Positions 1 to 64,000 of a stretch of 64,000 nucleotides of DNA are shown here, piece after piece; the first letter of the stretch is position 1, and every line of letters starts with the position of its first letter. The notes beneath the pieces were generated by a model. The model had not been told where the DNA came from. It ran no database searches and saw nothing but the letters and a program-made list of their open reading frames with translations. A program made the position numbers and the translations under genes. This DNA comes from Bryobacterales bacterium (GTDB lineage: Bacteria > Acidobacteriota > Terriglobia > Bryobacterales > Bryobacteraceae): positions 90,283-154,282 of the forward strand of contig PMUP01000050.1 in the NCBI GenBank assembly GCA_003166865.1, written 5' to 3'.

Positions 1-739
1 CTTGATCGCGATCGCACAGAAACGGCGCGGCCACCGCGAAATTCGGATTCACGGCGTAACCCAAAGGCTCGCATTCGTTTTCGATGACCTGGTAGTAATC
101 CTTCACCCACTGACGCGCTTCTTCGGGGCTGACAAAGGAAAACGTCAGCGCGCCGAGACCGAGTTTGGCCGCTTGGATAATCGATTCACGGCGCGAGCAG
201 GCCATCCATAGCGGCGGATGCGGTTTCTGATAGGGCTTGGGGATGACATTGCGCGGCGGAATTTTGACGAACTGGCCCTGGTAGCCGGTGAATGGATCTT
301 CCACCAGCATCCGCACGGCGATGCGTATGCCTTCCAACTGCATGTTCTTTTTCTCGGACTGGGGCACGAGAAATCCGCCCAGCTCGGTTTCCGTAGCGCC
401 CGCGCCGGTGCCAAATTCGACGCGGCCATCGCTAATGAGATCGAGCGTCGCGATGCGCTCGGCCACGCGCGCTGGATGATTGATGTAAAGCGGCGTTTGT
501 ACGATGCCATGGCCGATGCGGACGTTCCTGGTGCGCTGGCTGACCGCGGCCAGAAAAACTTCCGGGGCGGACGAATGGGCGTATTCTTCCAGGAAGTGAT
601 GTTCGGTGGCCCAAACGTAGTCGTATCCGCATTGATCGGAAAGCACAGCCTGCTCGAGCGCATTCTTGAGAAGCGTATGCTCGGAATCGCGGACCCAGGG
701 CCGCGGGAGCTGATGTTCGTAGAAGCCGCCGAATTTCAT
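1..739 (-). CDS. LLM-class flavin-dependent monooxygenase, partial (C-terminus off the left edge)
   Basis: Read from an ATG at 739 towards the left edge, this strand gives 246 uninterrupted codons with a luciferase-like monooxygenase sequence. It begins MKFGGFYEHQLPRPW and contains the typical segments 'WATEHHF', 'NPARVAERIATLDLISDGRVEFGTG' in shortened form and 'PYQKPHPPLWMA'. Members of this TIM-barrel family oxidise substrates with reduced FMN and O2. No stop is reached, so the C-terminal third is missing from the window. It is divergent, with a gap of about 65 bp, from an NADPH-dependent FMN reductase gene that could supply its FMNH2; that pairing is inferred from position. The substrate is unknown. 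A second member of the family is encoded at 6942-8207. Confidence 0.85.
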   Translation of the reverse strand, partial: MKFGGFYEHQLPRPWVRDSEHTLLKNALEQAVLSDQCGYDYVWATEHHFLEEYAHSSAPEVFLAAVSQRTRNVRIGHGIVQTPLYINHPARVAERIATLDLISDGRVEFGTGAGATETELGGFLVPQSEKKNMQLEGIRIAVRMLVEDPFTGYQGQFVKIPPRNVIPKPYQKPHPPLWMACSRRESIIQAAKLGLGALTFSFVSPEEARQWVKDYYQVIENECEPLGYAVNPNFAVAAPFLCDRDQ

Positions 740-804
740 GCAGGTAAGTACCTTATGACGTTTTAGAAGTTACCATTGTTACGGAGCGTTAACCATGACC
801 CGAA

Positions 805-1671
805 ATGGCTAGTTCGCGTCCATTCGGCTCTCGTCCCTTCATAGTAGGGATCGGAGGGACCACGCGCCCGGAGTCCTCTTCAGAGAAAGCCTTGCGCTAT
901 GCGCTCGCGCTGGCGGCGGCCGAGGGCGCGGACATTGAGCTATTCGACGGCGCGAGCATCAACCTTCCGATGTATGCGCCGGAATCGGCCGAGAGGTCGG
1001 AGGGGGCCGAGCGGATGGTAGCGGCCCTGCGGCGCGCGAATGGGGTGATTCTTTCGACGCCCTGCTATCACGGATCGGTCTCGGGGTTGGTGAAGAACGC
1101 GCTGGACTACAGCGAGGACATGTGCAAAGATCCGGAGCCCTATCTGGACGGGCGCGCGGTGGGGCTGATCGTGTGCGGTCACGGATGGCAATCCACTGGC
1201 GTGGTGTTGACGGCATTCCGGTCGATCGTACACGCGCTACGCGGCTGGCCAACGCCGATGGGAGTGGCGATCAATACGCTGGTGGAACGCTTCGACGAAA
1301 GCGGCGCGGGAACACAAGAGCACACGGCGCGGCAGATGGCGGTCATGGTGGGGCAAGTGATCGAATTCGCGCGGCTGCGGTCCCAGCTTGCGAAACCAAG
1401 TCCTCCCGAGGCTGGTCTACATGAGGGAGGCACTATGCCGGAAAAACGGACCATCGAGCGGGCGCGCAAAGACGCGCGAGAAGGCAAAGCGGCGAGCACG
1501 CAAGCGGGCGAATTTGTTCGAGAGGAGATGGACCATGTCCAGGAGGGCAAGCACACCGTCAGTTCGCGGGAACAGGCCATCGCGATCGGGCTTTCGAAGG
1601 CGCGGCGCGCGGGGGTAAAGCTTGGGCCGCCGAAGAAGGGCAAGGCGCGAGCCAAGCGATCAGGGCGGTAA
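805..1671 (+). CDS. NADPH-dependent FMN reductase fused in frame to a DUF6496-like basic tail
   Basis: The 288-aa product has two parts. Residues about 10-195 are a flavodoxin-like NADPH:FMN reductase, with 'GIGGTTRPESSSEKAL' near the N-terminus for the FMN phosphate and 'STPCYHGSVSGLVKNALDY', the family signature. Residues about 211-288 form a small, highly charged domain ('REQAIAIGLSKARRAGVKL') that I know as a stand-alone protein (DUF6496). The junction contains Met211 (codon at 1435), preceded at good distance by GAGGGAGG. The tail may therefore also be made separately from an internal start. The reductase probably feeds FMNH2 to the divergent monooxygenase at 1-739. The role of the tail is unknown. 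Confidence is high for the reductase and moderate for a real fusion. Confidence 0.85.
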   Translation: MASSRPFGSRPFIVGIGGTTRPESSSEKALRYALALAAAEGADIELFDGASINLPMYAPESAERSEGAERMVAALRRANGVILSTPCYHGSVSGLVKNALDYSEDMCKDPEPYLDGRAVGLIVCGHGWQSTGVVLTAFRSIVHALRGWPTPMGVAINTLVERFDESGAGTQEHTARQMAVMVGQVIEFARLRSQLAKPSPPEAGLHEGGTMPEKRTIERARKDAREGKAASTQAGEFVREEMDHVQEGKHTVSSREQAIAIGLSKARRAGVKLGPPKKGKARAKRSGR

Positions 1672-1708
1672 GCGCTTCCCCGAGCTTCACTTGGTACTCT
1701 TTTTTTGC

Positions 1709-1749
1709 TTGACAGTTACTGCAGCCTCATTTATCCTATGCATAGGATA
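1709..1749 (+). promoter_or_regulatory. padR promoter with overlapping perfect palindrome (likely autoregulatory operator)
   Basis: TTGACA (1709-1714) and TATCCT (1732-1737) are separated by 17 bp, a good sigma70-type promoter. The -10 box is the left end of a perfect 18-bp palindrome, TATCCTATGCATAGGATA (1732-1749), so a bound dimer would cover the -10 and start point. The PadR start codon follows at 1761 with a GAGG ribosome site. PadR proteins commonly repress their own promoters, so this is the likely operator. Confidence 0.75.
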
Positions 1750-1760
1750 GCGAGGTATAC

Positions 1761-2072
1761 ATGAACTTCAAGGGGACCCTTCCCACGTTGATTCTAGAGG
1801 CATTGGAGCAGGAGCCCAGCCACGGCTACCGCATCGCGCAGCGGATTAAAGAGCGCTCGCACGGCGTTTTGGACTTCAAAGAAGGCACCTTGTATCCGGC
1901 CCTCCATAAGTTGGACAACGAGGGACTAGTGGAGTCGTTCGAAGGCATCGAAAAAGGCCGGCCGCGGCGCTACTACCGCATCACGGAATCGGGGCACGGA
2001 ATTTTGGCCAAGGATCGCGCGGAATGGCGGGAACTTTCACGGGCGGTAACGTTGATTTTGGGAGAGGCGTAA
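1761..2072 (+). CDS. PadR-family transcriptional regulator
   Basis: A 103-aa winged-helix protein of typical short PadR (subfamily s2) length. The sequence shows 'PTLILEALEQEPSHGYRIAQRI', 'GTLYPALHKLDNEGLV' (the recognition and wing region) and 'RRYYRITESGH', all hallmarks of PadR. It is a cytoplasmic DNA-binding repressor. It sits immediately in front of a HAAS-type membrane protein (stop and next ATG are adjacent), an arrangement frequent in Acidobacteria, where PadR genes are co-transcribed with HAAS/permease-prefix proteins. The perfect palindrome over its own -10 box suggests autorepression. The effector is unknown. Confidence 0.93.
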   Translation: MNFKGTLPTLILEALEQEPSHGYRIAQRIKERSHGVLDFKEGTLYPALHKLDNEGLVESFEGIEKGRPRRYYRITESGHGILAKDRAEWRELSRAVTLILGEA

Positions 2073-2711
2073 ATGACGACTGAATTGGAAACTTGGCTGA
2101 AACAGGCAACTCGGCAGCTATCGAGGGATTCGGCCGCGCAGGTGCGGACTGAAATCCAGGAACATTACGAATCGGCGCGGGAGGCCGCAATGAGCGGCGG
2201 CTCAACCACCGCTCAAGCAGATCGGTCGGCTGTGACCGCCTTGGGCAATGCGAAGACAGCGAACTGTCAATATCGCAGGGTCCTATTGACGTCCGTCGAA
2301 GCGAGGATGCTTCGCGAAGGCAACTGGGAAGCTCGGGCCGTTTGCTCCCGCCCGTGGCTGAAGTGGATGCTGCTAGCGATGCCTGTGGCCGCGCTGATGG
2401 CGGCCATCGCCTGCTTTCTGGCTGGTGCAATCGGCATGGCGCGGGTGCTGCTGGTTGGTGGGATACCAATTGGTCTTTTGCTCACGGCGCCCTTTCTGCC
2501 GCTTTATACCCCATCGCGCGGGCGCGTTTTCCGCGTCGTGAAATGGGTCGTCCTGATTGGCGCACTGGGGTTGGCCTTCGGGCCCGACGCGCTGAAATGG
2601 TCCTGGCTGCTGATCTCGTGCCTATGGCTTGTGGCCCGGATCGAATGGACGCGGGTTTCGATTCGGCGAAAACTGCCCGTCGCGGAGTGGCCCAAGCAGT
2701 TGTATCTCTGA
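2073..2711 (+). CDS. HAAS-domain-like membrane protein, partner of PadR
   Basis: A 212-aa protein whose first ~75 residues are soluble and charged ('LETWLKQATRQLSRDSAAQVRTEIQEHYESAREAAMSGG' region, split here for length) and resemble the HAAS/permease-prefix domain found beside PadR regulators. Four hydrophobic segments follow at about residues 98-118, 121-142, 153-170 and 172-188. The start ATG directly abuts the padR stop (taaATG), implying translational coupling. HAAS proteins are thought to transmit a signal with their PadR partner, but no enzymatic function is established. No transport motif is visible. Confidence 0.75.
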   Translation: MTTELETWLKQATRQLSRDSAAQVRTEIQEHYESAREAAMSGGSTTAQADRSAVTALGNAKTANCQYRRVLLTSVEARMLREGNWEARAVCSRPWLKWMLLAMPVAALMAAIACFLAGAIGMARVLLVGGIPIGLLLTAPFLPLYTPSRGRVFRVVKWVVLIGALGLAFGPDALKWSWLLISCLWLVARIEWTRVSIRRKLPVAEWPKQLYL

Positions 2712-2720
2712 GAGAGCTTA

Positions 2721-2757
2721 TTGACACCCGCATGTGGGGAATGTACGATCTCCATAC
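2721..2757 (+). promoter_or_regulatory. Strong sigma70-type promoter giving an almost leaderless transcript
   Basis: TTGACA (2721-2726), a 17-bp spacer, then TACGAT (2744-2749). The expected start point, seven bases past the -10 box, is about 2756, one to three bases before the ATG at 2758. There is no room for a Shine-Dalgarno sequence. A further in-frame ATG at 2734 lies between the boxes and would not be transcribed from this promoter, which decides in favour of 2758. Confidence 0.7.
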
Positions 2758-3570
2758 ATGCGCTTGCCAAATCACCTTCGACTTTCGATCTTCAGCGCCG
2801 TCGCCGCGATAGCGATGCTAGCGCCAGCGAACGCTCAAAATCAGGCCTACAAACCGCCGCGAACCGCCGACGGCAAGCCGAATCTCAACGGCATCTGGCA
2901 GGCCATGAACACGGCCAATTGGGACGTGGAAGGCCATTCGGCCCAGGCGGGTCAAGTGGTGTCGCTGGGGGCGACTGGCGCTGAGCCGCCCGGAATCGGG
3001 GTGGTGGAAGGCGGCGAGATCCCGTATCTGCCCGCGGCGCTCGCGAAGAAAAAAGAGAACTACGCGAACCGCTTGAAGCTGGACCCGGAAGTGAAATGCT
3101 ACCTGCCCGGCGTGCCGCGCGCTACCTACATGCCGTATCCGTTTCAGATTGTGCAGTCCGGCAAGTTCATTCTGACCTCGTATGAATACGACGGCGCGGT
3201 GCGCACGATTTACATGGACAATCCAGGACCGGCGCCGGTGGACAGTTGGATGGGCTGGTCGGCCGGGCATTGGGAAGGCGACACGCTAGTGGTGGATGTG
3301 ACGGGGCTGAACGACCAGACCTGGTTCGACCGCGCGGGCGACTATCACAGCGACGCTTTGCACGTGGTGGAGCGTTATACATTGGCGTCGGCGAATGTTT
3401 TGAATTACGAGGCCACCATCGAAGATCCACAGGTGTTTTCACGGCCGTGGAAAATCAGCATGCCGCTGTACAGGCACGTGGAGAAGAACGCTCAACTGTT
3501 AGAATTCAAGTGTGTGGAGTTTGTGGAGGAGCTGATTTATGGGCACCTGCGCAAACAGCCTAGTAAGTAG
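2758..3570 (+). CDS. Secreted protein of the 'DGKPNLNGIW' family
   Basis: About 270 aa with an N-terminal signal peptide (hydrophobic 'LSIFSAVAAIAMLAPANAQ', cleavage after AQ). The mature protein starts with 'RTADGKPNLNGIWQ' and later has 'GHWEGDTLVVDVTGLNDQTWFDRAGDYHSDALHVVERY', a block shared with the three following genes. The family is common in Acidobacteria and environmental proteobacteria and has no established function. The product is probably periplasmic. The start at 2758 is chosen because the promoter's -10 box ends at 2749. It is separated by 20 bp from the next gene and probably co-transcribed with it. Confidence 0.8.
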   Translation: MRLPNHLRLSIFSAVAAIAMLAPANAQNQAYKPPRTADGKPNLNGIWQAMNTANWDVEGHSAQAGQVVSLGATGAEPPGIGVVEGGEIPYLPAALAKKKENYANRLKLDPEVKCYLPGVPRATYMPYPFQIVQSGKFILTSYEYDGAVRTIYMDNPGPAPVDSWMGWSAGHWEGDTLVVDVTGLNDQTWFDRAGDYHSDALHVVERYTLASANVLNYEATIEDPQVFSRPWKISMPLYRHVEKNAQLLEFKCVEFVEELIYGHLRKQPSK

Positions 3571-3590
3571 TAGCTGAGCGGAGGTTACCC

Positions 3591-4574
3591 ATGCGGCTTC
3601 GAGCGATGGCGACGCTGGGCGCATTGTTTGTCCCGGTTTATCTCACGGGCCAGGGCTTGCCCGTTGCGGCCAAGGCGGCCACGTCGACATCCAAAAGCTG
3701 GACACCGTCTCGCACCGCCGATGGCCAGCCGGATCTGGAAGGCGTGTGGACCAACTCCACGTTGACGCCTTTGGAACGGCCGGCTGAGTTCGCGGGAAAA
3801 GAGTTTCTGACCGAGCAGGAATCCGCCGATTACGTGAAGCGGTTGCTGCAGCAAGTAAATACCGATCGCCGCGATGGTGGCGCGCAGGTGGATGTCGGCC
3901 GCTCCTACAACGAATTCTGGCGCGATCGCGGGAACAATGTGATTGCGGACCGGCGCACTTCGCTGATCATCGACCCGCCGGATGGCCGGGTTCCGCCGCT
4001 GACGCCGGAAGCGCAGAAGCGCGTGGAAGCGGCCAGGGCATATATGCGGGACCATGCCACTGATGGTCCGGAGGGCCGGTCGCTCGCCGAGCGTTGCATC
4101 GCGTGGGCAACGGCGGGGCCGCCGATGCTGCCGGGGCCGTACAACAATGACATTCAGATCGTGCAGACTCGCGAGCAGGTGGTGATTTTGAACGAAATGA
4201 TCCATGACGCGCGCCTGATTCCTCTGGATGGGCGGCCGCACGTGAGCCCGGATATTCGCCAGTTGCTGGGAGACTCACGCGGACATTGGGACGGCAACAC
4301 GCTGGTGGTGGACACCACGAATTTCAACGGCGAGAACAGTTTTCGTGGATCGGACGCGAATTTGCATCTGACGGAGCGCTTCACGCGAGTCTCGCCGAAC
4401 CTGATTCAGTATGAATTCACTGCCGACGATCCGACGGCGTTCACTCGAGCCTGGAGCGCACGGATCCCATTGAACAAGACGCCTGACCGTGTGTATGAAT
4501 ATGCGTGTCACGAGGGAAATTACGCGCTGACGGATATCCTGGCCGGAGCTCGTGCCGCTGAAACAAAGAAGTAG
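3591..4574 (+). CDS. Secreted family protein, paralogue 1 of a tandem triplet
   Basis: A 327-aa protein with a signal peptide (about residues 1-28). Conserved blocks are 'SRTADGQPDLEGVWTNSTLTPLERP', shown here as the hallmark N-terminal motif, then 'GPEGRSLAERCIAW', 'GPPMLPGPYNN', 'EMIHDARLIPLDG', 'GDSRGHWDGNTLVVDTTNF' and 'YEYACHEGNY'. The single Cys in 'ERCI' and the one in 'YACHEGN' are kept in all three copies and could form a disulfide in the periplasm. The function is unknown. Strong conservation of His and acidic residues would fit an enzyme or ligand-binding role, but nothing proves it. An RBS-like 'GGAGG' lies upstream of the ATG. Confidence 0.8.
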   Translation: MRLRAMATLGALFVPVYLTGQGLPVAAKAATSTSKSWTPSRTADGQPDLEGVWTNSTLTPLERPAEFAGKEFLTEQESADYVKRLLQQVNTDRRDGGAQVDVGRSYNEFWRDRGNNVIADRRTSLIIDPPDGRVPPLTPEAQKRVEAARAYMRDHATDGPEGRSLAERCIAWATAGPPMLPGPYNNDIQIVQTREQVVILNEMIHDARLIPLDGRPHVSPDIRQLLGDSRGHWDGNTLVVDTTNFNGENSFRGSDANLHLTERFTRVSPNLIQYEFTADDPTAFTRAWSARIPLNKTPDRVYEYACHEGNYALTDILAGARAAETKK

Positions 4575-4578
4575 CTTT

Positions 4579-5487
4579 ATGATCCGGGCGTGCGTCCTGC
4601 TCACGTTTGCGATGGCAGCCATCGCCGGCGGACAACCAGATTTACAAGGCATCTGGAGTAACGCCACCATCACACCTCTGGAACGGCCGAACGATCTGGC
4701 GGGCAAGACAACGTTCACCGCGGAGGAAGCCGCAGCCTACGAGAAACAAGTGGTGGAGCGCAATAACGTGGATCATCGCTCGAAGAACGCGGAGGCCGAC
4801 GTCACGCTCGGCTACAACGATTTTTGGTGGGATCGCGGGACCAAGGTGATTTCCAGCAGACGCACGTCGCTGATCGTGGAACCTTCCGATGGGCGGATAC
4901 CGGCGTTGACGCCCGAAGGGCAGAAGCGCGTCCAAGACGCCCGTGCTCGGACGGCCGAGCATTCCACCGACGGCCCGGAAGGCCGTTCCCTGCCCGAGCG
5001 CTGTATCTTATGGACCACGGCGGGTCCGCCGATGCTGCCGGGACCATACAACAACAATTTCCAGATTTTCGAGACGCGCGACCAGGTGGTGATTCTCAAC
5101 GAAATGATCCATGACGCGCGCGTGATTCCACTCGACGGGAGCCCGCACCTCGCGAGCAACGTCCGGCTGTGGATGGGCGATTCGCGGGGGCATTGGGAGG
5201 GCCATACGTTGGTGGTGGACACCACTAACTTCTCGGGCAAATTTTCCTTCCGCGGCTCCGATGAGAACCTGCATTTGACCGAACGCTTCACGCGTGTTTC
5301 GCCGGACACCCTGCTCTACGAATTCACAGTCGACGATCCGACGGCGTTCACCAGGCCCTGGACCGCGCAGATTCCGGTGACGAAGACAAAGGGCCCCATT
5401 TTCGAGTACGCTTGTCACGAAGGGAACTACGCGATGACGGACATTCTGGCGGGAGCGCGGGCCGCGGAACACAGGGAGCCGAAATGA
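4579..5487 (+). CDS. Secreted family protein, paralogue 2 of a tandem triplet
   Basis: A 302-aa protein beginning MIRACVLLTFAMAAIAGGQ, a short signal peptide followed immediately by 'PDLQGIWSNATITPLERP'. It keeps every block of its neighbours, including 'ERCILWTTAGPPMLPGPYNNNFQIF' (split motif) and 'GHWEGHTLVVDTTNF'. The start at 4579 is five bases after the previous stop, and an upstream in-frame ATG at 4552 would add residues ahead of the signal peptide. Its last bases overlap the start of the next copy (ATGA). The central part is nearly identical at the DNA level to the next gene, implying recent duplication or gene conversion. Function unknown. Confidence 0.8.
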   Translation: MIRACVLLTFAMAAIAGGQPDLQGIWSNATITPLERPNDLAGKTTFTAEEAAAYEKQVVERNNVDHRSKNAEADVTLGYNDFWWDRGTKVISSRRTSLIVEPSDGRIPALTPEGQKRVQDARARTAEHSTDGPEGRSLPERCILWTTAGPPMLPGPYNNNFQIFETRDQVVILNEMIHDARVIPLDGSPHLASNVRLWMGDSRGHWEGHTLVVDTTNFSGKFSFRGSDENLHLTERFTRVSPDTLLYEFTVDDPTAFTRPWTAQIPVTKTKGPIFEYACHEGNYAMTDILAGARAAEHREPK

Positions 5488-6395
5488 ACTGCCGGCTGCT
5501 ATTAATCTTGTGCGCGGCCCAAATTGCCTTCCCTCAGGCGGCGCGCGATCTGGAGGGCATCTGGAGTAACGCCACCATCACTCCCCTAGAACGTCCGGCC
5601 GATCTCGCCGGGAAGCAAACGTTCACCGCGGAGGAAGCGGCGGCCTATGAAAAACAGGTGGCGGAGCGCAACAATGTGGATCACCGCACGGGGAACGCCG
5701 AAGCGGACGTAGCTACCGCGTATAACCAGTTCTGGTATGACCGCGGAACAAAAGCCGTAGGCACCAGGCGAACATCGCTGATCGTGGATCCCCCGGATGG
5801 CAGGCTTCCGCCGCTGACGCCGGAAGCGCAAAAGCGCGTGCAAGCTACGCGGGCAAGGATGGAAGAGCACTCGACCGATGGCCCGGAGGGCCGCACGCTC
5901 GGAGAACGCTGCATTCTTTGGGCCACGGCGGGTCCGCCGATGCTACCCGGTCCATACAACAACAATTTCCAGATTTTCGAGACGCGCGACCAGGTGGTGA
6001 TTCTCAACGAGATGATCCATGACGCGCGCGTGATTCCGCTCGACGGCAGCCCACACCTGGCGAGCAACATAAGGCAATTGATGGGCGACTCGCGCGGGCA
6101 TTGGGAGGGCAACACGTTGGTGGTTGATACCACCAACTTCTCAGGCCAGTTTTCGGTGCGCGGTTCCGATGACAACCTACATTTGACTGAGCGCTTCACG
6201 CGTGTTTCGCCGGACACGCTGCTCTACGAATTCACGGTGGACGATCCGACGGCATTCACCAGGCCCTGGACCGCGCAGATTCCAGTGACGAAGACAAAGG
6301 GGCCCATTTTCGAGTATGCTTGTCACGAAGGGAACTACGCCATGGTGGATATTTTGGCTGGCGCAAGGGCGGCGGAGAAGAAAAACCCGAAGTAG
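5484..6395 (+). CDS. Secreted family protein, paralogue 3 of a tandem triplet
   Basis: A 303-aa protein with signal peptide MNCRLLLILCAAQIAFPQ, then 'ARDLEGIWSNATITPLERP'. It is the closest relative of the preceding gene and shares long identical DNA tracts in its middle and 3' parts. The start at 5484 overlaps the previous stop (ATGA), so the two are translationally coupled. An in-frame ATG further upstream (5412) would place 24 residues ahead of an obvious signal peptide and is rejected. Probably periplasmic; role unknown. Thirteen bases separate it from the DUF6152-like gene. Confidence 0.8.
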   Translation: MNCRLLLILCAAQIAFPQAARDLEGIWSNATITPLERPADLAGKQTFTAEEAAAYEKQVAERNNVDHRTGNAEADVATAYNQFWYDRGTKAVGTRRTSLIVDPPDGRLPPLTPEAQKRVQATRARMEEHSTDGPEGRTLGERCILWATAGPPMLPGPYNNNFQIFETRDQVVILNEMIHDARVIPLDGSPHLASNIRQLMGDSRGHWEGNTLVVDTTNFSGQFSVRGSDDNLHLTERFTRVSPDTLLYEFTVDDPTAFTRPWTAQIPVTKTKGPIFEYACHEGNYAMVDILAGARAAEKKNPK

Positions 6396-6408
6396 AAGGA
6401 GAATCTCA

Positions 6409-6828
6409 ATGCGAAAGTTAGCGATTCTGATTGCCGGTGTGAGTTTGCTTGTGAGCGTGGCGCCAGCGTGGGCCCATCATGCGTTTGCGGCGGAGTTCGA
6501 CTCCACCAAGCCCATCAAGTTGCGCGGAACAGTGACCAAAATGGAGTGGATCAATCCGCACGCTTGGATCCACATCGACGTGAAGAACGCCGATGGCACG
6601 GTCACCGGCTGGATGGTGGAGGGTGGAAGTCCGAACACTTTGCTGCGGAATGGTTTTACGAAAGCGTCGCTGCCCGTGGGTACCGAGATCGTGGTGGATG
6701 GCTATCAAGCCAAGGACGCCACCAACAAGATGAACGGCCGCGACATCACGCTTCCGGACGGGCGCAAGTTGTTTGTCGGGTCCGCGGGGCAGGGTTCTCC
6801 GCCGCCCGATGACAAGCAGGACAAATAG
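6409..6828 (+). CDS. DUF6152-like small periplasmic protein
   Basis: A 139-aa protein with a clear signal peptide ('MRKLAILIAGVSLLVSVAPAWA') and mature N-terminus 'HHAFAAEFDSTKPIKLRG'. The 'HHAFAAEFD' start, 'VTKMEWINPHAWIHIDV' and 'GYQAKDATNKMNGRDITLPDGRKLF' motifs fit DUF6152, small OB-like secreted proteins often encoded next to the 'DG.PDL.G.W' family. The RBS AGAAGGAGAA lies seven bases before the ATG at 6409. It closes the secreted-protein operon that begins at 2758. The conserved His residues may bind metal, which is inference only. Confidence 0.82.
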   Translation: MRKLAILIAGVSLLVSVAPAWAHHAFAAEFDSTKPIKLRGTVTKMEWINPHAWIHIDVKNADGTVTGWMVEGGSPNTLLRNGFTKASLPVGTEIVVDGYQAKDATNKMNGRDITLPDGRKLFVGSAGQGSPPPDDKQDK

Positions 6829-6941
6829 CCGCGCCGACAGTCGCCGCCGCGAACGCCGCGCAAGTCACGCTGCATAAAAATGTGATAGTCTGATGGGCCG
6901 GAATGCGCCCAATCATCTAGCGTGTTCATTCAGGAGATCAG

Positions 6942-8207
6942 ATGCGATTCACTTGGTTCAACTTGATGCCGTGGCCCTATTTGCCGGATGATTTTCGCGA
7001 GAAGAATCGTTCGGTCTGGGTGGATATTGATTCGCGCTTGTTCGATCCCGCGAAGAGCAACGACGTCTACAACGGCTATCTGGACATGCTCGAATACGCG
7101 GGGACACTCGGCTTTGACGGCATCGGAGTGAACGAACATCATCAGAATGCCTACGGGCTGATGCCTTCGCCCAATCTCATTGCCGCCAGCCTGGCGCGCC
7201 GAACCGATGATGTGGCTCTGGTGGTGCTGGGGGCGTCGATCGCGTTGTACAATCCGCCGCTGCGCGTGGCCGAGGAGTTCGCGATGCTGGACTGCATCTC
7301 GGGCGGGCGCCTGGTGGCGGGCTTCCCGGTCGGCACGTCGATGGACACCAACTACTGTTATGGGACCATCCCGGCCTTGACGCGCGAGAAATACAAAGAA
7401 GCGCATGAGCTGATCAAGCGCGCATGGGCGGAGCGGGAGCCCTTCGCCTTCAACGGACGCTATACCAAACTGCGCTACGTGAATCTTTGGCCGCGGCCTA
7501 TTCAGCAGCCGCATCCGCCGATTCACATTCCGGGCGGCGGGTCGCTGGAGACTTTCGATTTTTGCATCGACAATACCTATTCGTATTCCTACTTGAGCTT
7601 TGGCGGCTACATTCGCGGGCAGGCGCTGATGCAGGGCTACTGGGATCGCGTGGCCGAGCGCAACGCTCCGGATACGTCGCCCTATCGCGCTGGCTTCGCT
7701 CAAACCATTTGCGTCGCGGACACGGACGCGGAGGCCGAACGGCTGTACGCCAAGCACGTGAGCTACTTCTACAACCGTTGCCTGCACGTGTATCCGGGCT
7801 TCGCGGATGCTCCCGGCTACCGCACCATCAAAACCATCCAGAAGGGCATTCTTTCGCAATACGCTGCTAACTCCATGTTCCAGCAGTTGCCTTGGAAGGA
7901 GTTGGTGGATAACGGCAGCGTGATCGCCGGAAGCCCGGAAACGGTGCGCCAGCGCATGGAGGATCTGATCAAGAAGCTGCATGTCGGCAACATTTTTTGC
8001 CTCATGCAAATCGGCGACATGCCCAAGGACAAGTGCATGCATTCGACGCGACTATTCGCCGAGAAGGTAATGCCGAAGCTACGCAACGTCTTTCCGGAAT
8101 ACGCCGACGACGGGCGCTTCTGGTGCAAGCCGCTCGCCAAGCGGGCAAAACCTGGTGCACTGCCGGTGGAATCTGAGCTGGGATCGCCCGTAGGCGTGGA
8201 GTCTTAG
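6942..8207 (+). CDS. LLM-class flavin-dependent oxidoreductase (bacterial luciferase family)
   Basis: A complete 421-aa TIM-barrel monooxygenase. Motifs include 'GFDGIGVNEHHQNAYGLMPSPNLIAA' (EHH near the flavin site), 'LRVAEEFAMLDCISGGRLVAGFPVG' and 'PRPIQQPHPPIHIPGGGS'. It would use FMNH2 and O2 on an unknown small substrate in the cytoplasm. An AGGAG ribosome site lies six bases before the ATG. It is followed after 3 bp by an alpha/beta hydrolase, so the two probably act in one catabolic route in which the oxidised product is hydrolysed. It is related to, but clearly distinct from, the partial gene at the left edge. Confidence 0.92.
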   Translation: MRFTWFNLMPWPYLPDDFREKNRSVWVDIDSRLFDPAKSNDVYNGYLDMLEYAGTLGFDGIGVNEHHQNAYGLMPSPNLIAASLARRTDDVALVVLGASIALYNPPLRVAEEFAMLDCISGGRLVAGFPVGTSMDTNYCYGTIPALTREKYKEAHELIKRAWAEREPFAFNGRYTKLRYVNLWPRPIQQPHPPIHIPGGGSLETFDFCIDNTYSYSYLSFGGYIRGQALMQGYWDRVAERNAPDTSPYRAGFAQTICVADTDAEAERLYAKHVSYFYNRCLHVYPGFADAPGYRTIKTIQKGILSQYAANSMFQQLPWKELVDNGSVIAGSPETVRQRMEDLIKKLHVGNIFCLMQIGDMPKDKCMHSTRLFAEKVMPKLRNVFPEYADDGRFWCKPLAKRAKPGALPVESELGSPVGVES

Positions 8208-8210
8208 ACC

Positions 8211-8987
8211 ATGGAACTAAAAACAATTCAAACCGAGCGCGTTCCGGTGCGCTACTACGAAGGCGGCTCCGGGCAGCCGCTAGTCTTCCTGCACGGCGCC
8301 GGCGGATTGGATCTGGATCTCGGTTTCCTGGATGCTCTAGCCGAAAGGTTTCACGTGTACGCGCCGCTGGTGCCCGGTTACGGCGATAGCGAAGAATGCG
8401 GCGAGCTGCGCGATATGCTCGATTTCACGCTGCACACCTGGGACGTTGTGGAGCGCTTGGGCTTGCGGAATCCGATTCTGGCGGGTTTCTCGATGGGAGG
8501 CATGATTGCCAGCGAAATGGCGGCCATCGCGCCGAATGACGTTTCCCGTCTGGCCCTGATTGCGCCGGCGGGCTTGTGGCTGGACGAGCATCCGATTCCG
8601 GATATCTTCGCGATGTTGCCGTATGAGCTGCCGGGATATTTGTTCTACGATCCGGAGGCTGGGGCCAAGATCATGAGCGCGGGCGGCGACCTGAGCGATC
8701 CGAAGTTTCTGCAAGCTTTCCTGGTTCAAAATGCGCGGCAGCTGGGCGCCGCGGGGAAGATTCTGTTTCCGATTCCCGAGCGGGGCCTTGGGTCGCGGCT
8801 GTATCGCATTAAGGCGAAGACGATGCTGATCTGGGGCGCAGGTGACAAGCTGATTCCGCCGGTATATGCGCAGGCATTCCAGCGCGGCATCGCGGGCGCG
8901 GAGGTGGTGATGATTCCGCGCGCCGGGCATGTGGCGCCGTTCGAGAAGCCGGCGGAGGTGATTGGAGCATTGGCCCGGCTGCAGTAG
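8211..8987 (+). CDS. Alpha/beta hydrolase
   Basis: A 258-aa cytoplasmic alpha/beta hydrolase. The oxyanion region is 'LVFLHGAGG', the nucleophile elbow 'GFSMGG' (Ser within G-F-S-M-G), the acid lies in 'IWGAGDKLIPP' and the catalytic His in 'RAGHVAPFEKP'. There is no signal peptide. It is coupled to the preceding luciferase-like oxidoreductase with a 3-bp gap, suggesting a role in cleaving an ester, lactone or C-C bond made by that enzyme. The 3' end faces the kinase-like gene at 9002 with only about 14 bp between them. Confidence 0.9.
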   Translation: MELKTIQTERVPVRYYEGGSGQPLVFLHGAGGLDLDLGFLDALAERFHVYAPLVPGYGDSEECGELRDMLDFTLHTWDVVERLGLRNPILAGFSMGGMIASEMAAIAPNDVSRLALIAPAGLWLDEHPIPDIFAMLPYELPGYLFYDPEAGAKIMSAGGDLSDPKFLQAFLVQNARQLGAAGKILFPIPERGLGSRLYRIKAKTMLIWGAGDKLIPPVYAQAFQRGIAGAEVVMIPRAGHVAPFEKPAEVIGALARLQ

Positions 8988-9001
8988 GATTGGGGGCTGG
9001 G

Positions 9002-10159
9002 TTACGCCGAGAGCGTTCGCACATCTTTGAGGCGCTCCAACAGATCCAGCAGGTCGCGGTTGTCGAGCGGCTTCCGAAGAAAGCCGGAGCATCCCGCTTG
9101 CGCGGCGCCGCGCGTCTGCGTATCCAGATCGTCGGAAGAAAGGACCACGATGGGTGTGCGTGCATTGCCGGTCTGGGTTTCCCAATCGCGGATGGAGCGA
9201 ATGGCCTTGTAGCCGTCCATCCCAGGCATGTGCACGTCCATGAACACCACGTCAAAACGGCGTTTTTTCACCAAATCGATGGCTTGGTGGCCGTCCCGTG
9301 CCCGCCAAACGGACTCTCGCTGGAGCAGGATTCGGGTCAGCGCGAAACTTTCGTCGGCATCCTCGGCTACCAGGATATTCAAGGCCGAGTGATCGTGCTC
9401 GGACGGCTCGGCGCCGCTATGGTCGCTCGCATCCGTCCGCCAGGGTAGCGAGATCGTGAGCCCCATGGGCGACCTGGCGTCGCATTGGAACTCAGCGGTG
9501 CCACCCAGCGCCCGGATCCGTTTCCCGGCTACCAAGGTCGCGACACCAAACAGCACGTCGTCGGCATCCTTGAAATGCACCTCTTCCGGATTGGCGTTCA
9601 GCCAGTCGGCCACGCGCAGCGCGATGTTGGAACTGGGGGGGACGATCTCGAATCGCACGCCGCTACTGGAGGCTAACCCAGTCGAGGTTGACCCAGCCGA
9701 GGTTAACCCAGCTGTGGGTAATGCGGCCACAGCCACGCGCGCCTCACCCCTGGGGCTGAGTTTTGAAACGGCGCCCAACACTCGGGTGAGCGTCTGCTCG
9801 ACGGCGCGACGATCTTGGCGACCCACTACTGGGGTGGTGGGCGGCTGGAGAATCAGGCGGCTGGCGTGATCGCCCGACGCCAGGTTCAGAACCTCGATGG
9901 TCTCGCCCAGGCAGAGCGTGACGTCGAACTCCTCGGCCAGATCCGCCGGGGGAGCTTCGGCCGAGAACAACTCGCGAATGTCGTCGATGGAGCCCAGCAG
10001 CCGGTCGGCGCTGCTCTTGCTGGCGTCCAGACAGCTTTGCCAATTCGGATCGGCGGCCAGATCCGGACCCAATGCCATAAGACCGAAGGTGGCGTGAACC
10101 GAGTTCCTGGCTTCGTTCGACAGGTAATCCAAGAGACTGCGAATGGTTTGGTTGGTCAT
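9002..10159 (-). CDS. Degenerate histidine-kinase-like protein with C-terminal receiver domain
   Basis: A 385-aa protein. Residues about 10-35 ('DYLSNEARNSVHATFGL') line up with the HisKA box 'SHE.RTPLNA..G', but the phosphoacceptor His is Asn15 and the TP is NS. The following ATPase-like region (about 100-255) lacks the N-box Asn and the DxGxG box. The receiver at about 262-383 looks intact, with 'VAEDADE', phospho-acceptor Asp308 in 'FMDVHMPGMDGY' and Lys in 'FLRKPL'. It is probably a pseudokinase scaffold or a phosphorelay acceptor served by the hybrid kinase at 11869. It lies 16 bp downstream of the CpaE-like gene on the same strand. A 15-bp tandem repeat interrupts the ATPase-like part. 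Confidence 0.75.
   Translation of the reverse strand: MTNQTIRSLLDYLSNEARNSVHATFGLMALGPDLAADPNWQSCLDASKSSADRLLGSIDDIRELFSAEAPPADLAEEFDVTLCLGETIEVLNLASGDHASRLILQPPTTPVVGRQDRRAVEQTLTRVLGAVSKLSPRGEARVAVAALPTAGLTSAGSTSTGLASSSGVRFEIVPPSSNIALRVADWLNANPEEVHFKDADDVLFGVATLVAGKRIRALGGTAEFQCDARSPMGLTISLPWRTDASDHSGAEPSEHDHSALNILVAEDADESFALTRILLQRESVWRARDGHQAIDLVKKRRFDVVFMDVHMPGMDGYKAIRSIRDWETQTGNARTPIVVLSSDDLDTQTRGAAQAGCSGFLRKPLDNRDLLDLLERLKDVRTLSA
9670..9714. repeat. Three tandem 15-bp units inside the kinase-like gene
   Basis: Units GAGGCTAACCCAGTC, GAGGTTGACCCAGCC and GAGGTTAACCCAGCT occur back to back at 9670-9684, 9685-9699 and 9700-9714. On the coding (minus) strand they encode Gly/Ser/Thr-rich pentads, a flexible loop. 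The unit length of five codons keeps the frame. This is typical slippage-prone microduplication in a tolerant loop. Confidence 0.85.
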
Positions 10160-10175
10160 ATCGTTGTCCGAGCTG

Positions 10176-11339
10176 CTAGGTTGCGTCCCGCGCCGCGCTG
10201 ATGGAGAAATACTCGACGAAGCGCCGCATCCGGTTGGGCTTCTGGGACGCCGGGCGCCCGGCGGTGAGTTCGGTAGAGATCCGGGCGATGTATTTGCCCA
10301 GCCCGGAGGAACTGTCGAGAATCGCGCCCTTCTGGACGGCGCGCGAAATGTCGCCGGTGTTGGCCGGCAGGATATGGCGAACCGGCAATTGAATAATGCG
10401 CTGAATGTCGTCCACCGACAGCGTCGAACGCCGATCCACGCAGTTGAGCACCACCGCCACCTTGTCGGTCAATCGAAGATCCTGCAGCCAGCTGGCTTTG
10501 CGGCGCGCCACGTGGAGCGCGCCGATATCGGGCGTGCACACCAGGAAAATGCGCTTGGATCGCATCAGGGTCTCGCATTCGTGGTCGTCCATGCTGCCGG
10601 GCAGATCGACGCTGACCAGCGAATAACGGCGAAGCGCGAAATCCAATAGGGCAGTGTAGCGGTCCGGGGGGACTTGGCGGGAGAAATCGACCGGCCCCGA
10701 CCCGAGCAAATGCAGATCGCCGAGCTGCACCACCAGACTGGACCACAAGTCCTGATCCAGCTGATCGGTCTGCAGCAAGGCGTCCACAATGGTGTGGACT
10801 CCTTCCGCTTTGAGAAGAAACGACGTCACTCCCAACCGAATGTCAAAGTCCAGCAGCAAAGTCGGCTCAGCGCCCATTTGCGAAGCGATAGCGGTGGCAT
10901 AGGTGGCGACCGTGGTTGCGCCGCAGCCCGGCTTGGCGGGCATGAAGGCAAACAGGTCGCCCAGAATATCTTGCGCGCAAGCCAGCTTGGCGGAGGCGCG
11001 AGCAGCAGCCTGCCGCATCTCGCGCGACGTGAAGTTCGCCAGCACATCCCTTACGCCCACCTGCATCAGCTGCAACAGCTCCTCGCGCGTGCCGCCGCCC
11101 TTGACTGCGATGCTCGAAATCTGCGGGCGTCCGTCCACGGAGCGCGCGACGGGCAAGGCCAGGGGCGCATCTGAGAAATCGAGGATGAGGATGCATTTTT
11201 CCTCCGTGCCCACGCCACGCAGCCGGGCGGCGTCCTCAAAGCTGAGGTCCCAGGCGGCCTCAAAGCGCAGGTGCCCGTCGAGTGAAGCTCGCACGTCCTT
11301 ATGAAAATCAGCGTCCGATGAAACCGTGGCTAATAGCAC
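10176..11339 (-). CDS. CpaE/TadZ-like ATPase (ParA/MinD superfamily)
   Basis: About 387 aa. The N-terminal ~115 residues resemble a receiver fold without clear phosphorylation residues. The rest is a MinD-like ATPase with a deviant Walker A 'AKPGCGATTVA' (GAT instead of GKT, as in CpaE/TadZ), 'LLLDFDIRLG' and 'VSVDLPGSMDD'. CpaE/TadZ proteins localise Tad pilus machinery at the pole, but no Tad genes are present here, so a role in positioning the adjacent signalling proteins is possible. The longest frame opens with GTG at 11366. A GTG at 11339 preceded by GGGGAGG with 5-bp spacing is the better start. Confidence 0.75.
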   Translation of the reverse strand: MLLATVSSDADFHKDVRASLDGHLRFEAAWDLSFEDAARLRGVGTEEKCILILDFSDAPLALPVARSVDGRPQISSIAVKGGGTREELLQLMQVGVRDVLANFTSREMRQAAARASAKLACAQDILGDLFAFMPAKPGCGATTVATYATAIASQMGAEPTLLLDFDIRLGVTSFLLKAEGVHTIVDALLQTDQLDQDLWSSLVVQLGDLHLLGSGPVDFSRQVPPDRYTALLDFALRRYSLVSVDLPGSMDDHECETLMRSKRIFLVCTPDIGALHVARRKASWLQDLRLTDKVAVVLNCVDRRSTLSVDDIQRIIQLPVRHILPANTGDISRAVQKGAILDSSSGLGKYIARISTELTAGRPASQKPNRMRRFVEYFSISAARDAT

Positions 11340-11449
11340 GGATGCCTCCCCACGCAGCTTGTGCACACGGAAGACTTATCGGTTGCGGTCGGAGAGACAA
11401 GAGCGGGCGGCGGCTCAAACTTTGTCGTGCGTTGCCGATAAGCAAGGGC

Positions 11450-11866
11450 ATGGCTACCGAGGCCTCCAAAAACCAATTGCAACGGACTGCAACGGCTGAA
11501 TGCCCGACCGCGAAGGTGTTGGTCCTGGACGACGATGCGAGCTTCCGGGCGTTGGCGCGCGCCATCCTGGAACCGGCCGGCTTTGAGGTGCTCGAATCGG
11601 AAAATGTCCCGCATTGCTTTATGCAACTGCGCGAACAGGCTATCGACGCGGTGATTCTCGACATGGTGATGCCGGAACGCGACGGCTTCGAAGCGTTGCG
11701 GGAAATGAAGGAGCTGTTCCCCGAGATCCGGGTTGTGGCCGTTTCAGGCGCCGCCGATTCCGCGCTCTATCTGACGGTGTCAGCCCATTTGGGCGCCGAT
11801 GCTTCGCTCGATAAGTCGAAGATTGGCGCACTGTGCCCGCTATTGCATGTGGTGTTGGATCGTTAG
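11450..11866 (+). CDS. Stand-alone response regulator receiver
   Basis: A 138-aa single-domain receiver: acidic pocket 'VLVLDDDASF', phospho-acceptor Asp71 in 'AVILDMVMPERDGF', Ser/Thr switch in 'VVAVSGAAD' and Lys in 'SLDKSKIG'. There is no output domain, so it probably shuttles phosphate or works by protein contact. It lies two bases upstream of the hybrid kinase ATG and is surely co-transcribed. The frame extends upstream to 11282, but the extension overlaps the divergent CpaE-like gene and lacks domain content, so ATG 11450 (AAGG just upstream) is preferred. Confidence 0.88.
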   Translation: MATEASKNQLQRTATAECPTAKVLVLDDDASFRALARAILEPAGFEVLESENVPHCFMQLREQAIDAVILDMVMPERDGFEALREMKELFPEIRVVAVSGAADSALYLTVSAHLGADASLDKSKIGALCPLLHVVLDR

Positions 11867-11868
11867 CG

Positions 11869-14517
11869 ATGCGCTGGCCGCGGAAATGGCTGGATCTATC
11901 GCTCGGCACCAAGTGCTTGCTTCTGATCGGGGTTCCGGCCGCGGCGACAGTTGCCCTGGCGGGCGCGTCCTACCTGGTGGGAACCGAGACCACAGCCACT
12001 GGCAGCCGAGTCAACGCGAGCTTCCGAATCGGCAACGAAATCGAGCGGCTAAGGGCCAGCGAAATTGAGACCAGCGCGCAGGCGCACGCCTACCTCATCA
12101 CCGCCGATGAGCCATTTGCGAGGAAGACGCGAGAGGCCTTGGCTGCCTTCGACTCCACTTGGCAAATCCTTTCCGATCTCACCCACGACGATATTCTTCA
12201 GAGGCAGCGCCTGTCCGAAGTGGAGGCGCTGGAACGCTTCCGCGTGGAGCGCATTTTCGAGGACACAGAAGGCTTCCGGTCCCACACTTTGCGGTGGGAC
12301 GCCCTGGGCAAGAGTCTGAACGCCGGCGAAGCCGAGCGGATGGGGATGGAGCGCATTCTCAAAACCATGCAAGAGGCGAACACGCGGGCAGTCGACGCAT
12401 ATCTCGACCGCGCCGGCCAGCTGCGCGCCCGGCGCAATACCATCCTGGCGATGGGCCTCTTGCTCGGAGTCGGGGGAAGCGCAGCCATGCTGCTCCTCGC
12501 CGCGCGGGGCATAACCAGCCGGATTGGGAAACTTCAGGGAAACATCGCACAAGTGGCCGCCGGAACCCGCATCGGTGCATTGCCGGGGCGGGATGAAATC
12601 GGGACTTTGAGTGAAGGACTGGTACAAATCGCGCGCGTGGTGGGCCAGCAGCGCGTCGCACTGGAGAGCGCGCTGGATGGCATCGCGGAGGTGGACGGCC
12701 AGGGCCGCTACCGCTGGTTGAACAAAGCCTATGCGGAGATCGCCGGGCTCACCGAGGCGGTCCCTCCCCCCACGCTCCAGGCGACGGTGCATCCTGAGGA
12801 CCGGCCCAAGATTCAAGAAGCAATTCGGGTCATGCAGCTCGGCGGCAGGGCTGCGGTGGGCGCGCGTCTGGCGCCATCCGGCGGACCGGAAGCCGAAGTG
12901 GAAATGACTTTTCTGCAGATTCCCGGGCAGCTTGACGCGGGTTTCTATGTCTTCCTGCGGGAGATCGGGTCCGGCCGGGAAGCCGAAAGCGCGCTGATCC
13001 GGGCCAAAGACGCCGCAGTCGCCTCCAATCGCGCCAAGACTGATTTTCTGGCGAAGATCAGCCACGACATTCGAACGCCCCTGAATGCGATCCTGGGCGC
13101 GGCAGACCTGTTGTCGCAGACCTCGCTGAGCTTCGATCAGAGCGAATACGTCCACATGTTCCAGCGCAATTGCCGCCGGCTGCTGGCGCTGATCAACGAC
13201 TTCCTCGATTTCTCGCGAATCGAGGCCGGCGCGGTGCATGTGGAGAAGGCGCCTTTTCAAATTCGGGAGATCGTCAGTGACGCGCTGGCGACGTTCCGCG
13301 AACCTGCGGCCGAAAAGGGCATTCTGCTTGGAGTCGATATCGATCCCCTGGCGCCGGAGTGGCAGATGGGAGATTCCTTGCGCATCCAGCAGGTGCTGGT
13401 GAATCTGTTAAGCAACGCGCTGAAATTCACCGCGGCGGGACGCGTGGACGTACGAGTCAAGGTGCTGGACGCCACGGACTCGGGCGCGGGGTTGAATCCT
13501 CAGCTGCGCTGCGAAGTCCTGGACACTGGCCCAGGGATTGCGCCTGAAAATCAAGACAGGATTTTCATCAAGTTCGTCCAGTTGCCGAATCAAACCGCTA
13601 GCCAGCGCGGCACCGGCCTGGGACTAACGATTTGCCGCGATCTGGTGGAGTTGATGGGCGGAGAAATCGGCGTCTCCAGTCAAGAAGGCAGTGGCAGCAA
13701 TTTTCATTTCAGTCTGCCGCTCGAAGTAGCGCCACCTGGGGCCCTGGCCGTTCCGGACGTGAGCTCTGCCGCGCCGGCCGCCGGCCAACTCCCCGCGTCG
13801 AAAGACGCTATCCGGATACTGGTGGCCGAGGACGCGGAAGATAACCGGCTGCTGGTAGACCACTATCTGCGAACTGAACCCGTGGACCTTCGCTTCGCCT
13901 TCACCGGCCAGGAGGCATTGGACGCGGTGCAACGTGGCGAAATGTTCGATTTGATTCTTATGGACCTGGATATGCCGGTGCTGGATGGCTATCAAGCGGC
14001 TAAGGCGATACGGGCTTGGGAAACTTCGCACAGTATCTCCATCCCCACTCCGATTGTGGCTCTTACGGCCGACGCTATGAGCGAAGCCGTTCACGCCAGC
14101 CTGGACGCGGGATGCGTGGCGCACGTGGCCAAGCCGGTGGAACGCGGCACGCTTCTGAAGACGATTCAGCGCTATGCCAACGTCAAGGCCGCGCGTTCCA
14201 TTCAGGCCCCCATCACGCCGGTACCTGTGTCCGAGCAAGTGCTGGCGCTGGTTCCTCAGTATCTGGCGTCCAAGCCCAAGCAAATCGAAGAGGCGCGCGA
14301 GTCCCTGATCTCGCGCGATTTTGGGCCAATTCGCCGCTTCGGCCACAACCTGAAAGGCACCGGACGCGGCTACGGATTCCCGGCCATCGAGGAGCTGGGG
14401 CGGGAAATCGAAAACGCGGCGGTTGAGGCGAATGTGGATCGCGTCGCCGAGCAGCTCGACGCGCTGCATCGCTTTGTGATTGAATCCGGTCCGGTGGTCG
14501 TGGACCCAGTTGCGTAG
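11869..14517 (+). CDS. Membrane hybrid sensor histidine kinase with receiver and HPt domains
   Basis: An 882-aa protein. TM1 is at about 15-38, a helical sensor region at 40-188 (CHASE3-like, containing 'QAHAYLITAD'), TM2 at 190-212, HAMP at 212-262 and PAS-like at 262-368. HisKA follows with His399 in 'ISHDIRTPLNA', then HATPase with the N-box 'NLLSNALKFT' and 'DTGPGI', 'GTGLGL'. The receiver has Asp699 ('LMDLDMPVLDGY'), and a C-terminal HPt has His826 in 'GHNLKGTGRGYG'. It therefore carries a full His-Asp-His relay and could phosphorylate the neighbouring receivers (11450, 9002). The start at 11869 follows the previous stop by two bases. The signal sensed is unknown. Confidence 0.93.
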   Translation: MRWPRKWLDLSLGTKCLLLIGVPAAATVALAGASYLVGTETTATGSRVNASFRIGNEIERLRASEIETSAQAHAYLITADEPFARKTREALAAFDSTWQILSDLTHDDILQRQRLSEVEALERFRVERIFEDTEGFRSHTLRWDALGKSLNAGEAERMGMERILKTMQEANTRAVDAYLDRAGQLRARRNTILAMGLLLGVGGSAAMLLLAARGITSRIGKLQGNIAQVAAGTRIGALPGRDEIGTLSEGLVQIARVVGQQRVALESALDGIAEVDGQGRYRWLNKAYAEIAGLTEAVPPPTLQATVHPEDRPKIQEAIRVMQLGGRAAVGARLAPSGGPEAEVEMTFLQIPGQLDAGFYVFLREIGSGREAESALIRAKDAAVASNRAKTDFLAKISHDIRTPLNAILGAADLLSQTSLSFDQSEYVHMFQRNCRRLLALINDFLDFSRIEAGAVHVEKAPFQIREIVSDALATFREPAAEKGILLGVDIDPLAPEWQMGDSLRIQQVLVNLLSNALKFTAAGRVDVRVKVLDATDSGAGLNPQLRCEVLDTGPGIAPENQDRIFIKFVQLPNQTASQRGTGLGLTICRDLVELMGGEIGVSSQEGSGSNFHFSLPLEVAPPGALAVPDVSSAAPAAGQLPASKDAIRILVAEDAEDNRLLVDHYLRTEPVDLRFAFTGQEALDAVQRGEMFDLILMDLDMPVLDGYQAAKAIRAWETSHSISIPTPIVALTADAMSEAVHASLDAGCVAHVAKPVERGTLLKTIQRYANVKAARSIQAPITPVPVSEQVLALVPQYLASKPKQIEEARESLISRDFGPIRRFGHNLKGTGRGYGFPAIEELGREIENAAVEANVDRVAEQLDALHRFVIESGPVVVDPVA

Positions 14518-14534
14518 AAGCGCGCGCGCTCGGA

Positions 14535-16592
14535 TTAGCGATTCAGTACTCGAAGCGCGGTAGCCACCACGTTCTCCACCGTAAAGCCGAGGTGCTGCAT
14601 AACCTCCTCGCCGGGCGCGGATGCACCGAAACGCTCGACGCCGATAATGGCCCCTTCATCGCCGGTCCAGCGGTGCCAACCCAACGGCGACGCTGCCTCC
14701 ACTGCCACGCGCTTCTTGATTTGTTTCGGCAACACGCTGTTCCGATATGGCTCGTCTTGAGCCGCGAACAAGTCCCAGCTCGGCATGCTGACAACGCGCG
14801 CTTTTATGCCCTGGCTCTTCAGGCTCTCCTGCGCTTTCACACACAAACCTACTTCCGAGCCGGTCCCGATCAGGATCACATCCGCGGCGCCGCCCTCGGC
14901 TTCCGCCAGGATATAAGCGCCTCGCGCAACGCCAGGCTCGGTGGCGCGGCTGCGATCGAGGTGCGGGACCGCTTGCCGCGTAAGCACTAGCGCGGTTGGA
15001 CCATTGTGTTGCACCGCAAACGCCCAGGCTTCCGCGGTCTCGTTCGGATCGGCGGGCCGGAGAACCGTCAGGTCCGGCATGGCGCGCAGTCCAGCGAGCT
15101 GCTCCACCGGCTCATGCGTCGGACCGTCTTCGCCGAGCCCGATGCTGTCATGGGTGAACACGTAGACCACCTTCAAGCGGCTCAGCGCACCCAAGCGGAT
15201 GGCCGGCTTCATGTAATCCGAGAAATTGAAAAAGGTCGCGCTGAACGGCAGCACCCCGCCATGCGCGGCCATTCCGTTGACGGCGGCGCCCATGGCATGC
15301 TCGCGCACGCCGAACGCGATGTTCCGTCCAGCATAGCTCCATTCGCCGCCAACCGCGCCGAGCGTGCCTGCTCCGCCGGATTCCGATGGTTGGAAATCGC
15401 CCCAGCCTTTCAAAGCCGTATCGGTGGACGGATTCAAATCCGCCGACCCGCCCAGGATGTTGGGAATACGCTTGGCCAGCGCGTTGAGCGCGGCTCCGCC
15501 AGCCGATCGAGTGGCGATGGGCTTATCGGTGGGGTTCCAATGCGGAAGATCGGTGGACCAGTTTTCCGGAAGCGCGCCGCTGGTGATTTGCTCGAACTCG
15601 GCGGCTTCTTTCGGAAATTCCTTGCGATACGCGGCAAAGGTCGTGCCCCATTCCTCCTCCAGCTTTTTTCCTTGCGGGACGGCCTGGCGAAAGTAATCGA
15701 TGGCATCCTGCGGAAGAAAGAACTTGTCCATGGTGGGCCAGCCCAGCGCCTTTTTGGTCGCTGCGAGCTCTTCTTCACCCAAGGGACTGCCGTGCGAGGA
15801 AAAGTTATCTTGCTTGTGCGGGCTGCCGTAGCCGATATGAGTGCGGACCAGAATCAACGAAGGCCTGCGGTGCTCGGCTTGCGCTTCTTGAATCGCTCGG
15901 GCGATGTCTTCGGTATCGTTTCCGTCCGGCACGGAGCGAGTATGCCAGCCGTCAGCTTCGAATCGCTTGGCGACATCCTCTGTGAAATCGATCTCGGTGG
16001 CGCCCGCCAGAGAGATGTGATTCTGATCGTAAAAGTAAATGAGTTTGCCCAACTGGAGATGTCCCGCCAGTGACGCGGCTTCCTGCGAAACGCCTTCCAT
16101 GAGATCGCCATCGCCACAAATAGAATAGGTGTAGTGATCCACGATCCGGTGGCCAGGGCGGTTATAGCGGGCCGCCAACCAAGCTTCGGCAATCGCCATG
16201 CCGACGCCGTTGGCGAAGCCTTGCCCAAGTGGCCCGGTGGTTACTTCGACGCCTGGCGTATCGCCGCGCTCGGGATGTCCCGGCGTATGACTGCCCCATT
16301 TGCGGAAGCGCTTGATTTCATCGAGCGGCAGGTCGTAACCGGTCAGATGCAGTAAGCTGTACAACAGCATGGAGCCGTGCCCGGCCGACAGTACGAATCG
16401 GTCGCGATCGAACCATTGCGGGTTCCGCGGATTGTGCCGCAGGAATCGCGTCCACAAAACGTAAGCCATGGCGGCGGCGCCCATCGGCATGCCAGGATGG
16501 CCGGAATTGGCGTTTTGCACGGCATCGGCGGACAGAATGCGGATGGTGTTGATGGATCGATCTTCAAGTTCTCGTATCGCTTCTTGGTTCAC
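14535..16592 (-). CDS. tkt: Transketolase
   Basis: A 685-aa protein of the usual length. It shows '[17 protein letters not shown]' (His for substrate), '[14 protein letters not shown]', the ThDP-binding '[19 protein letters not shown]' ending with 'YDQNHIS', and the pyrimidine domain '[20 protein letters not shown]' with the catalytic Glu context. It transfers two-carbon units in the pentose phosphate pathway in the cytoplasm. It faces the end of the hybrid kinase (convergent, 17 bp apart) and follows an APC permease on the same strand after about 60 bp. No unusual feature is visible in the catalytic motifs. Confidence 0.97.
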
Positions 16593-16651
16593 GGGTTCCT
16601 TCCACGGCGGGGCAACTGCAACCGCTCAATCCTATTGTGATCGAATCTCGC

Positions 16652-18091
16652 TTACACGGTGGAAGGTTCCGGCTCAGGCTCCGGCGCCGGGCGAAGACGC
16701 GAATAGTAAACGAACAATCCGCTGGCCAAAGCCAGAATGACTCCCAGCGTCAAGACCATTTTCAATTCAAATGATCCAATGGATGAGATTTGGCGGGATG
16801 GCACAAATGCCATCGCGAATCCCAGGGTCGCCATCATCAGACCGCTGACCGAGGCCAGTTGCAGCACCGGCCGGCGGTAGTATCGGGGCGAGGACGATTT
16901 GGAGAACGCGCGTTTGAGAAGCGAGAGGAAGAGATACATATAGGAAATCATCTGCAGCGCGACCGCCAGATCCAATAGCGTCAGGTACGCTTCTTGTACG
17001 GACACGCCGATGAAACTCATGGCGATGATCGAGGATGCCAGAAATCCGAACATGATCAGCGCGACGTGCGGAGAATGATAGCGAGGATGAACTTTGCCGA
17101 GCGCCTTGGGCAGATAGCGATCCAGCCCGCAGACAAACAGAATACGCGCCGAGCCGCTGACCCAGGCCGACGTCGATCCCGCGATGGAAGCGGCCATCAG
17201 CACCGCTAGTGGAAGCAGAATCCAGCCCAGGCCGAACGAGGCGCTCATGGTGTCTACCGCCTGCAGCAGGCCTTGCACCACCGCCATTTGTGATTGCGGC
17301 ACCGCCGTCAATAGGGCCAGCGTGCAGCCGACGTACAGCAACGCGGAAAGACTGCCACCCCAGGCGACACTGCGCGGTATAGTCCGGCGCGGGTCGCGAA
17401 CCTCGTCGCCCATGATGGGTCCCAGTTCCATTCCGACCAGCGCTAGACACAGGACGCCGAACGACGACAGCGGAAGAGCGCCAAGACTGCCCGGCGCGAG
17501 ATCTTTCCAGTGCAACAGCCCGCGATGTTCGGTGACCACGACGGCGCCCATGATTATTAGCGCGCCTCCGATGGTCAGGGCCCCGATGCCGCCCACATTG
17601 TTCACCCACTTGCCCACGCCCAGCCCGCGAACATTGGCGAAGACAGTGATCCATAAAAGCGAAACGGTGAGGAAGAAAAAGAAGAAGCGGCTATCGTTGA
17701 GTTTCGCGGCGGTACTTCCGCCCACAATATAAGTGGTCACGCCGGTCACGTAAAACAGCAGCGACGGCACGAAAAACATGTTGGTCATCCAATAGCACCA
17801 GCCGCAGATAAAGCCGTGGAAATCGCCGTAGCTTTCCTTGGTCCATAGGTAAAGACCCCCTTCACCGGGCATGTGTTCCGCCAGTTCGATGACGCCGATT
17901 CCCTGCGGCACAAAAAAGAGCAGGATGGCGACTGCCCACAACCACATCACTTTGAAGCCGGCCACGGCAACCACGGGCACGACGTTCAGATTGACCACAG
18001 CGACCAGGTAGAGCCAGGTCAAGTCGCTCACTCCGAGCGCGCGCACCAGCGAATTGGCTGCAGAAGCGGGGCTGGTGGAGGGCGTTGCCAT
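16652..18091 (-). CDS. APC-family amino acid/polyamine permease
   Basis: A 479-aa integral membrane protein with about 12 hydrophobic helices. The first-helix region contains the loosely conserved 'VVPVVAVAGF', followed by 'FFVPQGIGVIELAEHMPGEGGLYLWTKESYGDFHGF' (split motif), which matches the EGGxYxW signature of the APC superfamily. It imports or exchanges amino acids or amines at the inner membrane; the substrate cannot be read from sequence. It lies between a secreted protein gene and transketolase on the same strand. An inverted repeat (18137-18154) lies just upstream of it and may regulate it. Confidence 0.9.
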   Translation of the reverse strand: MATPSTSPASAANSLVRALGVSDLTWLYLVAVVNLNVVPVVAVAGFKVMWLWAVAILLFFVPQGIGVIELAEHMPGEGGLYLWTKESYGDFHGFICGWCYWMTNMFFVPSLLFYVTGVTTYIVGGSTAAKLNDSRFFFFFLTVSLLWITVFANVRGLGVGKWVNNVGGIGALTIGGALIIMGAVVVTEHRGLLHWKDLAPGSLGALPLSSFGVLCLALVGMELGPIMGDEVRDPRRTIPRSVAWGGSLSALLYVGCTLALLTAVPQSQMAVVQGLLQAVDTMSASFGLGWILLPLAVLMAASIAGSTSAWVSGSARILFVCGLDRYLPKALGKVHPRYHSPHVALIMFGFLASSIIAMSFIGVSVQEAYLTLLDLAVALQMISYMYLFLSLLKRAFSKSSSPRYYRRPVLQLASVSGLMMATLGFAMAFVPSRQISSIGSFELKMVLTLGVILALASGLFVYYSRLRPAPEPEPEPSTV

Positions 18092-18136
18092 TGGACGGTT
18101 CTATTATGCGCGCCCGCGACTGTGCGGCATGGATGC

Positions 18137-18154
18137 TGGACAAAACCTTGTCCA
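18137..18154. promoter_or_regulatory. Inverted repeat upstream of the permease gene
   Basis: TGGACAA and TTGTCCA arms of seven bases flank a four-base centre (AACC). It lies in the 100-bp gap between the secreted-protein stop (18192) and the permease start (18091). No T tract follows on either strand, so it looks more like an operator than an intrinsic terminator. The regulator is unknown. Confidence 0.4.
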
Positions 18155-18191
18155 ACTATCGCAAGCTTACTATGAGGTTCAGAATAACACT

Positions 18192-19076
18192 TCAGTTCCA
18201 GCCGGTGCCGATGTCGGCGGTGCGATTTTGGATCACTGCCTGGATCTCGCGGATTTTGCCTCCGGTTATCTTGAACATTTCCGCGATGAAGCCAACCTTG
18301 TCGGCGGTTGGGCGCGCTGTGCCGCCATGGAAGAGCACGATCCCCAGGACGATGCCGCGTTCCACGTCCACCACCGGGCATCGGCGATTCGTCGCCATTA
18401 TGCCTTTGAACAGCGCCGCTTCGAATTGCTGCTCGGCGGTTCTAGGCGGCCTCCCATTCACGGACGCGTTGGTGGTCTGCACGCCGTTCTCAAATCGATT
18501 CATGCCGGGCGCGAAGGGAGCGGGTTTGAACTCGGGAGTGCCTTCCGTTTCTATCGCGTTGAAATAGGCGTCGGCCGCGGCAACCAGTTGTTCACGCGTG
18601 TTCCGTTCCTCTGGCGGAACTGTTTTGAGGTACAGGGGAGGAGTCTGGGTCAGCCGCTCCGGTGCGTAAAAACCGGCCGTTCCCTTGTGTACCACTACGG
18701 TTTCAATTTCCGTGACCTTCCGCTTCTCCACCTTGAGACGCAGAAGAAAATGGGCCGGCTCGGTGGTGTCATTCACCACCGCTTCCAAGGCTGCTCCGCC
18801 GCTTTCCGGATCCAGCGCATATAAACGATACGTGGCCGCCCCGGCGGTCTTCCAAAAGCCGTCGCCCAACTTGAGCGCCATCCCGTTTTCGGTGAATTTC
18901 ACGGACGGAGCGACGGGCAAAGTTGAAGCATCATGCTTGGCCAGCGCGCCCAGATAGAGATCGATCAGTCCCTGGAGACATTCACGATGGCAGCCGCCGC
19001 TTGCAGAGCTACACAACAACACGCCGGTGCAAATGCTCAGGCTCAGCAAGATACGTTTCGTCATGGAGACCGTCAT
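18192..19076 (-). CDS. Secreted protein of unknown function (NTF2-like regions)
   Basis: About 294 aa with an N-terminal signal peptide ('RILLSLSICTGVLLCSSASGG'). The mature part has two alpha+beta stretches typical of small cone-shaped folds, e.g. 'LQGLIDLYLGALAKHDASTLPVAPSVKFTENG' (split) and a later 'AADAYFNAIETEGTPEFKPAPFAPGMNRFENG' (split), resembling SnoaL/NTF2-like proteins. The resemblance is weak and from pattern only. The ATG at 19076 has AGGAGG eight bases upstream, which decides against the longer frame from 19139. A second ATG at 19064 is possible. It is divergent from the MerR-XRE-cupin regulator gene. Confidence 0.65.
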   Translation of the reverse strand: MTVSMTKRILLSLSICTGVLLCSSASGGCHRECLQGLIDLYLGALAKHDASTLPVAPSVKFTENGMALKLGDGFWKTAGAATYRLYALDPESGGAALEAVVNDTTEPAHFLLRLKVEKRKVTEIETVVVHKGTAGFYAPERLTQTPPLYLKTVPPEERNTREQLVAAADAYFNAIETEGTPEFKPAPFAPGMNRFENGVQTTNASVNGRPPRTAEQQFEAALFKGIMATNRRCPVVDVERGIVLGIVLFHGGTARPTADKVGFIAEMFKITGGKIREIQAVIQNRTADIGTGWN

Positions 19077-19121
19077 CGGGAATGCCTCCTGGTGGAGTTT
19101 TGCTCTCGATAGTCTACTTGA

Positions 19122-19149
19122 TTGATCCGCCGGCGTCACTTGGTATACT
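19122..19149 (+). promoter_or_regulatory. Probable promoter of the MerR-XRE-cupin gene
   Basis: TTGATC (19122-19127), a 16-bp spacer and TATACT (19144-19149). The expected start point is near 19156, about two bases before the TTG start codon at 19158. If correct, this transcript is again nearly leaderless. Confidence 0.45.
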
Positions 19150-19157
19150 AGACATCC

Positions 19158-20027
19158 TTGTCCAAGGCTCCTTCCAACTCACGCTCCAAAACTGCAGATC
19201 GCAAAAAGAAAGTGCCGCGTTCCGTGAGGAAAGTCGGCGAAGCGCTGAAGGTGGGCGCGGTGGCCGAACGCTTGGGAGTGTCGGCCTCCATGGTGCGCTC
19301 GTGGGAGAAGCTCGGGCTGGCCAGCCCCGCGCGCAGCCAGAGCAAGTACCGGCTCTACACCAATGACGACCTGCGGGTTCTGCGGCGCGCTATTTACTTG
19401 CGGCGAGTACAAGGATTGAACGCACCCGCGATCCTGAATCAACTGAAGCAAGAGGGGCTGCTCAATCATCGCGCCGCGGGCCCGGCGGAAGAACAGTCGT
19501 CCATCGGCCCGCGGTTTCGCAAGCTGCGCCTGCAGCGCGGAGAATCGCTCGCCACGGTGGCCAACACGGTGGGCGTGTCCATCGGTTTCCTCAGCAACCT
19601 GGAGCGTTCGCAGAGCGGCGCGTCCATCAGCATCATGCGCAAGCTGGCGCAGTATTACGGTCTCAATATTCTCGATCTATTCAATCCCATCGACGGCACT
19701 GGACCGTTGGTGAGGCCGCAGGATCGCAAGAGCCTGGAAGGCGGGCCCGGCGTTCAAATGGAGCTGCTGGCATCCGGGAAGATAACGATGGAGCCGCATC
19801 TGTTTCGCCTGGCTCCGGGAGCCGGCAGCGGCGAATCCTACTCGCACGAAGGCGAGGAGTTTCTGTATCTGGTGCGTGGCCGGCTGGACATCGAGTTGGC
19901 GGGCGAGCAATTCCAGCTGCGGGCGGGCGATAGCTTCTATTTCAGCAGCAAGACTCAGCATCGCTGGTCCAATCCCGGAAAGACCGAGACGCTGATCCTC
20001 TGGATTAACACTCCGCCGACTTTTTAG
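19158..20027 (+). CDS. MerR-XRE-cupin three-domain transcriptional regulator
   Basis: A 289-aa protein with two DNA-binding domains. Residues about 30-100 are a MerR-type winged helix ('VGAVAERLGVSASMVRSWEKLGL', split; 'SKYRLYTNDDLRVLRRAIYL'). Residues 117-173 are an XRE/Cro helix-turn-helix ('LRLQRGESLATVANTVGVS', 'GFLSNLERSQSGASI'). Residues 205-287 are a small cupin sensor ('SYSHEGEEFLYLVRGRLDIEL', 'QHRWSNPG'). The XRE-cupin half matches the common PuuR-like architecture; the MerR addition is unusual. No ATG precedes the MerR domain, so the TTG at 19158 is the best start, with GTG codons further in as alternatives. The ligand is unknown. Confidence 0.85.
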   Translation: MSKAPSNSRSKTADRKKKVPRSVRKVGEALKVGAVAERLGVSASMVRSWEKLGLASPARSQSKYRLYTNDDLRVLRRAIYLRRVQGLNAPAILNQLKQEGLLNHRAAGPAEEQSSIGPRFRKLRLQRGESLATVANTVGVSIGFLSNLERSQSGASISIMRKLAQYYGLNILDLFNPIDGTGPLVRPQDRKSLEGGPGVQMELLASGKITMEPHLFRLAPGAGSGESYSHEGEEFLYLVRGRLDIELAGEQFQLRAGDSFYFSSKTQHRWSNPGKTETLILWINTPPTF

Positions 20028-20063
20028 GTGCACCGCTGACAATGAGCGCAGCGCCCGGCAGTC

Positions 20064-20417
20064 CTACTCGGGCTTTGCCGATTTTTCCATCTCGGCCTGT
20101 TCCATCGCCGACATTTCACGAAGGATGGCCTTGTAGATCGCTTCGACGGCTGGGCCCGTCAGCGGCGCGCGGGCTTGCCCGGCTGCACGGCGCAGCACCT
20201 GCTCTTCCCGCCCAGGCGCGCTCGCGGGCGAGTGGAACTGCTTCTTGATGAGCCCTACTTCGCGCACCACCTGCGCCCGCTCGTTGAGCAGTTTTACGAT
20301 TTGGTCGTCAATGGAGTCGATGCGCTGCCGGGACGAGTTCAGCGCTCCGGTTAGGTCCGTGTTCTGAGCGAAAAGCGCAACCGCCGAAAAGCCGACCAAC
20401 AAGTATCGCATGGACAT
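20064..20417 (-). CDS. Exported AroQ-type chorismate mutase
   Basis: A 117-aa protein: signal peptide 'MRYLLVGFSAVALFAQ', then an all-helical AroQ core with 'SSRQRIDSIDDQIVKLLNERAQVVREVGLIKK' (split) and a C-terminal helix 'VEAIYKAILREMSAMEQ'. Key residues of the fold (R-x-x-I-D-x-I-D, L-x-x-R, K) are present. Export suggests a periplasmic chorismate mutase like the secreted *AroQ enzymes; why chorismate would be converted there is unclear. Start candidates are ATG 20417 and ATG 20411, two codons apart. On this strand a TACAAT box ends about ten bases before 20417, suggesting a nearly leaderless message. It is divergent from the oxalate decarboxylase gene. Confidence 0.82.
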   Translation of the reverse strand: MSMRYLLVGFSAVALFAQNTDLTGALNSSRQRIDSIDDQIVKLLNERAQVVREVGLIKKQFHSPASAPGREEQVLRRAAGQARAPLTGPAVEAIYKAILREMSAMEQAEMEKSAKPE

Positions 20418-20450
20418 TTGATAGCATTGTACGCTGAGAGGAGAAATCCC

Positions 20451-21644
20451 ATGCCCGATGAACGAGGTACTGACCGGCAAGCCGGTACTGACCGGTCAGC
20501 CGGTATTGACCGGCGAGCGCTGTTTAGCGCCATATCCAACGTTTCCCTCGGCCTGGCCGCGACGGCGGTCATCGCCGAACAGGTGAAGGCGGCCCCATCC
20601 GAGGAGACCAAGGTCGAAGAACTGGAGCCCTTCAAGTACGATATCGAGAGCGAGACGGGCTGGGTTGGCCCAGGCGGCTCCGCCAAAGAGGCGACGGTCA
20701 AACAGCTACCCGTTTCGCAGACCATCGCCGGCGTATCCATGCGACTCGAGCCGGGCGCCATTCGCGAATTGCACTGGCACGCGCTGGCCGCCGAGTGGGC
20801 CTATGTGATCACCGGCCGCTGCCGCACTACCGTCATCACGCCGAATGGCCAGGCCGAAGTGGATGATTTCGAGGTAGGCGACACCTGGTATTTTCCGCGA
20901 GGCCACGGGCACGCCATCCAGGCGCTCGGTCCGGGCGAATGCCATTTCCTGCTCGGATTCGACAACGGGCACTTCTCCGAATTCGGGACGTTCAGCATCA
21001 CCGATTGGATCGCGCGCACGCCCCGCCACGTTTTGGCGCGGAATCTGAATCTTCCCGAAGCCGCATTTGCTCAGCTACCGCAGAAGGAGTTGTATATCGG
21101 TCCCGGACAGGTTCCGCCCGCGGTGGAAGACATTCGAAATTCGGAACTGCAACCGAGCCAATCCGCCCACAAGTTCCGTATGGGGAAGATGCCGCCTAAG
21201 GTTTTCGAAGGCGGCGAGGAGCGGATCGTCAGCTCGAACGAATTTCCGATCCAGACCACCATTACCGCGAACCGCATGGATCTGAAACCAGGGGCGTTGC
21301 GCGAATTGCACTGGCACCCGCACGCCGACGAGTGGCAATTCTATACGAAGGGCCGCGGGCGAGTCACCATCTTCGGCTCGCACGGGCGCGTGAAGACCGA
21401 GGAGTTCGGACCCGGGCACGTAGCCTTCATCAAGCAGGGCTACGGACACTATATCGAGCAGGTGGGCGATGAACCCACTCAAATCCTGATTCTGTTCAAC
21501 AGCGGCCTGTATCAGGAGATCTCGCTGACGAACTGGTTGGGTGGCAATCCGAATTCGCTGCTGACCAGCAATTTCGGAATCGGCAAGGACCAGCTCGATC
21601 GCTTGCCGAAGAAGGAAGTCGGGATACTGGGCAAGCGGGGCTAG
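20451..21644 (+). CDS. oxdC: Bicupin oxalate decarboxylase with Tat signal
   Basis: A 397-aa bicupin. Cupin 1 has the Mn ligands His108, His110, Glu115 and His154 ('HWHALAAEW', 'FPRGHGHAIQAL'). Cupin 2 has His287, His289, Glu294 and His333 ('HWHPHADEW', 'GYGHYIEQ'). The active-site lid 'SEFGT' (176-180) corresponds to SENST of Bacillus OxdC, keeping the essential Glu (Glu177) but changing N-S to F-G. Twin Arg21-Arg22 in 'DRRALFSAI' plus a hydrophobic stretch indicate Tat export. It should convert oxalate to formate and CO2 in the periplasm. The start at 20451 follows GAGGAG. The N-terminal 18 residues are three 6-aa repeats. Confidence 0.9.
   Translation: MPDERGTDRQAGTDRSAGIDRRALFSAISNVSLGLAATAVIAEQVKAAPSEETKVEELEPFKYDIESETGWVGPGGSAKEATVKQLPVSQTIAGVSMRLEPGAIRELHWHALAAEWAYVITGRCRTTVITPNGQAEVDDFEVGDTWYFPRGHGHAIQALGPGECHFLLGFDNGHFSEFGTFSITDWIARTPRHVLARNLNLPEAAFAQLPQKELYIGPGQVPPAVEDIRNSELQPSQSAHKFRMGKMPPKVFEGGEERIVSSNEFPIQTTITANRMDLKPGALRELHWHPHADEWQFYTKGRGRVTIFGSHGRVKTEEFGPGHVAFIKQGYGHYIEQVGDEPTQILILFNSGLYQEISLTNWLGGNPNSLLTSNFGIGKDQLDRLPKKEVGILGKRG
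20466..20519. repeat. Three tandem 18-bp units at the 5' end of the oxalate decarboxylase gene
   Basis: Units GGTACTGACCGGCAAGCC, GGTACTGACCGGTCAGCC and GGTATTGACCGGCGAGCG at 20466, 20484 and 20502 encode G-T-D-R-Q-A, G-T-D-R-S-A and G-I-D-R-R-A. The last unit supplies the twin arginine of the Tat signal. The middle unit contains the palindrome TGACCGGTCA. Confidence 0.88.
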
Positions 21645-21762
21645 GAAGCTTCGCCTGCCAGGAGCGTGATCCCGAGTTCCTCGGAGCGCCAGTACTCTGT
21701 GGTTTCGGTCACGGACGCCTGTTTCAGTAACGTTGCGGTCGATCGGTTACCTCGCACCATGA

Positions 21763-22194
21763 CTGACGGCACTGAAAAAACAAGCGCAGAATTTCCAGAA
21801 GAGCCATCGGTGCGCGCATATCCCCATCTTTAACGGCCATCTGTTCTCTGCCCGCCGCGAAGCCGCCGACCAACGCGCCCTGGAAGCCGATCAGCGGCTC
21901 AGGGATGAGGTACAACGGATCAGCCGGGATGTTCGTGTAGCTTGGGCCAGTGCGAACGACGCCTACCAGCGCATCGATGTCACCGCGCAGTTTCTCCGGC
22001 AAGGCACGCTGGCTCTGCAACTGGCGCAGGGGCGGTACGATTTGAGCCTGGCTTCGATCGTTGAGCTGACCCAGGCGCAGTTGAACGTTACCGAAGCCGC
22101 CATCGAGAATCTCAGCGCCAAGTACGACTATGAGACTCAATACTCGGCGCTTCAGTATACGCTTGACCTTCTCCGCCAGACCGTAACTGCCTGA
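21763..22194 (+). pseudogene. Relic of a TolC-family outer membrane efflux protein (C-terminal part)
   Basis: An open frame without a start codon encodes about 125 residues typical of the end of TolC/OMF proteins: 'HIPIFNGHLFSARREAADQR', a long coiled-coil stretch, 'QGRYDLSLASIVELTQAQLNVTEA' (split) and a normal stop at 22192-22194. The first ~300 residues expected are missing, and the frame is closed by a TGA at 21760-21762. The 21645-21762 stretch upstream holds no gene. It precedes a metal-efflux operon whose own outer membrane protein is different, so this is probably left over from a third efflux system replaced or deleted here. Confidence 0.75.
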
Positions 22195-22210
22195 TTCTCC
22201 GGATCGGTAT

Positions 22211-22250
22211 CCGTAAGATTACTTGTCTAGTCGAAAGATTTAATCGATCG
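22211..22250 (+). promoter_or_regulatory. Putative regulator boxes upstream of the first czc operon
   Basis: The 214-bp gap between the TolC relic and czcC holds CCGTAAGATTAC (22211) and TCGAAAGATTTAATCGATCG (22231-22250). A closely similar CTGAAAGATAATCGAACGA occurs upstream of the second czc operon (30152-30170). An AT-rich stretch around 22288-22310 is a likely -10 region, but no convincing -35 box is visible. Confidence 0.35.
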
Positions 22251-22408
22251 TACCACGTTTCAAGGACTTCCCGACGACATGCTCATGACATATTTATATC
22301 TTTTGGATATCCTAACGGATGAGACTACACCTCCTCCGGATGGCCGGGCCGATGCTTGATTGGTGTACTCCACGATCCTCCCTGTGCCGCGGTGCGTGTG
22401 AACCTAAG

Positions 22409-23701
22409 ATGTGGAACCTCGAATACTTGATTACGCGCTGCTGCGTTTGGTCCTTCGTGCTGGCTGGATTGGCGGCCAGCGCTCAGGCGCAGCCGCACAA
22501 TTTCACTTGGCAGGAGCTACGTGACAAGTTTCAGCAGAACAACCCGACCATGCGGGCCGCGCAAATCGGCATCGACGAGTCCCGCGCCCAGGAGATCACG
22601 GCGTACTTGCGGCCCAATCCGGATTTGACCGGAGCGTTTGACCAGATGAACTTTCTTTCGACGCAGCCTCCGCCGAGCGGTGGCCCAAGTGTCTACAGCC
22701 CGTTCGCCTACGCGTTCCCCTCGGCATCCATCAGTTATCTGCACGAGCGGCAGCACAAACGTGAACTGCGGCTGGAAAGCGCGCAAAAAGGAACGGCGAT
22801 TACGATTTCGCAATATGCGGATCAGGAGCGAAACCTGTTATTCAATCTGCGCACCGCATTCGTGCAGACGCTGCAGCAGAAAGCGATTTTGGATCTCACC
22901 AAACAGAGTCTGGCTTTTTACAACCGCTTGCTGGACGTGAGCAATGAGCGGCTCAAGGCCGGAGATATCGCGCGGGTGGATTTCCAGCGACTGGTGCTTC
23001 AGCGGGTGCAGTTCGAGACGGACGTGCAGACTGCCATCGTAAACTTGCGCACCGCGAAGATCCAGTTGCTGATGCTGCTCAACGATCGCACTCCGGTGGA
23101 ACAGTTCGACGTAACGGGAACATTCGATTTTTCCACCGAAGCTCGGCCGCTCGAGGAATTCCGCGAGCTGGCGCTCCAAAACCGGCCCGACCTGAAAGCC
23201 GCCCTGCAATCGGTGGACAAGGCGCAGACGGATCACAAGCTGGCCGTTGCCAATGGTTCCACCGATCCGACGTTCGGCGCGGACTTTGCGCGCAATCCGC
23301 CCATCCCGGTCTACCTCGGAGTCAATGTCAGCATTCCGCTGCGCATCTTCGATCGGAACCAAGGCGAGAAGCTGAAAACGCAAGAGGAGGTCACGCGCAA
23401 TGAACGGTTGCGCGACGCGGCCACGGCGCAAGTGTTCAGTGACGTTGATTCGGCTTATGCCACCCTCGAAAGCAATCTGATCTTGTTACACCCATACAAG
23501 GAAATCTACCTGCAGGACGCTACCGAGGTTCGCGAAACCGTTTCGTTCGCTTACACCCGGGGCGGAGCGTCACTGTTGGACTTCTTGCAGGCGCAACAAG
23601 ACTACCGCAGCACGCAGCTCAACTACTTGAACCTGGTGGGCGCCTACTTGACCGCTGCTGCGCAGCTGAATCTGTCGGTGGGACAGGAGGTTATTCAATG
23701 A
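22409..23701 (+). CDS. czcC: CzcC-like outer membrane efflux protein (first operon)
   Basis: About 430 aa, an OMF/TolC-type trimeric channel subunit for heavy-metal RND export. The signal peptide ('WSFVLAGLAASAQAQ') is followed by 'NFTWQELRDKFQQNNPTMRAAQIGI' (split) and two long coiled-coil repeats. 'RPDLKAALQSVDKAQ' and 'GGASLLDFLQAQQDYRSTQLNYLNLVG' (split) are typical. The frame continues upstream to 22319, but comparison with the second-operon copy (30266) places the signal peptide best with ATG 22409; no clear Shine-Dalgarno is seen. It overlaps czcB by four bases (ATGA). Confidence 0.85.
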   Translation: MWNLEYLITRCCVWSFVLAGLAASAQAQPHNFTWQELRDKFQQNNPTMRAAQIGIDESRAQEITAYLRPNPDLTGAFDQMNFLSTQPPPSGGPSVYSPFAYAFPSASISYLHERQHKRELRLESAQKGTAITISQYADQERNLLFNLRTAFVQTLQQKAILDLTKQSLAFYNRLLDVSNERLKAGDIARVDFQRLVLQRVQFETDVQTAIVNLRTAKIQLLMLLNDRTPVEQFDVTGTFDFSTEARPLEEFRELALQNRPDLKAALQSVDKAQTDHKLAVANGSTDPTFGADFARNPPIPVYLGVNVSIPLRIFDRNQGEKLKTQEEVTRNERLRDAATAQVFSDVDSAYATLESNLILLHPYKEIYLQDATEVRETVSFAYTRGGASLLDFLQAQQDYRSTQLNYLNLVGAYLTAAAQLNLSVGQEVIQ

Positions 23702-24864
23702 ATCCGATGAATCGCAACCGATTTGTGCTCATTGCCGGGTGCATGAGCTTAAGTTTTGTCCTCCCCCTGAGCTTTGTACTAACCGGATGCGGATCGAAGG
23801 TACAGGCGGATGCCAAAGCGGAAGCGCCCCCGGCCGCGCAAGTGGAGAACGAAACGGACGGCAGCCTTTTCAAAGTGGACCACAGCGAGCAGTTTCCGGT
23901 TGTGACTGCCGGCGAGCACGATACCGCTCCGGAGCTTAAAACGACGGGCTCCGTGAGCGCCGACGTTTCACGCAACATTCCCGTGATCTCACTCGCTTCC
24001 GGCCGAATCGTCGAGATTGACGCCCGGCTGGGGGACAGCGTGACGAAAGGGCAGTTGCTATTGAAGGTGCAGAGTCAAGACATCGCGCAAGCCTTCTCGG
24101 ACTACCGGCAAGCGATGGCGGACGAACAGCTGGCCAAGACGCAACTGGAACGGGCCAAGATCCTGTTGGACAAAGGCGCGATTGCCAAGAAAGACGAGGA
24201 AGTGGCCGAGGACACCGAATTGAAAGCTAAGGTGACCACCGAGACCACGGTTGACCACCTCCGGGTTTTAGGCGCCGATATGGAACATCCCAGTACCATC
24301 ATTGAGATCCATGCACCTGTATCGGGTGTGATTACCGATCAACAAGTGACCGCCGCGGCGGGCGTGAAGACGCTGGACAATTCACCGAATCTCTTCACCA
24401 TCTCGGATCTGTCGCGCGTATGGATTATTTGCGATGTCTACGAAAACGATATGTCGTTCGTTCACGTCGGCGAGTATGCCGACATTCATTTGAACGCTTA
24501 TCCCAACGTGGTATTAAAGGCGCGCATCGCCAACATCGCGCCCACGCTGGATCCCAATATTCGAACCGCCAAAGTACGGCTGGAAGTGGACAACCCCGGC
24601 ATTCTGCGCTTCGGGATGTTCGTCACCGCCACCTTCCAGGGGATGCAGAGAGAAATGCATGCCACGGTTCCGGCCACGGCCGTTCTGCACATGCATGATC
24701 GCGACTGGGTTTACTCCCCTGCTGGGAAAAATCAGTTTCGCAGAATCGAGGTCATGGGAGGGAACATGCTCCCGGGCGGTCTGCAGGAAATCGCCTCGGG
24801 CATCAAGCCCGGACAGCAGGTGATCTCGAACGCCCTGGTTCTTCAGGCCACGGTGGAGCAGTAA
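23698..24864 (+). CDS. czcB: CzcB-like periplasmic adaptor (membrane fusion protein), first operon
   Basis: A 388-aa adaptor linking the RND pump to the outer membrane channel. The N-terminus has a lipoprotein-like signal ('LSFVLTGCGSK', Cys after TG). Then come the lipoyl half 'LASGRIVEIDARLGDSVTKGQLLLKV' (split), a hairpin, and beta-barrel segments 'SDLSRVWIICDVYENDMSFVHVGEYADIHL' (split). CzcB-type metal-chelating N-domain His clusters are absent. The start overlaps the czcC stop. It is closely related to the adaptor at 31582. Confidence 0.9.
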   Translation: MNPMNRNRFVLIAGCMSLSFVLPLSFVLTGCGSKVQADAKAEAPPAAQVENETDGSLFKVDHSEQFPVVTAGEHDTAPELKTTGSVSADVSRNIPVISLASGRIVEIDARLGDSVTKGQLLLKVQSQDIAQAFSDYRQAMADEQLAKTQLERAKILLDKGAIAKKDEEVAEDTELKAKVTTETTVDHLRVLGADMEHPSTIIEIHAPVSGVITDQQVTAAAGVKTLDNSPNLFTISDLSRVWIICDVYENDMSFVHVGEYADIHLNAYPNVVLKARIANIAPTLDPNIRTAKVRLEVDNPGILRFGMFVTATFQGMQREMHATVPATAVLHMHDRDWVYSPAGKNQFRRIEVMGGNMLPGGLQEIASGIKPGQQVISNALVLQATVEQ

Positions 24865-24879
24865 GGAGCCGAGCCGCTA

Positions 24880-27800
24880 ATGATTCGCAAGATCGTAGAT
24901 TTTTCGCTCAACAATCGCTTCATCGTTCTTGCGATCGCTATTTTGCTGCTGGTTTGGGGCGCTATCTCGTTCCACAATCTGCCGGTGGAAGCGTATCCGG
25001 ACGTGGCGAACAACTACGTCGAGATCATCACGCAGTGGCCGGGCATATCGGCGGAGCAGATCGAGCAGCAGGTGACGATCCCCTTGGAAATTGCCATGAA
25101 CGGGATTCCCGACGTGGTGAATCTACGCTCGTTCTCGCTATTCGGACTTTCCGATTTGAAGCTGGTCTTTGAAGACGGATCCGAGAACGCCTGGAATCGG
25201 GAACGGGTGCTGGAGCGGCTGGCGCAAGTCACACTGCCGCCCAACGTCAATCCGCAGATGGGGACCGACTGGAGCCCCGTCGGACAGATCTATTTCTTCA
25301 CGCTGCGCAGCACCAATCCAAAATATGACGTGATGGAGTTGAAGTCACTCGAAGATTGGGTGATCGAAAAGAACTTCAAGTCCGTCCCCAACGTGGTGGA
25401 CGTCGCCAGCTTCGGCGGTCCCACGCGCGAGTATCAAGTGCGCATCGATCCGGAGAAGCTCATCTCCTACGGACTGAGCATCGGTCAGGTGGAGCAGCAA
25501 CTGACGAATAACAACGCCAATGCGGGCGGCAGCTTCATTGAGGCGGGTTTGCAACAGGTGAACGTGCGGGAAGTCGGCATGGCGAACAATGTGCGTGACA
25601 TCGCCGACACGGTGATCAAAACGCAGAACGGAACGCCCCTGCACGTCGGCGATATTGCAACCGTGGCGCAAGGTCCTAAGATACGTCTGGGCCAATTTGG
25701 CCGGGCGATTCGCCGCGAAAACGGAAAGATCATCAACAACGACGACGTGGTTTCCGGGATCGTTCTCCTGCGGAAAGGCGCGGATTCGGACGACGTGCTC
25801 AAGGGAATTCATGCCAAGGTAGATGAGCTCAATAACTTGATTCTCCCGGCCGGAGTGAAGGTGGTTCCGTTTATCGATCGCAGCGAGCTGGTGGAGTTTA
25901 CGACGCACACCGTGCTGCATAATCTGACCGAGGGCATCATCCTGGTCGTCATCATCTTGTTCTTGTTTCTTGGCAACACACGTGCCGCGCTAATCGTGGC
26001 TGTAACTATCCCCTTTTCGCTGCTGTTCGCGTCCATCTGCCTGAGCCTCCGCCATATCCCGGCAAATCTGTTGTCATTGGGCGCCCTCGATTTCGGGATG
26101 GTGGTGGACGGCGCGGTAGTGATGATCGAAAACATCGTGCGGCACCTGCACGAGCAGCGCACTGGAGATGGCCAGCGCATGTCGGTCGCTAACCAGATTC
26201 GCACCGCGGCTCACGAAGTGCAGCGGCCGGTCTTTTACGCCATCACGATCATCATAACGGCCTATATCCCGATCTTCACGCTGCAGCGGGTAGAGGGCCG
26301 GCTCTTCAAACCGATGGCTTGGACGGTGGCGTTCGCGCTCCTCGGCGCGCTTCTGTTCTCGATCATCGTATCGCCGGTTTTGGCATCCTTCCTGTTCCGG
26401 CGCGGCGCCAAGGAATGGGAAAACCCGGTGATGGGATTCCTCACAGCGCGCTATCGCAAAGCTGTGCGCTGGTCCATTCGCGAGCGCTGGATCCCAATTT
26501 CAGTTGGAGTTCTTGCGATTAGCGCGATGGTATTCCTCGCCACCAGCGGTGTCATCGGCTCCGAGTTTCTTCCTCATCTGGATGAGGGCGCTTTGTGGGT
26601 ACGCGGCACGTTCGCGCCTAGCACGGGACAGACCGAGGGCGTCCGCGTGGCGAATCTGGCGCGCCTGGCGCTGGCGTCGTTTCCCGAAGCCACCATCGTT
26701 ACCAGCCAGGTGGGACGCCCGGACGACGGCACCGACACCACCGGTTTCTTCAACACCGAATATTGCGTGGACCTGAAGCCGAAAGAAAAGTGGCGCCCTG
26801 TATTTCACCAGGACAAGGAAGAACTCATCGCCGCCATGAATCGGGAACTGGTGAAAATCCCAGGAGCCATTTGGAACTTCTCGCAACCCATCGCCGACAA
26901 CATGGAAGAGGCCGTTAGCGGCGTCAAGGGACAGCTTGCAACCAAGATTTACGGCGACGACTTGAGAACGCTGGAAGACAAAGCAGACGAGACGGTAAAG
27001 GTGATGCGCACCATTCCAGGCGTCGAGGATCTGGGAGTTTTCCGCCTGCTGGGGCAGCCCAACTTGAACGTGACGGTGGACCGTCAGCAAGCCGCGCGGT
27101 TTCAGCTGAACGTGGCCGACATCCAGGACGCCGTCCAGACCGCCGTTGGCGGCAATGCGCTGACGCAGGTCCTGCAGGGTGAACAACGCTACGATCTGGT
27201 GGCCCGCTATCTGGCGCCTTACCGCGACACGCGCGAGGCCATCCAGAACATTCGGCTGCTATCGCCGTCGGGTGAGCGCGTTTCACTTGCGCAGCTTTCC
27301 AAGATAGAAATGCGGGACGGTGGATCGGAAATCTATCGCGAGGGCAATCAGCGCTATGTCGCGGTGAAGTACAGTGTGCGAGGACGCGACCTGGGAAGCA
27401 CCGTGGAGGAAGCCATCAGCAAGGTCGCGAAGCAAGTCCAGTTGCCGCGTGGTTATCGCATTAAGTGGGAGGGTGAGTACGAAAGCGAGAAGCGCGCCGC
27501 CCGGCGACTGTCCATTATCGTGCCTCTGACGGTTCTCATCATATTCGTGATTTTATACGCCATGTTCAAATCGCTCAAATGGGCCTCCCTCATCATCCTT
27601 AACGTGATGATGACGCCCCTCGGCGGTTTGCTGGCCTTGCTCGTAACGCACACCCACTTCAGCGTGTCCTCGGGCATCGGATTTCTCGCGCTGTTCGGAG
27701 TTTCGGTGCAAACCGGCGTGATCATGCTGGAGTACATCAATCAAAGACGCACACGCGGACATTCCATCGAGGAAGCCGCGGTGGAAGGCGCGGTTCTTCG

Positions 27801-28032
27801 GCTGCGGCCCATCATGGTGACCAGCCTGGTAGCCACATTGGGATTGCTGCCGGCCGCGTTATCGCACGCCATCGGTTCGGACTCTCAGCGGCCATTTGCC
27901 ATCGTCATCGTCGGCGGATTGATATCGGGATTGCTGCTGAGCATCTTCCTTCTGCCGACCTTGTACGCCTGGGTGGCGGGAGAAGGTGACGTGCTTCCGG
28001 CGCCGGAAGCGCACTTGGACGAAGCTCACTGA
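24880..28032 (+). CDS. czcA: CzcA-like heavy-metal RND efflux pump, first operon
   Basis: A 1,050-aa inner membrane proton antiporter of the HME-RND family. TM1 'NRFIVLAIAILLLVWGAISF' is followed by the pore region, and TM4 carries 'LDFGMVVDGAVVMIENIVRHL' (split) with the acidic residues diagnostic of metal-exporting CzcA/CusA pumps. 'GSEFLPHLDEGALWVRGT' and a second helix bundle follow. Family knowledge suggests export of Zn/Co/Cd/Ni or Cu; the motif alone does not choose among them. It starts 15 bp after czcB in the same operon and is strongly similar throughout to the pump at 32773. Confidence 0.93.
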   Translation: MIRKIVDFSLNNRFIVLAIAILLLVWGAISFHNLPVEAYPDVANNYVEIITQWPGISAEQIEQQVTIPLEIAMNGIPDVVNLRSFSLFGLSDLKLVFEDGSENAWNRERVLERLAQVTLPPNVNPQMGTDWSPVGQIYFFTLRSTNPKYDVMELKSLEDWVIEKNFKSVPNVVDVASFGGPTREYQVRIDPEKLISYGLSIGQVEQQLTNNNANAGGSFIEAGLQQVNVREVGMANNVRDIADTVIKTQNGTPLHVGDIATVAQGPKIRLGQFGRAIRRENGKIINNDDVVSGIVLLRKGADSDDVLKGIHAKVDELNNLILPAGVKVVPFIDRSELVEFTTHTVLHNLTEGIILVVIILFLFLGNTRAALIVAVTIPFSLLFASICLSLRHIPANLLSLGALDFGMVVDGAVVMIENIVRHLHEQRTGDGQRMSVANQIRTAAHEVQRPVFYAITIIITAYIPIFTLQRVEGRLFKPMAWTVAFALLGALLFSIIVSPVLASFLFRRGAKEWENPVMGFLTARYRKAVRWSIRERWIPISVGVLAISAMVFLATSGVIGSEFLPHLDEGALWVRGTFAPSTGQTEGVRVANLARLALASFPEATIVTSQVGRPDDGTDTTGFFNTEYCVDLKPKEKWRPVFHQDKEELIAAMNRELVKIPGAIWNFSQPIADNMEEAVSGVKGQLATKIYGDDLRTLEDKADETVKVMRTIPGVEDLGVFRLLGQPNLNVTVDRQQAARFQLNVADIQDAVQTAVGGNALTQVLQGEQRYDLVARYLAPYRDTREAIQNIRLLSPSGERVSLAQLSKIEMRDGGSEIYREGNQRYVAVKYSVRGRDLGSTVEEAISKVAKQVQLPRGYRIKWEGEYESEKRAARRLSIIVPLTVLIIFVILYAMFKSLKWASLIILNVMMTPLGGLLALLVTHTHFSVSSGIGFLALFGVSVQTGVIMLEYINQRRTRGHSIEEAAVEGAVLRLRPIMVTSLVATLGLLPAALSHAIGSDSQRPFAIVIVGGLISGLLLSIFLLPTLYAWVAGEGDVLPAPEAHLDEAH

Positions 28033-28071
28033 CGACGCCCGCTGGCACGCCCACGTTCCTAGATAGGAACT

Positions 28072-29304
28072 ATGAATGGGCTGCCAAAAGTTTTCCGATC
28101 ACGGTTTTCATGCGTTTCTCACGCCCCTGCCCCTATACTTGCTTCGAAGGTTGCGGCGGAATCATTAGTCATGAGACGTACTTTCGGAACGGCTGACGCG
28201 CAGTGCAAGCTCGACAATCCTGAGATTAATCGGCTGATTGTCGCGTCCCGCTTCAACTCAGGCGCACAGTTTTCTAGAGCGTGGAGCCGGCGAGTCGTCA
28301 GAATGCGCGCACCAGCCTCTCGTCCAAGCCTGCTGGTTAATCGTTTGATTGTAAGGCCACAGGTGAACAGCGGTGCGATAATAAGCATTCCAAATACCAT
28401 GTGGCGCTTGGAACGAGTGTGGGAAGAACGCAACCGAACCCCAGTCCTGCTGGCGAGCGGCGCAGTCATCTTAATCATCGCCCTCGCCGACTGGTGGACC
28501 AAACCGTTTGTGGCGTTTGGCGTTCTCTATTTGTTCCCCATCATGCTGGCCGCAGGGTTCCTCCCTAGATGGGTTATCGCCTTGCTTGGCGCCGGCTGCG
28601 CGGTTCTTAGTGAGGTTTTCAGTTCACTCGATCAGTCAACCGTTCGTTTAGGTTTTGAGACCCTGGCCCTGGCCGGCTGCGGACTGTTCGTTGCGGAGCT
28701 CGTGCGCAACCGCCGATTGACCTTGGAAGGGCGGGAGAGGTTGAAGGCACTGGTCGAAACCAGTCCGGCCGCAATCGTGACCGTCGATGATCGTGGCTTC
28801 ATCGAACTCGCCAATCAGGCTGCGGTCGAACTCATGGCGCCACGGGACGGAAAATTGATTGGCAATCCCGTCTCGGCCTTCCTGCCCGAACTCCACCACG
28901 CTCTGCGTTGGGAAGAAGCTCCCCAGTTCCGGGCATCCATGCAATGCCGGGGCCACCGCGGAAATGGCGAATCGTTCACCGCCGACGTTTGGTTCTCAAC
29001 GTATAAGGAGGGAACCACCCCCAAGCTTGCCGCGATTATCGCGGACGTCACGGAGGAGACGGCCGCGGACAGTTCCAATTTGTCCCCCTCCGAACAACAG
29101 GAACGAGTCCCCTTGACGGATCGGGAACTGGGCGTGCTTCGCTCCTTGGTCCAGGGTCTCGCGAACAAGGAAATAGCAACCCGCTTGGAAGTCTCGGAAA
29201 GTACCATCAAGAACACGCTGCAGCAACTCTTCGCCAAGACCAACGTCCGTACACGCGCTCAACTCGTCCGGGTGGCCCTGGAACAGTATCGAGATCTTTT
29301 ATGA
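28072..29304 (+). CDS. Membrane-anchored PAS-LuxR transcriptional regulator
   Basis: Up to 410 aa. From about residue 120 there are four hydrophobic segments ('LLASGAVILIIALADWW', 'FGVLYLFPIMLAAGF', 'WVIALLGAGCAVLSEVF', 'LALAGCGLFVAELV'). A PAS-like domain follows (about 228-330), then a C-terminal LuxR/NarL helix-turn-helix ('LTDRELGVLRSLVQGLANKEIATRLEVSESTIKNTL', split). It looks like a one-component regulator whose DNA-binding domain is tethered to the inner membrane. ATG 28072 has an AGGA box; ATG 28171 and ATG 28399 are alternatives. A repeated peptide with synonymous codon changes in the extension supports the longer forms. It lies between the two czc operons and probably senses stress linked to them. 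Confidence 0.8.
   Translation: MNGLPKVFRSRFSCVSHAPAPILASKVAAESLVMRRTFGTADAQCKLDNPEINRLIVASRFNSGAQFSRAWSRRVVRMRAPASRPSLLVNRLIVRPQVNSGAIISIPNTMWRLERVWEERNRTPVLLASGAVILIIALADWWTKPFVAFGVLYLFPIMLAAGFLPRWVIALLGAGCAVLSEVFSSLDQSTVRLGFETLALAGCGLFVAELVRNRRLTLEGRERLKALVETSPAAIVTVDDRGFIELANQAAVELMAPRDGKLIGNPVSAFLPELHHALRWEEAPQFRASMQCRGHRGNGESFTADVWFSTYKEGTTPKLAAIIADVTEETAADSSNLSPSEQQERVPLTDRELGVLRSLVQGLANKEIATRLEVSESTIKNTLQQLFAKTNVRTRAQLVRVALEQYRDLL
28228..28380 (+). repeat. Two copies of a 14-codon element, NRLIV-x4-NSGA
   Basis: Starting at 28228 and again at 28339 (111 bp, 37 codons apart, same frame), the DNA encodes NRLIVASRFNSGAQ and NRLIVRPQVNSGAI. At the nine shared residues most codons differ only synonymously (CGG/CGT, CTG/TTG, GTC/GTA, TCA/AGC, GGC/GGT, GCA/GCG). 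This suggests selection on the peptide rather than the DNA. The rest of the 28033-28398 stretch shows no other gene. Confidence 0.6.
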
Positions 29305-29331
29305 ACCGGAGAAATACAAACGATTGGCTTG

Positions 29332-30033
29332 TCAGCGAATCGAAAGATTATCCGAATTCTCCGCTACCGGCGCACCTTCCAGCGCGATCCTGACCAGTTG
29401 GCTTCTCGTTCGGACACCGGCCTTCTTGAACAAGTGTTGCAATGTCGCCTTGACAGTCGATTCGGACACGCCAATCTGGTCGCCGATCTTTCTATTCGAC
29501 AGGCCGTCCACCACCCCCTGCAGGACCGTCTGTTCCCTTTCCGTGAGTTTGCCCTGCCAGCGCGCCTCAAAGTGCGGGTAACGCTCGGCAAGAAGTTGCA
29601 GCACCTTCTGGTCCACCCAAACCTCCCCGCTCGCCACCAGCCGTATGGCCTGCATCAGCCGGTTTGCGGAATCCGATGCCACGAAAATACCGGAAGCGCC
29701 ATGTTTTAGAACGATGGCTGAGTCTGTCGCATCCACTTCTCTCGCGATGACCAGGGATTTCCCTGGATACCGAGCCCTTTGAGCGCAAGGAATGAATTCC
29801 TTCGCGATGCCGGCATCCACCAAAATCACGTCCACTCCCGTGCCCTTTAAGCTTTTCAACGCTTCGGCCGACGTCGTGCACTCCGCCACCAGCTCAAAAT
29901 CGTGTTCCGTTGCCAGCAGCCGTGCGAGGCTCTCCCGAAAAAGCAGGTGATCGTCGAGCAGGACCAGCCGTATACGGCCCCGCACCGCTTGCTCAGGCCT
30001 GGACTCGATCTTCGATAACTCCATGCACAGCAT
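29332..30033 (-). CDS. NarL/LuxR-type response regulator with atypical receiver
   Basis: About 233 aa. The receiver has the acidic pair 'LLDDHLLFRESLARLLA' and candidate Asp73 ('VILVDAGI'). The conserved Lys is missing: where 'LLK' is expected the sequence reads 'GIFVASD'. A LuxR helix-turn-helix follows ('LTEREQTVLQGVVDGLSNRKIG', 'VSESTVKATLQHLF'), very similar to that of the neighbouring membrane regulator. No kinase is adjacent, so phosphorylation-independent control is plausible. ATG 30033 or 30024 is preferred over the upstream 30126, which only adds non-receiver sequence. It is divergent from the second czc operon. Confidence 0.85.
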   Translation of the reverse strand: MLCMELSKIESRPEQAVRGRIRLVLLDDHLLFRESLARLLATEHDFELVAECTTSAEALKSLKGTGVDVILVDAGIAKEFIPCAQRARYPGKSLVIAREVDATDSAIVLKHGASGIFVASDSANRLMQAIRLVASGEVWVDQKVLQLLAERYPHFEARWQGKLTEREQTVLQGVVDGLSNRKIGDQIGVSESTVKATLQHLFKKAGVRTRSQLVRIALEGAPVAENSDNLSIR

Positions 30034-30151
30034 GGTAGGGCCAATCGGCCACTTTGCCAAGACCTTCAGCCGAAAGATCACAAACCATCTCGTCAAGACA
30101 GCAGGATTAATTGTGCGATGAAGCACTGGCTGAATAGTTTTCGATGGCAGA

Positions 30152-30170
30152 CTGAAAGATAATCGAACGA
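30152..30170 (+). promoter_or_regulatory. Putative regulator box in front of the second czc operon
   Basis: CTGAAAGATAATCGAACGA lies in the divergent gap between the response regulator and czcC2. It matches the box at 22231-22250 over most positions (GAAAGAT followed by AATCGA.CG). Another CCGAAAGAT occurs at 30070. This is consistent with one regulator controlling both operons, but it rests on few copies. Confidence 0.35.
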
Positions 30171-30265
30171 CTCTAGGTTTGGAGGCAAGATCACTGGAGT
30201 CGTCAGCTCGGCGGGTCTAGAGTGAAGTCAACTGCCCCGTTCAACGCAGTTCAAAACCCATTTAT

Positions 30266-31585
30266 ATGAAGAGTGCGCCATCGACAACCGAATCGCGGCA
30301 CTGGTTTCCACGCCTGGTGCGCCGGTTGTTTCTGCGCATGCTGCTGGCGGGAATACAGATCGCGGTGCTCTCGGCTCAGACCGCGTTCACCTGGCAACAA
30401 ATTAAGGATAAGTTCGAGGCTGTGAACCCGACCTTGAAGGCGGCGCAGATCAGTATCGATGAATCGCGGGATGAGGAGATCACCGCATCTCTTCGTCCCA
30501 ACCCCGATTTGACGGTGGGGTTCGATCAGATAAACCCATTCAACACGCAGCCTCCTCCGAGCGGAGGTCCCAATATTTACAGTCCCTTCGCATACGCGGA
30601 GCCTAACGGATCCGTCAGCTATCTCCACGAACGGCGGCACAAGCGGGAGTTGAGGCTGGAAGCCGCCAAGAAGACGACTGAAGTTACGGCCTCCGCTTAC
30701 ACGGATCAAGAGCGGAATCTGATTTTCAATCTGCGAAGCGCCTTTGTACAAACGCTGCAAGCCAAGGCGGTACTCGAAAACGCGAAAGAGAACCTGACCT
30801 ACTGGGATCGGGAGCTGGAGGTGAATCGCACTCGCTTCAGGGCCGGTGACCTGGCGCAAGTGGATTTGGACCGGCTGGAATTGCAGCGCGTGCAGTTCGA
30901 GTCGGATTTCGAAACCGCGCTGGTGAATCTTCGGACCTCCAAAATCTCGCTTCTGATGCTTCTTAACGATCGAACACCGATCGAGAAATTCGACGTCAAC
31001 GGGCCATTCGAGTTCAGCGAAGAGTTGATGCCCATGGAGGAGTTCCGAAGCATCGCTCTAGCCAATCGGCCCGACCTGAAGGAGGCCGTCCAAAACGTGG
31101 AGTTGGCCGAGGTGAATCATGAGCTGGCCATTGCCAACGGGTCCACCGATCCCACCTTCAGCGTGGATATTGGCCGCAATCCTCCCATCCCCGCGTTCAT
31201 GGGCGTGAGCGTATCGATTCCCTTGCGCATCTTTGACCGCAACCAGGGCGAGAAGGCCCGCACCCAGATCGACATCGGACGCAACCAGCGCTTGCGGGAT
31301 GCCGCGGAAGCGCAAGTATACAACGACGTGGATTCGGCGTACGTGACGCTGGTCAGCAACGTGAATCTGCTTCGTCCCTATAAGGCGAAATATCTGAAGC
31401 TGGCGAGCGATACTCGCGACAGGATTTCGTTTTCTTACCAGAATGGCGGAGCATCTTTGCTGGATTACTTGGATGCGGAAAAGGCGAATCGCGACATTCG
31501 ATTGGCTTACCTGAATCTGATTGGTTCCTATCTAACCGCGGCCGCCCAGATGAACATGGCCGTTGGCCGTGAGGTGTTGCAATGA
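30266..31585 (+). CDS. czcC: CzcC-like outer membrane efflux protein (second operon)
   Basis: A 439-aa OMF channel subunit. A basic N-terminus and hydrophobic signal ('RMLLAGIQIAVLSAQ') precede 'AFTWQQIKDKFEAVNPTLKAAQISI' (split). The paired coiled-coil repeats and 'RPDLKEAVQNVELAEVNHELAIANGSTDPTF' (split) match the first-operon copy nearly block for block. There is no strong Shine-Dalgarno before ATG 30266. It overlaps the following adaptor gene by four bases. Together with the next two genes it forms a complete tripartite exporter. Confidence 0.9.
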   Translation: MKSAPSTTESRHWFPRLVRRLFLRMLLAGIQIAVLSAQTAFTWQQIKDKFEAVNPTLKAAQISIDESRDEEITASLRPNPDLTVGFDQINPFNTQPPPSGGPNIYSPFAYAEPNGSVSYLHERRHKRELRLEAAKKTTEVTASAYTDQERNLIFNLRSAFVQTLQAKAVLENAKENLTYWDRELEVNRTRFRAGDLAQVDLDRLELQRVQFESDFETALVNLRTSKISLLMLLNDRTPIEKFDVNGPFEFSEELMPMEEFRSIALANRPDLKEAVQNVELAEVNHELAIANGSTDPTFSVDIGRNPPIPAFMGVSVSIPLRIFDRNQGEKARTQIDIGRNQRLRDAAEAQVYNDVDSAYVTLVSNVNLLRPYKAKYLKLASDTRDRISFSYQNGGASLLDYLDAEKANRDIRLAYLNLIGSYLTAAAQMNMAVGREVLQ

Positions 31586-32742
31586 ATCGCTCATTTGTCA
31601 TTGTTTCGACTTGGTGGGTGGCGACTTTGTGTGTGGCTCTCAGCCTTTTCATCGCTGGATGCGAACGGAAAGCGAGAGCCCAGGACAAAGTGGAAGCCAG
31701 CATCGGCCCGGCGCCCACTGTGGTCGAACCCGACCTGGACGCCAACAATTTCAAGGTGGATCACCCCGAGCGGTTTCCGGTAGCAACGGCGGGGCAGCAC
31801 GTTGCCGCGCCCGAGCTCAATGTAACCGGTGTCGTTAATCCCGATGTGTCGAAGCAGGTACCCGTACCCTCGCTGGCCACCGGGCGAATCGTCGAAATCG
31901 ACGCGCGATTGGGCGATGAAGTCACCAAGGGCCAGCTTCTGTTCAAAGTGAGAAGCGCGGACATAGCCAACGCTTTTTCCAATTACCGCCAGGCCGTCAA
32001 GAACGAAGAATTGACCAAGATCCAGCTCGGCCGCGCCAATATCCTGTTCGAGCATGGGGCGATTCCGAAAAGCGGCCAGGAAATAGCCCAGAATGCCGAG
32101 GACGACAACCTGGTCGTTCTCGAGACAGCCAAGGAACAAATTGGGCTGCTGGGCGCCGACCCCGCCCATCCCACGGGTATCGTGCAGGTTTTTGCGCCGG
32201 TATCGGGAACAATCACGGACCAGGAAATCACCGATCAATCAGCCGTGCAATCGTATACGGCGCCGAACCCGTTCACCATTTCCGACCTCTCGCACGTGTG
32301 GATTATCTGCGATGTGTGGGAGAACAACATGGCACAGGTGCATATCGGAGAATATGCGGACATCCATCTGGTCGCTTATCCGGACCGGGTTCTGAAGGGG
32401 CGGATCAGCAACATCCTGCCGATCATAGATCCCAACATTCGCACCGCCAAGGTCCGGCTGCAAGTGGACAATCCCGGTCTCATGCGGCTCGGGATGTTCG
32501 TCACCGCTACGTTCCGTGGCGAAACCATGGAAAAGCGCGCGACAGTGCCGGCCAGCGGGATTCTGCATCTGCATGACCGTGAGTGGGTCTACCGGCCATT
32601 AGGAAATGGCCGCTTCCGGCGCCAGGAAGTGACCGCGGGGAATATGCTGCCCGGCAACCTGCAGGAGGTCGTTAGCGGAATCAAGCCCGGCGATCAGGTT
32701 ATATCCAACGCGCTCGTATTCCAAAACACGGTGGAGCAGTAA
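31582..32742 (+). CDS. czcB: CzcB-like periplasmic adaptor, second operon
   Basis: A 386-aa membrane fusion protein with a lipoprotein-type signal ('CVALSLFIAGCERK', Cys after AG), the lipoyl segment 'LATGRIVEIDARLGDEVTKGQLLF' (split) and the barrel segment 'SDLSHVWIICDVWENNMAQVHIGEYADIHL' (split). It starts inside the czcC stop (ATGA overlap) and ends 30 bp before czcA, in a gap made of a 17-bp tandem duplication. Function as for the first-operon adaptor: it bridges the pump and the outer membrane channel. Confidence 0.9.
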   Translation: MNRSFVIVSTWWVATLCVALSLFIAGCERKARAQDKVEASIGPAPTVVEPDLDANNFKVDHPERFPVATAGQHVAAPELNVTGVVNPDVSKQVPVPSLATGRIVEIDARLGDEVTKGQLLFKVRSADIANAFSNYRQAVKNEELTKIQLGRANILFEHGAIPKSGQEIAQNAEDDNLVVLETAKEQIGLLGADPAHPTGIVQVFAPVSGTITDQEITDQSAVQSYTAPNPFTISDLSHVWIICDVWENNMAQVHIGEYADIHLVAYPDRVLKGRISNILPIIDPNIRTAKVRLQVDNPGLMRLGMFVTATFRGETMEKRATVPASGILHLHDREWVYRPLGNGRFRRQEVTAGNMLPGNLQEVVSGIKPGDQVISNALVFQNTVEQ

Positions 32743-32772
32743 GGGTGGCCAGTAAGTAAGGGTGACCAGTAA
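32739..32772. repeat. 17-bp tandem duplication between czcB2 and czcA2
   Basis: GTAAGGGTGGCCAGTAA and GTAAGGGTGACCAGTAA lie back to back. The first copy contains the czcB stop codon, and the second ends directly at the czcA ATG (32773). The AAGGGTG core is the likely ribosome site and is therefore present twice. Confidence 0.9.
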
Positions 32773-35700
32773 ATGATTCGCAAGCTCGTTGATTTCGCAC
32801 TCGAGAACCGCTTTCTCGTGCTCGCCGCGGCGCTCCTATTGTTCGGGTGGGGCGCGATTTCGTTCCACCAGCTCCCGGTGGAGGCCTATCCCGACGTCGC
32901 GGACAATTACGTTGAGATCGTCACGCAGTGGCCGGGAATCTCGGCCGAGCAAATGGAGCAGCAAATCACCATTCCGCTCGAGATCGTGATGAACGGCATG
33001 CCGCACGTAACCCATCTGCGGTCGTTCTCCTTGTTCGGCCTCTCCGACATCAAGCTCATTTTTGACGACGAAGAAGAGAATTTCAAAGACCGAGAGCGGG
33101 CGCTCGAGCGCCTTACGCAAGTCAATCTTCCGCCTGCCGCGGTGGCCGCCGGCGTGTCGCCGCAAATGCAAACCGACTGGAGCCCGGCCGGCCAGATCTA
33201 TTTCTTCACGCTGCACAGCACCAACCCGGCGTATGACGTGATGGAGCTGAAGTCGCTCGAAGACTGGGTAGTGGAGAAGAACTTCAAGGCCGTTCCCAAC
33301 ATCGTCGATGTTGCCAGCTTCGGCGGCCCGACGCGCGAATATCAGGTTCGCGTGGATCCCGACAAGCTCATCTCCTATGGGCTCAGCATCGGCCAGGTAG
33401 AGCAACAGCTCACCAACAACAACGCCAACGGCGGCGGCAGCTTCGTCGAAGCCGGCCTGCAGCAGATCAACATTCAGGAAGTAGGCCTGGTTCGGAACAT
33501 ACAGGACATCGAAAACACGGTGATCATGGCCAAGAACGGTACTCCGCTCCGCGTGAGGGATATCGCCGTCGTCTCACAGGGTCCCAAGATCCGGCTGGGC
33601 CAGTTCGCAAAGGCGATCCGGCACGAGGATGGAAAGCTCATCGATAACGACGATGTGGTTTCAGGGATTGCGCTCCTGCGCAAAGGGGCCGACGCGGACT
33701 CGGCGCTGCAGGGAATTCACAAGAAGGTGCAGGAACTCAACGACACCATTCTTCCGAAGGGCGTGAAAGTGGTGCCGCTCATCGATCGCAGCGACCTGGT
33801 GCGCTACACCACGCATACCGTGCTGGACAACCTCAGGGACGGCATGATCCTGGTCGTGATTATCCTCTTCCTGTTTCTCGGGAATGTTCGCGGGGCAATC
33901 ATCGTTGCTCTGACCATCCCGTTTTCGCTCTTGTTCGCCGCGACGTGTTTGAACCTGAAGGGCATTCCGGCAAACTTGCTGTCCTTGGGCGCGCTGGACT
34001 TCGGAATGGTGGTGGATGGCGCCGTGGTGATGGTCGAAAACATCGTTCGGCACCTGAGCCGCCGCGACCAGGAAAGCAGAACGGCCAAACAGAAGATCTC
34101 CGACGCCGCGCACGAGGTCCAGCGGCCGGTGTTCTATGCGGTCGCCATCATTATCACTGCGTATCTGCCCATTTTCACGTTGCAGCGCGTGGAAGGCCGA
34201 TTGTTCAAGCCCATGGCCTGGACGGTGGCGTTTGCTCTGCTGGGCGCCATCATCTTTTCGCTGCTGATCGCGCCCGCGCTCGCCAGCATTTTCTTCCCCA
34301 AAGGCACGCGCGAGTGGCACAATCCGGTGATGAATTGGCTGACGGCCATGTACCGGAAGGCCCTGAAATTCGCTATTCGTCTGCGTTATGTTACCGTCGC
34401 CGTGGGAGTCGCCGGCCTGGTTGTGGCGATGTATCTTTGGCTCGGCGGAGTAATCGGTTCCGAATTCCTGCCACATCTGGACGAGGGCGCCCTGTGGGTG
34501 CGCGGCACTCTCGCTCCCAGCACCGGTCCGACGGAAGGCATTCGGCTCATGAATCAGGCGCGGCTCATACTTTGCTCCTGGCCGGAGGTCACCCAGTGCA
34601 CCAGCCAAACCGGGCGTCCCGATGATGGCACCGACACCACCAGCTTTTTCAATACCGAATATTTTGTCGACCTGAAGCCCAAGGAACAATGGCGGCGGAG
34701 CTTTCACAAGAACAAGGAAGAGGTCATTGCGGCCATGAACCACGAGTTGGAGAAGCTACCGGGAGTGGTCTGGGGCTTCTCCCAGCCGATCGCCGACAAC
34801 ATGGAGGAAGCGGTTAGCGGAGTGAAGGGTCAGCTTGCAACCAAGGTCTACGGCGACGATTTACACGTTCTCGAAGACAAGGCGAATCAGGTCGTTAAAA
34901 TCATGGGGAAGATAAAGGGGATTCAGGACCTGGGAGTGTTTCAGGTTCTCGGTCAGCCCAACGACAACTTCATCGTCGATCGACAGCAAGCCGCGCGCTA
35001 TCAGATCAACGTCGCCGACGTTCAGGATGCCATCAATACCGCCGCGGGCGGGAACGCTCTCACGCAGGTATTGCAAGGCGAGGCGCGCTACGACTTGGTA
35101 ATGCGCTATCTCCCGAAGTTCCGCAATACCAAGGAAGCCATCGAGAACATTCGTCTGTTAGCTCCTACCGGCGAACGGGTTTCGCTCGCGCAGCTCTGCA
35201 AGGTGGAAGAACGGGACGGAGGTTCCGAGATCTACCGGGAAGGAAACCAGCGCTATGTCGCCATCAAATACAGCGTGCGTGGCCGCGATCTGGGCGGTGC
35301 GGTTGAGGAAGCCATCAAGAACGTAACCGCGAAAGTTGAACTGCCGCGTGGATATCACATCGACTGGGAAGGTGAATACGAGAGTGAAAAGCGCGCGGAC
35401 GCCCGCCTGCACATCGTCGTGCCACTCACCATCTTTCTGATTTTTATCATTCTTTACAGCATGTTTCGCTCGTTCAAATGGGCCACGTTGATTCTGGTGA
35501 ACGTGATGCTGGCGCGCATCGGCGGTCTGCTCGCGCTGCTGGTCACCCACACCAATTTCAGCGTCTCCTCGGGCGTTGGTTTCCTCGCGCTGTTCGGTGT
35601 ATCGGTGCAAACCGGAGTGATCATGCTGGAGTACATCAATCAGCTTCGCGTGCGTGGACACACCATCATGGATTCGGCGGTGGAGGGCGCGGTGTTGAGA

Positions 35701-35934
35701 CTTCGTCCCATTATGATGACGATGCTGGTGGCGACCCTGGGCCTTCTGCCGGCCGCAATGTCGCACGGAATCGGCTCGGATTCGCAGCGTCCATTCGCAA
35801 TCGTGATCGTGGGAGGCCTCATCTCCGACTTGGTCATGAGCATCTTTCTGCTCCCCACTCTGTATGTGTGGATGGCTGGTGAGCATGATGTGCTGCCACA
35901 GCCGGAAGGCGAGTTTGATGAGCAGGCGCCCTAG
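32773..35934 (+). CDS. czcA: CzcA-like heavy-metal RND efflux pump, second operon
   Basis: A 1,053-aa HME-RND antiporter with the same landmarks as the pump at 24880: 'LDFGMVVDGAVVMVENIVRHL' (split) in TM4, 'GSEFLPHLDEGALWVRGT', 'QRPVFYAVAIIITAYLPIFTLQRVEGRLF' (split) and a C-terminal helix bundle. It differs by insertions, such as 'PAAVAAGVSPQMQ' in the porter domain, and by many conservative changes, so the duplication is old. The metal is not identifiable from sequence. The nearby DtxR/MntR-type regulator gene suggests a link to divalent metals. Confidence 0.93.
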   Translation: MIRKLVDFALENRFLVLAAALLLFGWGAISFHQLPVEAYPDVADNYVEIVTQWPGISAEQMEQQITIPLEIVMNGMPHVTHLRSFSLFGLSDIKLIFDDEEENFKDRERALERLTQVNLPPAAVAAGVSPQMQTDWSPAGQIYFFTLHSTNPAYDVMELKSLEDWVVEKNFKAVPNIVDVASFGGPTREYQVRVDPDKLISYGLSIGQVEQQLTNNNANGGGSFVEAGLQQINIQEVGLVRNIQDIENTVIMAKNGTPLRVRDIAVVSQGPKIRLGQFAKAIRHEDGKLIDNDDVVSGIALLRKGADADSALQGIHKKVQELNDTILPKGVKVVPLIDRSDLVRYTTHTVLDNLRDGMILVVIILFLFLGNVRGAIIVALTIPFSLLFAATCLNLKGIPANLLSLGALDFGMVVDGAVVMVENIVRHLSRRDQESRTAKQKISDAAHEVQRPVFYAVAIIITAYLPIFTLQRVEGRLFKPMAWTVAFALLGAIIFSLLIAPALASIFFPKGTREWHNPVMNWLTAMYRKALKFAIRLRYVTVAVGVAGLVVAMYLWLGGVIGSEFLPHLDEGALWVRGTLAPSTGPTEGIRLMNQARLILCSWPEVTQCTSQTGRPDDGTDTTSFFNTEYFVDLKPKEQWRRSFHKNKEEVIAAMNHELEKLPGVVWGFSQPIADNMEEAVSGVKGQLATKVYGDDLHVLEDKANQVVKIMGKIKGIQDLGVFQVLGQPNDNFIVDRQQAARYQINVADVQDAINTAAGGNALTQVLQGEARYDLVMRYLPKFRNTKEAIENIRLLAPTGERVSLAQLCKVEERDGGSEIYREGNQRYVAIKYSVRGRDLGGAVEEAIKNVTAKVELPRGYHIDWEGEYESEKRADARLHIVVPLTIFLIFIILYSMFRSFKWATLILVNVMLARIGGLLALLVTHTNFSVSSGVGFLALFGVSVQTGVIMLEYINQLRVRGHTIMDSAVEGAVLRLRPIMMTMLVATLGLLPAAMSHGIGSDSQRPFAIVIVGGLISDLVMSIFLLPTLYVWMAGEHDVLPQPEGEFDEQAP

Positions 35935-36027
35935 CAGCCTATGGCACAAGTCCGAACGCACCGCTTACTGACGTGCGCGGCTCAGTAGATTCAGCGCGTT
36001 TCAGGCAATCTTCACGCCTGCGACCTC

Positions 36028-36138
36028 ATGAAAGCGGAATTCAAGAAACTGGATAAGGACGACAGCGGAGAACTGGATGTCCGGGAACTAAGGCAATCGC
36101 GATTCCGCTTGATTAGCTTCATGGCTGTCGGCAAGTAA
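36028..36138 (+). CDS. Mini-ORF with a canonical EF-hand loop (possible remnant)
   Basis: An ATG at 36028 opens 36 codons ending in TAA at 36136-36138. Residues 9-20 read DKDDSGELDVRE, a textbook 12-residue calcium-binding loop (Asp at 1 and 3, Ser at 5, Gly at 6, Leu at 8, Glu at 12) with flanking helix-like residues ('FKKL' before, 'LRQSRFRLI' after). The frame is open upstream only to 35989 without another start, and no Shine-Dalgarno is visible. It may be a broken EF-hand protein or a genuine microprotein. It overlaps the 3' end of the opposite-strand DtxR gene. Confidence 0.4.
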   Translation: MKAEFKKLDKDDSGELDVRELRQSRFRLISFMAVGK

Positions 36139-36846
36139 GTTTCGGGCGCGGCCATTTGGTCCGGCGATGACCGAGATTCCGGAGGCCAGCATCTGGCTCA
36201 AGCGCACCGAATCCGAGCGCTCCCCAATTCGAACCCGCAGCGAGGCGTTCCGCGTTCCCGTTTCCACCGTGATTGCCACGCCGGGCTTTAATCCCAGTCG
36301 TGTCATCTCACGCAAAGCGGCGGGGTCGCGGTCCGACACGCTACTAATTACGGCGGCGACGCCACACGCCCATTTTGATAACAGCACTTCTTCCCGAGCC
36401 GGAAGCGCGCCGCTACGCTCCGGGATCAGGTGCCCGTGCGGATCAGTTTCCGGGTCCCCCAATTTCGCGGCGATGCGATCTTCAAGCTGCTCCGAGATGA
36501 AATGCTCCAGCCGTTCTGCCTCATCGTGAACCTCGTCCCACGAGTAATCGAGGAAATCATGGAGGAAACGCTCCAACAAACGATGGTGACGAAGAACCTC
36601 CAAAGCGCGCATCTTCCCCGCCGCTGTCAAACGCACGCCGTGGTGCTTCTCGTATTTCACAAAAGGCGGCTTTTGGGCCGCCAGCTTCTGCAGCATTCCA
36701 GTCACGGATGCAGCACGGACACCAAGATGCTGCGCGAGCGCGTTGCTGGTCACCCGTTCCTCTGCGAGGCCGCCCAGCTCCAGTATCGCTTTCAAGTAAT
36801 CGTCTACGGATTCCGTGGTATATGGTCCGTGATTTCTAGGTGGCAC
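36088..36846 (-). CDS. DtxR/MntR-family metal-dependent regulator with FeoA-like domain
   Basis: A 252-aa protein. The N-terminal winged helix ('SVDDYLKAILELGGLAEERVTSNALAQHLGV', split; 'ASVTGMLQKLAAQ') is followed by the metal-binding dimerisation domain ('HHRLLERFLHDFLDYSWDEVHDEAERLEHFISEQLEDRI', split; 'DPHGHLIP'), the DtxR/MntR signature. A C-terminal SH3/FeoA-like domain lies at about 175-235. It probably represses metal uptake or activates efflux when Mn/Fe is bound. It starts with GTG at 36846, divergent from a TonB-receptor gene 74 bp away, which is a candidate target. Confidence 0.9.
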   Translation of the reverse strand: MPPRNHGPYTTESVDDYLKAILELGGLAEERVTSNALAQHLGVRAASVTGMLQKLAAQKPPFVKYEKHHGVRLTAAGKMRALEVLRHHRLLERFLHDFLDYSWDEVHDEAERLEHFISEQLEDRIAAKLGDPETDPHGHLIPERSGALPAREEVLLSKWACGVAAVISSVSDRDPAALREMTRLGLKPGVAITVETGTRNASLRVRIGERSDSVRLSQMLASGISVIAGPNGRARNLLADSHEANQAESRLP

Positions 36847-36883
36847 TAACTGTCAGCATAGCATCACCTGTAAGCAGTGCTGC

Positions 36884-36919
36884 TTGACGGCGTCCAGACG
36901 TTTAATTTAAGATTTAGTC
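36884..36919 (+). promoter_or_regulatory. Promoter predicted to give a leaderless TonB-receptor mRNA
   Basis: TTGACG (36884-36889), an 18-bp spacer and TAAGAT (36908-36913). Seven bases beyond the -10 box is 36920, the A of the start ATG itself. There is no Shine-Dalgarno sequence. The gap is shared with the divergent metal regulator, so its operator could lie here, but no clear palindrome is seen. Confidence 0.6.
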
Positions 36920-39900
36920 ATGCCTAAACTTATAGGCGTCCTGGTCTCGGTCTTCCTCTTGCGCGCTCTTGCCATGGCCCAGGGCGAGACCACCAGTGCT
37001 ATCGTCGGATCGGTCGCCGATCCGGCCGACGCGGCGATTCCCGGCGCCACGGTGACCGTCACGAACATCGAGAATGGCCTCAAGCGATCCATACAAACCG
37101 ACGACTCCGGGCGGTTTAGTTTTCCGCAACTCAAACCCGGCCTGTACTCGGTGAAAGCGGAAGCCGACCGCTTCCAGGCTCAGCAGAACAACTCGGTCTC
37201 CGCGGGACTTGGGCAAAGGCAAACGGTCGATTTCAAGCTCATCATCGCATCCGCAAACGAAACCATTCTCGTTCAGGAGCAAGCGCCGTTGATCAACCCG
37301 GAGAATCCCAATACCTCGACCACCCTGACTGCCCACTCGCTCGAAGATCTTCCGAATCCGGGTGGTGACTTGACCTATCCGCTACAATTTGCCCCTGGCG
37401 CTCTCATCAACACGGCCGGCAACGGGAACGATTTCGTCGGCGGCACCAATGGTTATGGCAACGTGCAGTTCAATGGCTTGCCATCGCTTTCGAACGGCTA
37501 CATCGTCGATGGCCTGGAAACCAACGATCCACTGACCAATCTGAACAGCGGCCTTGCCACCAATTTGGTCCTTGGATTGAATTCGATCGCGGAGGTAACC
37601 GTCAATACCCTCTCCTACTCGGTCGATCAGGGCAGGTACGGCGCATCTCAAGTCAACTATGTCACTAAATCCGGCACCAATCAGTTTCACGGGAATTTGT
37701 ACGAGTTGTGGAACGGCGCAAAGTTCAACGCCGCCGATTTCTTTACCAACGCGACGGCCGGAAACCATAAGCCGCGCTCCACGGTGAATCACTTCGGAGG
37801 TAGTCTCGGAGGCCCGATCATTCATGACAAACTGTTTTTCTTCGTCGATTCCGAATGGGTTCGGATTGCGCTCCCCATCGTCACCGCCGCCACCGTGCCC
37901 ACACCGGCATTTCAGGATTATGTGTTACAGCAATTGCCGCGCGGTGGTGTAAACGCCGTAACCGGATCCACTTATCAGCCGGCGCCCCAGCTCGTGCCGT
38001 TCTACCGGAAGCTCTTTTCGCTTTACGGCAAGACCGCGGGGACTCCGCTCGCGGTTCTTGGCTGTCCATTCGCGAGCGATGGGGACGCCGCGGTCGGCAA
38101 TCCGGGCACTCCTCCCAATGGAAACGGTTGCGCGAACCGGCAGAGCATTTCGCATTCGAGTGACGATCACGAGCAGGTGCAAACGGCTCGCATCGACTAC
38201 AACATTGACACGCATAACATGGCCTGGTTCCGGTTTCAGTCCGACACCGGACTGGCTGATGCCTACACCGATCCGATCAATCCGGTGTTCAACGCCATCT
38301 CCTCACAACCCCTTTTCTCATCCGCCGCCGGCTACACGCATGTGTTCTCCGGGCATCTGGTGAACTACTTCAACCCGGCGTTCTCATGGTATTCAAGCCT
38401 GTTCGGGCCAGCTGACTTCCCCAAGACGCTGGCGGCGTTTCCAATCGTCCTCCAAGGCAGCGGCGCCAATGCGCCGTTCACCCTCGGAGGGCTCGACAAT
38501 ACGTGGGTGCAGGGCCGGCGCGCCACGCGCTTCTTCATCAATGACAATCTCGCCTGGACGGTCGGTTCGCACGAATTACGTTTCGGAACCAACAGCCGGA
38601 TCCTCCGCCTGAACGATTATGATTTCGGTGAAGGTGTGGTCCCGCTGGTCACCTACACCACCCTGCCGCAATTCATCTACGGTGTCGCATCCACGGCAGC
38701 GGAAACCTTCCCGCTGACCGATTCCGAGCCTTACAACTTTCTCAACCTGGATTTCTATGCGCAGGACACCTGGAAGCTCACGCGCAAATTGACTTGGACC
38801 TTCGGCATCCGTGATACGTACAATTCAAATCCCGCGAATCCACATGACGCCGTGGGTCGCCTCACTGGGTCTTTTGGCTCAATTTCTCACGATGTGAATC
38901 AACCGTTGGACCAAGTCATCCAGACACATCTCGCCAACGTGTTTGCTTCAACGCCGTTGGCCATCCTTCAACCACGGACCGCGATCGCATGGCAGTTCGC
39001 GCCGCACACGGTGTTGCGCACCGGATTCGGACTGTTCAGCGACATCTTGCCGGGCAGCGTCGCCGATCTGGTGGGCGCGAATCCTCCCTATTCGAATACA
39101 TTCCAAGGCGGGTTGCTCGGAACGGTTGGTGGAACAGCCATCGCTCCGGGAGTTCCGAACAGCGCTATCGATGCGGCCGCAGCCGCCAACCAGCAGTTCA
39201 TCTCCGGCTTCGCGAAGGGCGAGCTTTCCTGCGCTTCCCCCCTGGCGAATCCGAACTCCTGCCTTCCGCCAATTTCGATTACCGCCGTTCCGGATGGCAA
39301 GCTCCACGCGCCTTACTTCATCGAGTGGAGCTTTGCCCTGGAGCACCAAATCGGCAATTCCATTCATCTGCGAGCGCAGTACGTCGGAACGCGCGCAGTC
39401 AACCAGCCTTACCAAACACAGGCGAACGGTTTTCAAACCGTCTGCGAGGGCTGCTTTGCGCCGTTCCCTTATGAGAAGCCCGTCGATCCCCGCTTCGGCG
39501 CGGTAACGCAGTTGAATACCGGTGCGAACAGCCACTACAACGCTCTCCAGTTAACGGCTGAAAAGCGGCTCGGTCACGGATTGCAAGTTCAGGCCAACTA
39601 CACGTGGAGCCATTGTATGGACACGGTCTCAAACGGCGGATTCCTCCCGTTCGCCTCCGGCGCGATCCTTTCACCGCTGCCGGGTGAACTCGGCCGCCAA
39701 TACGGCCCGTGCGACTACGACGTGCGTGACAACTTCACGGCGCAGTACGTTTATCAGTTGCCGATCAAGTTCGGGAATCCCATGCTGGCTCGAGCACTGA
39801 ACGGATGGCAGGTCTCGGGCACGGCGTTTTGGCATAGCGGCTTGCCATTTTCAGTCTTGAGCACGCCGTATTCGGCCAACGGAAACGGCATCGTTCAGGG

Positions 39901-40387
39901 CGGCGGCCCGCAGTACGCGAGCGTGCTTTCCGGCGTGCCGCTGTACGAACACAATCCAATCCCTGGCGTGACTCAGCCTGGAACTATCCAATGGCTCAAC
40001 CCGGATGCGTTCGTTTCGGCCGTCGATCCAAGCACCGGCGCATGTGCCGGTGGCGACAGTCCCGCCAACTGCCAATTCGGCAATCTTGGCCGGAATGCTT
40101 TGCGCGGCCCTGATTTCGTCTGGAGCGATCTGTATCTGACTAAATGGTTTCAGTTGACGGAACGCGTGAAGCTACGTATCGACGGTCAATTCTTCAACGT
40201 CTTCAACCACCCGAACTTCGGACTTCCGAATCTGGTGTACGCGGGGATTCCGGGCAAACCTTCCACCGAGACCGGATTCGGTGCGCTCAGCTATCCCACT
40301 TCGCCGCCCACGGGATTGCTGGGCGTTGGGTTGGGCGGCGACAGCTCGCCTCGCATGATCGCTTTCCAAGCCCGATTGGAGTTCTGA
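36920..40387 (+). CDS. TonB-dependent receptor, Oar-like, with carboxypeptidase-regulatory N-domain
   Basis: An 1,155-aa outer membrane protein. Signal 'MPKLIGVLVSVFLLRALAMAQ' is followed by a carboxypeptidase-regulatory/Ig-like domain (about 23-110: 'SAIVGSVADPADAAIPGATVTVTN', split; 'DDSGRFSFPQLKPGLYSVKAEA', split). Then come a plug region with 'GYGNVQFNGLPSLSNGYIVDGLE' (split) and a large barrel ending in Phe ('QARLEF'), the BAM recognition end. Such proteins import or bind large or scarce substrates in Acidobacteria. The divergent DtxR/MntR regulator suggests a metal or siderophore link, by position only. Confidence 0.88.
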   Translation: MPKLIGVLVSVFLLRALAMAQGETTSAIVGSVADPADAAIPGATVTVTNIENGLKRSIQTDDSGRFSFPQLKPGLYSVKAEADRFQAQQNNSVSAGLGQRQTVDFKLIIASANETILVQEQAPLINPENPNTSTTLTAHSLEDLPNPGGDLTYPLQFAPGALINTAGNGNDFVGGTNGYGNVQFNGLPSLSNGYIVDGLETNDPLTNLNSGLATNLVLGLNSIAEVTVNTLSYSVDQGRYGASQVNYVTKSGTNQFHGNLYELWNGAKFNAADFFTNATAGNHKPRSTVNHFGGSLGGPIIHDKLFFFVDSEWVRIALPIVTAATVPTPAFQDYVLQQLPRGGVNAVTGSTYQPAPQLVPFYRKLFSLYGKTAGTPLAVLGCPFASDGDAAVGNPGTPPNGNGCANRQSISHSSDDHEQVQTARIDYNIDTHNMAWFRFQSDTGLADAYTDPINPVFNAISSQPLFSSAAGYTHVFSGHLVNYFNPAFSWYSSLFGPADFPKTLAAFPIVLQGSGANAPFTLGGLDNTWVQGRRATRFFINDNLAWTVGSHELRFGTNSRILRLNDYDFGEGVVPLVTYTTLPQFIYGVASTAAETFPLTDSEPYNFLNLDFYAQDTWKLTRKLTWTFGIRDTYNSNPANPHDAVGRLTGSFGSISHDVNQPLDQVIQTHLANVFASTPLAILQPRTAIAWQFAPHTVLRTGFGLFSDILPGSVADLVGANPPYSNTFQGGLLGTVGGTAIAPGVPNSAIDAAAAANQQFISGFAKGELSCASPLANPNSCLPPISITAVPDGKLHAPYFIEWSFALEHQIGNSIHLRAQYVGTRAVNQPYQTQANGFQTVCEGCFAPFPYEKPVDPRFGAVTQLNTGANSHYNALQLTAEKRLGHGLQVQANYTWSHCMDTVSNGGFLPFASGAILSPLPGELGRQYGPCDYDVRDNFTAQYVYQLPIKFGNPMLARALNGWQVSGTAFWHSGLPFSVLSTPYSANGNGIVQGGGPQYASVLSGVPLYEHNPIPGVTQPGTIQWLNPDAFVSAVDPSTGACAGGDSPANCQFGNLGRNALRGPDFVWSDLYLTKWFQLTERVKLRIDGQFFNVFNHPNFGLPNLVYAGIPGKPSTETGFGALSYPTSPPTGLLGVGLGGDSSPRMIAFQARLEF

Positions 40388-40414
40388 GTCTGCCCCGAGC
40401 GCTTAGGCGCCTTC

Positions 40415-41473
40415 CTACTTGCTTTGGGCGTTCTTTCCCGGCTCCACATGCTTGTCGATCCATGCCAGGATCAGGTCGGCAATCTGGAGGTTGTTCCGAT
40501 CCTGCATGAGCATGTGGCTGTTACCTTTTATGCCGAGCTTAGGCAGGTGCATCATTTCTACGTCGCTCCCGGCAGCTTTCATCTGCTCGACAAACTTCTG
40601 GCAGGTGTCGAAAGCCGACCCCCAGACGCCGGGGACGTCCGTCAAATGATCGCCAAAGATTATCAGCGTTGGGATCTTCGCAAGAGTTGAAATCTGCGCG
40701 GAGGTCAACGCCGGGCAGGGCATTTCGACGGAAATATTTGCTTTGATCCCGCCTGGGTCGACGAGGGCGGCCTGCTCCGGGAAGAAGCCCGATTCAGAGT
40801 GTCCCATCAACACGGCGCCCTTCAATTGGACCGCCAGCGCCGCCATGCCCTTCCACGTGGGATTTGGAGTTGGGAGCGTGGAGTTGAGATCTGGAATCAT
40901 CTGCTTGTATAGTTCGTCTACCGCGTCTACCGGAAACTGCTCATCCGGGAACGGCTGGTTGAAGCTGGGTCCAAAACGGAAAATGGTCCAGGCGGTTTGA
41001 TGCGTAGCCGAGAGGATGTTGGGAAGTTCGCTCGCGGGAAGGGTGCCTGCTTTCACCGCGGTAATCTTGCTGGCATCGAATCCCGAACGGGCACGCGACA
41101 CCTGATCGGCCAGATACACGGAACGATTCTTGCGGACGAAATACTCGTTCCAGCCCATACGTCCATCCGGCGTGGTTTCCCACGTCTTGCTGCTCAGACA
41201 GCAACCGTGGACCATCACAACCGGGACGTGTCGCGGACCAGTGGGCGGAATCTGATACTGCACGTACATCTGATTGATGGTGACTTCACCTGGAACCACG
41301 GGCGCGCCGGGCCCGCGTCCCGGCGAGTTGATTGTCTTCGACTCGCCGCCCACAAAGAAACTGCCCTGACTAGCCAATACCAACGGCTTCTGGGCCTCGT
41401 CATGCCGCTTTTCTTCGGCGGAAATCGAACCGGCAATCGCCGCCGTCACAAAAAGTGCCGCGAACAGTCTCAT
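40415..41473 (-). CDS. Secreted alpha/beta hydrolase (esterase-like)
   Basis: A 352-aa protein with a signal peptide ('LFAALFVTAAIAGSISA'). The fold shows 'VPVVMVHGCCLSSKTWETTPDGRMGW' (split) with a vicinal Cys-Cys in the oxyanion region, the nucleophile elbow 'GHSESG', the acid in 'IIFGDHLTD' and the His in 'GNSHMLMQDRNN'. The family occurs in environmental bacteria as secreted esterases; the substrate is unknown. AGGAGG precedes the ATG. It is convergent with the TonB receptor at 36920 and divergent from another hydrolase at 41557. Confidence 0.87.
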   Translation of the reverse strand: MRLFAALFVTAAIAGSISAEEKRHDEAQKPLVLASQGSFFVGGESKTINSPGRGPGAPVVPGEVTINQMYVQYQIPPTGPRHVPVVMVHGCCLSSKTWETTPDGRMGWNEYFVRKNRSVYLADQVSRARSGFDASKITAVKAGTLPASELPNILSATHQTAWTIFRFGPSFNQPFPDEQFPVDAVDELYKQMIPDLNSTLPTPNPTWKGMAALAVQLKGAVLMGHSESGFFPEQAALVDPGGIKANISVEMPCPALTSAQISTLAKIPTLIIFGDHLTDVPGVWGSAFDTCQKFVEQMKAAGSDVEMMHLPKLGIKGNSHMLMQDRNNLQIADLILAWIDKHVEPGKNAQSK

Positions 41474-41556
41474 GAGGAACCTCCTAACGGACTATATCGT
41501 ATAATCGGCGAGCCGGGATGCGAAAATGGAAATCCTAAGATCAAGCGAGGTGATTC

Positions 41557-42303
41557 ATGAGCACGTTTGTCCTGGTTCACGGAGCGTGGCACGGTAGTTG
41601 GTGTTGGAAACGGGTCCGCAGGGCGCTCCAAGCGCTAGGGCATGAAGTCTTCACCCCGACCTTAACTGGCGGCGCGGACCGCATGCACTTGTTGTCTCCG
41701 CAGGTGGACCTCGAGACTCACATCACCGATGTGGTGAACCTCATCCGGTGGGAGGAGCTCTCGGATGTAGTGCTGTGCGGCCATTCCTATGGAGGCTGTG
41801 TGATTAGCGGCGTGGCGGATCGCATTCCCGATCGAATTGGCGCCCTGGTGTATTTGGATGCCTTCGTACTCGAGAACGGCCAATGTCTTCACGACACTCT
41901 CCCGCCCCCGATGAGAGACGCACAGCTCGAACAGGCGCTGCACAGTGGTGAGGGTTGGAAGGTGCCGCCTATTCCCGCCGAAGCCTTCCACGTGAATGCC
42001 CAGGATCTCGATTGGGTGAACCGGCAGTGCACGGTGCAGCCCCTGGCCACCTTTCAGCAACGTCTCCATCTGACGGGAGAAATTGCCAGGATCGAGAACG
42101 TCACTTTCATCCTGGCCACCGGCTGGGCCCCCTCACCGTTTACACCTTTTTATGATCAGGCAAAAACAAAGGGCTGGAGGACCGTCACCATGGAGTGCGG
42201 CCATGACGTGATGCTCGACCTTCCGGAAGAGCTTACGCGGGAGCTCCTGGCGGTCCCGGCGCGGCGCGGAATTTCCTCTGTCAGGACTTCTTCTCGGCGG
42301 TGA
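41557..42303 (+). CDS. Alpha/beta hydrolase of the methylesterase/pyrethroid-hydrolase-like type
   Basis: A 248-aa cytoplasmic protein resembling plant methylesterases and bacterial relatives: 'FVLVHGAWHGSWCWKRV' at the N-terminus, nucleophile 'CGHSYGG' and His in 'ECGHDVMLDLPEEL'. There is no signal peptide. The RBS GCGAGGTGA lies upstream of ATG 41557. Its last 23 bases overlap the convergent small gene at 42281. It probably cleaves a small ester; its partner pathway is not evident. Confidence 0.87.
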   Translation: MSTFVLVHGAWHGSWCWKRVRRALQALGHEVFTPTLTGGADRMHLLSPQVDLETHITDVVNLIRWEELSDVVLCGHSYGGCVISGVADRIPDRIGALVYLDAFVLENGQCLHDTLPPPMRDAQLEQALHSGEGWKVPPIPAEAFHVNAQDLDWVNRQCTVQPLATFQQRLHLTGEIARIENVTFILATGWAPSPFTPFYDQAKTKGWRTVTMECGHDVMLDLPEELTRELLAVPARRGISSVRTSSRR

Positions 42304-42631
42304 ACGTTCCCGCGCCTAGCTGTCCGTAGGTCACAGTGCCTTTCATTTTGCCCGCACTATCGAGCACGCCTTTATAGGCCACTTTGCCCACCTGTTCGTT
42401 GTCGAATGACCACTCGGCTTGGTCACCCTTGACCGTGCCTGTGACCTGTGCCTGACCGAGCGTGCCAGAGTAAGTACCGGAGAGCGCCTCACCGGTCTGC
42501 TTGAAGGTAAATGTAGCGGTACCGTTCCCTGCGTCAAGCACCACGGCAGCTGCCCAGGTACCGGTCAGGTCGGCGCCCCGCAGTGTGAGCGCCGCCGAAA
42601 TCAGAAGAGTCAGAACAATGAGTTTTTTCAT
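42281..42631 (-). CDS. Small secreted beta-rich protein coupled to a TonB receptor
   Basis: A 116-aa protein with signal peptide 'MKKLIVLTLLISAALTLRG' and a mature part of alternating beta strands ('ADLTGTWAAAV', 'TFTFKQTGEALSGTYSG', 'AEWSFDNEQVGKVAYKGVL'), typical of small periplasmic lipocalin-like or 'TGTW' proteins. Its ATG overlaps the TonB-receptor stop (TGATG), so translation is coupled and it belongs to the same operator-controlled transcript. Function unknown; ligand binding for the receptor is a guess from context. Confidence 0.8.
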   Translation of the reverse strand: MKKLIVLTLLISAALTLRGADLTGTWAAAVVLDAGNGTATFTFKQTGEALSGTYSGTLGQAQVTGTVKGDQAEWSFDNEQVGKVAYKGVLDSAGKMKGTVTYGQLGAGTFTAEKKS

Positions 42632-45600
42632 CAGAAGTTAAACCGCCCGCCGATCTGGAACGATCGAGGGCCCCCCGAGCCGAATTCATTTGCGGTTCGA
42701 CCGCTGGGCTGCCCGTAAGGGTTGTACGCTGGAGGCGCATTCGGGCTCGAGGATGTACCTAAAGAGAAGCTCGTATATGTCAGGTTCGCGATGTTAAACG
42801 CGTTGAAAACTTCCCCGAATAGCGAAAGTTTGTAGCGCTCCTTAAAAGTGAACGCCTTCGTCAAACGGAAATCCTGGGAAATGGTTGGGGCGCCGAATTG
42901 GAAGTTCGACGGCACATAGGCGTACGGGTTGGTGGATCCGTTGGGCGCCGTCTTTCCGGCATAGGTGGAGTTGTACTGGGCCACGGCCGCCGTTAGCGCC
43001 CCCTTGCCGCACGAGTACCCGAAGCAGTTGAACTGGAGGTTGGGAACCAAGGTGGAAATCGCCGTGCCGGCTGCATTCGAGTCTCCAGTCCCCAGGATGT
43101 CGCCGGCGATGTACGCCGTTTCCGGGCCTCGGGTCAGTATCGAGGAGTTGATGGCCAAGTTGAAGCCCCACGGCAGCGACACGGTGCCCGCGATATTGAG
43201 ATTCTGACGTCCCAGCCCCGGAACCGGACCGTAGCCCTTCATGAAGTCGAGAGGATCCTGGCTGGCATCTTCGCCCAGGTTCTTCTGCAACGCATAGGAG
43301 GCTGTGAAATTGAAATGGTTTGAAAAACGCTTGTTCAACTTAACCAACAAGCCGTCGTACACGGAGCGTCCTTCCGGAGTCCAGACGGTGATCGCGCCGG
43401 TGGAGCATTCCTGGCCCGCCACGTAATATTGGGAAGGCTTACATATCGGAATCACTGGCGACTGGACGCCGTTGATGTAGCGCGTGAAGTGGTTCAGGTC
43501 CACTTCGCCGAGATTGGTGTTCTCCGCCTGGCGGCGCGCCCAGTCAACCGTCAGCACCATGTCGTGACCAAGATCACGCTGTACGCCGATGGAAGTCTGG
43601 TAGCTCCTGAGCAGCGGGAAGTGAGAGGGATAAATCTCGATTCCTTGCTTGGCGAGATCGATGCCCGTGACTGAATATGACCCGCTAGCCGGGGGTAGCG
43701 GAGTGAGTTTCTGTTCAATCGCCGGGAGCTCTTGATTGACGATGCTAAGAAATTGGCCCAGGGTCATGGTGGTCAGCGCGCCGAGCGGGAGGGGGGCTCC
43801 GACCGCAAGCGGGCAGACAATCGGCGAAGGGGGGGCGCATCCGATTTGGAGGATCCCCGGAATCGTGTTGGTGAACGCACTGGCGGCCAGCGTCGACCTG
43901 CCGTCACCCGGAGGTCCGATGGCCGCGCCTTCGCGGAAATGCTGCCAGATGGGTTGGGTATCCCAATAGATGCCGCCACCGCCTCGAATCACAGTCTTTT
44001 TGTCCTTACCCAAGGCCCAAGCGAAACCGACCAGGGGCGAGAAATCTCTGGTGTTGGGCTGGGTCGCGCCCAAGCCATACGGCGCCCCGCCAGTCTGACC
44101 CTCCAGGATCGGCGCCAGGTATTGCGGCAGATTGAGATTGGAGTAGAACAGGCCAGTCTCAAGGTCGTAAGCCAAGCCGAAGTTAATGGTCAAGTTCGGA
44201 CGAGCCTTCCAGGAGTCCTGTATATAGGGATGCAGGCGCTGGTTGACGCCTCCCTGGTCGTGGTCGTACAGACCGGGAAAGGTCCCGTTGCCGACACCGG
44301 TTCCGCTATAGATGCTCTGGCCTAAATTCAAGACGGGCAAATTGAGAAGGTCCTGGGTAGTGGTCACCTGGGTAGGAAGGTTGGGGAAGAGAAACGCTTG
44401 CGCCGGTCCCAGTCCAAGTCCCTCGATTGTCTCGGGGGCAAAGACGTAGTCGCAACCTGGATTGCAGTATTCCCAAGGCGCGACCTTGGTCTTCATGTGC
44501 TCGTAGTCCACGCCGAAGCTGATCCGGTGCGTGCCTTTCTGCCAGCTCACACTGTCTTTCAACTCCAGCGCGCGCGCCTGCCGGAATTGGGGAGAATTGA
44601 CGTTGGTGCCGCCGATGAAAGTTCCCGAGGGAACTGCCGCGAGTATGGAGGGCAGTCCCAAGCCGATGCAGTTTGGGCACTGAGGTTGCGTGACATCCGT
44701 CACATTATTTTCCCAGTAATGATATTGGAAGCGGAAATCGTTCACCAGCGTCGGTGTTATGACCGTGGTCAGACCCATAATGCTTTGGTCGGACCAGTTT
44801 TGGTTGGTGTTAAATGCCGAGGGAAGCGGTGCGCCGTAGTATGGACCTATGCCTTCGTTGCCGTCATGCGAATAGCGGGCAAACAAGGTGTTGTTTTGGG
44901 ACAGGTGATAGTCGAACCGCGCGGTAATTAAATTGTAGTGGTAAGGCGTCGGAAACGCCCCGGATAAGGATTGCAGCGAGGGAAGGTCCTGCTGCACCAG
45001 GACCACGTTCGTCTGGTTCAGGTGCTCGTAGTTAAAAAAGAAAAACAGCTTGTTCTTCTTGATCGGACCACCCAGCCAAAATCCGGGATTGCGGCGTTCA
45101 AAGAACGGATTCGGGAAGAGGGGATTGCGCGCAAGCAGCGGATAGGCCGCCATGTCGTGGTCCCGGAAGAAATAGTAGGCGCTGCCGTGAAAATCGTTGC
45201 TACCGGATCGCGTGACGATGTTCAGCGCTCCGGAAGCCCCGATACCAGTCGACAAGTCGAAGGTGTTCTGCTGGAGCTGAAACTCTTGCACCACTTCCTG
45301 CGAGAGGTTCAGTGAGGTGCCGCCTTCCATCTCGTCGTTGATAGTGCCACCGTCAACGGTCATCAGGATGCCAACCCCGGAGCCGGCCGTGGCGCCCGCG
45401 TTGTCTCCGAACACACTGATATTCACGATGGCATTGAACTGCGACGTGCTGCCGGGCGCTATGGTGACGCCAGGCTCCAGGCTCGCCAACTGCAGTGAAC
45501 TACGGCCATTCAGCGGAAGATTCTCGATGGTCGCACGATCGATCACTCCCTGGACCGTATTGCTCTCATAGTTGATCTGAGAGGCCGCGCCCTCCACCGT

Positions 45601-45948
45601 CACCACCTGGGTGGCTTCGCCCAACGACATGGACATGTCGGCTGTGGTGTCGTTGCCGGCTGTCACCAGCGCATCCCGCACTAACGTGCGGAACCCCTTC
45701 GTCTCGGCTCGAACCTGGTAGTCTCCCGGCGGCAATGCAGGAGCGCTGTAGATCCCATCCGCGTTGGTGGCCAGGGTCCGGACAACATTGGTGGACCGGT
45801 TGGTGATGGTGATCGTTGCGTTCGGAATCACCGCGCCGGACTCGTCCTTCACAGTCCCTAGAATGGTTCCCGTCGGCGCTTGGGCATAGGCGGCGGAGCC
45901 TATAGCGAGCGCTAAAGCCAGCAACATCGACACAGATGCTTTTGACAT
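42631..45948 (-). CDS. TonB-dependent receptor, Oar-like (tandem copy A)
   Basis: 1,105 aa. Signal 'SVSMLLALALAIGSAAYAQ' is followed by a carboxypeptidase-regulatory domain ('TGTILGTVKDESGAVIPNATITITN', split), a plug with 'NLPLNGRSSLQLASLEPGV' and a barrel ending 'GGRFNF'. The true start is ATG 45948, preceded by AAGGGGGAA. The frame is open to 46164, but that part is the mRNA leader and contains the promoter. Transcription starts near 46110 inside the TetR-type element, leaving a leader of about 160 nt. It closely resembles copy B (46240-49563). It probably takes up the substrate of the oxidation genes further right. Confidence 0.88.
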   Translation of the reverse strand: MSKASVSMLLALALAIGSAAYAQAPTGTILGTVKDESGAVIPNATITITNRSTNVVRTLATNADGIYSAPALPPGDYQVRAETKGFRTLVRDALVTAGNDTTADMSMSLGEATQVVTVEGAASQINYESNTVQGVIDRATIENLPLNGRSSLQLASLEPGVTIAPGSTSQFNAIVNISVFGDNAGATAGSGVGILMTVDGGTINDEMEGGTSLNLSQEVVQEFQLQQNTFDLSTGIGASGALNIVTRSGSNDFHGSAYYFFRDHDMAAYPLLARNPLFPNPFFERRNPGFWLGGPIKKNKLFFFFNYEHLNQTNVVLVQQDLPSLQSLSGAFPTPYHYNLITARFDYHLSQNNTLFARYSHDGNEGIGPYYGAPLPSAFNTNQNWSDQSIMGLTTVITPTLVNDFRFQYHYWENNVTDVTQPQCPNCIGLGLPSILAAVPSGTFIGGTNVNSPQFRQARALELKDSVSWQKGTHRISFGVDYEHMKTKVAPWEYCNPGCDYVFAPETIEGLGLGPAQAFLFPNLPTQVTTTQDLLNLPVLNLGQSIYSGTGVGNGTFPGLYDHDQGGVNQRLHPYIQDSWKARPNLTINFGLAYDLETGLFYSNLNLPQYLAPILEGQTGGAPYGLGATQPNTRDFSPLVGFAWALGKDKKTVIRGGGGIYWDTQPIWQHFREGAAIGPPGDGRSTLAASAFTNTIPGILQIGCAPPSPIVCPLAVGAPLPLGALTTMTLGQFLSIVNQELPAIEQKLTPLPPASGSYSVTGIDLAKQGIEIYPSHFPLLRSYQTSIGVQRDLGHDMVLTVDWARRQAENTNLGEVDLNHFTRYINGVQSPVIPICKPSQYYVAGQECSTGAITVWTPEGRSVYDGLLVKLNKRFSNHFNFTASYALQKNLGEDASQDPLDFMKGYGPVPGLGRQNLNIAGTVSLPWGFNLAINSSILTRGPETAYIAGDILGTGDSNAAGTAISTLVPNLQFNCFGYSCGKGALTAAVAQYNSTYAGKTAPNGSTNPYAYVPSNFQFGAPTISQDFRLTKAFTFKERYKLSLFGEVFNAFNIANLTYTSFSLGTSSSPNAPPAYNPYGQPSGRTANEFGSGGPRSFQIGGRFNF

Positions 45949-46096
45949 ATTCCCCCTTACTTTGCCGTTAGTCAGTTGAACAAAAAAAGTCTCCAAAGCA
46001 TTTTCTTGAGTCAAACAGAGGTTGGCTTCGCCGGGGCGGAAAACGAACGCATTGCAGCGCGACAACCTCCTGAAGTCTTTGTCGTAATCTTCCCAA

Positions 46097-46145
46097 ACCG
46101 ATCGACCGGTAGGGAGATCATATAGAAGGCCGATCCGCTTGTCAA
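46097..46145 (-). promoter_or_regulatory. Promoter and TetR-type operator of TonB receptor A
   Basis: Read on the minus strand: TTGACA (46145-46140), a 17-bp spacer, TATGAT (46122-46117), then ACCGGTCGATCGGT (46110-46097) starting at the predicted +1. The 14-bp element recurs at three other promoters in the window. Placement over the start point fits repression by blocking initiation. Confidence 0.85.
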
Positions 46146-46184
46146 GGGGGTAGTGCCGCTCCAAGCCTGCTTTTGCACTAAGTT

Positions 46185-46213
46185 AAAAGGGCCGGCGATT
46201 GCGCGCCAGCCCT
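46185..46213 (-). terminator. Intrinsic terminator of TonB receptor B
   Basis: On the minus strand AGGGCTGGCG and CGCCGGCCCT pair as a ten-base stem (one G-U) around a six-base loop, followed by TTTT. It lies about 27 bp after the receptor B stop and just upstream of the receptor A promoter, insulating the two transcripts. Confidence 0.8.
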
Positions 46214-46239
46214 GGGTTACTGAACGTTACTGAACTACC

Positions 46240-49200
46240 TTAGAATGTGAAGCGCGCGCCGACCTGCACCGCACGCGTTCCACCCTGACCGAAAGTTTGG
46301 CCAATACGCCCAGTGGCCTGACCGAAAGCGTAGGTCTGCGAAGCGCAACTGGTGAAAGCGCCGTTGGTCAGCGTGCACCCGGGTGCGAGCGTGTCCAATG
46401 TAGTGGTTGGATACACCAGATTGGAGACATTGAACGCGTTAAATATCTCGCCGAGGATGTTCAGCTTATATTTTTCTTTGTACGTGAACGTCTTCGTCAA
46501 GCGGAAGTCCTGGCTGAAGATCGGGGAGTTGAACCCATAATTAGGCGGTAGGACCAGTGGGCCGGGATTTGGGGCACCGGCACCTTGGGCGCTCGGCTTA
46601 CCAGCGTAGTTCGCGTTGTAGTTCTGGACTGCTGCAACAAGCTGCGCTTTGCTGCATCCCACCCCAAGGCAGCTATACGGAATTCCAGGAAGCGGCTCGT
46701 AGCTGTAAGACGGTGCAGTACCTGGCAGATCCAGGCCGTTTACCAATGCGACAGCCGGAGCCCGGCTGATGATGGAGGAGTTGACGCTGAACAGAAAGCC
46801 CCATGGCAGTCGGTAGGTCCCCGAGATGTTCAAGTTCTGGTGGGCAAGATCCTGGCCGAAGCCAGATTTGAAATTAAGGTCATCCGGAGCGCCGGCAGCG
46901 TCTCCGTCGGCAAAGAGCGCATCCGTCTTATCCTTTTGATACGCATAAGAGACCAGGAACTGGAGTCGATTGGAAATGCGCTTGTTGAGTTTCACGAGCA
47001 ATCCATCATAGACCTCCCGGCCCTGGCCGTTCCAAAAGGTGATGGCGCCGGTAGAGCAATTTTGTGCCGGGTTGAAGTCGGGCACGGTCGGGCACAAAGG
47101 AATCACCGGAACCGGCGTGGTACTGCCCTGATATCGGGTGAATAGGTTCTGATCGACTTCGCCCATACTGATGTTCTCGCCTTGGCGCCGCGCCCAGTCG
47201 GCCGTCAGGACCATGCCCCAACCCAGATCGCGCTGAACACCAATCGATGTCTGGTAACTTCGGGCCATCGGGTAATGGGTGGGATAAATCTCCACGCCCT
47301 GGTGCTCATACTGGAGCTCGTCGTACGGGAAGGACCCGCTCCTGGGCGGATTTGGCGGGGCCAGCAGGGCGGTTACAGCGGGCAGTTCGGTGTTCACAAG
47401 ATTTTCGAAAAGTCCGACGGTCATGTTGGTCAATTGGTTTATGGGCAGCGCTGCGCCGACGGGAACGGGCTGCCCGGTGCTCAAGTTGAAAATGCCGGGG
47501 TAAATATTAGTGAATGCGCTGGCGGACAGCGTATTCCTGGCGCTACCAGGGGGTCCGAGCGCTGCCGCTTCGCGCAGCTTGTAATATCCAGGCGTGCTAT
47601 CCCAATAGATGCCAGCGCCGCCGCGGATCACCCACTTTTGGCTCTTTCCCGGGCTCCAGGCGAAGCCCAGCGCGGGCTGGAATTCATGGAGATTGTTCAC
47701 GGTCGGCCCGAGATTGTTCGGACCGGTCCCGAGAATAGGCGCCAAAAGCTCCGGCTTGGGGAGGTTCGAATTATAGAAGCCGGTCTGCGCATTCCACGCC
47801 AGGCCGTAGTTGACCGTCAAGTTAGGACGAATCTTCCAAACATCCTGAACGTATGCTCGGTATTGGTTATAGTGTGTGTTCTGGCTATAGTCGTAGGACG
47901 AAGGCAAAGGAACCTGCCCGACGCCGACGCCGCTGAAAATACTAGCGTTAAGATTCCACACGGGAAGGTTGAGAACTTGAGCGTCAGAGGTGAGCGTGGT
48001 GGGAAGGGTTGGGAAGAGAAGACTGACATAGGCTGGCGGAACCACCTCTCTTAGGAAGGTGGGTGAGACGGCGCCGAGGCACATGGGCGTGCAGAATCCC
48101 CACAGGCCGTTCGAATAAGTGGGATTGAGGTCTCCACCAAACTTCAGGCGGTGGTTGCCCTTTTGCCAGCTTAGCGAATCAACCAGCTCAAACCGGCGCG
48201 TGTTCCGTGATTGGGGAGAATTTAGATTTGGGCCGATGGCTTGCTGATTGGTGCCAACGAAAAAAACCACGTTCGGAAGAACGCCGGCTACGCAAGGCTC
48301 CGAGCAGTCCGATGCAACGGCCGGCAGGTTGTGGTTGTTCCAGTAGTTGTACTCAAAGCGTAGATCGTTGACGAGGGTAGGCGTGAGAATCGAAGTGACA
48401 CCGAGGATGCTTTGATCGGACCAATTGACGTTATGCGGCCAGTTGGATGGATCTCCGAAAGTCAAAGCTGGCCCGAAGCCGTCGTTGCCGTCGTGCGAAT
48501 AGCGCGCGAACAGGTTGTTCTTCGAGTTCAGGTGGTAATCCAGGCGCAAAGTGATCTTCTTGGCCTCATAAGGGCTTGGGTAAGTGCCTTGGATTCCCTT
48601 GAAAGCGGGATCGGTGGTGGTGACACTCTGCGCCTGCACCTGGTTAAGGAATTCGTAGTTAAAAAAGAAGAACAGTTTGTCCTTGATGAGGGGCCCGCCG
48701 AGTGACGCGCCCGGATTGCGGCGCACAAAGAACGGGTTTAGATCGCCCGGGAAGCGATCCAGGTTGGGGTAAGCAGCCATGTTATGGTCGCGGTAGAAAA
48801 AGTAAGCGCTGCCATGCCAATCGTTAGAGCCCGAGCGCGTCACCATGTTGATGGAGCCGCCGGTCTGAATGGGACTTGACAGATCGATATTCAATTCCGA
48901 GAGCTGGAATTCCTGGACCACTTCCTGGGTAAAGTTCATGGACTGGCCGCCGCCAGCCACATCGATATTGTCGGAGACGTTGCCGCCATCCACGGTGACC
49001 GCGGTCCGGAATCCGCTGCCCAGAACGCTCACATAGAACAAGGCATTGAATTGGCCGACTGTTCCCGTGGTGATCTGCACGCCGGGTTCGACTGAGGCGA
49101 GTTGTATGTAGTCGCGGCCGTTTGACGGAAGGTCCTCGATGACGGAGTGCTCGATGACGCCTCCGATCTCGTTCTTTTCATAGTTCATCTGGTTCGAGGC

Positions 49201-49563
49201 AGCTTCCACCGTAACCACTTCCGTGTTGCCGCCTAACTCCATGGGCACGTTCACCGTTATGGTGCTGCCCACCAATACCGTGGCATCGCGTTCCGAGATT
49301 CTGAAACCAGTGGCTTCGGCTTTCACTTGGTAGTCGCCGGCTGGAAGCGCGGCGGCGGCGAAATATCCCTCGGCGTTCGCGGTAGCAGTACGGGCGTTGC
49401 CCGTAGCCTTGTTAGTGATGGTTATCGTTACGTTGGGGATGACGGCGCCCGACGCGTCGGCGACCGTTCCCACGATAGTCCCCGTAGCTTGAGAGAATGC
49501 CACCGCGCAAAACAGCAGTGTCATCCCTGTTATCGCTATAAACGCAGCAATAGGTCTCAACAT
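46240..49563 (-). CDS. TonB-dependent receptor, Oar-like (tandem copy B)
   Basis: 1,107 aa. Signal 'IAAFIAITGMTLLFCAVAFSQ', a regulatory domain 'TGTIVGTVADASGAVIPNVTITITN' (split), a plug with 'DLPSNGRDYIQLASVEPGV' and a barrel ending 'VGARFTF'. ATG 49563 with GAGGAGATCTCT upstream is chosen over 49611. Long identical blocks with copy A ('CSTGAITFWNGQGREVYDGLLVKLNKR', split) show tandem duplication. The signal peptide differs from copy A, because copy A's signal-peptide coding sequence survives as a fossil in the leader (49603-49650). Confidence 0.88.
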   Translation of the reverse strand: MLRPIAAFIAITGMTLLFCAVAFSQATGTIVGTVADASGAVIPNVTITITNKATGNARTATANAEGYFAAAALPAGDYQVKAEATGFRISERDATVLVGSTITVNVPMELGGNTEVVTVEAASNQMNYEKNEIGGVIEHSVIEDLPSNGRDYIQLASVEPGVQITTGTVGQFNALFYVSVLGSGFRTAVTVDGGNVSDNIDVAGGGQSMNFTQEVVQEFQLSELNIDLSSPIQTGGSINMVTRSGSNDWHGSAYFFYRDHNMAAYPNLDRFPGDLNPFFVRRNPGASLGGPLIKDKLFFFFNYEFLNQVQAQSVTTTDPAFKGIQGTYPSPYEAKKITLRLDYHLNSKNNLFARYSHDGNDGFGPALTFGDPSNWPHNVNWSDQSILGVTSILTPTLVNDLRFEYNYWNNHNLPAVASDCSEPCVAGVLPNVVFFVGTNQQAIGPNLNSPQSRNTRRFELVDSLSWQKGNHRLKFGGDLNPTYSNGLWGFCTPMCLGAVSPTFLREVVPPAYVSLLFPTLPTTLTSDAQVLNLPVWNLNASIFSGVGVGQVPLPSSYDYSQNTHYNQYRAYVQDVWKIRPNLTVNYGLAWNAQTGFYNSNLPKPELLAPILGTGPNNLGPTVNNLHEFQPALGFAWSPGKSQKWVIRGGAGIYWDSTPGYYKLREAAALGPPGSARNTLSASAFTNIYPGIFNLSTGQPVPVGAALPINQLTNMTVGLFENLVNTELPAVTALLAPPNPPRSGSFPYDELQYEHQGVEIYPTHYPMARSYQTSIGVQRDLGWGMVLTADWARRQGENISMGEVDQNLFTRYQGSTTPVPVIPLCPTVPDFNPAQNCSTGAITFWNGQGREVYDGLLVKLNKRISNRLQFLVSYAYQKDKTDALFADGDAAGAPDDLNFKSGFGQDLAHQNLNISGTYRLPWGFLFSVNSSIISRAPAVALVNGLDLPGTAPSYSYEPLPGIPYSCLGVGCSKAQLVAAVQNYNANYAGKPSAQGAGAPNPGPLVLPPNYGFNSPIFSQDFRLTKTFTYKEKYKLNILGEIFNAFNVSNLVYPTTTLDTLAPGCTLTNGAFTSCASQTYAFGQATGRIGQTFGQGGTRAVQVGARFTF

Positions 49564-49602
49564 AGAGAGATCTCCTCTTTTCGTTTTGGAGGCGAAGCCT
49601 CG

Positions 49603-49697
49603 CTTGGGCATAGGCGGCAGAGCCCATAGCGAGCGCTAAAGCCAGCAACATCACTTTGCCGTTAGTCAGTTCAACAAAAGGTATCGTAAACTTCCCT
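49603..49697 (-). other. Fossil copy of the receptor A 5' end within the receptor B leader
   Basis: Bases 49603-49650 match 45879-45928 (receptor A signal-peptide codons; 'LLALALAMGSAAYAQ' is still readable on the minus strand). The following bases match the receptor A leader ('TTTGCCGTTAGTCAGTT'). Receptor A's Shine-Dalgarno/start segment (about 31 bp) and about 100 bp of its leader are missing here. The promoter and operator then match again. Confidence 0.8.
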
Positions 49698-49698
49698 A

Positions 49699-49747
49699 AC
49701 CGATCGACCGGTAGGGAGATCATATAGAAGGCCGGTGCTCCTGTCAA
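49699..49747 (-). promoter_or_regulatory. Promoter and TetR-type operator of TonB receptor B
   Basis: Minus strand: TTGACA (49747-49742), 17-bp spacer, TATGAT (49724-49719), ACCGGTCGATCGGT (49712-49699) at +1. It is nearly identical to the receptor A promoter over roughly 60 bp. Confidence 0.85.
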
Positions 49748-49785
49748 GGGGGGTAGGGACCCGTGTGTCGTTAGCACGCTAGTTG

Positions 49786-50979
49786 TCACGCGATCACCCC
49801 GGCCTGGCGAAGGCGCTCGATTTCCTGTTGATCCATTCTCAGAAATTCGCTCAGCACCGCGGTCGAATCTTCGCCCAAGCGTCGCGCGGCCGTCGGAACC
49901 CCGGCGTGGCTTTGGGACAACTTCACCGGAGCGCCCGTGACACGGATTCGGCCTGCTGTGGGATGCTCCACTTCCGGCAGCATGTCACGCGCCTGGACGT
50001 GTTCGTCTTCCACCACCTCTCGGAGATTGCGCACCGGGGAGCAAGGAATCCCCGCGCGCCCCAGCACCTCTACCCAGTGCGCGGCGGTCTGGCCGCGAAA
50101 CATTTCTTCCAGCAGCGGCTCGAGCTCGCCGCGATGCTCCACGCGGAGACGATTCGACCGGTAGCGCTGGTCGTCAAGAAGGTCGGGCCGGGAGATGGCG
50201 TGACAGAAGCTCTCCCACAACTTGTCGCTCGCCACCGCGATGGTGACTTCACGGTCCGAGCACGTGAAATTGCGATACGGAACTATGGTGGCAAACCTGG
50301 TGCCCATGGGCGCCGGGATGATTCCGGAGCCAAGGTAATACGCAAAGCTGGGCGCCATGGTGGACATCAGCGTGTCGAGCATGGACACATCCACAAACTG
50401 GCCTTCGCCGGTCCGGTGGCGCGCCTCGAGCGCGAGCATCGCTCCAATCAGCGCGAACATCCCCGCAGTGACATCGGCAACCGAGTGGCCGGAGCGCACC
50501 GTTTCGCCAGCCAGCGTACCGGTGATGCTCATCAGGCCCGCGGACGCCTGAGTCACCAGATCCATGGAGGCCTCGTTGCTGCGAGGCCCGGTTTGGCCGT
50601 AGCCGGAGATCGATACATAGATGAGCCGCCGGTTCAGCGGGGCCACGCTCGCGTAACCAAGTCCGAGCCGGTTCATCGTACCCGGACGGAAGTTTTCAAT
50701 CAGAATATCGGCGTGCGCGGCCAGCCGGCGGCAGATGTCCAAACCTTCCGGCTGCTTCAAGTCAACCGCCAGGCTTTGTTTGCTGCTGTGAAGCCCGAGG
50801 AAGTACGACGCTTCTCCTCCCTGAAACGGAGGCCCCCAGGAGCGGCCCACGTCGCCCTGGCCTGGACTCTCGATCTTGATCACGCGCGCGCCGTAGGCTG
50901 CCAGCAGCATCGTGCAGTAGGGACCTGCCAGCGCGTGAGAAAAATCGAGGACCGTGAGTCCCTCAAGAGGTGGATGCAT
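49786..50979 (-). CDS. CaiB/BaiF family III CoA-transferase
   Basis: 397 aa, standard length. It begins 'PPLEGLTVLDFSHALAGPYCTMLLAAYGARVIKIE' (split), then shows 'NFRPGTMNRLGLGYASV' and 'RRLIYVSISGYGQTGP', with a likely catalytic Asp in 'ASMDLVTQASAGLMSITG'. These cytoplasmic enzymes move CoA between carboxylic acids, often activating a catabolic substrate. It is divergent from the ThDP enzyme at 51052 (72-bp gap), suggesting joint use in one pathway. No TetR-type element lies in this gap. Confidence 0.92.
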   Translation of the reverse strand: MHPPLEGLTVLDFSHALAGPYCTMLLAAYGARVIKIESPGQGDVGRSWGPPFQGGEASYFLGLHSSKQSLAVDLKQPEGLDICRRLAAHADILIENFRPGTMNRLGLGYASVAPLNRRLIYVSISGYGQTGPRSNEASMDLVTQASAGLMSITGTLAGETVRSGHSVADVTAGMFALIGAMLALEARHRTGEGQFVDVSMLDTLMSTMAPSFAYYLGSGIIPAPMGTRFATIVPYRNFTCSDREVTIAVASDKLWESFCHAISRPDLLDDQRYRSNRLRVEHRGELEPLLEEMFRGQTAAHWVEVLGRAGIPCSPVRNLREVVEDEHVQARDMLPEVEHPTAGRIRVTGAPVKLSQSHAGVPTAARRLGEDSTAVLSEFLRMDQQEIERLRQAGVIA

Positions 50980-51051
50980 TCGCTGGATAGGCAGGCAATA
51001 TCATAACAGGCCCTCCCTACCGCGCGACAAGTGTATTATCCTGCCATTTAT

Positions 51052-52599
51052 ATGACTGGCGCGGACTGCCTACTCCAAACCCTGGCCCTCAATCAGATCG
51101 AAGTCTGCTTCATGAACCCCGGCACCTCGGAGATGCACTTCGTCTCCGCTCTGGATCGTGTGACTGCGGTTCGGGGCGTGTTGTGCCTCTACGAGGGCGT
51201 CTGCTCCGGAGCGGCCGACGGTTATGCGCGCATGAAGGGCTTACCGGCTGCGACGCTGCTGCATCTCGGCCCCGGCCTTGGGAACGCCCTTTCGAATTTT
51301 CACAACGCGCGGAAAGCGCGGTCCCCCATCGTGAGCATCATCGGCGAACACACCAGAGGACACCAGAAGTATGACGCGCCTCTCAGTTCCGATATCGCTC
51401 AATTCGGGCGAGCCGTCTCGGACTCCATCCGGACCGTTGAAAGTCCGGAATGTTTGGGGCTGGCTGTTTCGGAAGCGATTGCCGCGGCCATTCAACCGCC
51501 CGGCCGCATTGCGATGTTGATTGTACCGGCCGATATCTCCTGGCTCGAGACCAAGACCATCGGCGCCGTCGTACATAGTCCCCAGCGTCTCATGCCGAGC
51601 TCTGAGAGCATCCTCGACGCGGCTCGCCTGCTGCGCTCTTCCAGTAACGCCGGCATCATTCTCGGAGGAGCGTCGATGAGCCGCCGTGCGCTGGAAGCCG
51701 CTGGCCGGCTGTCCGCCGCTACTGGAGTCCGTGTATTCGCGGATCGCAGCACTCCACGTCTGGCCTCGGGCCGCGGATGCTTCCGGGTGGAGAAGGTTCC
51801 ATATTTCCCCGAAGACGCAAGCGCCGCACTCGGCAGCCTGACCCACTTGATCCTGGTCGAAGCGCCGACGCCGGTCTCTTTCTTCGGCTACCCCAACACG
51901 CCCAGCTCGCCGGTTCCCGAAACCTGCGCCGTCTCCGTTCTCGCAACCCCGGAACAGGATGGCGCCGCCGCGCTGGAAGCTGTGGTGGAAGAATGCGGAG
52001 CGCAAAAGGCCCGGCCGCCAGCAATGGACGACGAACCACTCGCGCTCCCGCTGGATTCGCCGCTCACGGCCGACGCCATCGGACGGACCCTGGCCGTCCT
52101 GCTTCCCGAATGGGCCATCATCTCAGACGAGACGATCTCTTCAAGCGCCGCGATTCTTCCTTACTTGATGCGGGCCGCTTCACACGATCAGTTGCCGCTC
52201 ACAGGAGGCGCCATCGGCCAGGGACTGCCGGTCGCGGTGGGAGCGGCCATCGCCTGTCCAGAGCGCAAAGTGATCGCGCTCGAAGCTGACGGTAGCGCGA
52301 TGTATTCGTTGCAAGCCCTGTGGACCATGGCGCGTGAGAGTCTGGACATCGTGACGGTCATTCTAGCCAACCGCCGCTATCGCATTCTCGACGTCGAAAT
52401 GCGCAGAACCGGCGCGTCGAGAATCGGCGCCAGGGCCAATGACATGCTCGACCTCGGCCGGCCCGACCTGGATTTCGTGAGTCTCGCGCGCGGCATGGGC
52501 GTGCCTGCAACGCGGGCGGCCACCGCGCAGGAATTCACTCGGCAATTCCGCACGGCGGTTTCCGAACGCGGGCCTCGCCTTATCGAGGCCGTGCTCTAA
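51052..52599 (+). CDS. ThDP-dependent enzyme, acetolactate synthase/benzoylformate decarboxylase-like
   Basis: 515 aa. The N-terminal pyrimidine domain has 'FMNPGTSEMHFVSALD' and catalytic Glu in 'LYEGVCSGAADGYARM'. The C-terminal PP domain has 'EADGSAMYSLQALWTMARESLDIVTVILANR' (split), the ThDP motif with GDG reading ADG. The type resembles IlvX-like/MdlC proteins that decarboxylate 2-oxo acids. The start ATG 51052 lies 12 bp after TATTAT (51034-51039). A GTG at 51031 would overlap that box and is rejected. The 3' end is partly duplicated. Confidence 0.88.
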   Translation: MTGADCLLQTLALNQIEVCFMNPGTSEMHFVSALDRVTAVRGVLCLYEGVCSGAADGYARMKGLPAATLLHLGPGLGNALSNFHNARKARSPIVSIIGEHTRGHQKYDAPLSSDIAQFGRAVSDSIRTVESPECLGLAVSEAIAAAIQPPGRIAMLIVPADISWLETKTIGAVVHSPQRLMPSSESILDAARLLRSSSNAGIILGGASMSRRALEAAGRLSAATGVRVFADRSTPRLASGRGCFRVEKVPYFPEDASAALGSLTHLILVEAPTPVSFFGYPNTPSSPVPETCAVSVLATPEQDGAAALEAVVEECGAQKARPPAMDDEPLALPLDSPLTADAIGRTLAVLLPEWAIISDETISSSAAILPYLMRAASHDQLPLTGGAIGQGLPVAVGAAIACPERKVIALEADGSAMYSLQALWTMARESLDIVTVILANRRYRILDVEMRRTGASRIGARANDMLDLGRPDLDFVSLARGMGVPATRAATAQEFTRQFRTAVSERGPRLIEAVL

Positions 52600-52621
52600 G
52601 GATCGAGGCAGTGCTCTAAGG
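52582..52621. repeat. 20-bp tandem duplication at the end of the ThDP gene
   Basis: ATCGAGGCCGTGCTCTAAGG and ATCGAGGCAGTGCTCTAAGG lie back to back. The first copy holds the ThDP enzyme's last codons and stop. The second copy supplies the stop codon (CTA on this strand) of the convergent TetR-TetR gene. Confidence 0.92.
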
Positions 52622-53911
52622 CGCAGCTTTTGGCGACGCCGCGCCAGTCAAATAGATAGTTGCAAACAACACGCCGATCTGATCGGGCGATAAAGGTCCA
52701 TTGGGCCGGAACCAGACTAGTACGCGATTCAGGAGGCCGAGGAGGGCCAGGCACAGGTACTTGACGGGCACGTCCTCGCGCAGCGCGCCCGCAGTCTGCG
52801 CCGCATCCAAAACAGATCGCACCAGGCTTTCATAGGCGTCCCGAAGGGCGGTCACCTCATCCAGCCGTTCTGTGGACAGGGAGAACATTTCCGTCAAAGC
52901 TGCTGAATGCCGGTCTTGATCCCGTAGCATGCTTTGAATGTGGGTGCGTATCAGTATGCCTGTTCGCTCCAGGGGACTTGAAGCGTCCTTGAGAGCGGCT
53001 TCAACGTCACTGCGGATTTGTTTCAGTGTCCACTTACAAAGGTCGTAGAGCAGGTCTTCCTTGGTCTCGATGTGATAATACAGCGACGCCTTCCGAATCC
53101 CGATCTGTGCCGCGATCTCACGAGTGCTGGTCAGAGCGTAGCCCTTCTTGGCGAACAAAGCGGCGGCGGTGTCCAGCAGCCGTGTCGAAATGGGTCCTTG
53201 CGATGCCCTGGAAGGCTTGCGCCGCCGTGCTGCAACCACCCGGGAGCCGCCCTGCTCGAGATCGGGAAGCACGCCAGAGAGCCGTCCCGCGGATGTGGTT
53301 GCACCGTCAATGTAGGTGCGTGCGAAGATCTCAGCGAGCTGATCCGCCGACAGCGCTTCGTCGCCGCGATACCACAGCACGGCCCAATTGAGCATATTGA
53401 GGAGGGCCAGGCAGAGGTATTTTGCCGGAATGTCCTCTCGGACAAAGCCTTCACTCTGCCCATAGTTCAGGATCGCGAGAACCAGCTTCTCGTAGCGCTT
53501 CCGCAGTCCGACCACTTGCCGCCGGTGCGTGCCGGAAAGAGCGCGCAGCTCGGTTAGCATGAGGGCGTGTCTGGTCCGATACTTCAGCAGCGTATTGAGA
53601 TGAGTACTAACCAGGATCCGAATCCGCCCCTCGGCACAATTCGATTCGTTGACGGCGGACTGCACCGCGCTGAGGAGTTGCTCGAGCGATGTCACGCACA
53701 GTTGGTAGAGTAGATTTTCCTTGCTGGCAACATGGTGATAAAGAGACGCCTGCCGAATACCCAAGCTGGCGGCAATCTCACGCGTGGTGGTTGCCGCATA
53801 GCCCTTTTTCCAAAACAACTCGGCGGCCCGGTCGAGCACACGTTCTTGCGTAGAGGCGTCAGCTTGAACAGCGCTGTCGGAAGTTGATAACAAAGCGCGG
53901 CTCAGGCGCAT
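52616..53911 (-). CDS. Single-chain tandem TetR regulator (two complete TetR units)
   Basis: 431 aa made of two homologous TetR-type units at about 21-203 and 241-423, joined by a basic linker. Each unit has the N-terminal helix-turn-helix ('TREIAASLGIRQASLYHHVASKENLL', split; 'TREIAAQIGIRKASLYYHIETKEDLL', split) and a full ligand/dimer domain with the shared block 'YLCLALL'. The recognition helices differ (RQASLYHH against RKASLYYH). TetR proteins normally act as dimers of single units. Here one chain could itself be the dimer and read an asymmetric site. It is the last gene of the operon starting at 60911, which carries the shared 14-bp element, so it probably represses its own operon. Confidence 0.9.
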   Translation of the reverse strand: MRLSRALLSTSDSAVQADASTQERVLDRAAELFWKKGYAATTTREIAASLGIRQASLYHHVASKENLLYQLCVTSLEQLLSAVQSAVNESNCAEGRIRILVSTHLNTLLKYRTRHALMLTELRALSGTHRRQVVGLRKRYEKLVLAILNYGQSEGFVREDIPAKYLCLALLNMLNWAVLWYRGDEALSADQLAEIFARTYIDGATTSAGRLSGVLPDLEQGGSRVVAARRRKPSRASQGPISTRLLDTAAALFAKKGYALTSTREIAAQIGIRKASLYYHIETKEDLLYDLCKWTLKQIRSDVEAALKDASSPLERTGILIRTHIQSMLRDQDRHSAALTEMFSLSTERLDEVTALRDAYESLVRSVLDAAQTAGALREDVPVKYLCLALLGLLNRVLVWFRPNGPLSPDQIGVLFATIYLTGAASPKAAP

Positions 53912-53941
53912 GGCGTGGATGAACCATTATCGCTCACAGAT

Positions 53942-54961
53942 CTAGCGGGGGTTCACGGCAGACGTGGTTGCCTCCGTCTTGAGGAACTTCAGCAATTCCC
54001 GATTGAAGATCTCCGGCACTTCAATATGTGGAACATGGCCCGCGTTGGGGATTAAGACCAGCTCCGCTCCCGGAATTGTGTCGGCGATGTGCTTGGCCCG
54101 CTCCGGAAAGTCTGGGCCATCCTTGTCGCCACCGAGAACCAACGCCTTTGAACGAATTTTCGCCCAGTCGTAGACCACTGGATCCAGGTACAAGATCTGT
54201 TGATAGATGGAGCGGACCATGGCCAGCCTCGGCCAGTCGCCACTCAGCGTCGGCGCGTAGAGAATTCGCACGTAGTGCTCGTATTCGGGCTTCCAGGCGC
54301 CGGGCGTCGGAAAATAGCGCCGGATATTTGCATAAAACGCCTGGTAGATCTGATCGTGAGATTGCGCCATAGTCGCTTTGTACGCATCATCCGCCGAGCG
54401 CCAGGCCGTTTGATAACGGGGGTCCGTCAATCCGATCGGATTATAAATAACCAGGCGTTCGGTCATGTCCGGATAGGAGGCTGCAAACCGCGCGGCCAGC
54501 ATCCCGCCCATCGAATGTCCGACAATCGCCGCCTGCGCGATGCCCAACGACTGAAGAAGCTTGCGGGTGTTCAGCGCCATATCGTTAAAGTTGTACGGAA
54601 TAATCGGCTTGGATGATCTTCCGAAGCCAATCTGGTCCGGTACCACGACGCGAAAGCCTGCGTTACGGAGCAATTCAATCGGCCCGCTAAAGTAGAAGCC
54701 TCCGAAATTCATCCCATGCAGCAGGACCACGGTGCGCCCGTTCGGTTGGTTCGCGGGCGGCACGTCCATGTAAGCCATTCGCACGTCTTGCCCGTACAGC
54801 GTCAGCGGCAAATACGCGACGGGATACGGGTAGGGGACTTCATCGTACGTGATGCTGCCAGGTTGGACGTCTGTGGGAGCATTGGGCGCCTGGGCCCAGA
54901 CCAACATCGCAGTGCACGACGCGACGCAGAACGCGGCGATCATTCTCGTCGCTTTTGTCAT
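53942..54961 (-). CDS. Secreted alpha/beta hydrolase
   Basis: 339 aa with a signal peptide ('MIAAFCVASCTAMLVWAQ'). Motifs: 'TVVLLHGMNFGGFYFSG' (oxyanion), 'GHSMGG' (nucleophile Ser), 'VLGGDKDGPDFPERA' (acid) and 'NAGHVPHIEVPE' (His). It lies 22 bp after the phosphotriesterase-like gene and 30 bp before the TetR-TetR gene, inside the operon. It probably hydrolyses a periplasmic product of the oxidation steps. GGAGGT precedes the ATG. Confidence 0.9.
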   Translation of the reverse strand: MTKATRMIAAFCVASCTAMLVWAQAPNAPTDVQPGSITYDEVPYPYPVAYLPLTLYGQDVRMAYMDVPPANQPNGRTVVLLHGMNFGGFYFSGPIELLRNAGFRVVVPDQIGFGRSSKPIIPYNFNDMALNTRKLLQSLGIAQAAIVGHSMGGMLAARFAASYPDMTERLVIYNPIGLTDPRYQTAWRSADDAYKATMAQSHDQIYQAFYANIRRYFPTPGAWKPEYEHYVRILYAPTLSGDWPRLAMVRSIYQQILYLDPVVYDWAKIRSKALVLGGDKDGPDFPERAKHIADTIPGAELVLIPNAGHVPHIEVPEIFNRELLKFLKTEATTSAVNPR

Positions 54962-54983
54962 ATTCCATCAACCTCCGTGTTCA

Positions 54984-56051
54984 TCATACGCGCTTTGGGC
55001 TACGTTTCTGCTTGGGGACAAAGGCCAGGAAGCGGCGCGGGTTGTCCACCAGGATGCGGTGCAGCGTTTCTTCACCGGCGCCGGCTTCGCGCAGCTTCGG
55101 CACAAATACCGTGACGGTTTTGGCGTATCCTGGGCCGCCATTGCGCTTGAGTTGCGCTGCGTTGGAGAAGTCCGAAGCGAAGAGCAGGTTGTCCGCATAT
55201 CCAGCTTCGATGAGCGCCATGACCATGGGGATTTGTCTCGCGTCGCCCGGGCCGCCCTGGCGATCAAAACCCACAAAGGCGCCCCGCTTGCAGATTTCCT
55301 TATGCACGCGCACCTCGGGGTCGATGAGGCCGCCCACATGGCCGATCGCAACGTGGCGCGGGTTCACGCCGAGAGATTCAAACGTGTCGAGCTGTTCGAG
55401 CGCTGCCTTGCCGAAATTCGTATGCGTGAAGATGGGCAGGTTCGTGGCCAGATGCGTCTTGGCGACGGCGCGAAACACTTTGCGCTCGTTGGCGGTGAAT
55501 TCGTCCCAGGTGCCGATTTCTCCGAGCGCGCCATACGGCGAGGCGCCCACCTCGCGGATCAGACTCTGAGCAATTTGATCTTCACTCAGGGTGGCGATCT
55601 CGGGCGGATAGAAAGGCTCGCTGTAATAGCCCGCACCGGAGACGATCGGCATTCCGGAGCGCATCGAGAGGCGTTTCAGAAAATCCAGGCTGCGGCCCAT
55701 ATCGGGATGCCCGCCGTCCACCAGGCACGCCACACCTTCCTTGCTGGCGGCCCGCAGTTCCTCCGTCATGAGATCGAGATCCTGCAGGAAGTATGTCTCG
55801 CCGGGCTGCGGCGCAATCGCAGCAGGTTGGGGCCGCGATGTTAGCAGGGACATGAACTTCGGCAGAAAATCCGGACTCAACGACATGTGCTCGTGAAAGA
55901 GCGTGGCGCCGCCGGACAGCGACTCCGGAGGCACGTCCCCTAAGACAGTGCGGATAATCGGGCCGGTGGTGTTCTGCGCGAGGGCTACTCCCGAGATTCC
56001 CAGAAGACCGATGACTTGGCGCCGCGTGGGGCGCTTAGTTCTGTTTACCAT
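54984..56051 (-). CDS. Phosphotriesterase-like metal-dependent hydrolase with Tat signal
   Basis: 355 aa. The N-terminus 'RPTRRQVIGLLGISGVALAQ' is a Tat-type signal. The amidohydrolase barrel shows 'LFHEHMSL' (first two His), 'GALGEIGT' (Glu where phosphotriesterase has a carboxylated Lys, as in the PHP/PTER branch), 'FTHTNFG' and 'IGHVGG' (His), and 'ASDFSN' (Asp). Likely a periplasmic lactonase or esterase rather than a true phosphotriesterase. ATG 56051 overlaps the end of the cytochrome gene by 17 bases, indicating coupling; a start at 56072 is possible. Confidence 0.88.
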   Translation of the reverse strand: MVNRTKRPTRRQVIGLLGISGVALAQNTTGPIIRTVLGDVPPESLSGGATLFHEHMSLSPDFLPKFMSLLTSRPQPAAIAPQPGETYFLQDLDLMTEELRAASKEGVACLVDGGHPDMGRSLDFLKRLSMRSGMPIVSGAGYYSEPFYPPEIATLSEDQIAQSLIREVGASPYGALGEIGTWDEFTANERKVFRAVAKTHLATNLPIFTHTNFGKAALEQLDTFESLGVNPRHVAIGHVGGLIDPEVRVHKEICKRGAFVGFDRQGGPGDARQIPMVMALIEAGYADNLLFASDFSNAAQLKRNGGPGYAKTVTVFVPKLREAGAGEETLHRILVDNPRRFLAFVPKQKRSPKRV

Positions 56052-56463
56052 CGCCCGTTTTGGTTGCCTCAAACCGGATCTGCTTCAGCACCTCGGTCCG
56101 ATGATCGAGTTCGGTTTTGCCTTCCGGAAATTGATTCATGCTGAGCATGAAAGCCAGGATATCGGCGTCCTGCTCGCGCGTGAGCCGGCCTGGATTGTCC
56201 GCAGGCATCGACACTCGAATCCTGTCGAACAGGTCACCCACCGTCAGACCGTTCCAGTTGGAGAAAAACTCACCACCCGTGAGCGGCGGGGCCGATTCGC
56301 CCCCGTTCAGCGCCGAGCCGTGGCACGACGCGCAATCGGCCGCGTAGCGCGTGGCTCCGCGCTTGGCCTGCTCAGAGGTGTAAACGCCGTCCCACACGGA
56401 GCGTGAGGTTTGCGCGCACACGCACGCCGCGAACAGAACAGCAATCACAGTTCTCAACATCAC
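56035..56463 (-). CDS. Periplasmic c-type cytochrome
   Basis: 142 aa: a signal peptide ('AVLFAACVCAQ'), then one heme site 'CASCH' in 'GATRYAADCASCHGSALNGGE' (split) and an axial Met candidate in 'VSMPADNPGRL' or 'LSMNQFPEGK'. It lies between the PQQ dehydrogenase and the hydrolase in the operon and is the obvious electron acceptor for the quinoprotein, passing electrons to the respiratory chain. It may also serve the heme-bearing monooxygenase upstream. Confidence 0.92.
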   Translation of the reverse strand: MMLRTVIAVLFAACVCAQTSRSVWDGVYTSEQAKRGATRYAADCASCHGSALNGGESAPPLTGGEFFSNWNGLTVGDLFDRIRVSMPADNPGRLTREQDADILAFMLSMNQFPEGKTELDHRTEVLKQIRFEATKTGDGKQN

Positions 56464-56485
56464 ACTCCCGAAGGAACCGGAGCAG

Positions 56486-56526
56486 GCGCGACCAGGGGGT
56501 CGCGCGCTGGCGAGGGCGCCCGCCCT
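56486..56526. repeat. Pair of GC-rich hairpins, REP-like, in the operon
   Basis: Hairpin 1: GCGCGACC/GGTCGCGC around four bases (56486-56505). Hairpin 2: AGGGC/GCCCT around GCCC (56513-56526). They fill most of the 77-bp gap between the quinoprotein and cytochrome genes. No T tract follows, so they look like an extragenic palindrome affecting mRNA ends rather than a terminator. Confidence 0.55.
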
Positions 56527-56540
56527 ACTCCAAACCCAAG

Positions 56541-58646
56541 CTAGTTCGCCGATGGCAAGCTGTAGGCGATGTACTCGCCCGAATACGCGCCTCCACTCAC
56601 AGCCACCACAATGTACTGCTTGCCGTCCACCATGTAGGTCATCGGCGAACCGCTCTGAGGCGCGGGCATGTAAACCGCACCGACCTCCTTGCCCGTGGCC
56701 TTGTCATAGGCTCTGAGCATGGCGCCGCGCGGATGCGACGGCGTGGTGGTGTTCTGACTGTCACCCAGGACGACCAGTGTTTTGGTAACGATCAGCCCCA
56801 CGCTGCCCGGCTGGCCCGTATTGGGAATGTTCATTCCTTTGAGAGCCGGGTGATTGCGAACCGAATCCGGAGTCTCGCCGTAAGGCACCTGCCATTGGAG
56901 TTCGCCTCGATCCAGATTGATCGCCGAGATCACGGCATACGGCGGCTTGACGATGGACAAACCTTGAACCGTGAGAGCGCCCACCGCCGCCTGAGGCGCC
57001 GCCGGAGTGGCCGCTGGCGGCGGTGGAGCCGGCCTGCGCTGCGGAGCATCGGCGGCAGAACCGAATCCCGGCCCTTCCGCAAGTTGAAATTTCGCATCGT
57101 TCCTACCCATAACGTAGCGAATGTCCGAGAATCCTTCCGGTGGCGTGCGCAATGAAAGGGGGAAAAGGGCGGATTGATGAGCCTGCGCATAGACGGTGTG
57201 CGTTTCCGGATCGTAGGCCGACCCGGGCCAGTTGGTCCCGCCGCTGGCATTGCCGAGATCCAACGCTCCGAGATAGCCCTTGGCATCGCCGAGCACCGGC
57301 GGAAGGAACATGGGTCCCGTTTTGTAGCGTGCCACGGCGTCTTTCGCCTGCGCCCGCATCTCCGGCGTAAAGTCGATCAGATCATCCGGAACGTTGAGGT
57401 AATTGCGGGCATACGCGGGCGGCTTGGTGGGAAAAGGCTGCGTGGCCGCCGTCTTTTCTCCAGGCACGTCGGACTGCGGCACGGCACGCTCCTCGATCGG
57501 CCAGACGGGTTCGCCCGTGACGCGATCGAAGACATAGAGGAACGCTTCTTTGCTCGGTAAGGCCACGGCTTTGATCGCCTTCCCACCGACGGTGATGTCC
57601 GCCAGGATGGGCGCCGAGGACAGATCGTAATCCCAGATCGGGTGATGCACAATCTGGAAATGCCACTTGCGCTTGCCAGTCTTGAGATCCACGCAGACCA
57701 GGCTCTCGCCAAAAAGATTGTTGCCCGGCCGCTCTCCTCCGTAGAAATCCGAGGTCGGAGACTCCACAGGCAGATACACCAGACCAAGGTCTTCATCCAC
57801 GGTCATCTGTGTCCACACGCCGGTGTTGCCGTTGGTGGCCCAGGAACCGTTTTCCCAAGTGTCGTTGCCAAACTCGCCGGGCCTGGGAATAGTATTGAAG
57901 GTCCACAGAAGTTTGCCGTTGCGTGCGTCGAAGGCCCGCACCAGTCCCTTGGTGTTGTTGTGGCTGACGACGGTCATTCCCTCTTTGAACGAGGAGCCGA
58001 CGATGACGGTGTCTTTCACCACCAGCGGCGTTGCGTGCAAGCCAGCCTCGCCGGTTTCCAAATCGATCTGCTGGCCGGTTCCGGTCACCATGCCTTCCTT
58101 CAGGTCGATCATGCCACTCTTGCCGAACCCATTGATTGGCTGGCCGGTGTGCGCATTGAGAGCGATGAGCCGATAGCCGGTGGTGACAAAGATGACGCGG
58201 TCGTCGCCCTTGCCGTCGGTCCAATAGGACACTCCGCGGCCCGACAACTGCCGCGGCGCAATGGCCGCGCGAGTGCCTTCGCGCAGACTATAGACCCACA
58301 TCAGTTCACCAGTCTTAGCGTCGAGGGCGACCACGGATCGCCGCGTGCCCGCGGTGGTGTAGATCACGCCCTTCACCATCAGCGGCGTGCCCTCGAGTTT
58401 GTATTCGGGCCGAGTGCCCAGGGAATCCGTTTTGAATCGCCAGGCTACTTCGAGTTGGTTGAAATTCGACGCGTTAATCTGATCGAGCGGCGAATACCGC
58501 GTGCCCTTGATGTCGCCCGTGTACGCGGGCCATTCGCCGTCCTTGGTGGAAGGCTGCTGTCCCCAAGCCGATACCGCCAGAAACGCCAGACCAGCCAAGA
58601 CCGCCCATCGCAGCGCGTTGTGTCCGCTCATTTCGCTCTGATGCAT
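56541..58646 (-). CDS. PQQ-dependent alcohol/glucose dehydrogenase-type quinoprotein
   Basis: 701 aa, secreted (signal 'AVLAGLAFLAVSAWGQ'), an eight-bladed propeller. It shows 'DGEWPAYTGDIKGTRYSPLDQIN' (split), repeated 'ALDAKTGELMWVY'-type W-motifs, 'HHPIWDYDLSSAP' (likely catalytic Asp region) and 'GGTNWPGSAYDP'. A Pro/Ala-rich insert lies at about 545-570 before the last blades. It oxidises an alcohol or sugar in the periplasm and gives electrons to the cytochrome encoded next. AGAGGA precedes ATG 58646. Within this operon it could oxidise the alcohol formed by the copper monooxygenase; that order is inferred. Confidence 0.92.
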   Translation of the reverse strand: MHQSEMSGHNALRWAVLAGLAFLAVSAWGQQPSTKDGEWPAYTGDIKGTRYSPLDQINASNFNQLEVAWRFKTDSLGTRPEYKLEGTPLMVKGVIYTTAGTRRSVVALDAKTGELMWVYSLREGTRAAIAPRQLSGRGVSYWTDGKGDDRVIFVTTGYRLIALNAHTGQPINGFGKSGMIDLKEGMVTGTGQQIDLETGEAGLHATPLVVKDTVIVGSSFKEGMTVVSHNNTKGLVRAFDARNGKLLWTFNTIPRPGEFGNDTWENGSWATNGNTGVWTQMTVDEDLGLVYLPVESPTSDFYGGERPGNNLFGESLVCVDLKTGKRKWHFQIVHHPIWDYDLSSAPILADITVGGKAIKAVALPSKEAFLYVFDRVTGEPVWPIEERAVPQSDVPGEKTAATQPFPTKPPAYARNYLNVPDDLIDFTPEMRAQAKDAVARYKTGPMFLPPVLGDAKGYLGALDLGNASGGTNWPGSAYDPETHTVYAQAHQSALFPLSLRTPPEGFSDIRYVMGRNDAKFQLAEGPGFGSAADAPQRRPAPPPPAATPAAPQAAVGALTVQGLSIVKPPYAVISAINLDRGELQWQVPYGETPDSVRNHPALKGMNIPNTGQPGSVGLIVTKTLVVLGDSQNTTTPSHPRGAMLRAYDKATGKEVGAVYMPAPQSGSPMTYMVDGKQYIVVAVSGGAYSGEYIAYSLPSAN

Positions 58647-58687
58647 ATGTCCTCTTTTCTCAAAAACGACCGGGTTTTCTCAAAAAA

Positions 58688-59551
58688 CTACTGAGCCGGT
58701 TTGACCGTGACTTTCACCTGCGCGTTCGACCAGCAACACTGAAATCCGCGGCCTCCCTCGCCGGACCAATCGTTGGCTTGCGCGCGCAGCACGTATTCTC
58801 CCGGTTCACTAAACGTGGCGGTGGTGGCCGCCTTGCCCTGGAACGCTGTCGCCGGAGGCGCCGGAAAATCCGCATTCTCCACCACCGGCTTGTCGCTAGC
58901 AAAGATAACAGAACCTGGCCCGCGGAACTTGCTCCACACAATCGAGACTGCGGGGGTCTTCGGGCGCGTCGCGCCTAGAACAACGCTGGCGTCATCAGCT
59001 ACCCACAGCGCCAATGTCACCGGATTTGGAAATACCGTTGCCAGCGACGTGCTTTGACCTCGCGGCCCTTGAACGAAGGGCCCGGCGGCGGCAAATCCAA
59101 CGAAGGGCGGCGTATTCCCGTTTGCGTCGCGGTAGGGCGATAGCTCCCACAGCGGATTCAGAGTGCCGGGAACCGCGGTGGTTACGGCATTGGCCGTTAG
59201 CGTCCAAGTGAGCTGGTTTGATCCGAAATCCTTGGGCACGGTTATTGTGAAGACGCCCCACTGCCTGCGGGTCAGAAAGTGAGTCGGCTGGCCCTGATCG
59301 GGGCCCCCTGGTTCGATCCGGTTGCCGGCGCCGATGGGGATATCCAGCTCTTGCGTCAGATTTCGATTGTAGTATCCGAAGAGCAGGCTGAAACTCCCGT
59401 CCGGGTTATGAAACCAGCCTTCATAAGCGGCCGTTACGCTTTGTCCGGAATCGTGCCGAGGCCCGGTCAGCAATTGCTGCGCAGGCAGCCCCGCATAACC
59501 TGCCGCGATGATGGCCGCTAGACAGGCCAGCACAACCCGATGACAGCGCAT
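58688..59551 (-). CDS. Secreted beta-sandwich protein of unknown function
   Basis: 287 aa with a signal peptide ('VVLACLAAIIAAGYAGLPAQ'). The mature part looks like one or two Ig/PKD-type beta domains: 'GYYNRNLTQELDIPIGAGNRI' (split) near the start and 'ATFSEPGEYVLRAQANDWSGEG' (split) near the end, the latter typical of PKD-like folds. A vicinal Cys pair ('FQCCWSN') near the C-terminus could bind metal or form a disulfide. It lies 13 bp after the copper monooxygenase, which suggests an accessory or binding role. Confidence 0.75.
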   Translation of the reverse strand: MRCHRVVLACLAAIIAAGYAGLPAQQLLTGPRHDSGQSVTAAYEGWFHNPDGSFSLLFGYYNRNLTQELDIPIGAGNRIEPGGPDQGQPTHFLTRRQWGVFTITVPKDFGSNQLTWTLTANAVTTAVPGTLNPLWELSPYRDANGNTPPFVGFAAAGPFVQGPRGQSTSLATVFPNPVTLALWVADDASVVLGATRPKTPAVSIVWSKFRGPGSVIFASDKPVVENADFPAPPATAFQGKAATTATFSEPGEYVLRAQANDWSGEGGRGFQCCWSNAQVKVTVKPAQ

Positions 59552-59564
59552 CTTCTTCTCTTGG

Positions 59565-60911
59565 CTAGTTGCCGTCGGCTGCGGCTGCGGCGGCGGCGGC
59601 GGCTGCGGCTACCGTGGGCGGCGGCGGACCGTGCTTGGATAGCCACTCTTGATAATCCGCTTCGCTGATGTAAGTTACGTTCACCCACGCATGAGCCATC
59701 TCGTCCACGGTGCGGTCGCCCCACCCGACCCATTGGTTCGGATCAGGGTTGTTACGATTGGAGGCAGTGTTGTCATGCCAGGCGACTACATGGATGATGG
59801 TGCCTTTGGGCAGCACCGGCGCTGCGTCGTCGGCGTAAATGTAGTTGGTCATCCAGTTGAAGTTGAAGTGGTCGACAAAGCTGAGCGTTCGCTTGGTCCC
59901 ATCCGGAAGGATCGCCTCCAGCAGCATCGCTTTGCCGCGCAGGTGCATGTGAGGTTGGAAATTCTCCAACCGGGCCGGCGAATGCAATACCGTGTAGCCC
60001 TCGGTCTGGACGATTTGGTTGGGCGGAATATCGAGCTGGCCGAATCCGGCGTTGCCGGGAGTCGCGGGGAACGGCATCAGGAAAGTGCGGTACTTCGGCA
60101 CCTCGTCCTTGGGATAGAGATAGACGGCCAACTCGACATGATCGCGGATTTCCTCGCCCACGGCGTGCAGATGCATCTCCCAAAAAATGCGCCCACCTGG
60201 CACCAACAGCTTGCCTGTGTTCGGGCGATAAATGTCGTAGTTCTTGTTCATGGCCCATTCCATCAACAGACCTTGCATTGCGAGTCCCGAGTTTGATCCG
60301 GGTTCTTCCTGTTCAAGATAAGCGAGAGCGTGATGGGTAATCCTGCGCCCTGCCAAACTGGCCGGCCGCATTTCGACGGCCCGCACCCAGCGAGCCTCGG
60401 TCACCGGAATTGGCGTCAGCGGCCTCCACCAGACGTCCTGGCCCTTGGCCGGCATCGTGTACGGTTCCGATTTGAGGATGAAGTCCGGTTTCCCGAACTG
60501 TTTCTCGAGCTGCCAGCCGTCGTCATTCGGCCATTGCTTGGGAGGCGGCATATCCTTGGGATCGCCCAGCGGCGCGCCGCCGTCAACCCATCGCGCGATG
60601 AGGGCGATCTGGTCGTCGGCCAGCGACATGTCGTTCTGGAAGTGCTGAATGCCGACCGTCTTGTCCAGATGCCAGGGCGGCATATTGCGGGTCACAACCC
60701 GCTCTTTGATCGATTTCGCCCACGGCCGGGTCTCTTCGTAAGTAACCAGCGACATGGGCGCCATGGATCCGTTGCGATGACAATTCTGGCACTTTTCCTG
60801 AAAAATCGGTGCAATGTCTCTGGCGAACGTCGGCGGGTTGCTGTTGGTAAGCTCCGCGCCCACCACACACCCCGAAAAGGCCAAGCAAGCTGCCAGCGCC
60901 AATGTGCGCAT
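59565..60911 (-). CDS. Cytochrome c-fused, PHM-like type II copper monooxygenase
   Basis: 448 aa with a lipoprotein-like signal (Cys15 in 'AFSGC'). Residues 30-110 are a cytochrome c domain (heme site C41-x-x-C44-H45). Residues ~140-420 match the PHM/DBH two-domain copper fold with all ligands present: His193-His194 ('ITHHALAY'), His247 ('EMHLHAVG'), His321/His323 ('PHMHLRG') and Met405 ('TVDEMAH'). PHM uses O2 and an external reductant to hydroxylate a C-H bond; here the heme may deliver electrons. The C-terminus is a poly-Ala run. ATG 60911 follows GGAGGGTGG. It is the first gene of the seven-gene operon. Confidence 0.85.
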   Translation of the reverse strand: MRTLALAACLAFSGCVVGAELTNSNPPTFARDIAPIFQEKCQNCHRNGSMAPMSLVTYEETRPWAKSIKERVVTRNMPPWHLDKTVGIQHFQNDMSLADDQIALIARWVDGGAPLGDPKDMPPPKQWPNDDGWQLEKQFGKPDFILKSEPYTMPAKGQDVWWRPLTPIPVTEARWVRAVEMRPASLAGRRITHHALAYLEQEEPGSNSGLAMQGLLMEWAMNKNYDIYRPNTGKLLVPGGRIFWEMHLHAVGEEIRDHVELAVYLYPKDEVPKYRTFLMPFPATPGNAGFGQLDIPPNQIVQTEGYTVLHSPARLENFQPHMHLRGKAMLLEAILPDGTKRTLSFVDHFNFNWMTNYIYADDAAPVLPKGTIIHVVAWHDNTASNRNNPDPNQWVGWGDRTVDEMAHAWVNVTYISEADYQEWLSKHGPPPPTVAAAAAAAAAAADGN

Positions 60912-60939
60912 GCCACCCTCCATGATCATCTGATTCCAA

Positions 60940-60986
60940 ACCTGTCGATCGGTAGAATTATATCGCACCAACGACATCGCAGTCAA
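60940..60986 (-). promoter_or_regulatory. Promoter and TetR-type operator of the monooxygenase operon
   Basis: Minus strand: TTGACT (60986-60981), 18-bp spacer, TATAAT (60962-60957), then ACCGATCGACAGGT (60953-60940) covering the predicted start at about 60950. Relative to transcription the element is in the opposite orientation to the TonB sites. Confidence 0.85.
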
Positions 60987-60998
60987 AGCCCCGGCGCC

Positions 60999-62237
60999 CT
61001 ACTTAGCTTTCGGCCAGACCACGCCTTGGTCCTTCTTCGTGACCGCGGCCAAGCCTTTGTACACGAACTTCTGCACGCGCTGGCCGCGATAAGTCTCCGT
61101 GGTATAAATGTTGCCCTTCGAATCGGAGGCAATGCTGTGCACGGCGTAAAACTGGCCAGGCTGCCGGCCGCCGTCCCCAAAGCTGGTCAGAATCTCGAGC
61201 GTGTCACGCAGCATCACGTAGATTTTTTCGTTCGCGCCGTCCGCCAGAAACATGTACTTCTGCTGCGGATCTTTGGAGAAAACGATGTCCCAAACCGAGC
61301 CATCGCCGCGCGTATTTTTCGCGATGACTACTTCCTTGACGAATGTGCCATCCGGTTTGAACACCTGGATGCGGTCGTTCGGCCGATCGCAGACATACAA
61401 CAGGCCGTCGTTGGAGAGCTCGGCGCAGTGCACCGGATTTCGGAACTGTTGCGCGGGAGGATCGTCGGGCTTGTACGGCCCGAGGTTGGTGTCGTCGGGC
61501 TTGTTCCCATAGGCGCCCCAGTGCCGCTTGTACTTGCCAGTCTCCGCGTCGAATACGATCACGCGGTGATTGCCATAGCCGTCGGCGACGTACAACTCAT
61601 CGGTCTTGCGGTCGATAAACAATTTCGCTGGCCCCTTCAGGTTCTCGACGTCGTTGCTGCCCTTGCTCTTGCCGGCGTGGCCGATCTGCATCAGGAACTT
61701 CCCGCTCTGCGTGAACTTGAGGACCATGTTGTCGTTGTAAGGGGCTGGGCCACGAGGGGCGCCCTCGGCCGGAGCTGCACCGGGAGGCGTTGCGCCGCGA
61801 CCGTTGCCTCCGATCCAAACATTCCCTTTGTAATCGACCGTGATGCCATGATTCGAGTCGGGCCACTCGTAGCCTGGGCCAGGGCCGCCCCAGCTCTCGA
61901 CTAGATTGCCAGCCTGATCGAACGCCAACACCGGCGGCGCCGGAGTGCAGCATTCCGCCGCGGGTGGATTCGCGGTCGAGTAGACTTCTTTGGCTTCGAG
62001 TGAACCTGCCCGGTGGATGATCCAGACATGGTCCTGCGCATCGACGGAAACGCCGATCGTATTGCCGATCACCCAATGGTTGGGTAGCGGCTTGGGCCAC
62101 ATCGGATCCACTTCAAACCTCGGCGCCTGAACCGTTGAGGCCTGGACCGAAGCTCGTTTGCTGAGCACAACAGAACTGATTCCGAGGATCACGAGGGTGG
62201 CGCAAAAGGCCGCGCCAACGCGGAAATTGATCTTCAT
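60999..62237 (-). CDS. PAL-like NHL beta-propeller (peptidyl-alpha-hydroxyglycine lyase homologue)
   Basis: 412 aa with an N-terminal signal/anchor (residues 8-26) and about six NHL blades. The sequence retains counterparts of rat PAL active-site residues as I recall them: Arg76 (R533, 'VWIIHR'), His130 (H585, 'NHGITVD'), Tyr221 (Y654, 'ADGYGNHR'), His270 (H690, 'PVHCAEL'), Arg285 (R706, 'VCDRPNDRIQVF') and His367 (H786). PAL cleaves alpha-hydroxyglycine N-C bonds using zinc. Met784 is not kept. A Gly/Pro/Ala insert lies at 148-168. ATG 62237 is eight bases after AAGGAGG. It has its own promoter with the shared operator. Confidence 0.8.
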   Translation of the reverse strand: MKINFRVGAAFCATLVILGISSVVLSKRASVQASTVQAPRFEVDPMWPKPLPNHWVIGNTIGVSVDAQDHVWIIHRAGSLEAKEVYSTANPPAAECCTPAPPVLAFDQAGNLVESWGGPGPGYEWPDSNHGITVDYKGNVWIGGNGRGATPPGAAPAEGAPRGPAPYNDNMVLKFTQSGKFLMQIGHAGKSKGSNDVENLKGPAKLFIDRKTDELYVADGYGNHRVIVFDAETGKYKRHWGAYGNKPDDTNLGPYKPDDPPAQQFRNPVHCAELSNDGLLYVCDRPNDRIQVFKPDGTFVKEVVIAKNTRGDGSVWDIVFSKDPQQKYMFLADGANEKIYVMLRDTLEILTSFGDGGRQPGQFYAVHSIASDSKGNIYTTETYRGQRVQKFVYKGLAAVTKKDQGVVWPKAK

Positions 62238-62288
62238 GGACATAGCCTCCTTCGCGAGCAAATTTTCTTACGGCCATTCGCTCACGAA

Positions 62289-62337
62289 ACCTGTCGATCG
62301 GTTGATATTCTATTACACGCGTCGGGACGTTTGTCAA
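62289..62337 (-). promoter_or_regulatory. Promoter and TetR-type operator of the PAL-like gene
   Basis: Minus strand: TTGACA (62337-62332), then TAGAAT (62312-62307, 19-bp spacer) or TAATAG (62315-62310, 16-bp spacer), then ACCGATCGACAGGT (62302-62289) around the start point. The 14 bp are identical to the monooxygenase-operon site. Confidence 0.82.
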
Positions 62338-62377
62338 TGCTCCCCTGCCAGCCATGCGCCATCTGGGGTAAGATTGC

Positions 62378-63766
62378 ATGCACGTGCGGCTACCTTTTGC
62401 GATTCGCCTGGCAGCAGTAACACTCGCGTCTGGTGTGCTGCTTCCTCATCTCGCGCTGGCGCATAACATCCCCAACGACGTCACCGTTCAAGCGTTCTTC
62501 CGGCCCGAGAGCAACCATCTGCGCCTGCTGGTTCGCGTGCCTCTCAAGGCCATGCGCGACGTTGAGTTTCCGCAACGCGGCCCTGGCTATCTGGATCTCG
62601 AACGCGTCGATTCCACCCTCCCCGACGCCGTGAATCTGTGGATCTCCGGGGCCCTGGATGTTTACGAAGATGATATTCGGCTGCCGAAGCCCGTCGTGCT
62701 CGCGAGCCGCGTGTCGCTTGAGTCCGACCAGTCCTTTGCAACATATGATGCCGCGCTGGCACATGTTCTCGGCCCGAGACTCACCAATGCCACCAACGTG
62801 GTCTGGGACCAAGTGTTGCTCGATGCCGTCTTGGAATATCCGATCCAATCCGATCGCTCCCGCTTTTCGATCCACTCCGAGTTGGCTCGCCTGGGGCTGA
62901 GAACGGTCACCGTACTGCGCTTCCTTCCGCCCGGCGGCGCCATACGGGCCTTCGAATTCACTGGCGATCCCGGCGTGGTCGAGCTCGACCCGCGCTGGCA
63001 TCAGGCGGCCTGGCGGTTCGTAAAGCTGGGATTCATGCACATTCTGGACGGAACCGATCACCTGCTGTTTCTGTTTTGCCTGGTGATACCGTTCCGGCGC
63101 TTCCGCGCGCTGATCCCGATCGTGACCGCGTTCACGGTAGCGCATTCCATCACCCTGTTCGCGTCCGCCTACAACTTCGCACCCAGCGCGTTATGGTTTC
63201 CGCCGCTGATTGAAACACTGATCGCGTGCTCCATTGTGTATATGGCGCTCGAAAACATCGTGGGCGGAGCCACCGTGCATCGCCGCTGGATGATCGCGTT
63301 CGGGTTCGGTCTCGTGCACGGCTTCGGCTTCTCGTTTGCCCTGAAGCAGACGCTGCAGTTTGCCGGCTCGCATCTGCTGACGTCGCTGCTAGGGTTCAAT
63401 ATCGGTGTGGAACTGGGACAATTGCTGGTGCTCGCGTTGATGGTGCCGGCGCTGGAGCTCTTGTTCCGTTATGTCGTCGCGGAACGGATGGGGACCATAA
63501 TCTTGTCGGCGCTAGTAGCACACACCGCCTGGCATTGGATGATGGACCGCGCGGATCAATTGCGACAGTTCCGGTTCGAGTGGCCTGGGTTCCATGAAGT
63601 GTTCGGCGCGGCCACGCTGGCAACCGCCCTGCGCGTTCTCATGGTCATCGTGCTGCTAGCCGGGCTTGTGTGGGCCGCGCGCGCGGTGCTCCGCGACCAT
63701 GCCGAGCGTAAGCGGACTCAAAGACCCGGCGGCCAGCCGTCGGGCGGCGAGCAGCCCACTACTTGA
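62378..63766 (+). CDS. HupE/UreJ-like membrane protein (probable metal transporter)
   Basis: 462 aa: a signal peptide ('LAAVTLASGVLLPHLALA'), a ~200-aa periplasmic region, then six to seven membrane helices. The hallmark 'KLGFMHILDGTDHLLFLFCLV' (split) matches the HupE/UreJ motif G.xH...G.DHLLF. 'FGLVHGFGFSFAL' and 'HTAWHWMMDR' add conserved His. Family members are linked to nickel or copper handling. Being divergent from the PAL-like gene and near a copper monooxygenase makes copper supply plausible, but unproven. A TAAGAT box ends four bases before ATG 62378, so the start could also be GTG 62384. Confidence 0.85.
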   Translation: MHVRLPFAIRLAAVTLASGVLLPHLALAHNIPNDVTVQAFFRPESNHLRLLVRVPLKAMRDVEFPQRGPGYLDLERVDSTLPDAVNLWISGALDVYEDDIRLPKPVVLASRVSLESDQSFATYDAALAHVLGPRLTNATNVVWDQVLLDAVLEYPIQSDRSRFSIHSELARLGLRTVTVLRFLPPGGAIRAFEFTGDPGVVELDPRWHQAAWRFVKLGFMHILDGTDHLLFLFCLVIPFRRFRALIPIVTAFTVAHSITLFASAYNFAPSALWFPPLIETLIACSIVYMALENIVGGATVHRRWMIAFGFGLVHGFGFSFALKQTLQFAGSHLLTSLLGFNIGVELGQLLVLALMVPALELLFRYVVAERMGTIILSALVAHTAWHWMMDRADQLRQFRFEWPGFHEVFGAATLATALRVLMVIVLLAGLVWAARAVLRDHAERKRTQRPGGQPSGGEQPTT

Positions 63767-63781
63767 CGTATTTCTTCAACG

Positions 63782-64000
63782 TCATTTTATATATTTCTTC
63801 AAATCGCGCGGGCCCACTTCCGCGCCGTATACATTACCCTGGCGATCCACCGTGACGCCTTCCGCCATGCTGGAGCCACCCTTGGGATCTGGGTCTGGGA
63901 TGAACGCTGTTACCTTGCCGTCGCGCGCGCTTCCAATTCGGATGCCTCTGTGGCAGCCGAGATTGTAGCCGTACGCTCCCTCTTTGTCATTCGATTCCGA
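63782..64000 (-). CDS. NHL/SMP-30-like beta-propeller protein, partial (N-terminus off the right edge)
   Basis: The last 72 codons of a minus-strand gene end in TGA at 63784-63782. Visible are 'GYNLGCHRGIRIGSARDG', 'VTAFIPDPDPKGGSSMAEGVTVDRQGNVYGAEVGPRDLKKYIK' (split), a blade pattern (GVTVDRQGNVYGAE) of NHL/SMP-30 propellers. Substrate and full length cannot be judged. Just beyond the stop the same strand repeats the end as 'LKKYVK' plus stop (63779-63759), an imperfect duplication of about 23 bp. It is convergent with the HupE-like gene 15 bp away. Confidence 0.75.
   Translation of the reverse strand, partial: SESNDKEGAYGYNLGCHRGIRIGSARDGKVTAFIPDPDPKGGSSMAEGVTVDRQGNVYGAEVGPRDLKKYIK

What the first reader, a model, noticed from the sequence alone, without database searches (positions are those of the whole stretch)
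46097..62302. One 14-bp element at the start point of four strong promoters defines a regulon
ACC[G/T]GTCGATCGGT, in one orientation or the other, occurs at 46097, 49699, 60940 and 62289. Each copy lies immediately downstream of a good -10 box (TATGAT, TATGAT, TATAAT, TAGAAT) with a TTGAC[A/T] -35 box at 16-19 bp. It therefore covers +1 of two TonB receptors, the copper-monooxygenase operon and the PAL-like gene. The tandem TetR gene ends that operon, so autoregulation is expected. Uptake, oxidation and hydrolysis genes would then be induced together.
Basis: partly seen in the sequence, partly recalled or inferred. Interest (0 to 1): 0.85.

Follow-up and report, generated by a model that had tools for sequence, protein, structure and literature searches.

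The report
Fused double-TetR regulon with shared operator
In an unnamed bacterium, one 14-letter DNA tag sits at the start of several gene sets that look made for taking up and breaking down some compound, and very probably it is the landing site of an unusual repressor made of two fused copies of a common repressor, which would switch these genes on together.

Summary
ACC[G/T]GTCGATCGGT occurs exactly at 46097, 49699, 60940 and 62289, starting 3-6 nt after TATGAT/TATGAT/TATAAT/TAGAAT, with TTGAC[A/T] at spacers 17/17/18/19. The 6.67-Mb genome holds one more exact copy (C87:11387); the reversed pattern has none. A one-mismatch copy (C87:17306) lies directly before a second double-TetR gene (53% identical). 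In the family, 9 of 10 other double-TetR loci carry the element with at most one mismatch (13 sites, about 0.4 expected), mostly before the same kinds of gene: TonB receptor, haem-c protein, NHL/PAL-like protein, TetR. A matrix trained only on other genomes ranks the four window sites first to fourth. In 21 relatives without a detected double TetR, none of 21 exact matches lies before such a gene. The regulon reading is strongly supported in silico; no binding was measured. The regulator is predicted to be a single-chain TetR pseudo-dimer, closest to Mce3R, but apparently born from one internal duplication. Its halves differ at a fixed recognition-helix residue (Gln vs Lys/Arg), and its operator is lopsided (GTC half + ATC half, 24 of 26 sites). 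Some relatives are further fused to FCD/GntR. Verdict: real; new variant of a known kind. The 'copper monooxygenase' label is not confirmed.

The parts
46097..46110 (-). operator O1 (ACCGGTCGATCGGT on the minus strand), before TonB receptor gene 1
   Evidence: exact match; matrix from other genomes 22.1, among the top 4 of the window
46117..46145 (-). promoter P1: -10 TATGAT (46117-46122), -35 TTGACA (46140-46145), spacer 17
   Evidence: sequence, score 14.8
42631..45948 (-). TonB/Oar-like receptor 1 (longest ORF to 46164; start near 45948 inferred)
   Evidence: CarboxypepD_reg + OMP_b-brl_4
49699..49712 (-). operator O2, before TonB receptor gene 2
   Evidence: exact match; matrix 22.1
49719..49747 (-). 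promoter P2: -10 TATGAT (49719-49724), -35 TTGACA (49742-49747), spacer 17
   Evidence: sequence, score 14.8
46240..49611 (-). TonB/Oar-like receptor 2
   Evidence: CarboxypepD_reg + OMP_b-brl_4
60940..60953 (-). operator O3 (ACCGATCGACAGGT on the minus strand), before the seven-gene operon
   Evidence: exact match; matrix 22.3
60957..60986 (-). promoter P3: -10 TATAAT (60957-60962), -35 TTGACT (60981-60986), spacer 18
   Evidence: sequence, score 15.1
   Evidence: only Cytochrome_CBB3 below cut-off; orthologues L146 (77%) and L145 (78%) also follow the element
58688..59551 (-). operon gene 2: 287-aa protein of unknown family
   Evidence: no Pfam match up to E 0.001; 68% relative in L146
56541..58646 (-). 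operon gene 3: PQQ-type dehydrogenase
   Evidence: PQQ 5e-181; 83% relative in L146
56035..56463 (-). operon gene 4: cytochrome c
   Evidence: Cytochrome_CBB3 3.1e-10
54984..56072 (-). operon gene 5: phosphotriesterase-family hydrolase
   Evidence: PTE 2e-45
53942..54961 (-). operon gene 6: alpha/beta hydrolase
   Evidence: Abhydrolase_1 1.8e-28
52616..53911 (-). operon gene 7: double TetR regulator (TetR_N + TetR_C_24, twice; 431 aa)
62289..62302 (-). operator O4, before the NHL/PAL-like gene
   Evidence: exact match; matrix 22.3
62307..62337 (-). promoter P4: -10 TAGAAT (62307-62312), -35 TTGACA (62332-62337), spacer 19
   Evidence: sequence, score 13.2
60999..62261 (-). NHL beta-propeller protein (PAL-like)
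   Evidence: NHL 1.7e-15; orthologues L146 (75%) and L144 (74%) follow the element

Best explanation
The 14-bp element is the operator of the double TetR repressor encoded at 52616-53911. One polypeptide folds as a TetR pseudo-dimer. Its N-terminal helix-turn-helix reads one half-site and its C-terminal one the other, so a near-palindrome with unlike halves (ACC[G/T]GTC / ACC[G/T]ATC) is bound by a single chain. Bound over the start point, just downstream of the -10 box, it blocks initiation. When a small ligand, probably an acyl-CoA-like or other product of the imported compound, enters the single composite pocket, the protein leaves. Two TonB receptors, the NHL/PAL-like protein and the oxidation/hydrolysis operon, with the repressor as its last gene, then come on together. 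A paralogous double TetR on contig C87 uses the same operator for itself, a hydrolase and a beta-oxidation-like set. Shown: sites, promoter geometry, genome-wide specificity, co-occurrence with the regulator, and a predicted pseudo-dimer fold. Inferred: binding, repression, half-site assignment, ligand class, coordinate induction.
For: Genome specificity: 5 exact copies, reversed control 0. A second regulator with adjacent operators. 13 sites with at most 1 mismatch at 9 of 10 double-TetR loci of the family (172 kb), against a Markov mean of 0.4 (maximum 3 in 100 runs), half-shuffled palindromes 0.33, and 5 sites in 1.44 Mb of 80 loci taken as single-TetR controls (10 of those 80 gave ORFs over 300 aa and were not shown to be single). 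Orthologous placement before NHL/PAL, haem-c, TonB and TetR genes. A matrix from 18 non-G000 sites ranks the four window sites 1-4 (22.1-22.3; next 14.1). 14 of 19 sites have the -10 end 0-6 nt before the element; 15 of 19 exceed the 95th percentile of random positions, 9 of 19 that of AT-rich positions. AlphaFold model pLDDT 86.5, pTM 0.79; best fold match Mce3R over the whole chain, Z 30, 373 aligned. Recognition-helix position 54: Gln in 14 of 14 N-terminal domains, Lys/Arg in 14 of 14 C-terminal ones. Operator G-half/A-half in 24 of 26 sites, none A/A.
Against: No binding or expression data. G465 has the double TetR closest to the window's (61%), yet no site in its 12.9-kb locus or in its genome with the symmetric pattern. 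The more distant G014 and G249 loci have no site with at most 1 mismatch. G468 has two promoter-placed sites, before a PAL-like and a TonB gene, but no double TetR was found in it (660 contigs, 91% complete). Mechanical ORFs overlap 10 of the 19 promoter-placed sites, so 'inside an ORF' alone separates true from chance sites poorly. Five of 19 sites lack a good -10 just before the element. Its orientation relative to the promoter is not fixed.
Confidence: 0.85

Rival explanations
1. The element is the operator of another, single-domain regulator (for example an unlinked TetR), and the double TetR genes are simply regulated by it.
For: Other single TetRs bind ACCG...CGGT-type sequences: the QacR IR1 core is ACCGATCGATCGGT (PMC9210681, passages), and the earlier PfmR prediction is TACCGACCGNTNGGTN (PMC7022988, passages). 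G468 keeps two sites without a detected double TetR.
Against: In 21 genomes of the order without a detected double TetR, none of the 21 exact matches lies before a regulon-type gene. The element accompanies double-TetR genes in different gene neighbourhoods (9 of 10 loci), also next to the longer FCD/GntR-fused ones.
Confidence: 0.08
2. The two TetR halves act separately: two chains pair N-with-N and C-with-C, giving two homodimer-like binding units, and the element is bound by only one of them.
For: This was the alternative model considered for Mce3R before its structure (PMC11667970, passages).
Against: The predicted single chain matches Mce3R along its whole length. The operator has unlike halves in 24 of 26 sites, and the helices differ at a fixed position.
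Confidence: 0.1
3. The element is a duplicated promoter module spread by local gene duplication, not a regulatory operator.
For: 46097 and 49699 are near-identical promoter copies.
Against: The other promoters share the 14 bp but mostly not their flanks or spacers, and the element recurs in other genera before orthologous and non-orthologous genes.
Confidence: 0.02

Closest known systems
Mce3R, the double TFR of Mycobacterium tuberculosis (PDB 9b7y; PMC11667970, abstract and passages read)
   Same: Two TetR units in one chain fold as one asymmetric TetR-like unit with two unlike HTHs; autoregulated; its regulon includes lipid transport and cholesterol metabolism genes. Best fold match of the window protein, Z 30 over 373 residues.
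   Different: Mce3R binds 25-bp asymmetric sequences without a palindrome; here a 14-bp near-palindrome. The paper says the Mce3R halves are homologous to distinct TetR subgroups; here the halves come out as sister groups. 17% identity in the structural alignment.
PfmR/TTHB023 of Thermus thermophilus (PDB 3vpr; PMC7022988, passages read)
   Same: Closest single-domain structure by sequence (3.7e-29) and fold (Z 18.4); earlier predicted operator with ACCG and GGT arms; sites at fatty acid genes.
   Different: Single-domain protein expected to bind as a homodimer; spacing and centre of the operator differ.
QacR-qacA IR1 (PMC9210681, passages read)
   Same: Operator core ACCGATCGATCGGT is a fully symmetric form of this element, and the repressor covers the start region (-6 to +21 as cited there).
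   Different: Pair of homodimers on 28 bp. I did not test any relation of the proteins.
KstR2, AibR, FadR (TetRs; AibR and FadR solved with CoA thioesters per entry titles)
   Same: Same TetR domain type by fold (Z about 15-17).
   Different: Single-domain; their operators were not compared here.

Membership tests
TetR family (TetR_N DNA-binding domain plus all-helical C-terminal domain) | TetR_N and a TetR C-terminal domain above Pfam cut-off | tested here: met
   two stretches of each, TetR_N 98.7 bits, TetR_C_24 167 bits
TetR family operator | inverted-repeat operator overlapping or just downstream of the -10 box | tested here: met
   14 of 19 sites just after a -10 box; half-sites; that the protein binds it is not shown
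Double TFR (Mce3R kind) | two full TetR units in one chain | tested here: met
   window and C87 proteins, and relatives
Double TFR (Mce3R kind) | the two halves assemble within one chain into one TetR-like unit | tested here: met
   prediction only: pTM 0.79, whole-length match to 9b7y, Z 30
Double TFR (Mce3R kind) | asymmetric operator read by two unlike HTHs | tested here: inconclusive
   unlike half-sites in 24 of 26 sites; P 0.034 on unique 14-mers; no binding data
Mce3R orthologue | 25-bp non-palindromic operator; halves from distinct TetR subgroups | tested here: not met
   14-bp near-palindrome before TonB/PQQ/haem-c genes; halves are sister groups within a clade of support 100/99
   no such family up to E 5 in the window protein or two orthologues; HMMER filters drop most weak matches, so a remote relation stays open
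Repressor with ligand-released operator | ligand-dependent derepression | not testable with these tools
   -

The most novel reading that the evidence does not exclude
A clade of duplication-born single-chain TetR repressors has divided labour between its two DNA-reading heads: the Gln-type head and the Lys/Arg-type head each own one half of a lopsided 14-bp operator. This fused-dimer code is reused by paralogues in one cell, and in some genomes it is extended by an N-terminal GntR-FCD sensor into a three-regulator chain that integrates two ligand signals at one promoter.
Probability: 0.45. Interest if true: 0.65.

Novelty: new variant of a known kind. Interest (0 to 1): 0.52.

Why it matters
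The 2024 Mce3R paper calls its structure the first of a double TetR repressor (PMC11667970, passages). The present family is a second lineage, with a short, well-defined operator conserved over several genera, ready for direct tests of how fusing a homodimer lets a repressor read unlike half-sites. It also gives a testable regulon (uptake, oxidation, hydrolysis) for an enzyme set whose substrate is unknown, and shows an unusual FCD/GntR-TetR-TetR chain.

Tried and rejected
Five other one-mismatch genomic places (C2, C9, C34, C45, C57) were considered as further regulon members and rejected: the reversed control pattern gives 8 places of its own, against 11 for the pattern including the six accepted ones, and each of the five lies within a mechanical ORF. 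A possible weak site in the divergent CoA-transferase/TPP-enzyme gap (51019) scored 6.8 and was rejected. The loci from genome contigs gave no exact element and 5 one-mismatch sites in 1.44 Mb, so they served only as control and for the tree. Of the 80, 10 gave ORFs over 300 aa and were left out of the tree.

Paper searches for a described natural tandem TetR: one search found 0 papers; ('tandem TetR') held 100, of which I saw the 20 listed, off topic by title; two searches listed 13 and 8, engineered or off topic by title and abstract start; one search listed only the Mce3R paper; (GntR, TetR, fusion, Acidobacteria, Solibacter) listed 0. Mce3R itself came from the PDB search and (20 of 47 listed). 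A search for six exact 14-mers found one paper, which quotes the QacR operator. These searches cover only the held open library, so absence elsewhere is not claimed.

In the tree, one row (G475b_D1) was cut from the wrong half (the C-terminal domain), which is why the group test shows 2 changes rather than 1. I re-cut it for the residue count but did not rebuild the tree. The tree tool also warns of long branches, and closer single TetRs of the same phylum were hardly sampled, so 'one internal duplication' is the simplest reading, not proven.

Corrections of my own notes: one search takes the control as 4 places, but it is 8. says that six comparison sites were 'all inside genes'; one search shows 5 of 6 inside mechanical ORFs and L158 in a gap. 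One search also says '13ish' sites with a -10 just before the element; the count is 14 of 19.
Full report
OBSERVATION. All four copies of ACC[G/T]GTCGATCGGT are present, exactly, at 46097, 49699 (pattern on the minus strand), 60940 and 62289 (pattern on the plus strand). All four promoters point along the minus strand. Reading that strand and scoring it gives TTGACA-17-TATGAT, TTGACA-17-TATGAT, TTGACT-18-TATAAT and TTGACA-19-TAGAAT, with 6, 6, 3 and 4 nt between the -10 box and the element. The element therefore covers the expected start point. 46097 and 49699 are near copies of one promoter (36 of 42 bases alike on the promoter side), so the window gives three independent cases.

GENOME-WIDE TEST. 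The window lies in an unnamed 6.67-Mb genome of 107 contigs. It has 5 exact matches: the four above and C87:11387; the reversed pattern has none. In 256 other genomes of the order there are 25 exact matches in 24 genomes, never more than two in one genome. I inspected all 25 by mechanical ORF calling and comparison with regulon-type genes. Four lie before such genes: L126 (PAL-like) and L140 (TonB), both in G468; L129 (TonB) in G475; L130 (haem-c) in G481. In L126 and L140 a mechanical ORF overlaps the site. The other 21 are in 21 genomes without a double TetR at E 1e-40. All 21 lie inside mechanical ORFs (L127 only 18 nt after an ORF start), and none is placed as a promoter of a regulon-type gene; L120 lies inside a TonB-like ORF, and L134 and L135 hold a distant SDR relative (29-33%) elsewhere in the locus. 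Since mechanical ORFs also overlap 10 of 19 promoter-placed sites, I lean on the gene placement, not on the ORF count.

THE REGULATOR. 52616-53911 encodes 431 aa with TetR_N and TetR_C_24 twice. It is the last gene of a closely spaced run of seven minus-strand genes from about 60911 down: haem-c protein, a 287-aa unknown, PQQ dehydrogenase, cytochrome c, phosphotriesterase-family hydrolase, alpha/beta hydrolase, double TetR. The genome has one clear paralogue, at C87:17348-18625, 53% identical over the chain. A one-mismatch element (C87:17306) lies in the gap between that gene and a divergent hydrolase gene. C87:11387 lies between a divergent acyl-CoA dehydrogenase-like gene and an SDR-like gene (these names, and that of the hydrolase, are my reading of the sequences, not a family search result). 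Six places in this genome thus pair with two double TetRs.

RELATIVES. Double TetRs with E at most 1e-40 were found in 7 of 257 genomes of the order, G000 included, and with E at most 1e-60 in 3 of 297 genomes of the phylum sample, G000 included. I fetched 10 loci of the family outside G000 and two more distant ones. With the symmetric pattern ACCKRTCGAYMGGT, chosen before these loci were read, 13 sites with at most one mismatch occur in 9 of the 10 family loci (172 kb). A first-order Markov null gives a mean of 0.4 and a maximum of 3 in 100 runs; 60 half-shuffled palindromes average 0.33; 80 control loci from the TetR search (1.44 Mb) hold 5, though 10 of the 80 gave long ORFs. L141 (G465) and both distant loci (L024, L025) have none. 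At two mismatches the loci no longer stand out so sharply (22 against a null mean of 6.7). Placement is orthologous for several genes: before the NHL/PAL-like gene in the window, L146 (75%) and L144 (74%); before the haem-c gene in the window, L146 (77%), L145 (78%) and L130; between hydrolase and double TetR at C87 and L144; before TonB receptors in the window, L143, L129 and L147-L150; between an ankyrin-repeat gene and a DUF1592-type cytochrome gene in L145, L153, L162 and L155. For the L142 site I could not name the gene. L146 carries the first four genes of the window's operon in the same order (haem-c 77%, 287-aa protein 68%, PQQ dehydrogenase 83%, cytochrome 69%).

SECOND SCAN. With ACCDRTCGAYHGGT in 15 chosen genomes, the 7 with a double TetR hold 17 places. 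By my reading 16 are before genes of these kinds and one (L160) is inside an ORF; in 9 of the 16 a mechanical ORF overlaps the site. One of the seven, G465, has none. The 8 comparison genomes hold 6 places, 5 inside mechanical ORFs and 1 in a gap (L158), none placed before a regulon-type gene (L159 is inside a TonB-like ORF). The reversed control gave one place, in G494.

CROSS-VALIDATION. A matrix built only from 18 sites outside G000 ranks the four window sites first to fourth (22.1-22.3; next 14.1) and the two C87 sites first and second on that contig (22.1, 18.1). The null maximum per 64 kb averaged 12.3 in 30 runs, with a largest value of 19.2.

PROMOTER GEOMETRY. Over 19 sites (4 window, 2 C87, 13 relatives), the best -10 box ends 0-6 nt before the element in 14. 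Fifteen exceed the 95th percentile of random positions, and 9 exceed that of AT-rich positions. The exceptions: in L145:4376 the element lies between -35 and -10, and L143, L144:15491, L147:11711 and L150 have no good box in the place tested.

FOLD AND ORIGIN. The predicted chain (pLDDT 86.5, pTM 0.79; alignment of 32 rows, in which the relatives appear to align to the N-terminal half, judged from the conserved columns) matches Mce3R, PDB 9b7y, over its whole length (Foldseek E 1.3e-10; VIA-align Z 30.0, rmsd 4.5, 373 aligned), far above the single-domain matches (Z 18.4 and below). In a tree of 98 rows all 28 domain rows form one group (100/99), split into an N-terminal (94/95) and a C-terminal (92/93) group, save one mis-cut row. 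Most simply the chain arose by one internal duplication. The Mce3R paper says that the Mce3R halves are homologous to different TetR subgroups (PMC11667970, passages read). At recognition-helix position 54, all 14 N-terminal domains have Gln and all 14 C-terminal ones Lys (11) or Arg (3).

LOPSIDED OPERATOR. Each operator was split into half-sites, and the fifth base compared. 24 of 26 promoter-placed sites pair a G-half with an A-half, 2 are G/G, none A/A. Random pairing expects 13.2 mixed; on the 12 distinct 14-mers it is 10 mixed against 6.1, P 0.034. Two of the 26 (L126, L140) came only from the asymmetric pattern, and six are from G000. Of the 18 others, which the symmetric patterns return, 16 are mixed. 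This fits two unlike reading heads, but shared descent of promoters weakens the count.

EXTENDED VARIANT. Four relatives (L147-L150, 666-683 aa) carry an N-terminal FCD domain, 4 of 4; the GntR wing is found at E below 1e-6 in 3 of 4. Operators lie in the gap to a TonB receptor gene.

MECHANISM AND VERDICT. Best reading: a single-chain TetR repressor covering +1, released by a ligand, controlling uptake and oxidation genes and itself. The ligand class (acyl-CoA-like) is only inferred, from fold neighbours such as KstR2, AibR and FadR and from the look of the C87 genes. I did not identify the organism; its Oar-like TonB receptors recall Acidobacteriota (recalled, untested).

Noticed in passing
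L147:9597-11648, L148:728-2752, L149:8371-10395, L150:9250-11250: FCD-TetR-TetR chains of 666-683 aa, with a GntR wing detected in three of four (three fused regulators), beside a TonB receptor gene, with operators in the gap.
   Followed up: partly
L145:4376, L153:1501, L162:1501, L155:1501: A gene for an ankyrin-repeat protein and a divergent DUF1592/DUF1588-type cytochrome gene share one operator; in L145 it sits between the -35 and -10 boxes.
   Followed up: partly
window 24880-28032 and 32773-35934: Two ORFs of about 1050 aa, each preceded by ORFs of about 390 and 440-460 aa; by size they look like two parallel RND-type efflux operons.
   Followed up: no
window 20450-20520: Cluster of short ACCGG/CCGGT inverted repeats (ACCGGTCAGCCGGT at 20491), unlike the operator and not explained.
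   Followed up: no
L129:1501-1560: Directly after the exact operator lies a second imperfect copy (CCGATTGACCGGTC), so this TonB promoter may have a double operator.
   Followed up: no
G468 (L126, L140): Two promoter-placed operators in a fragmented genome (660 contigs) in which no double TetR was found.
   Followed up: partly
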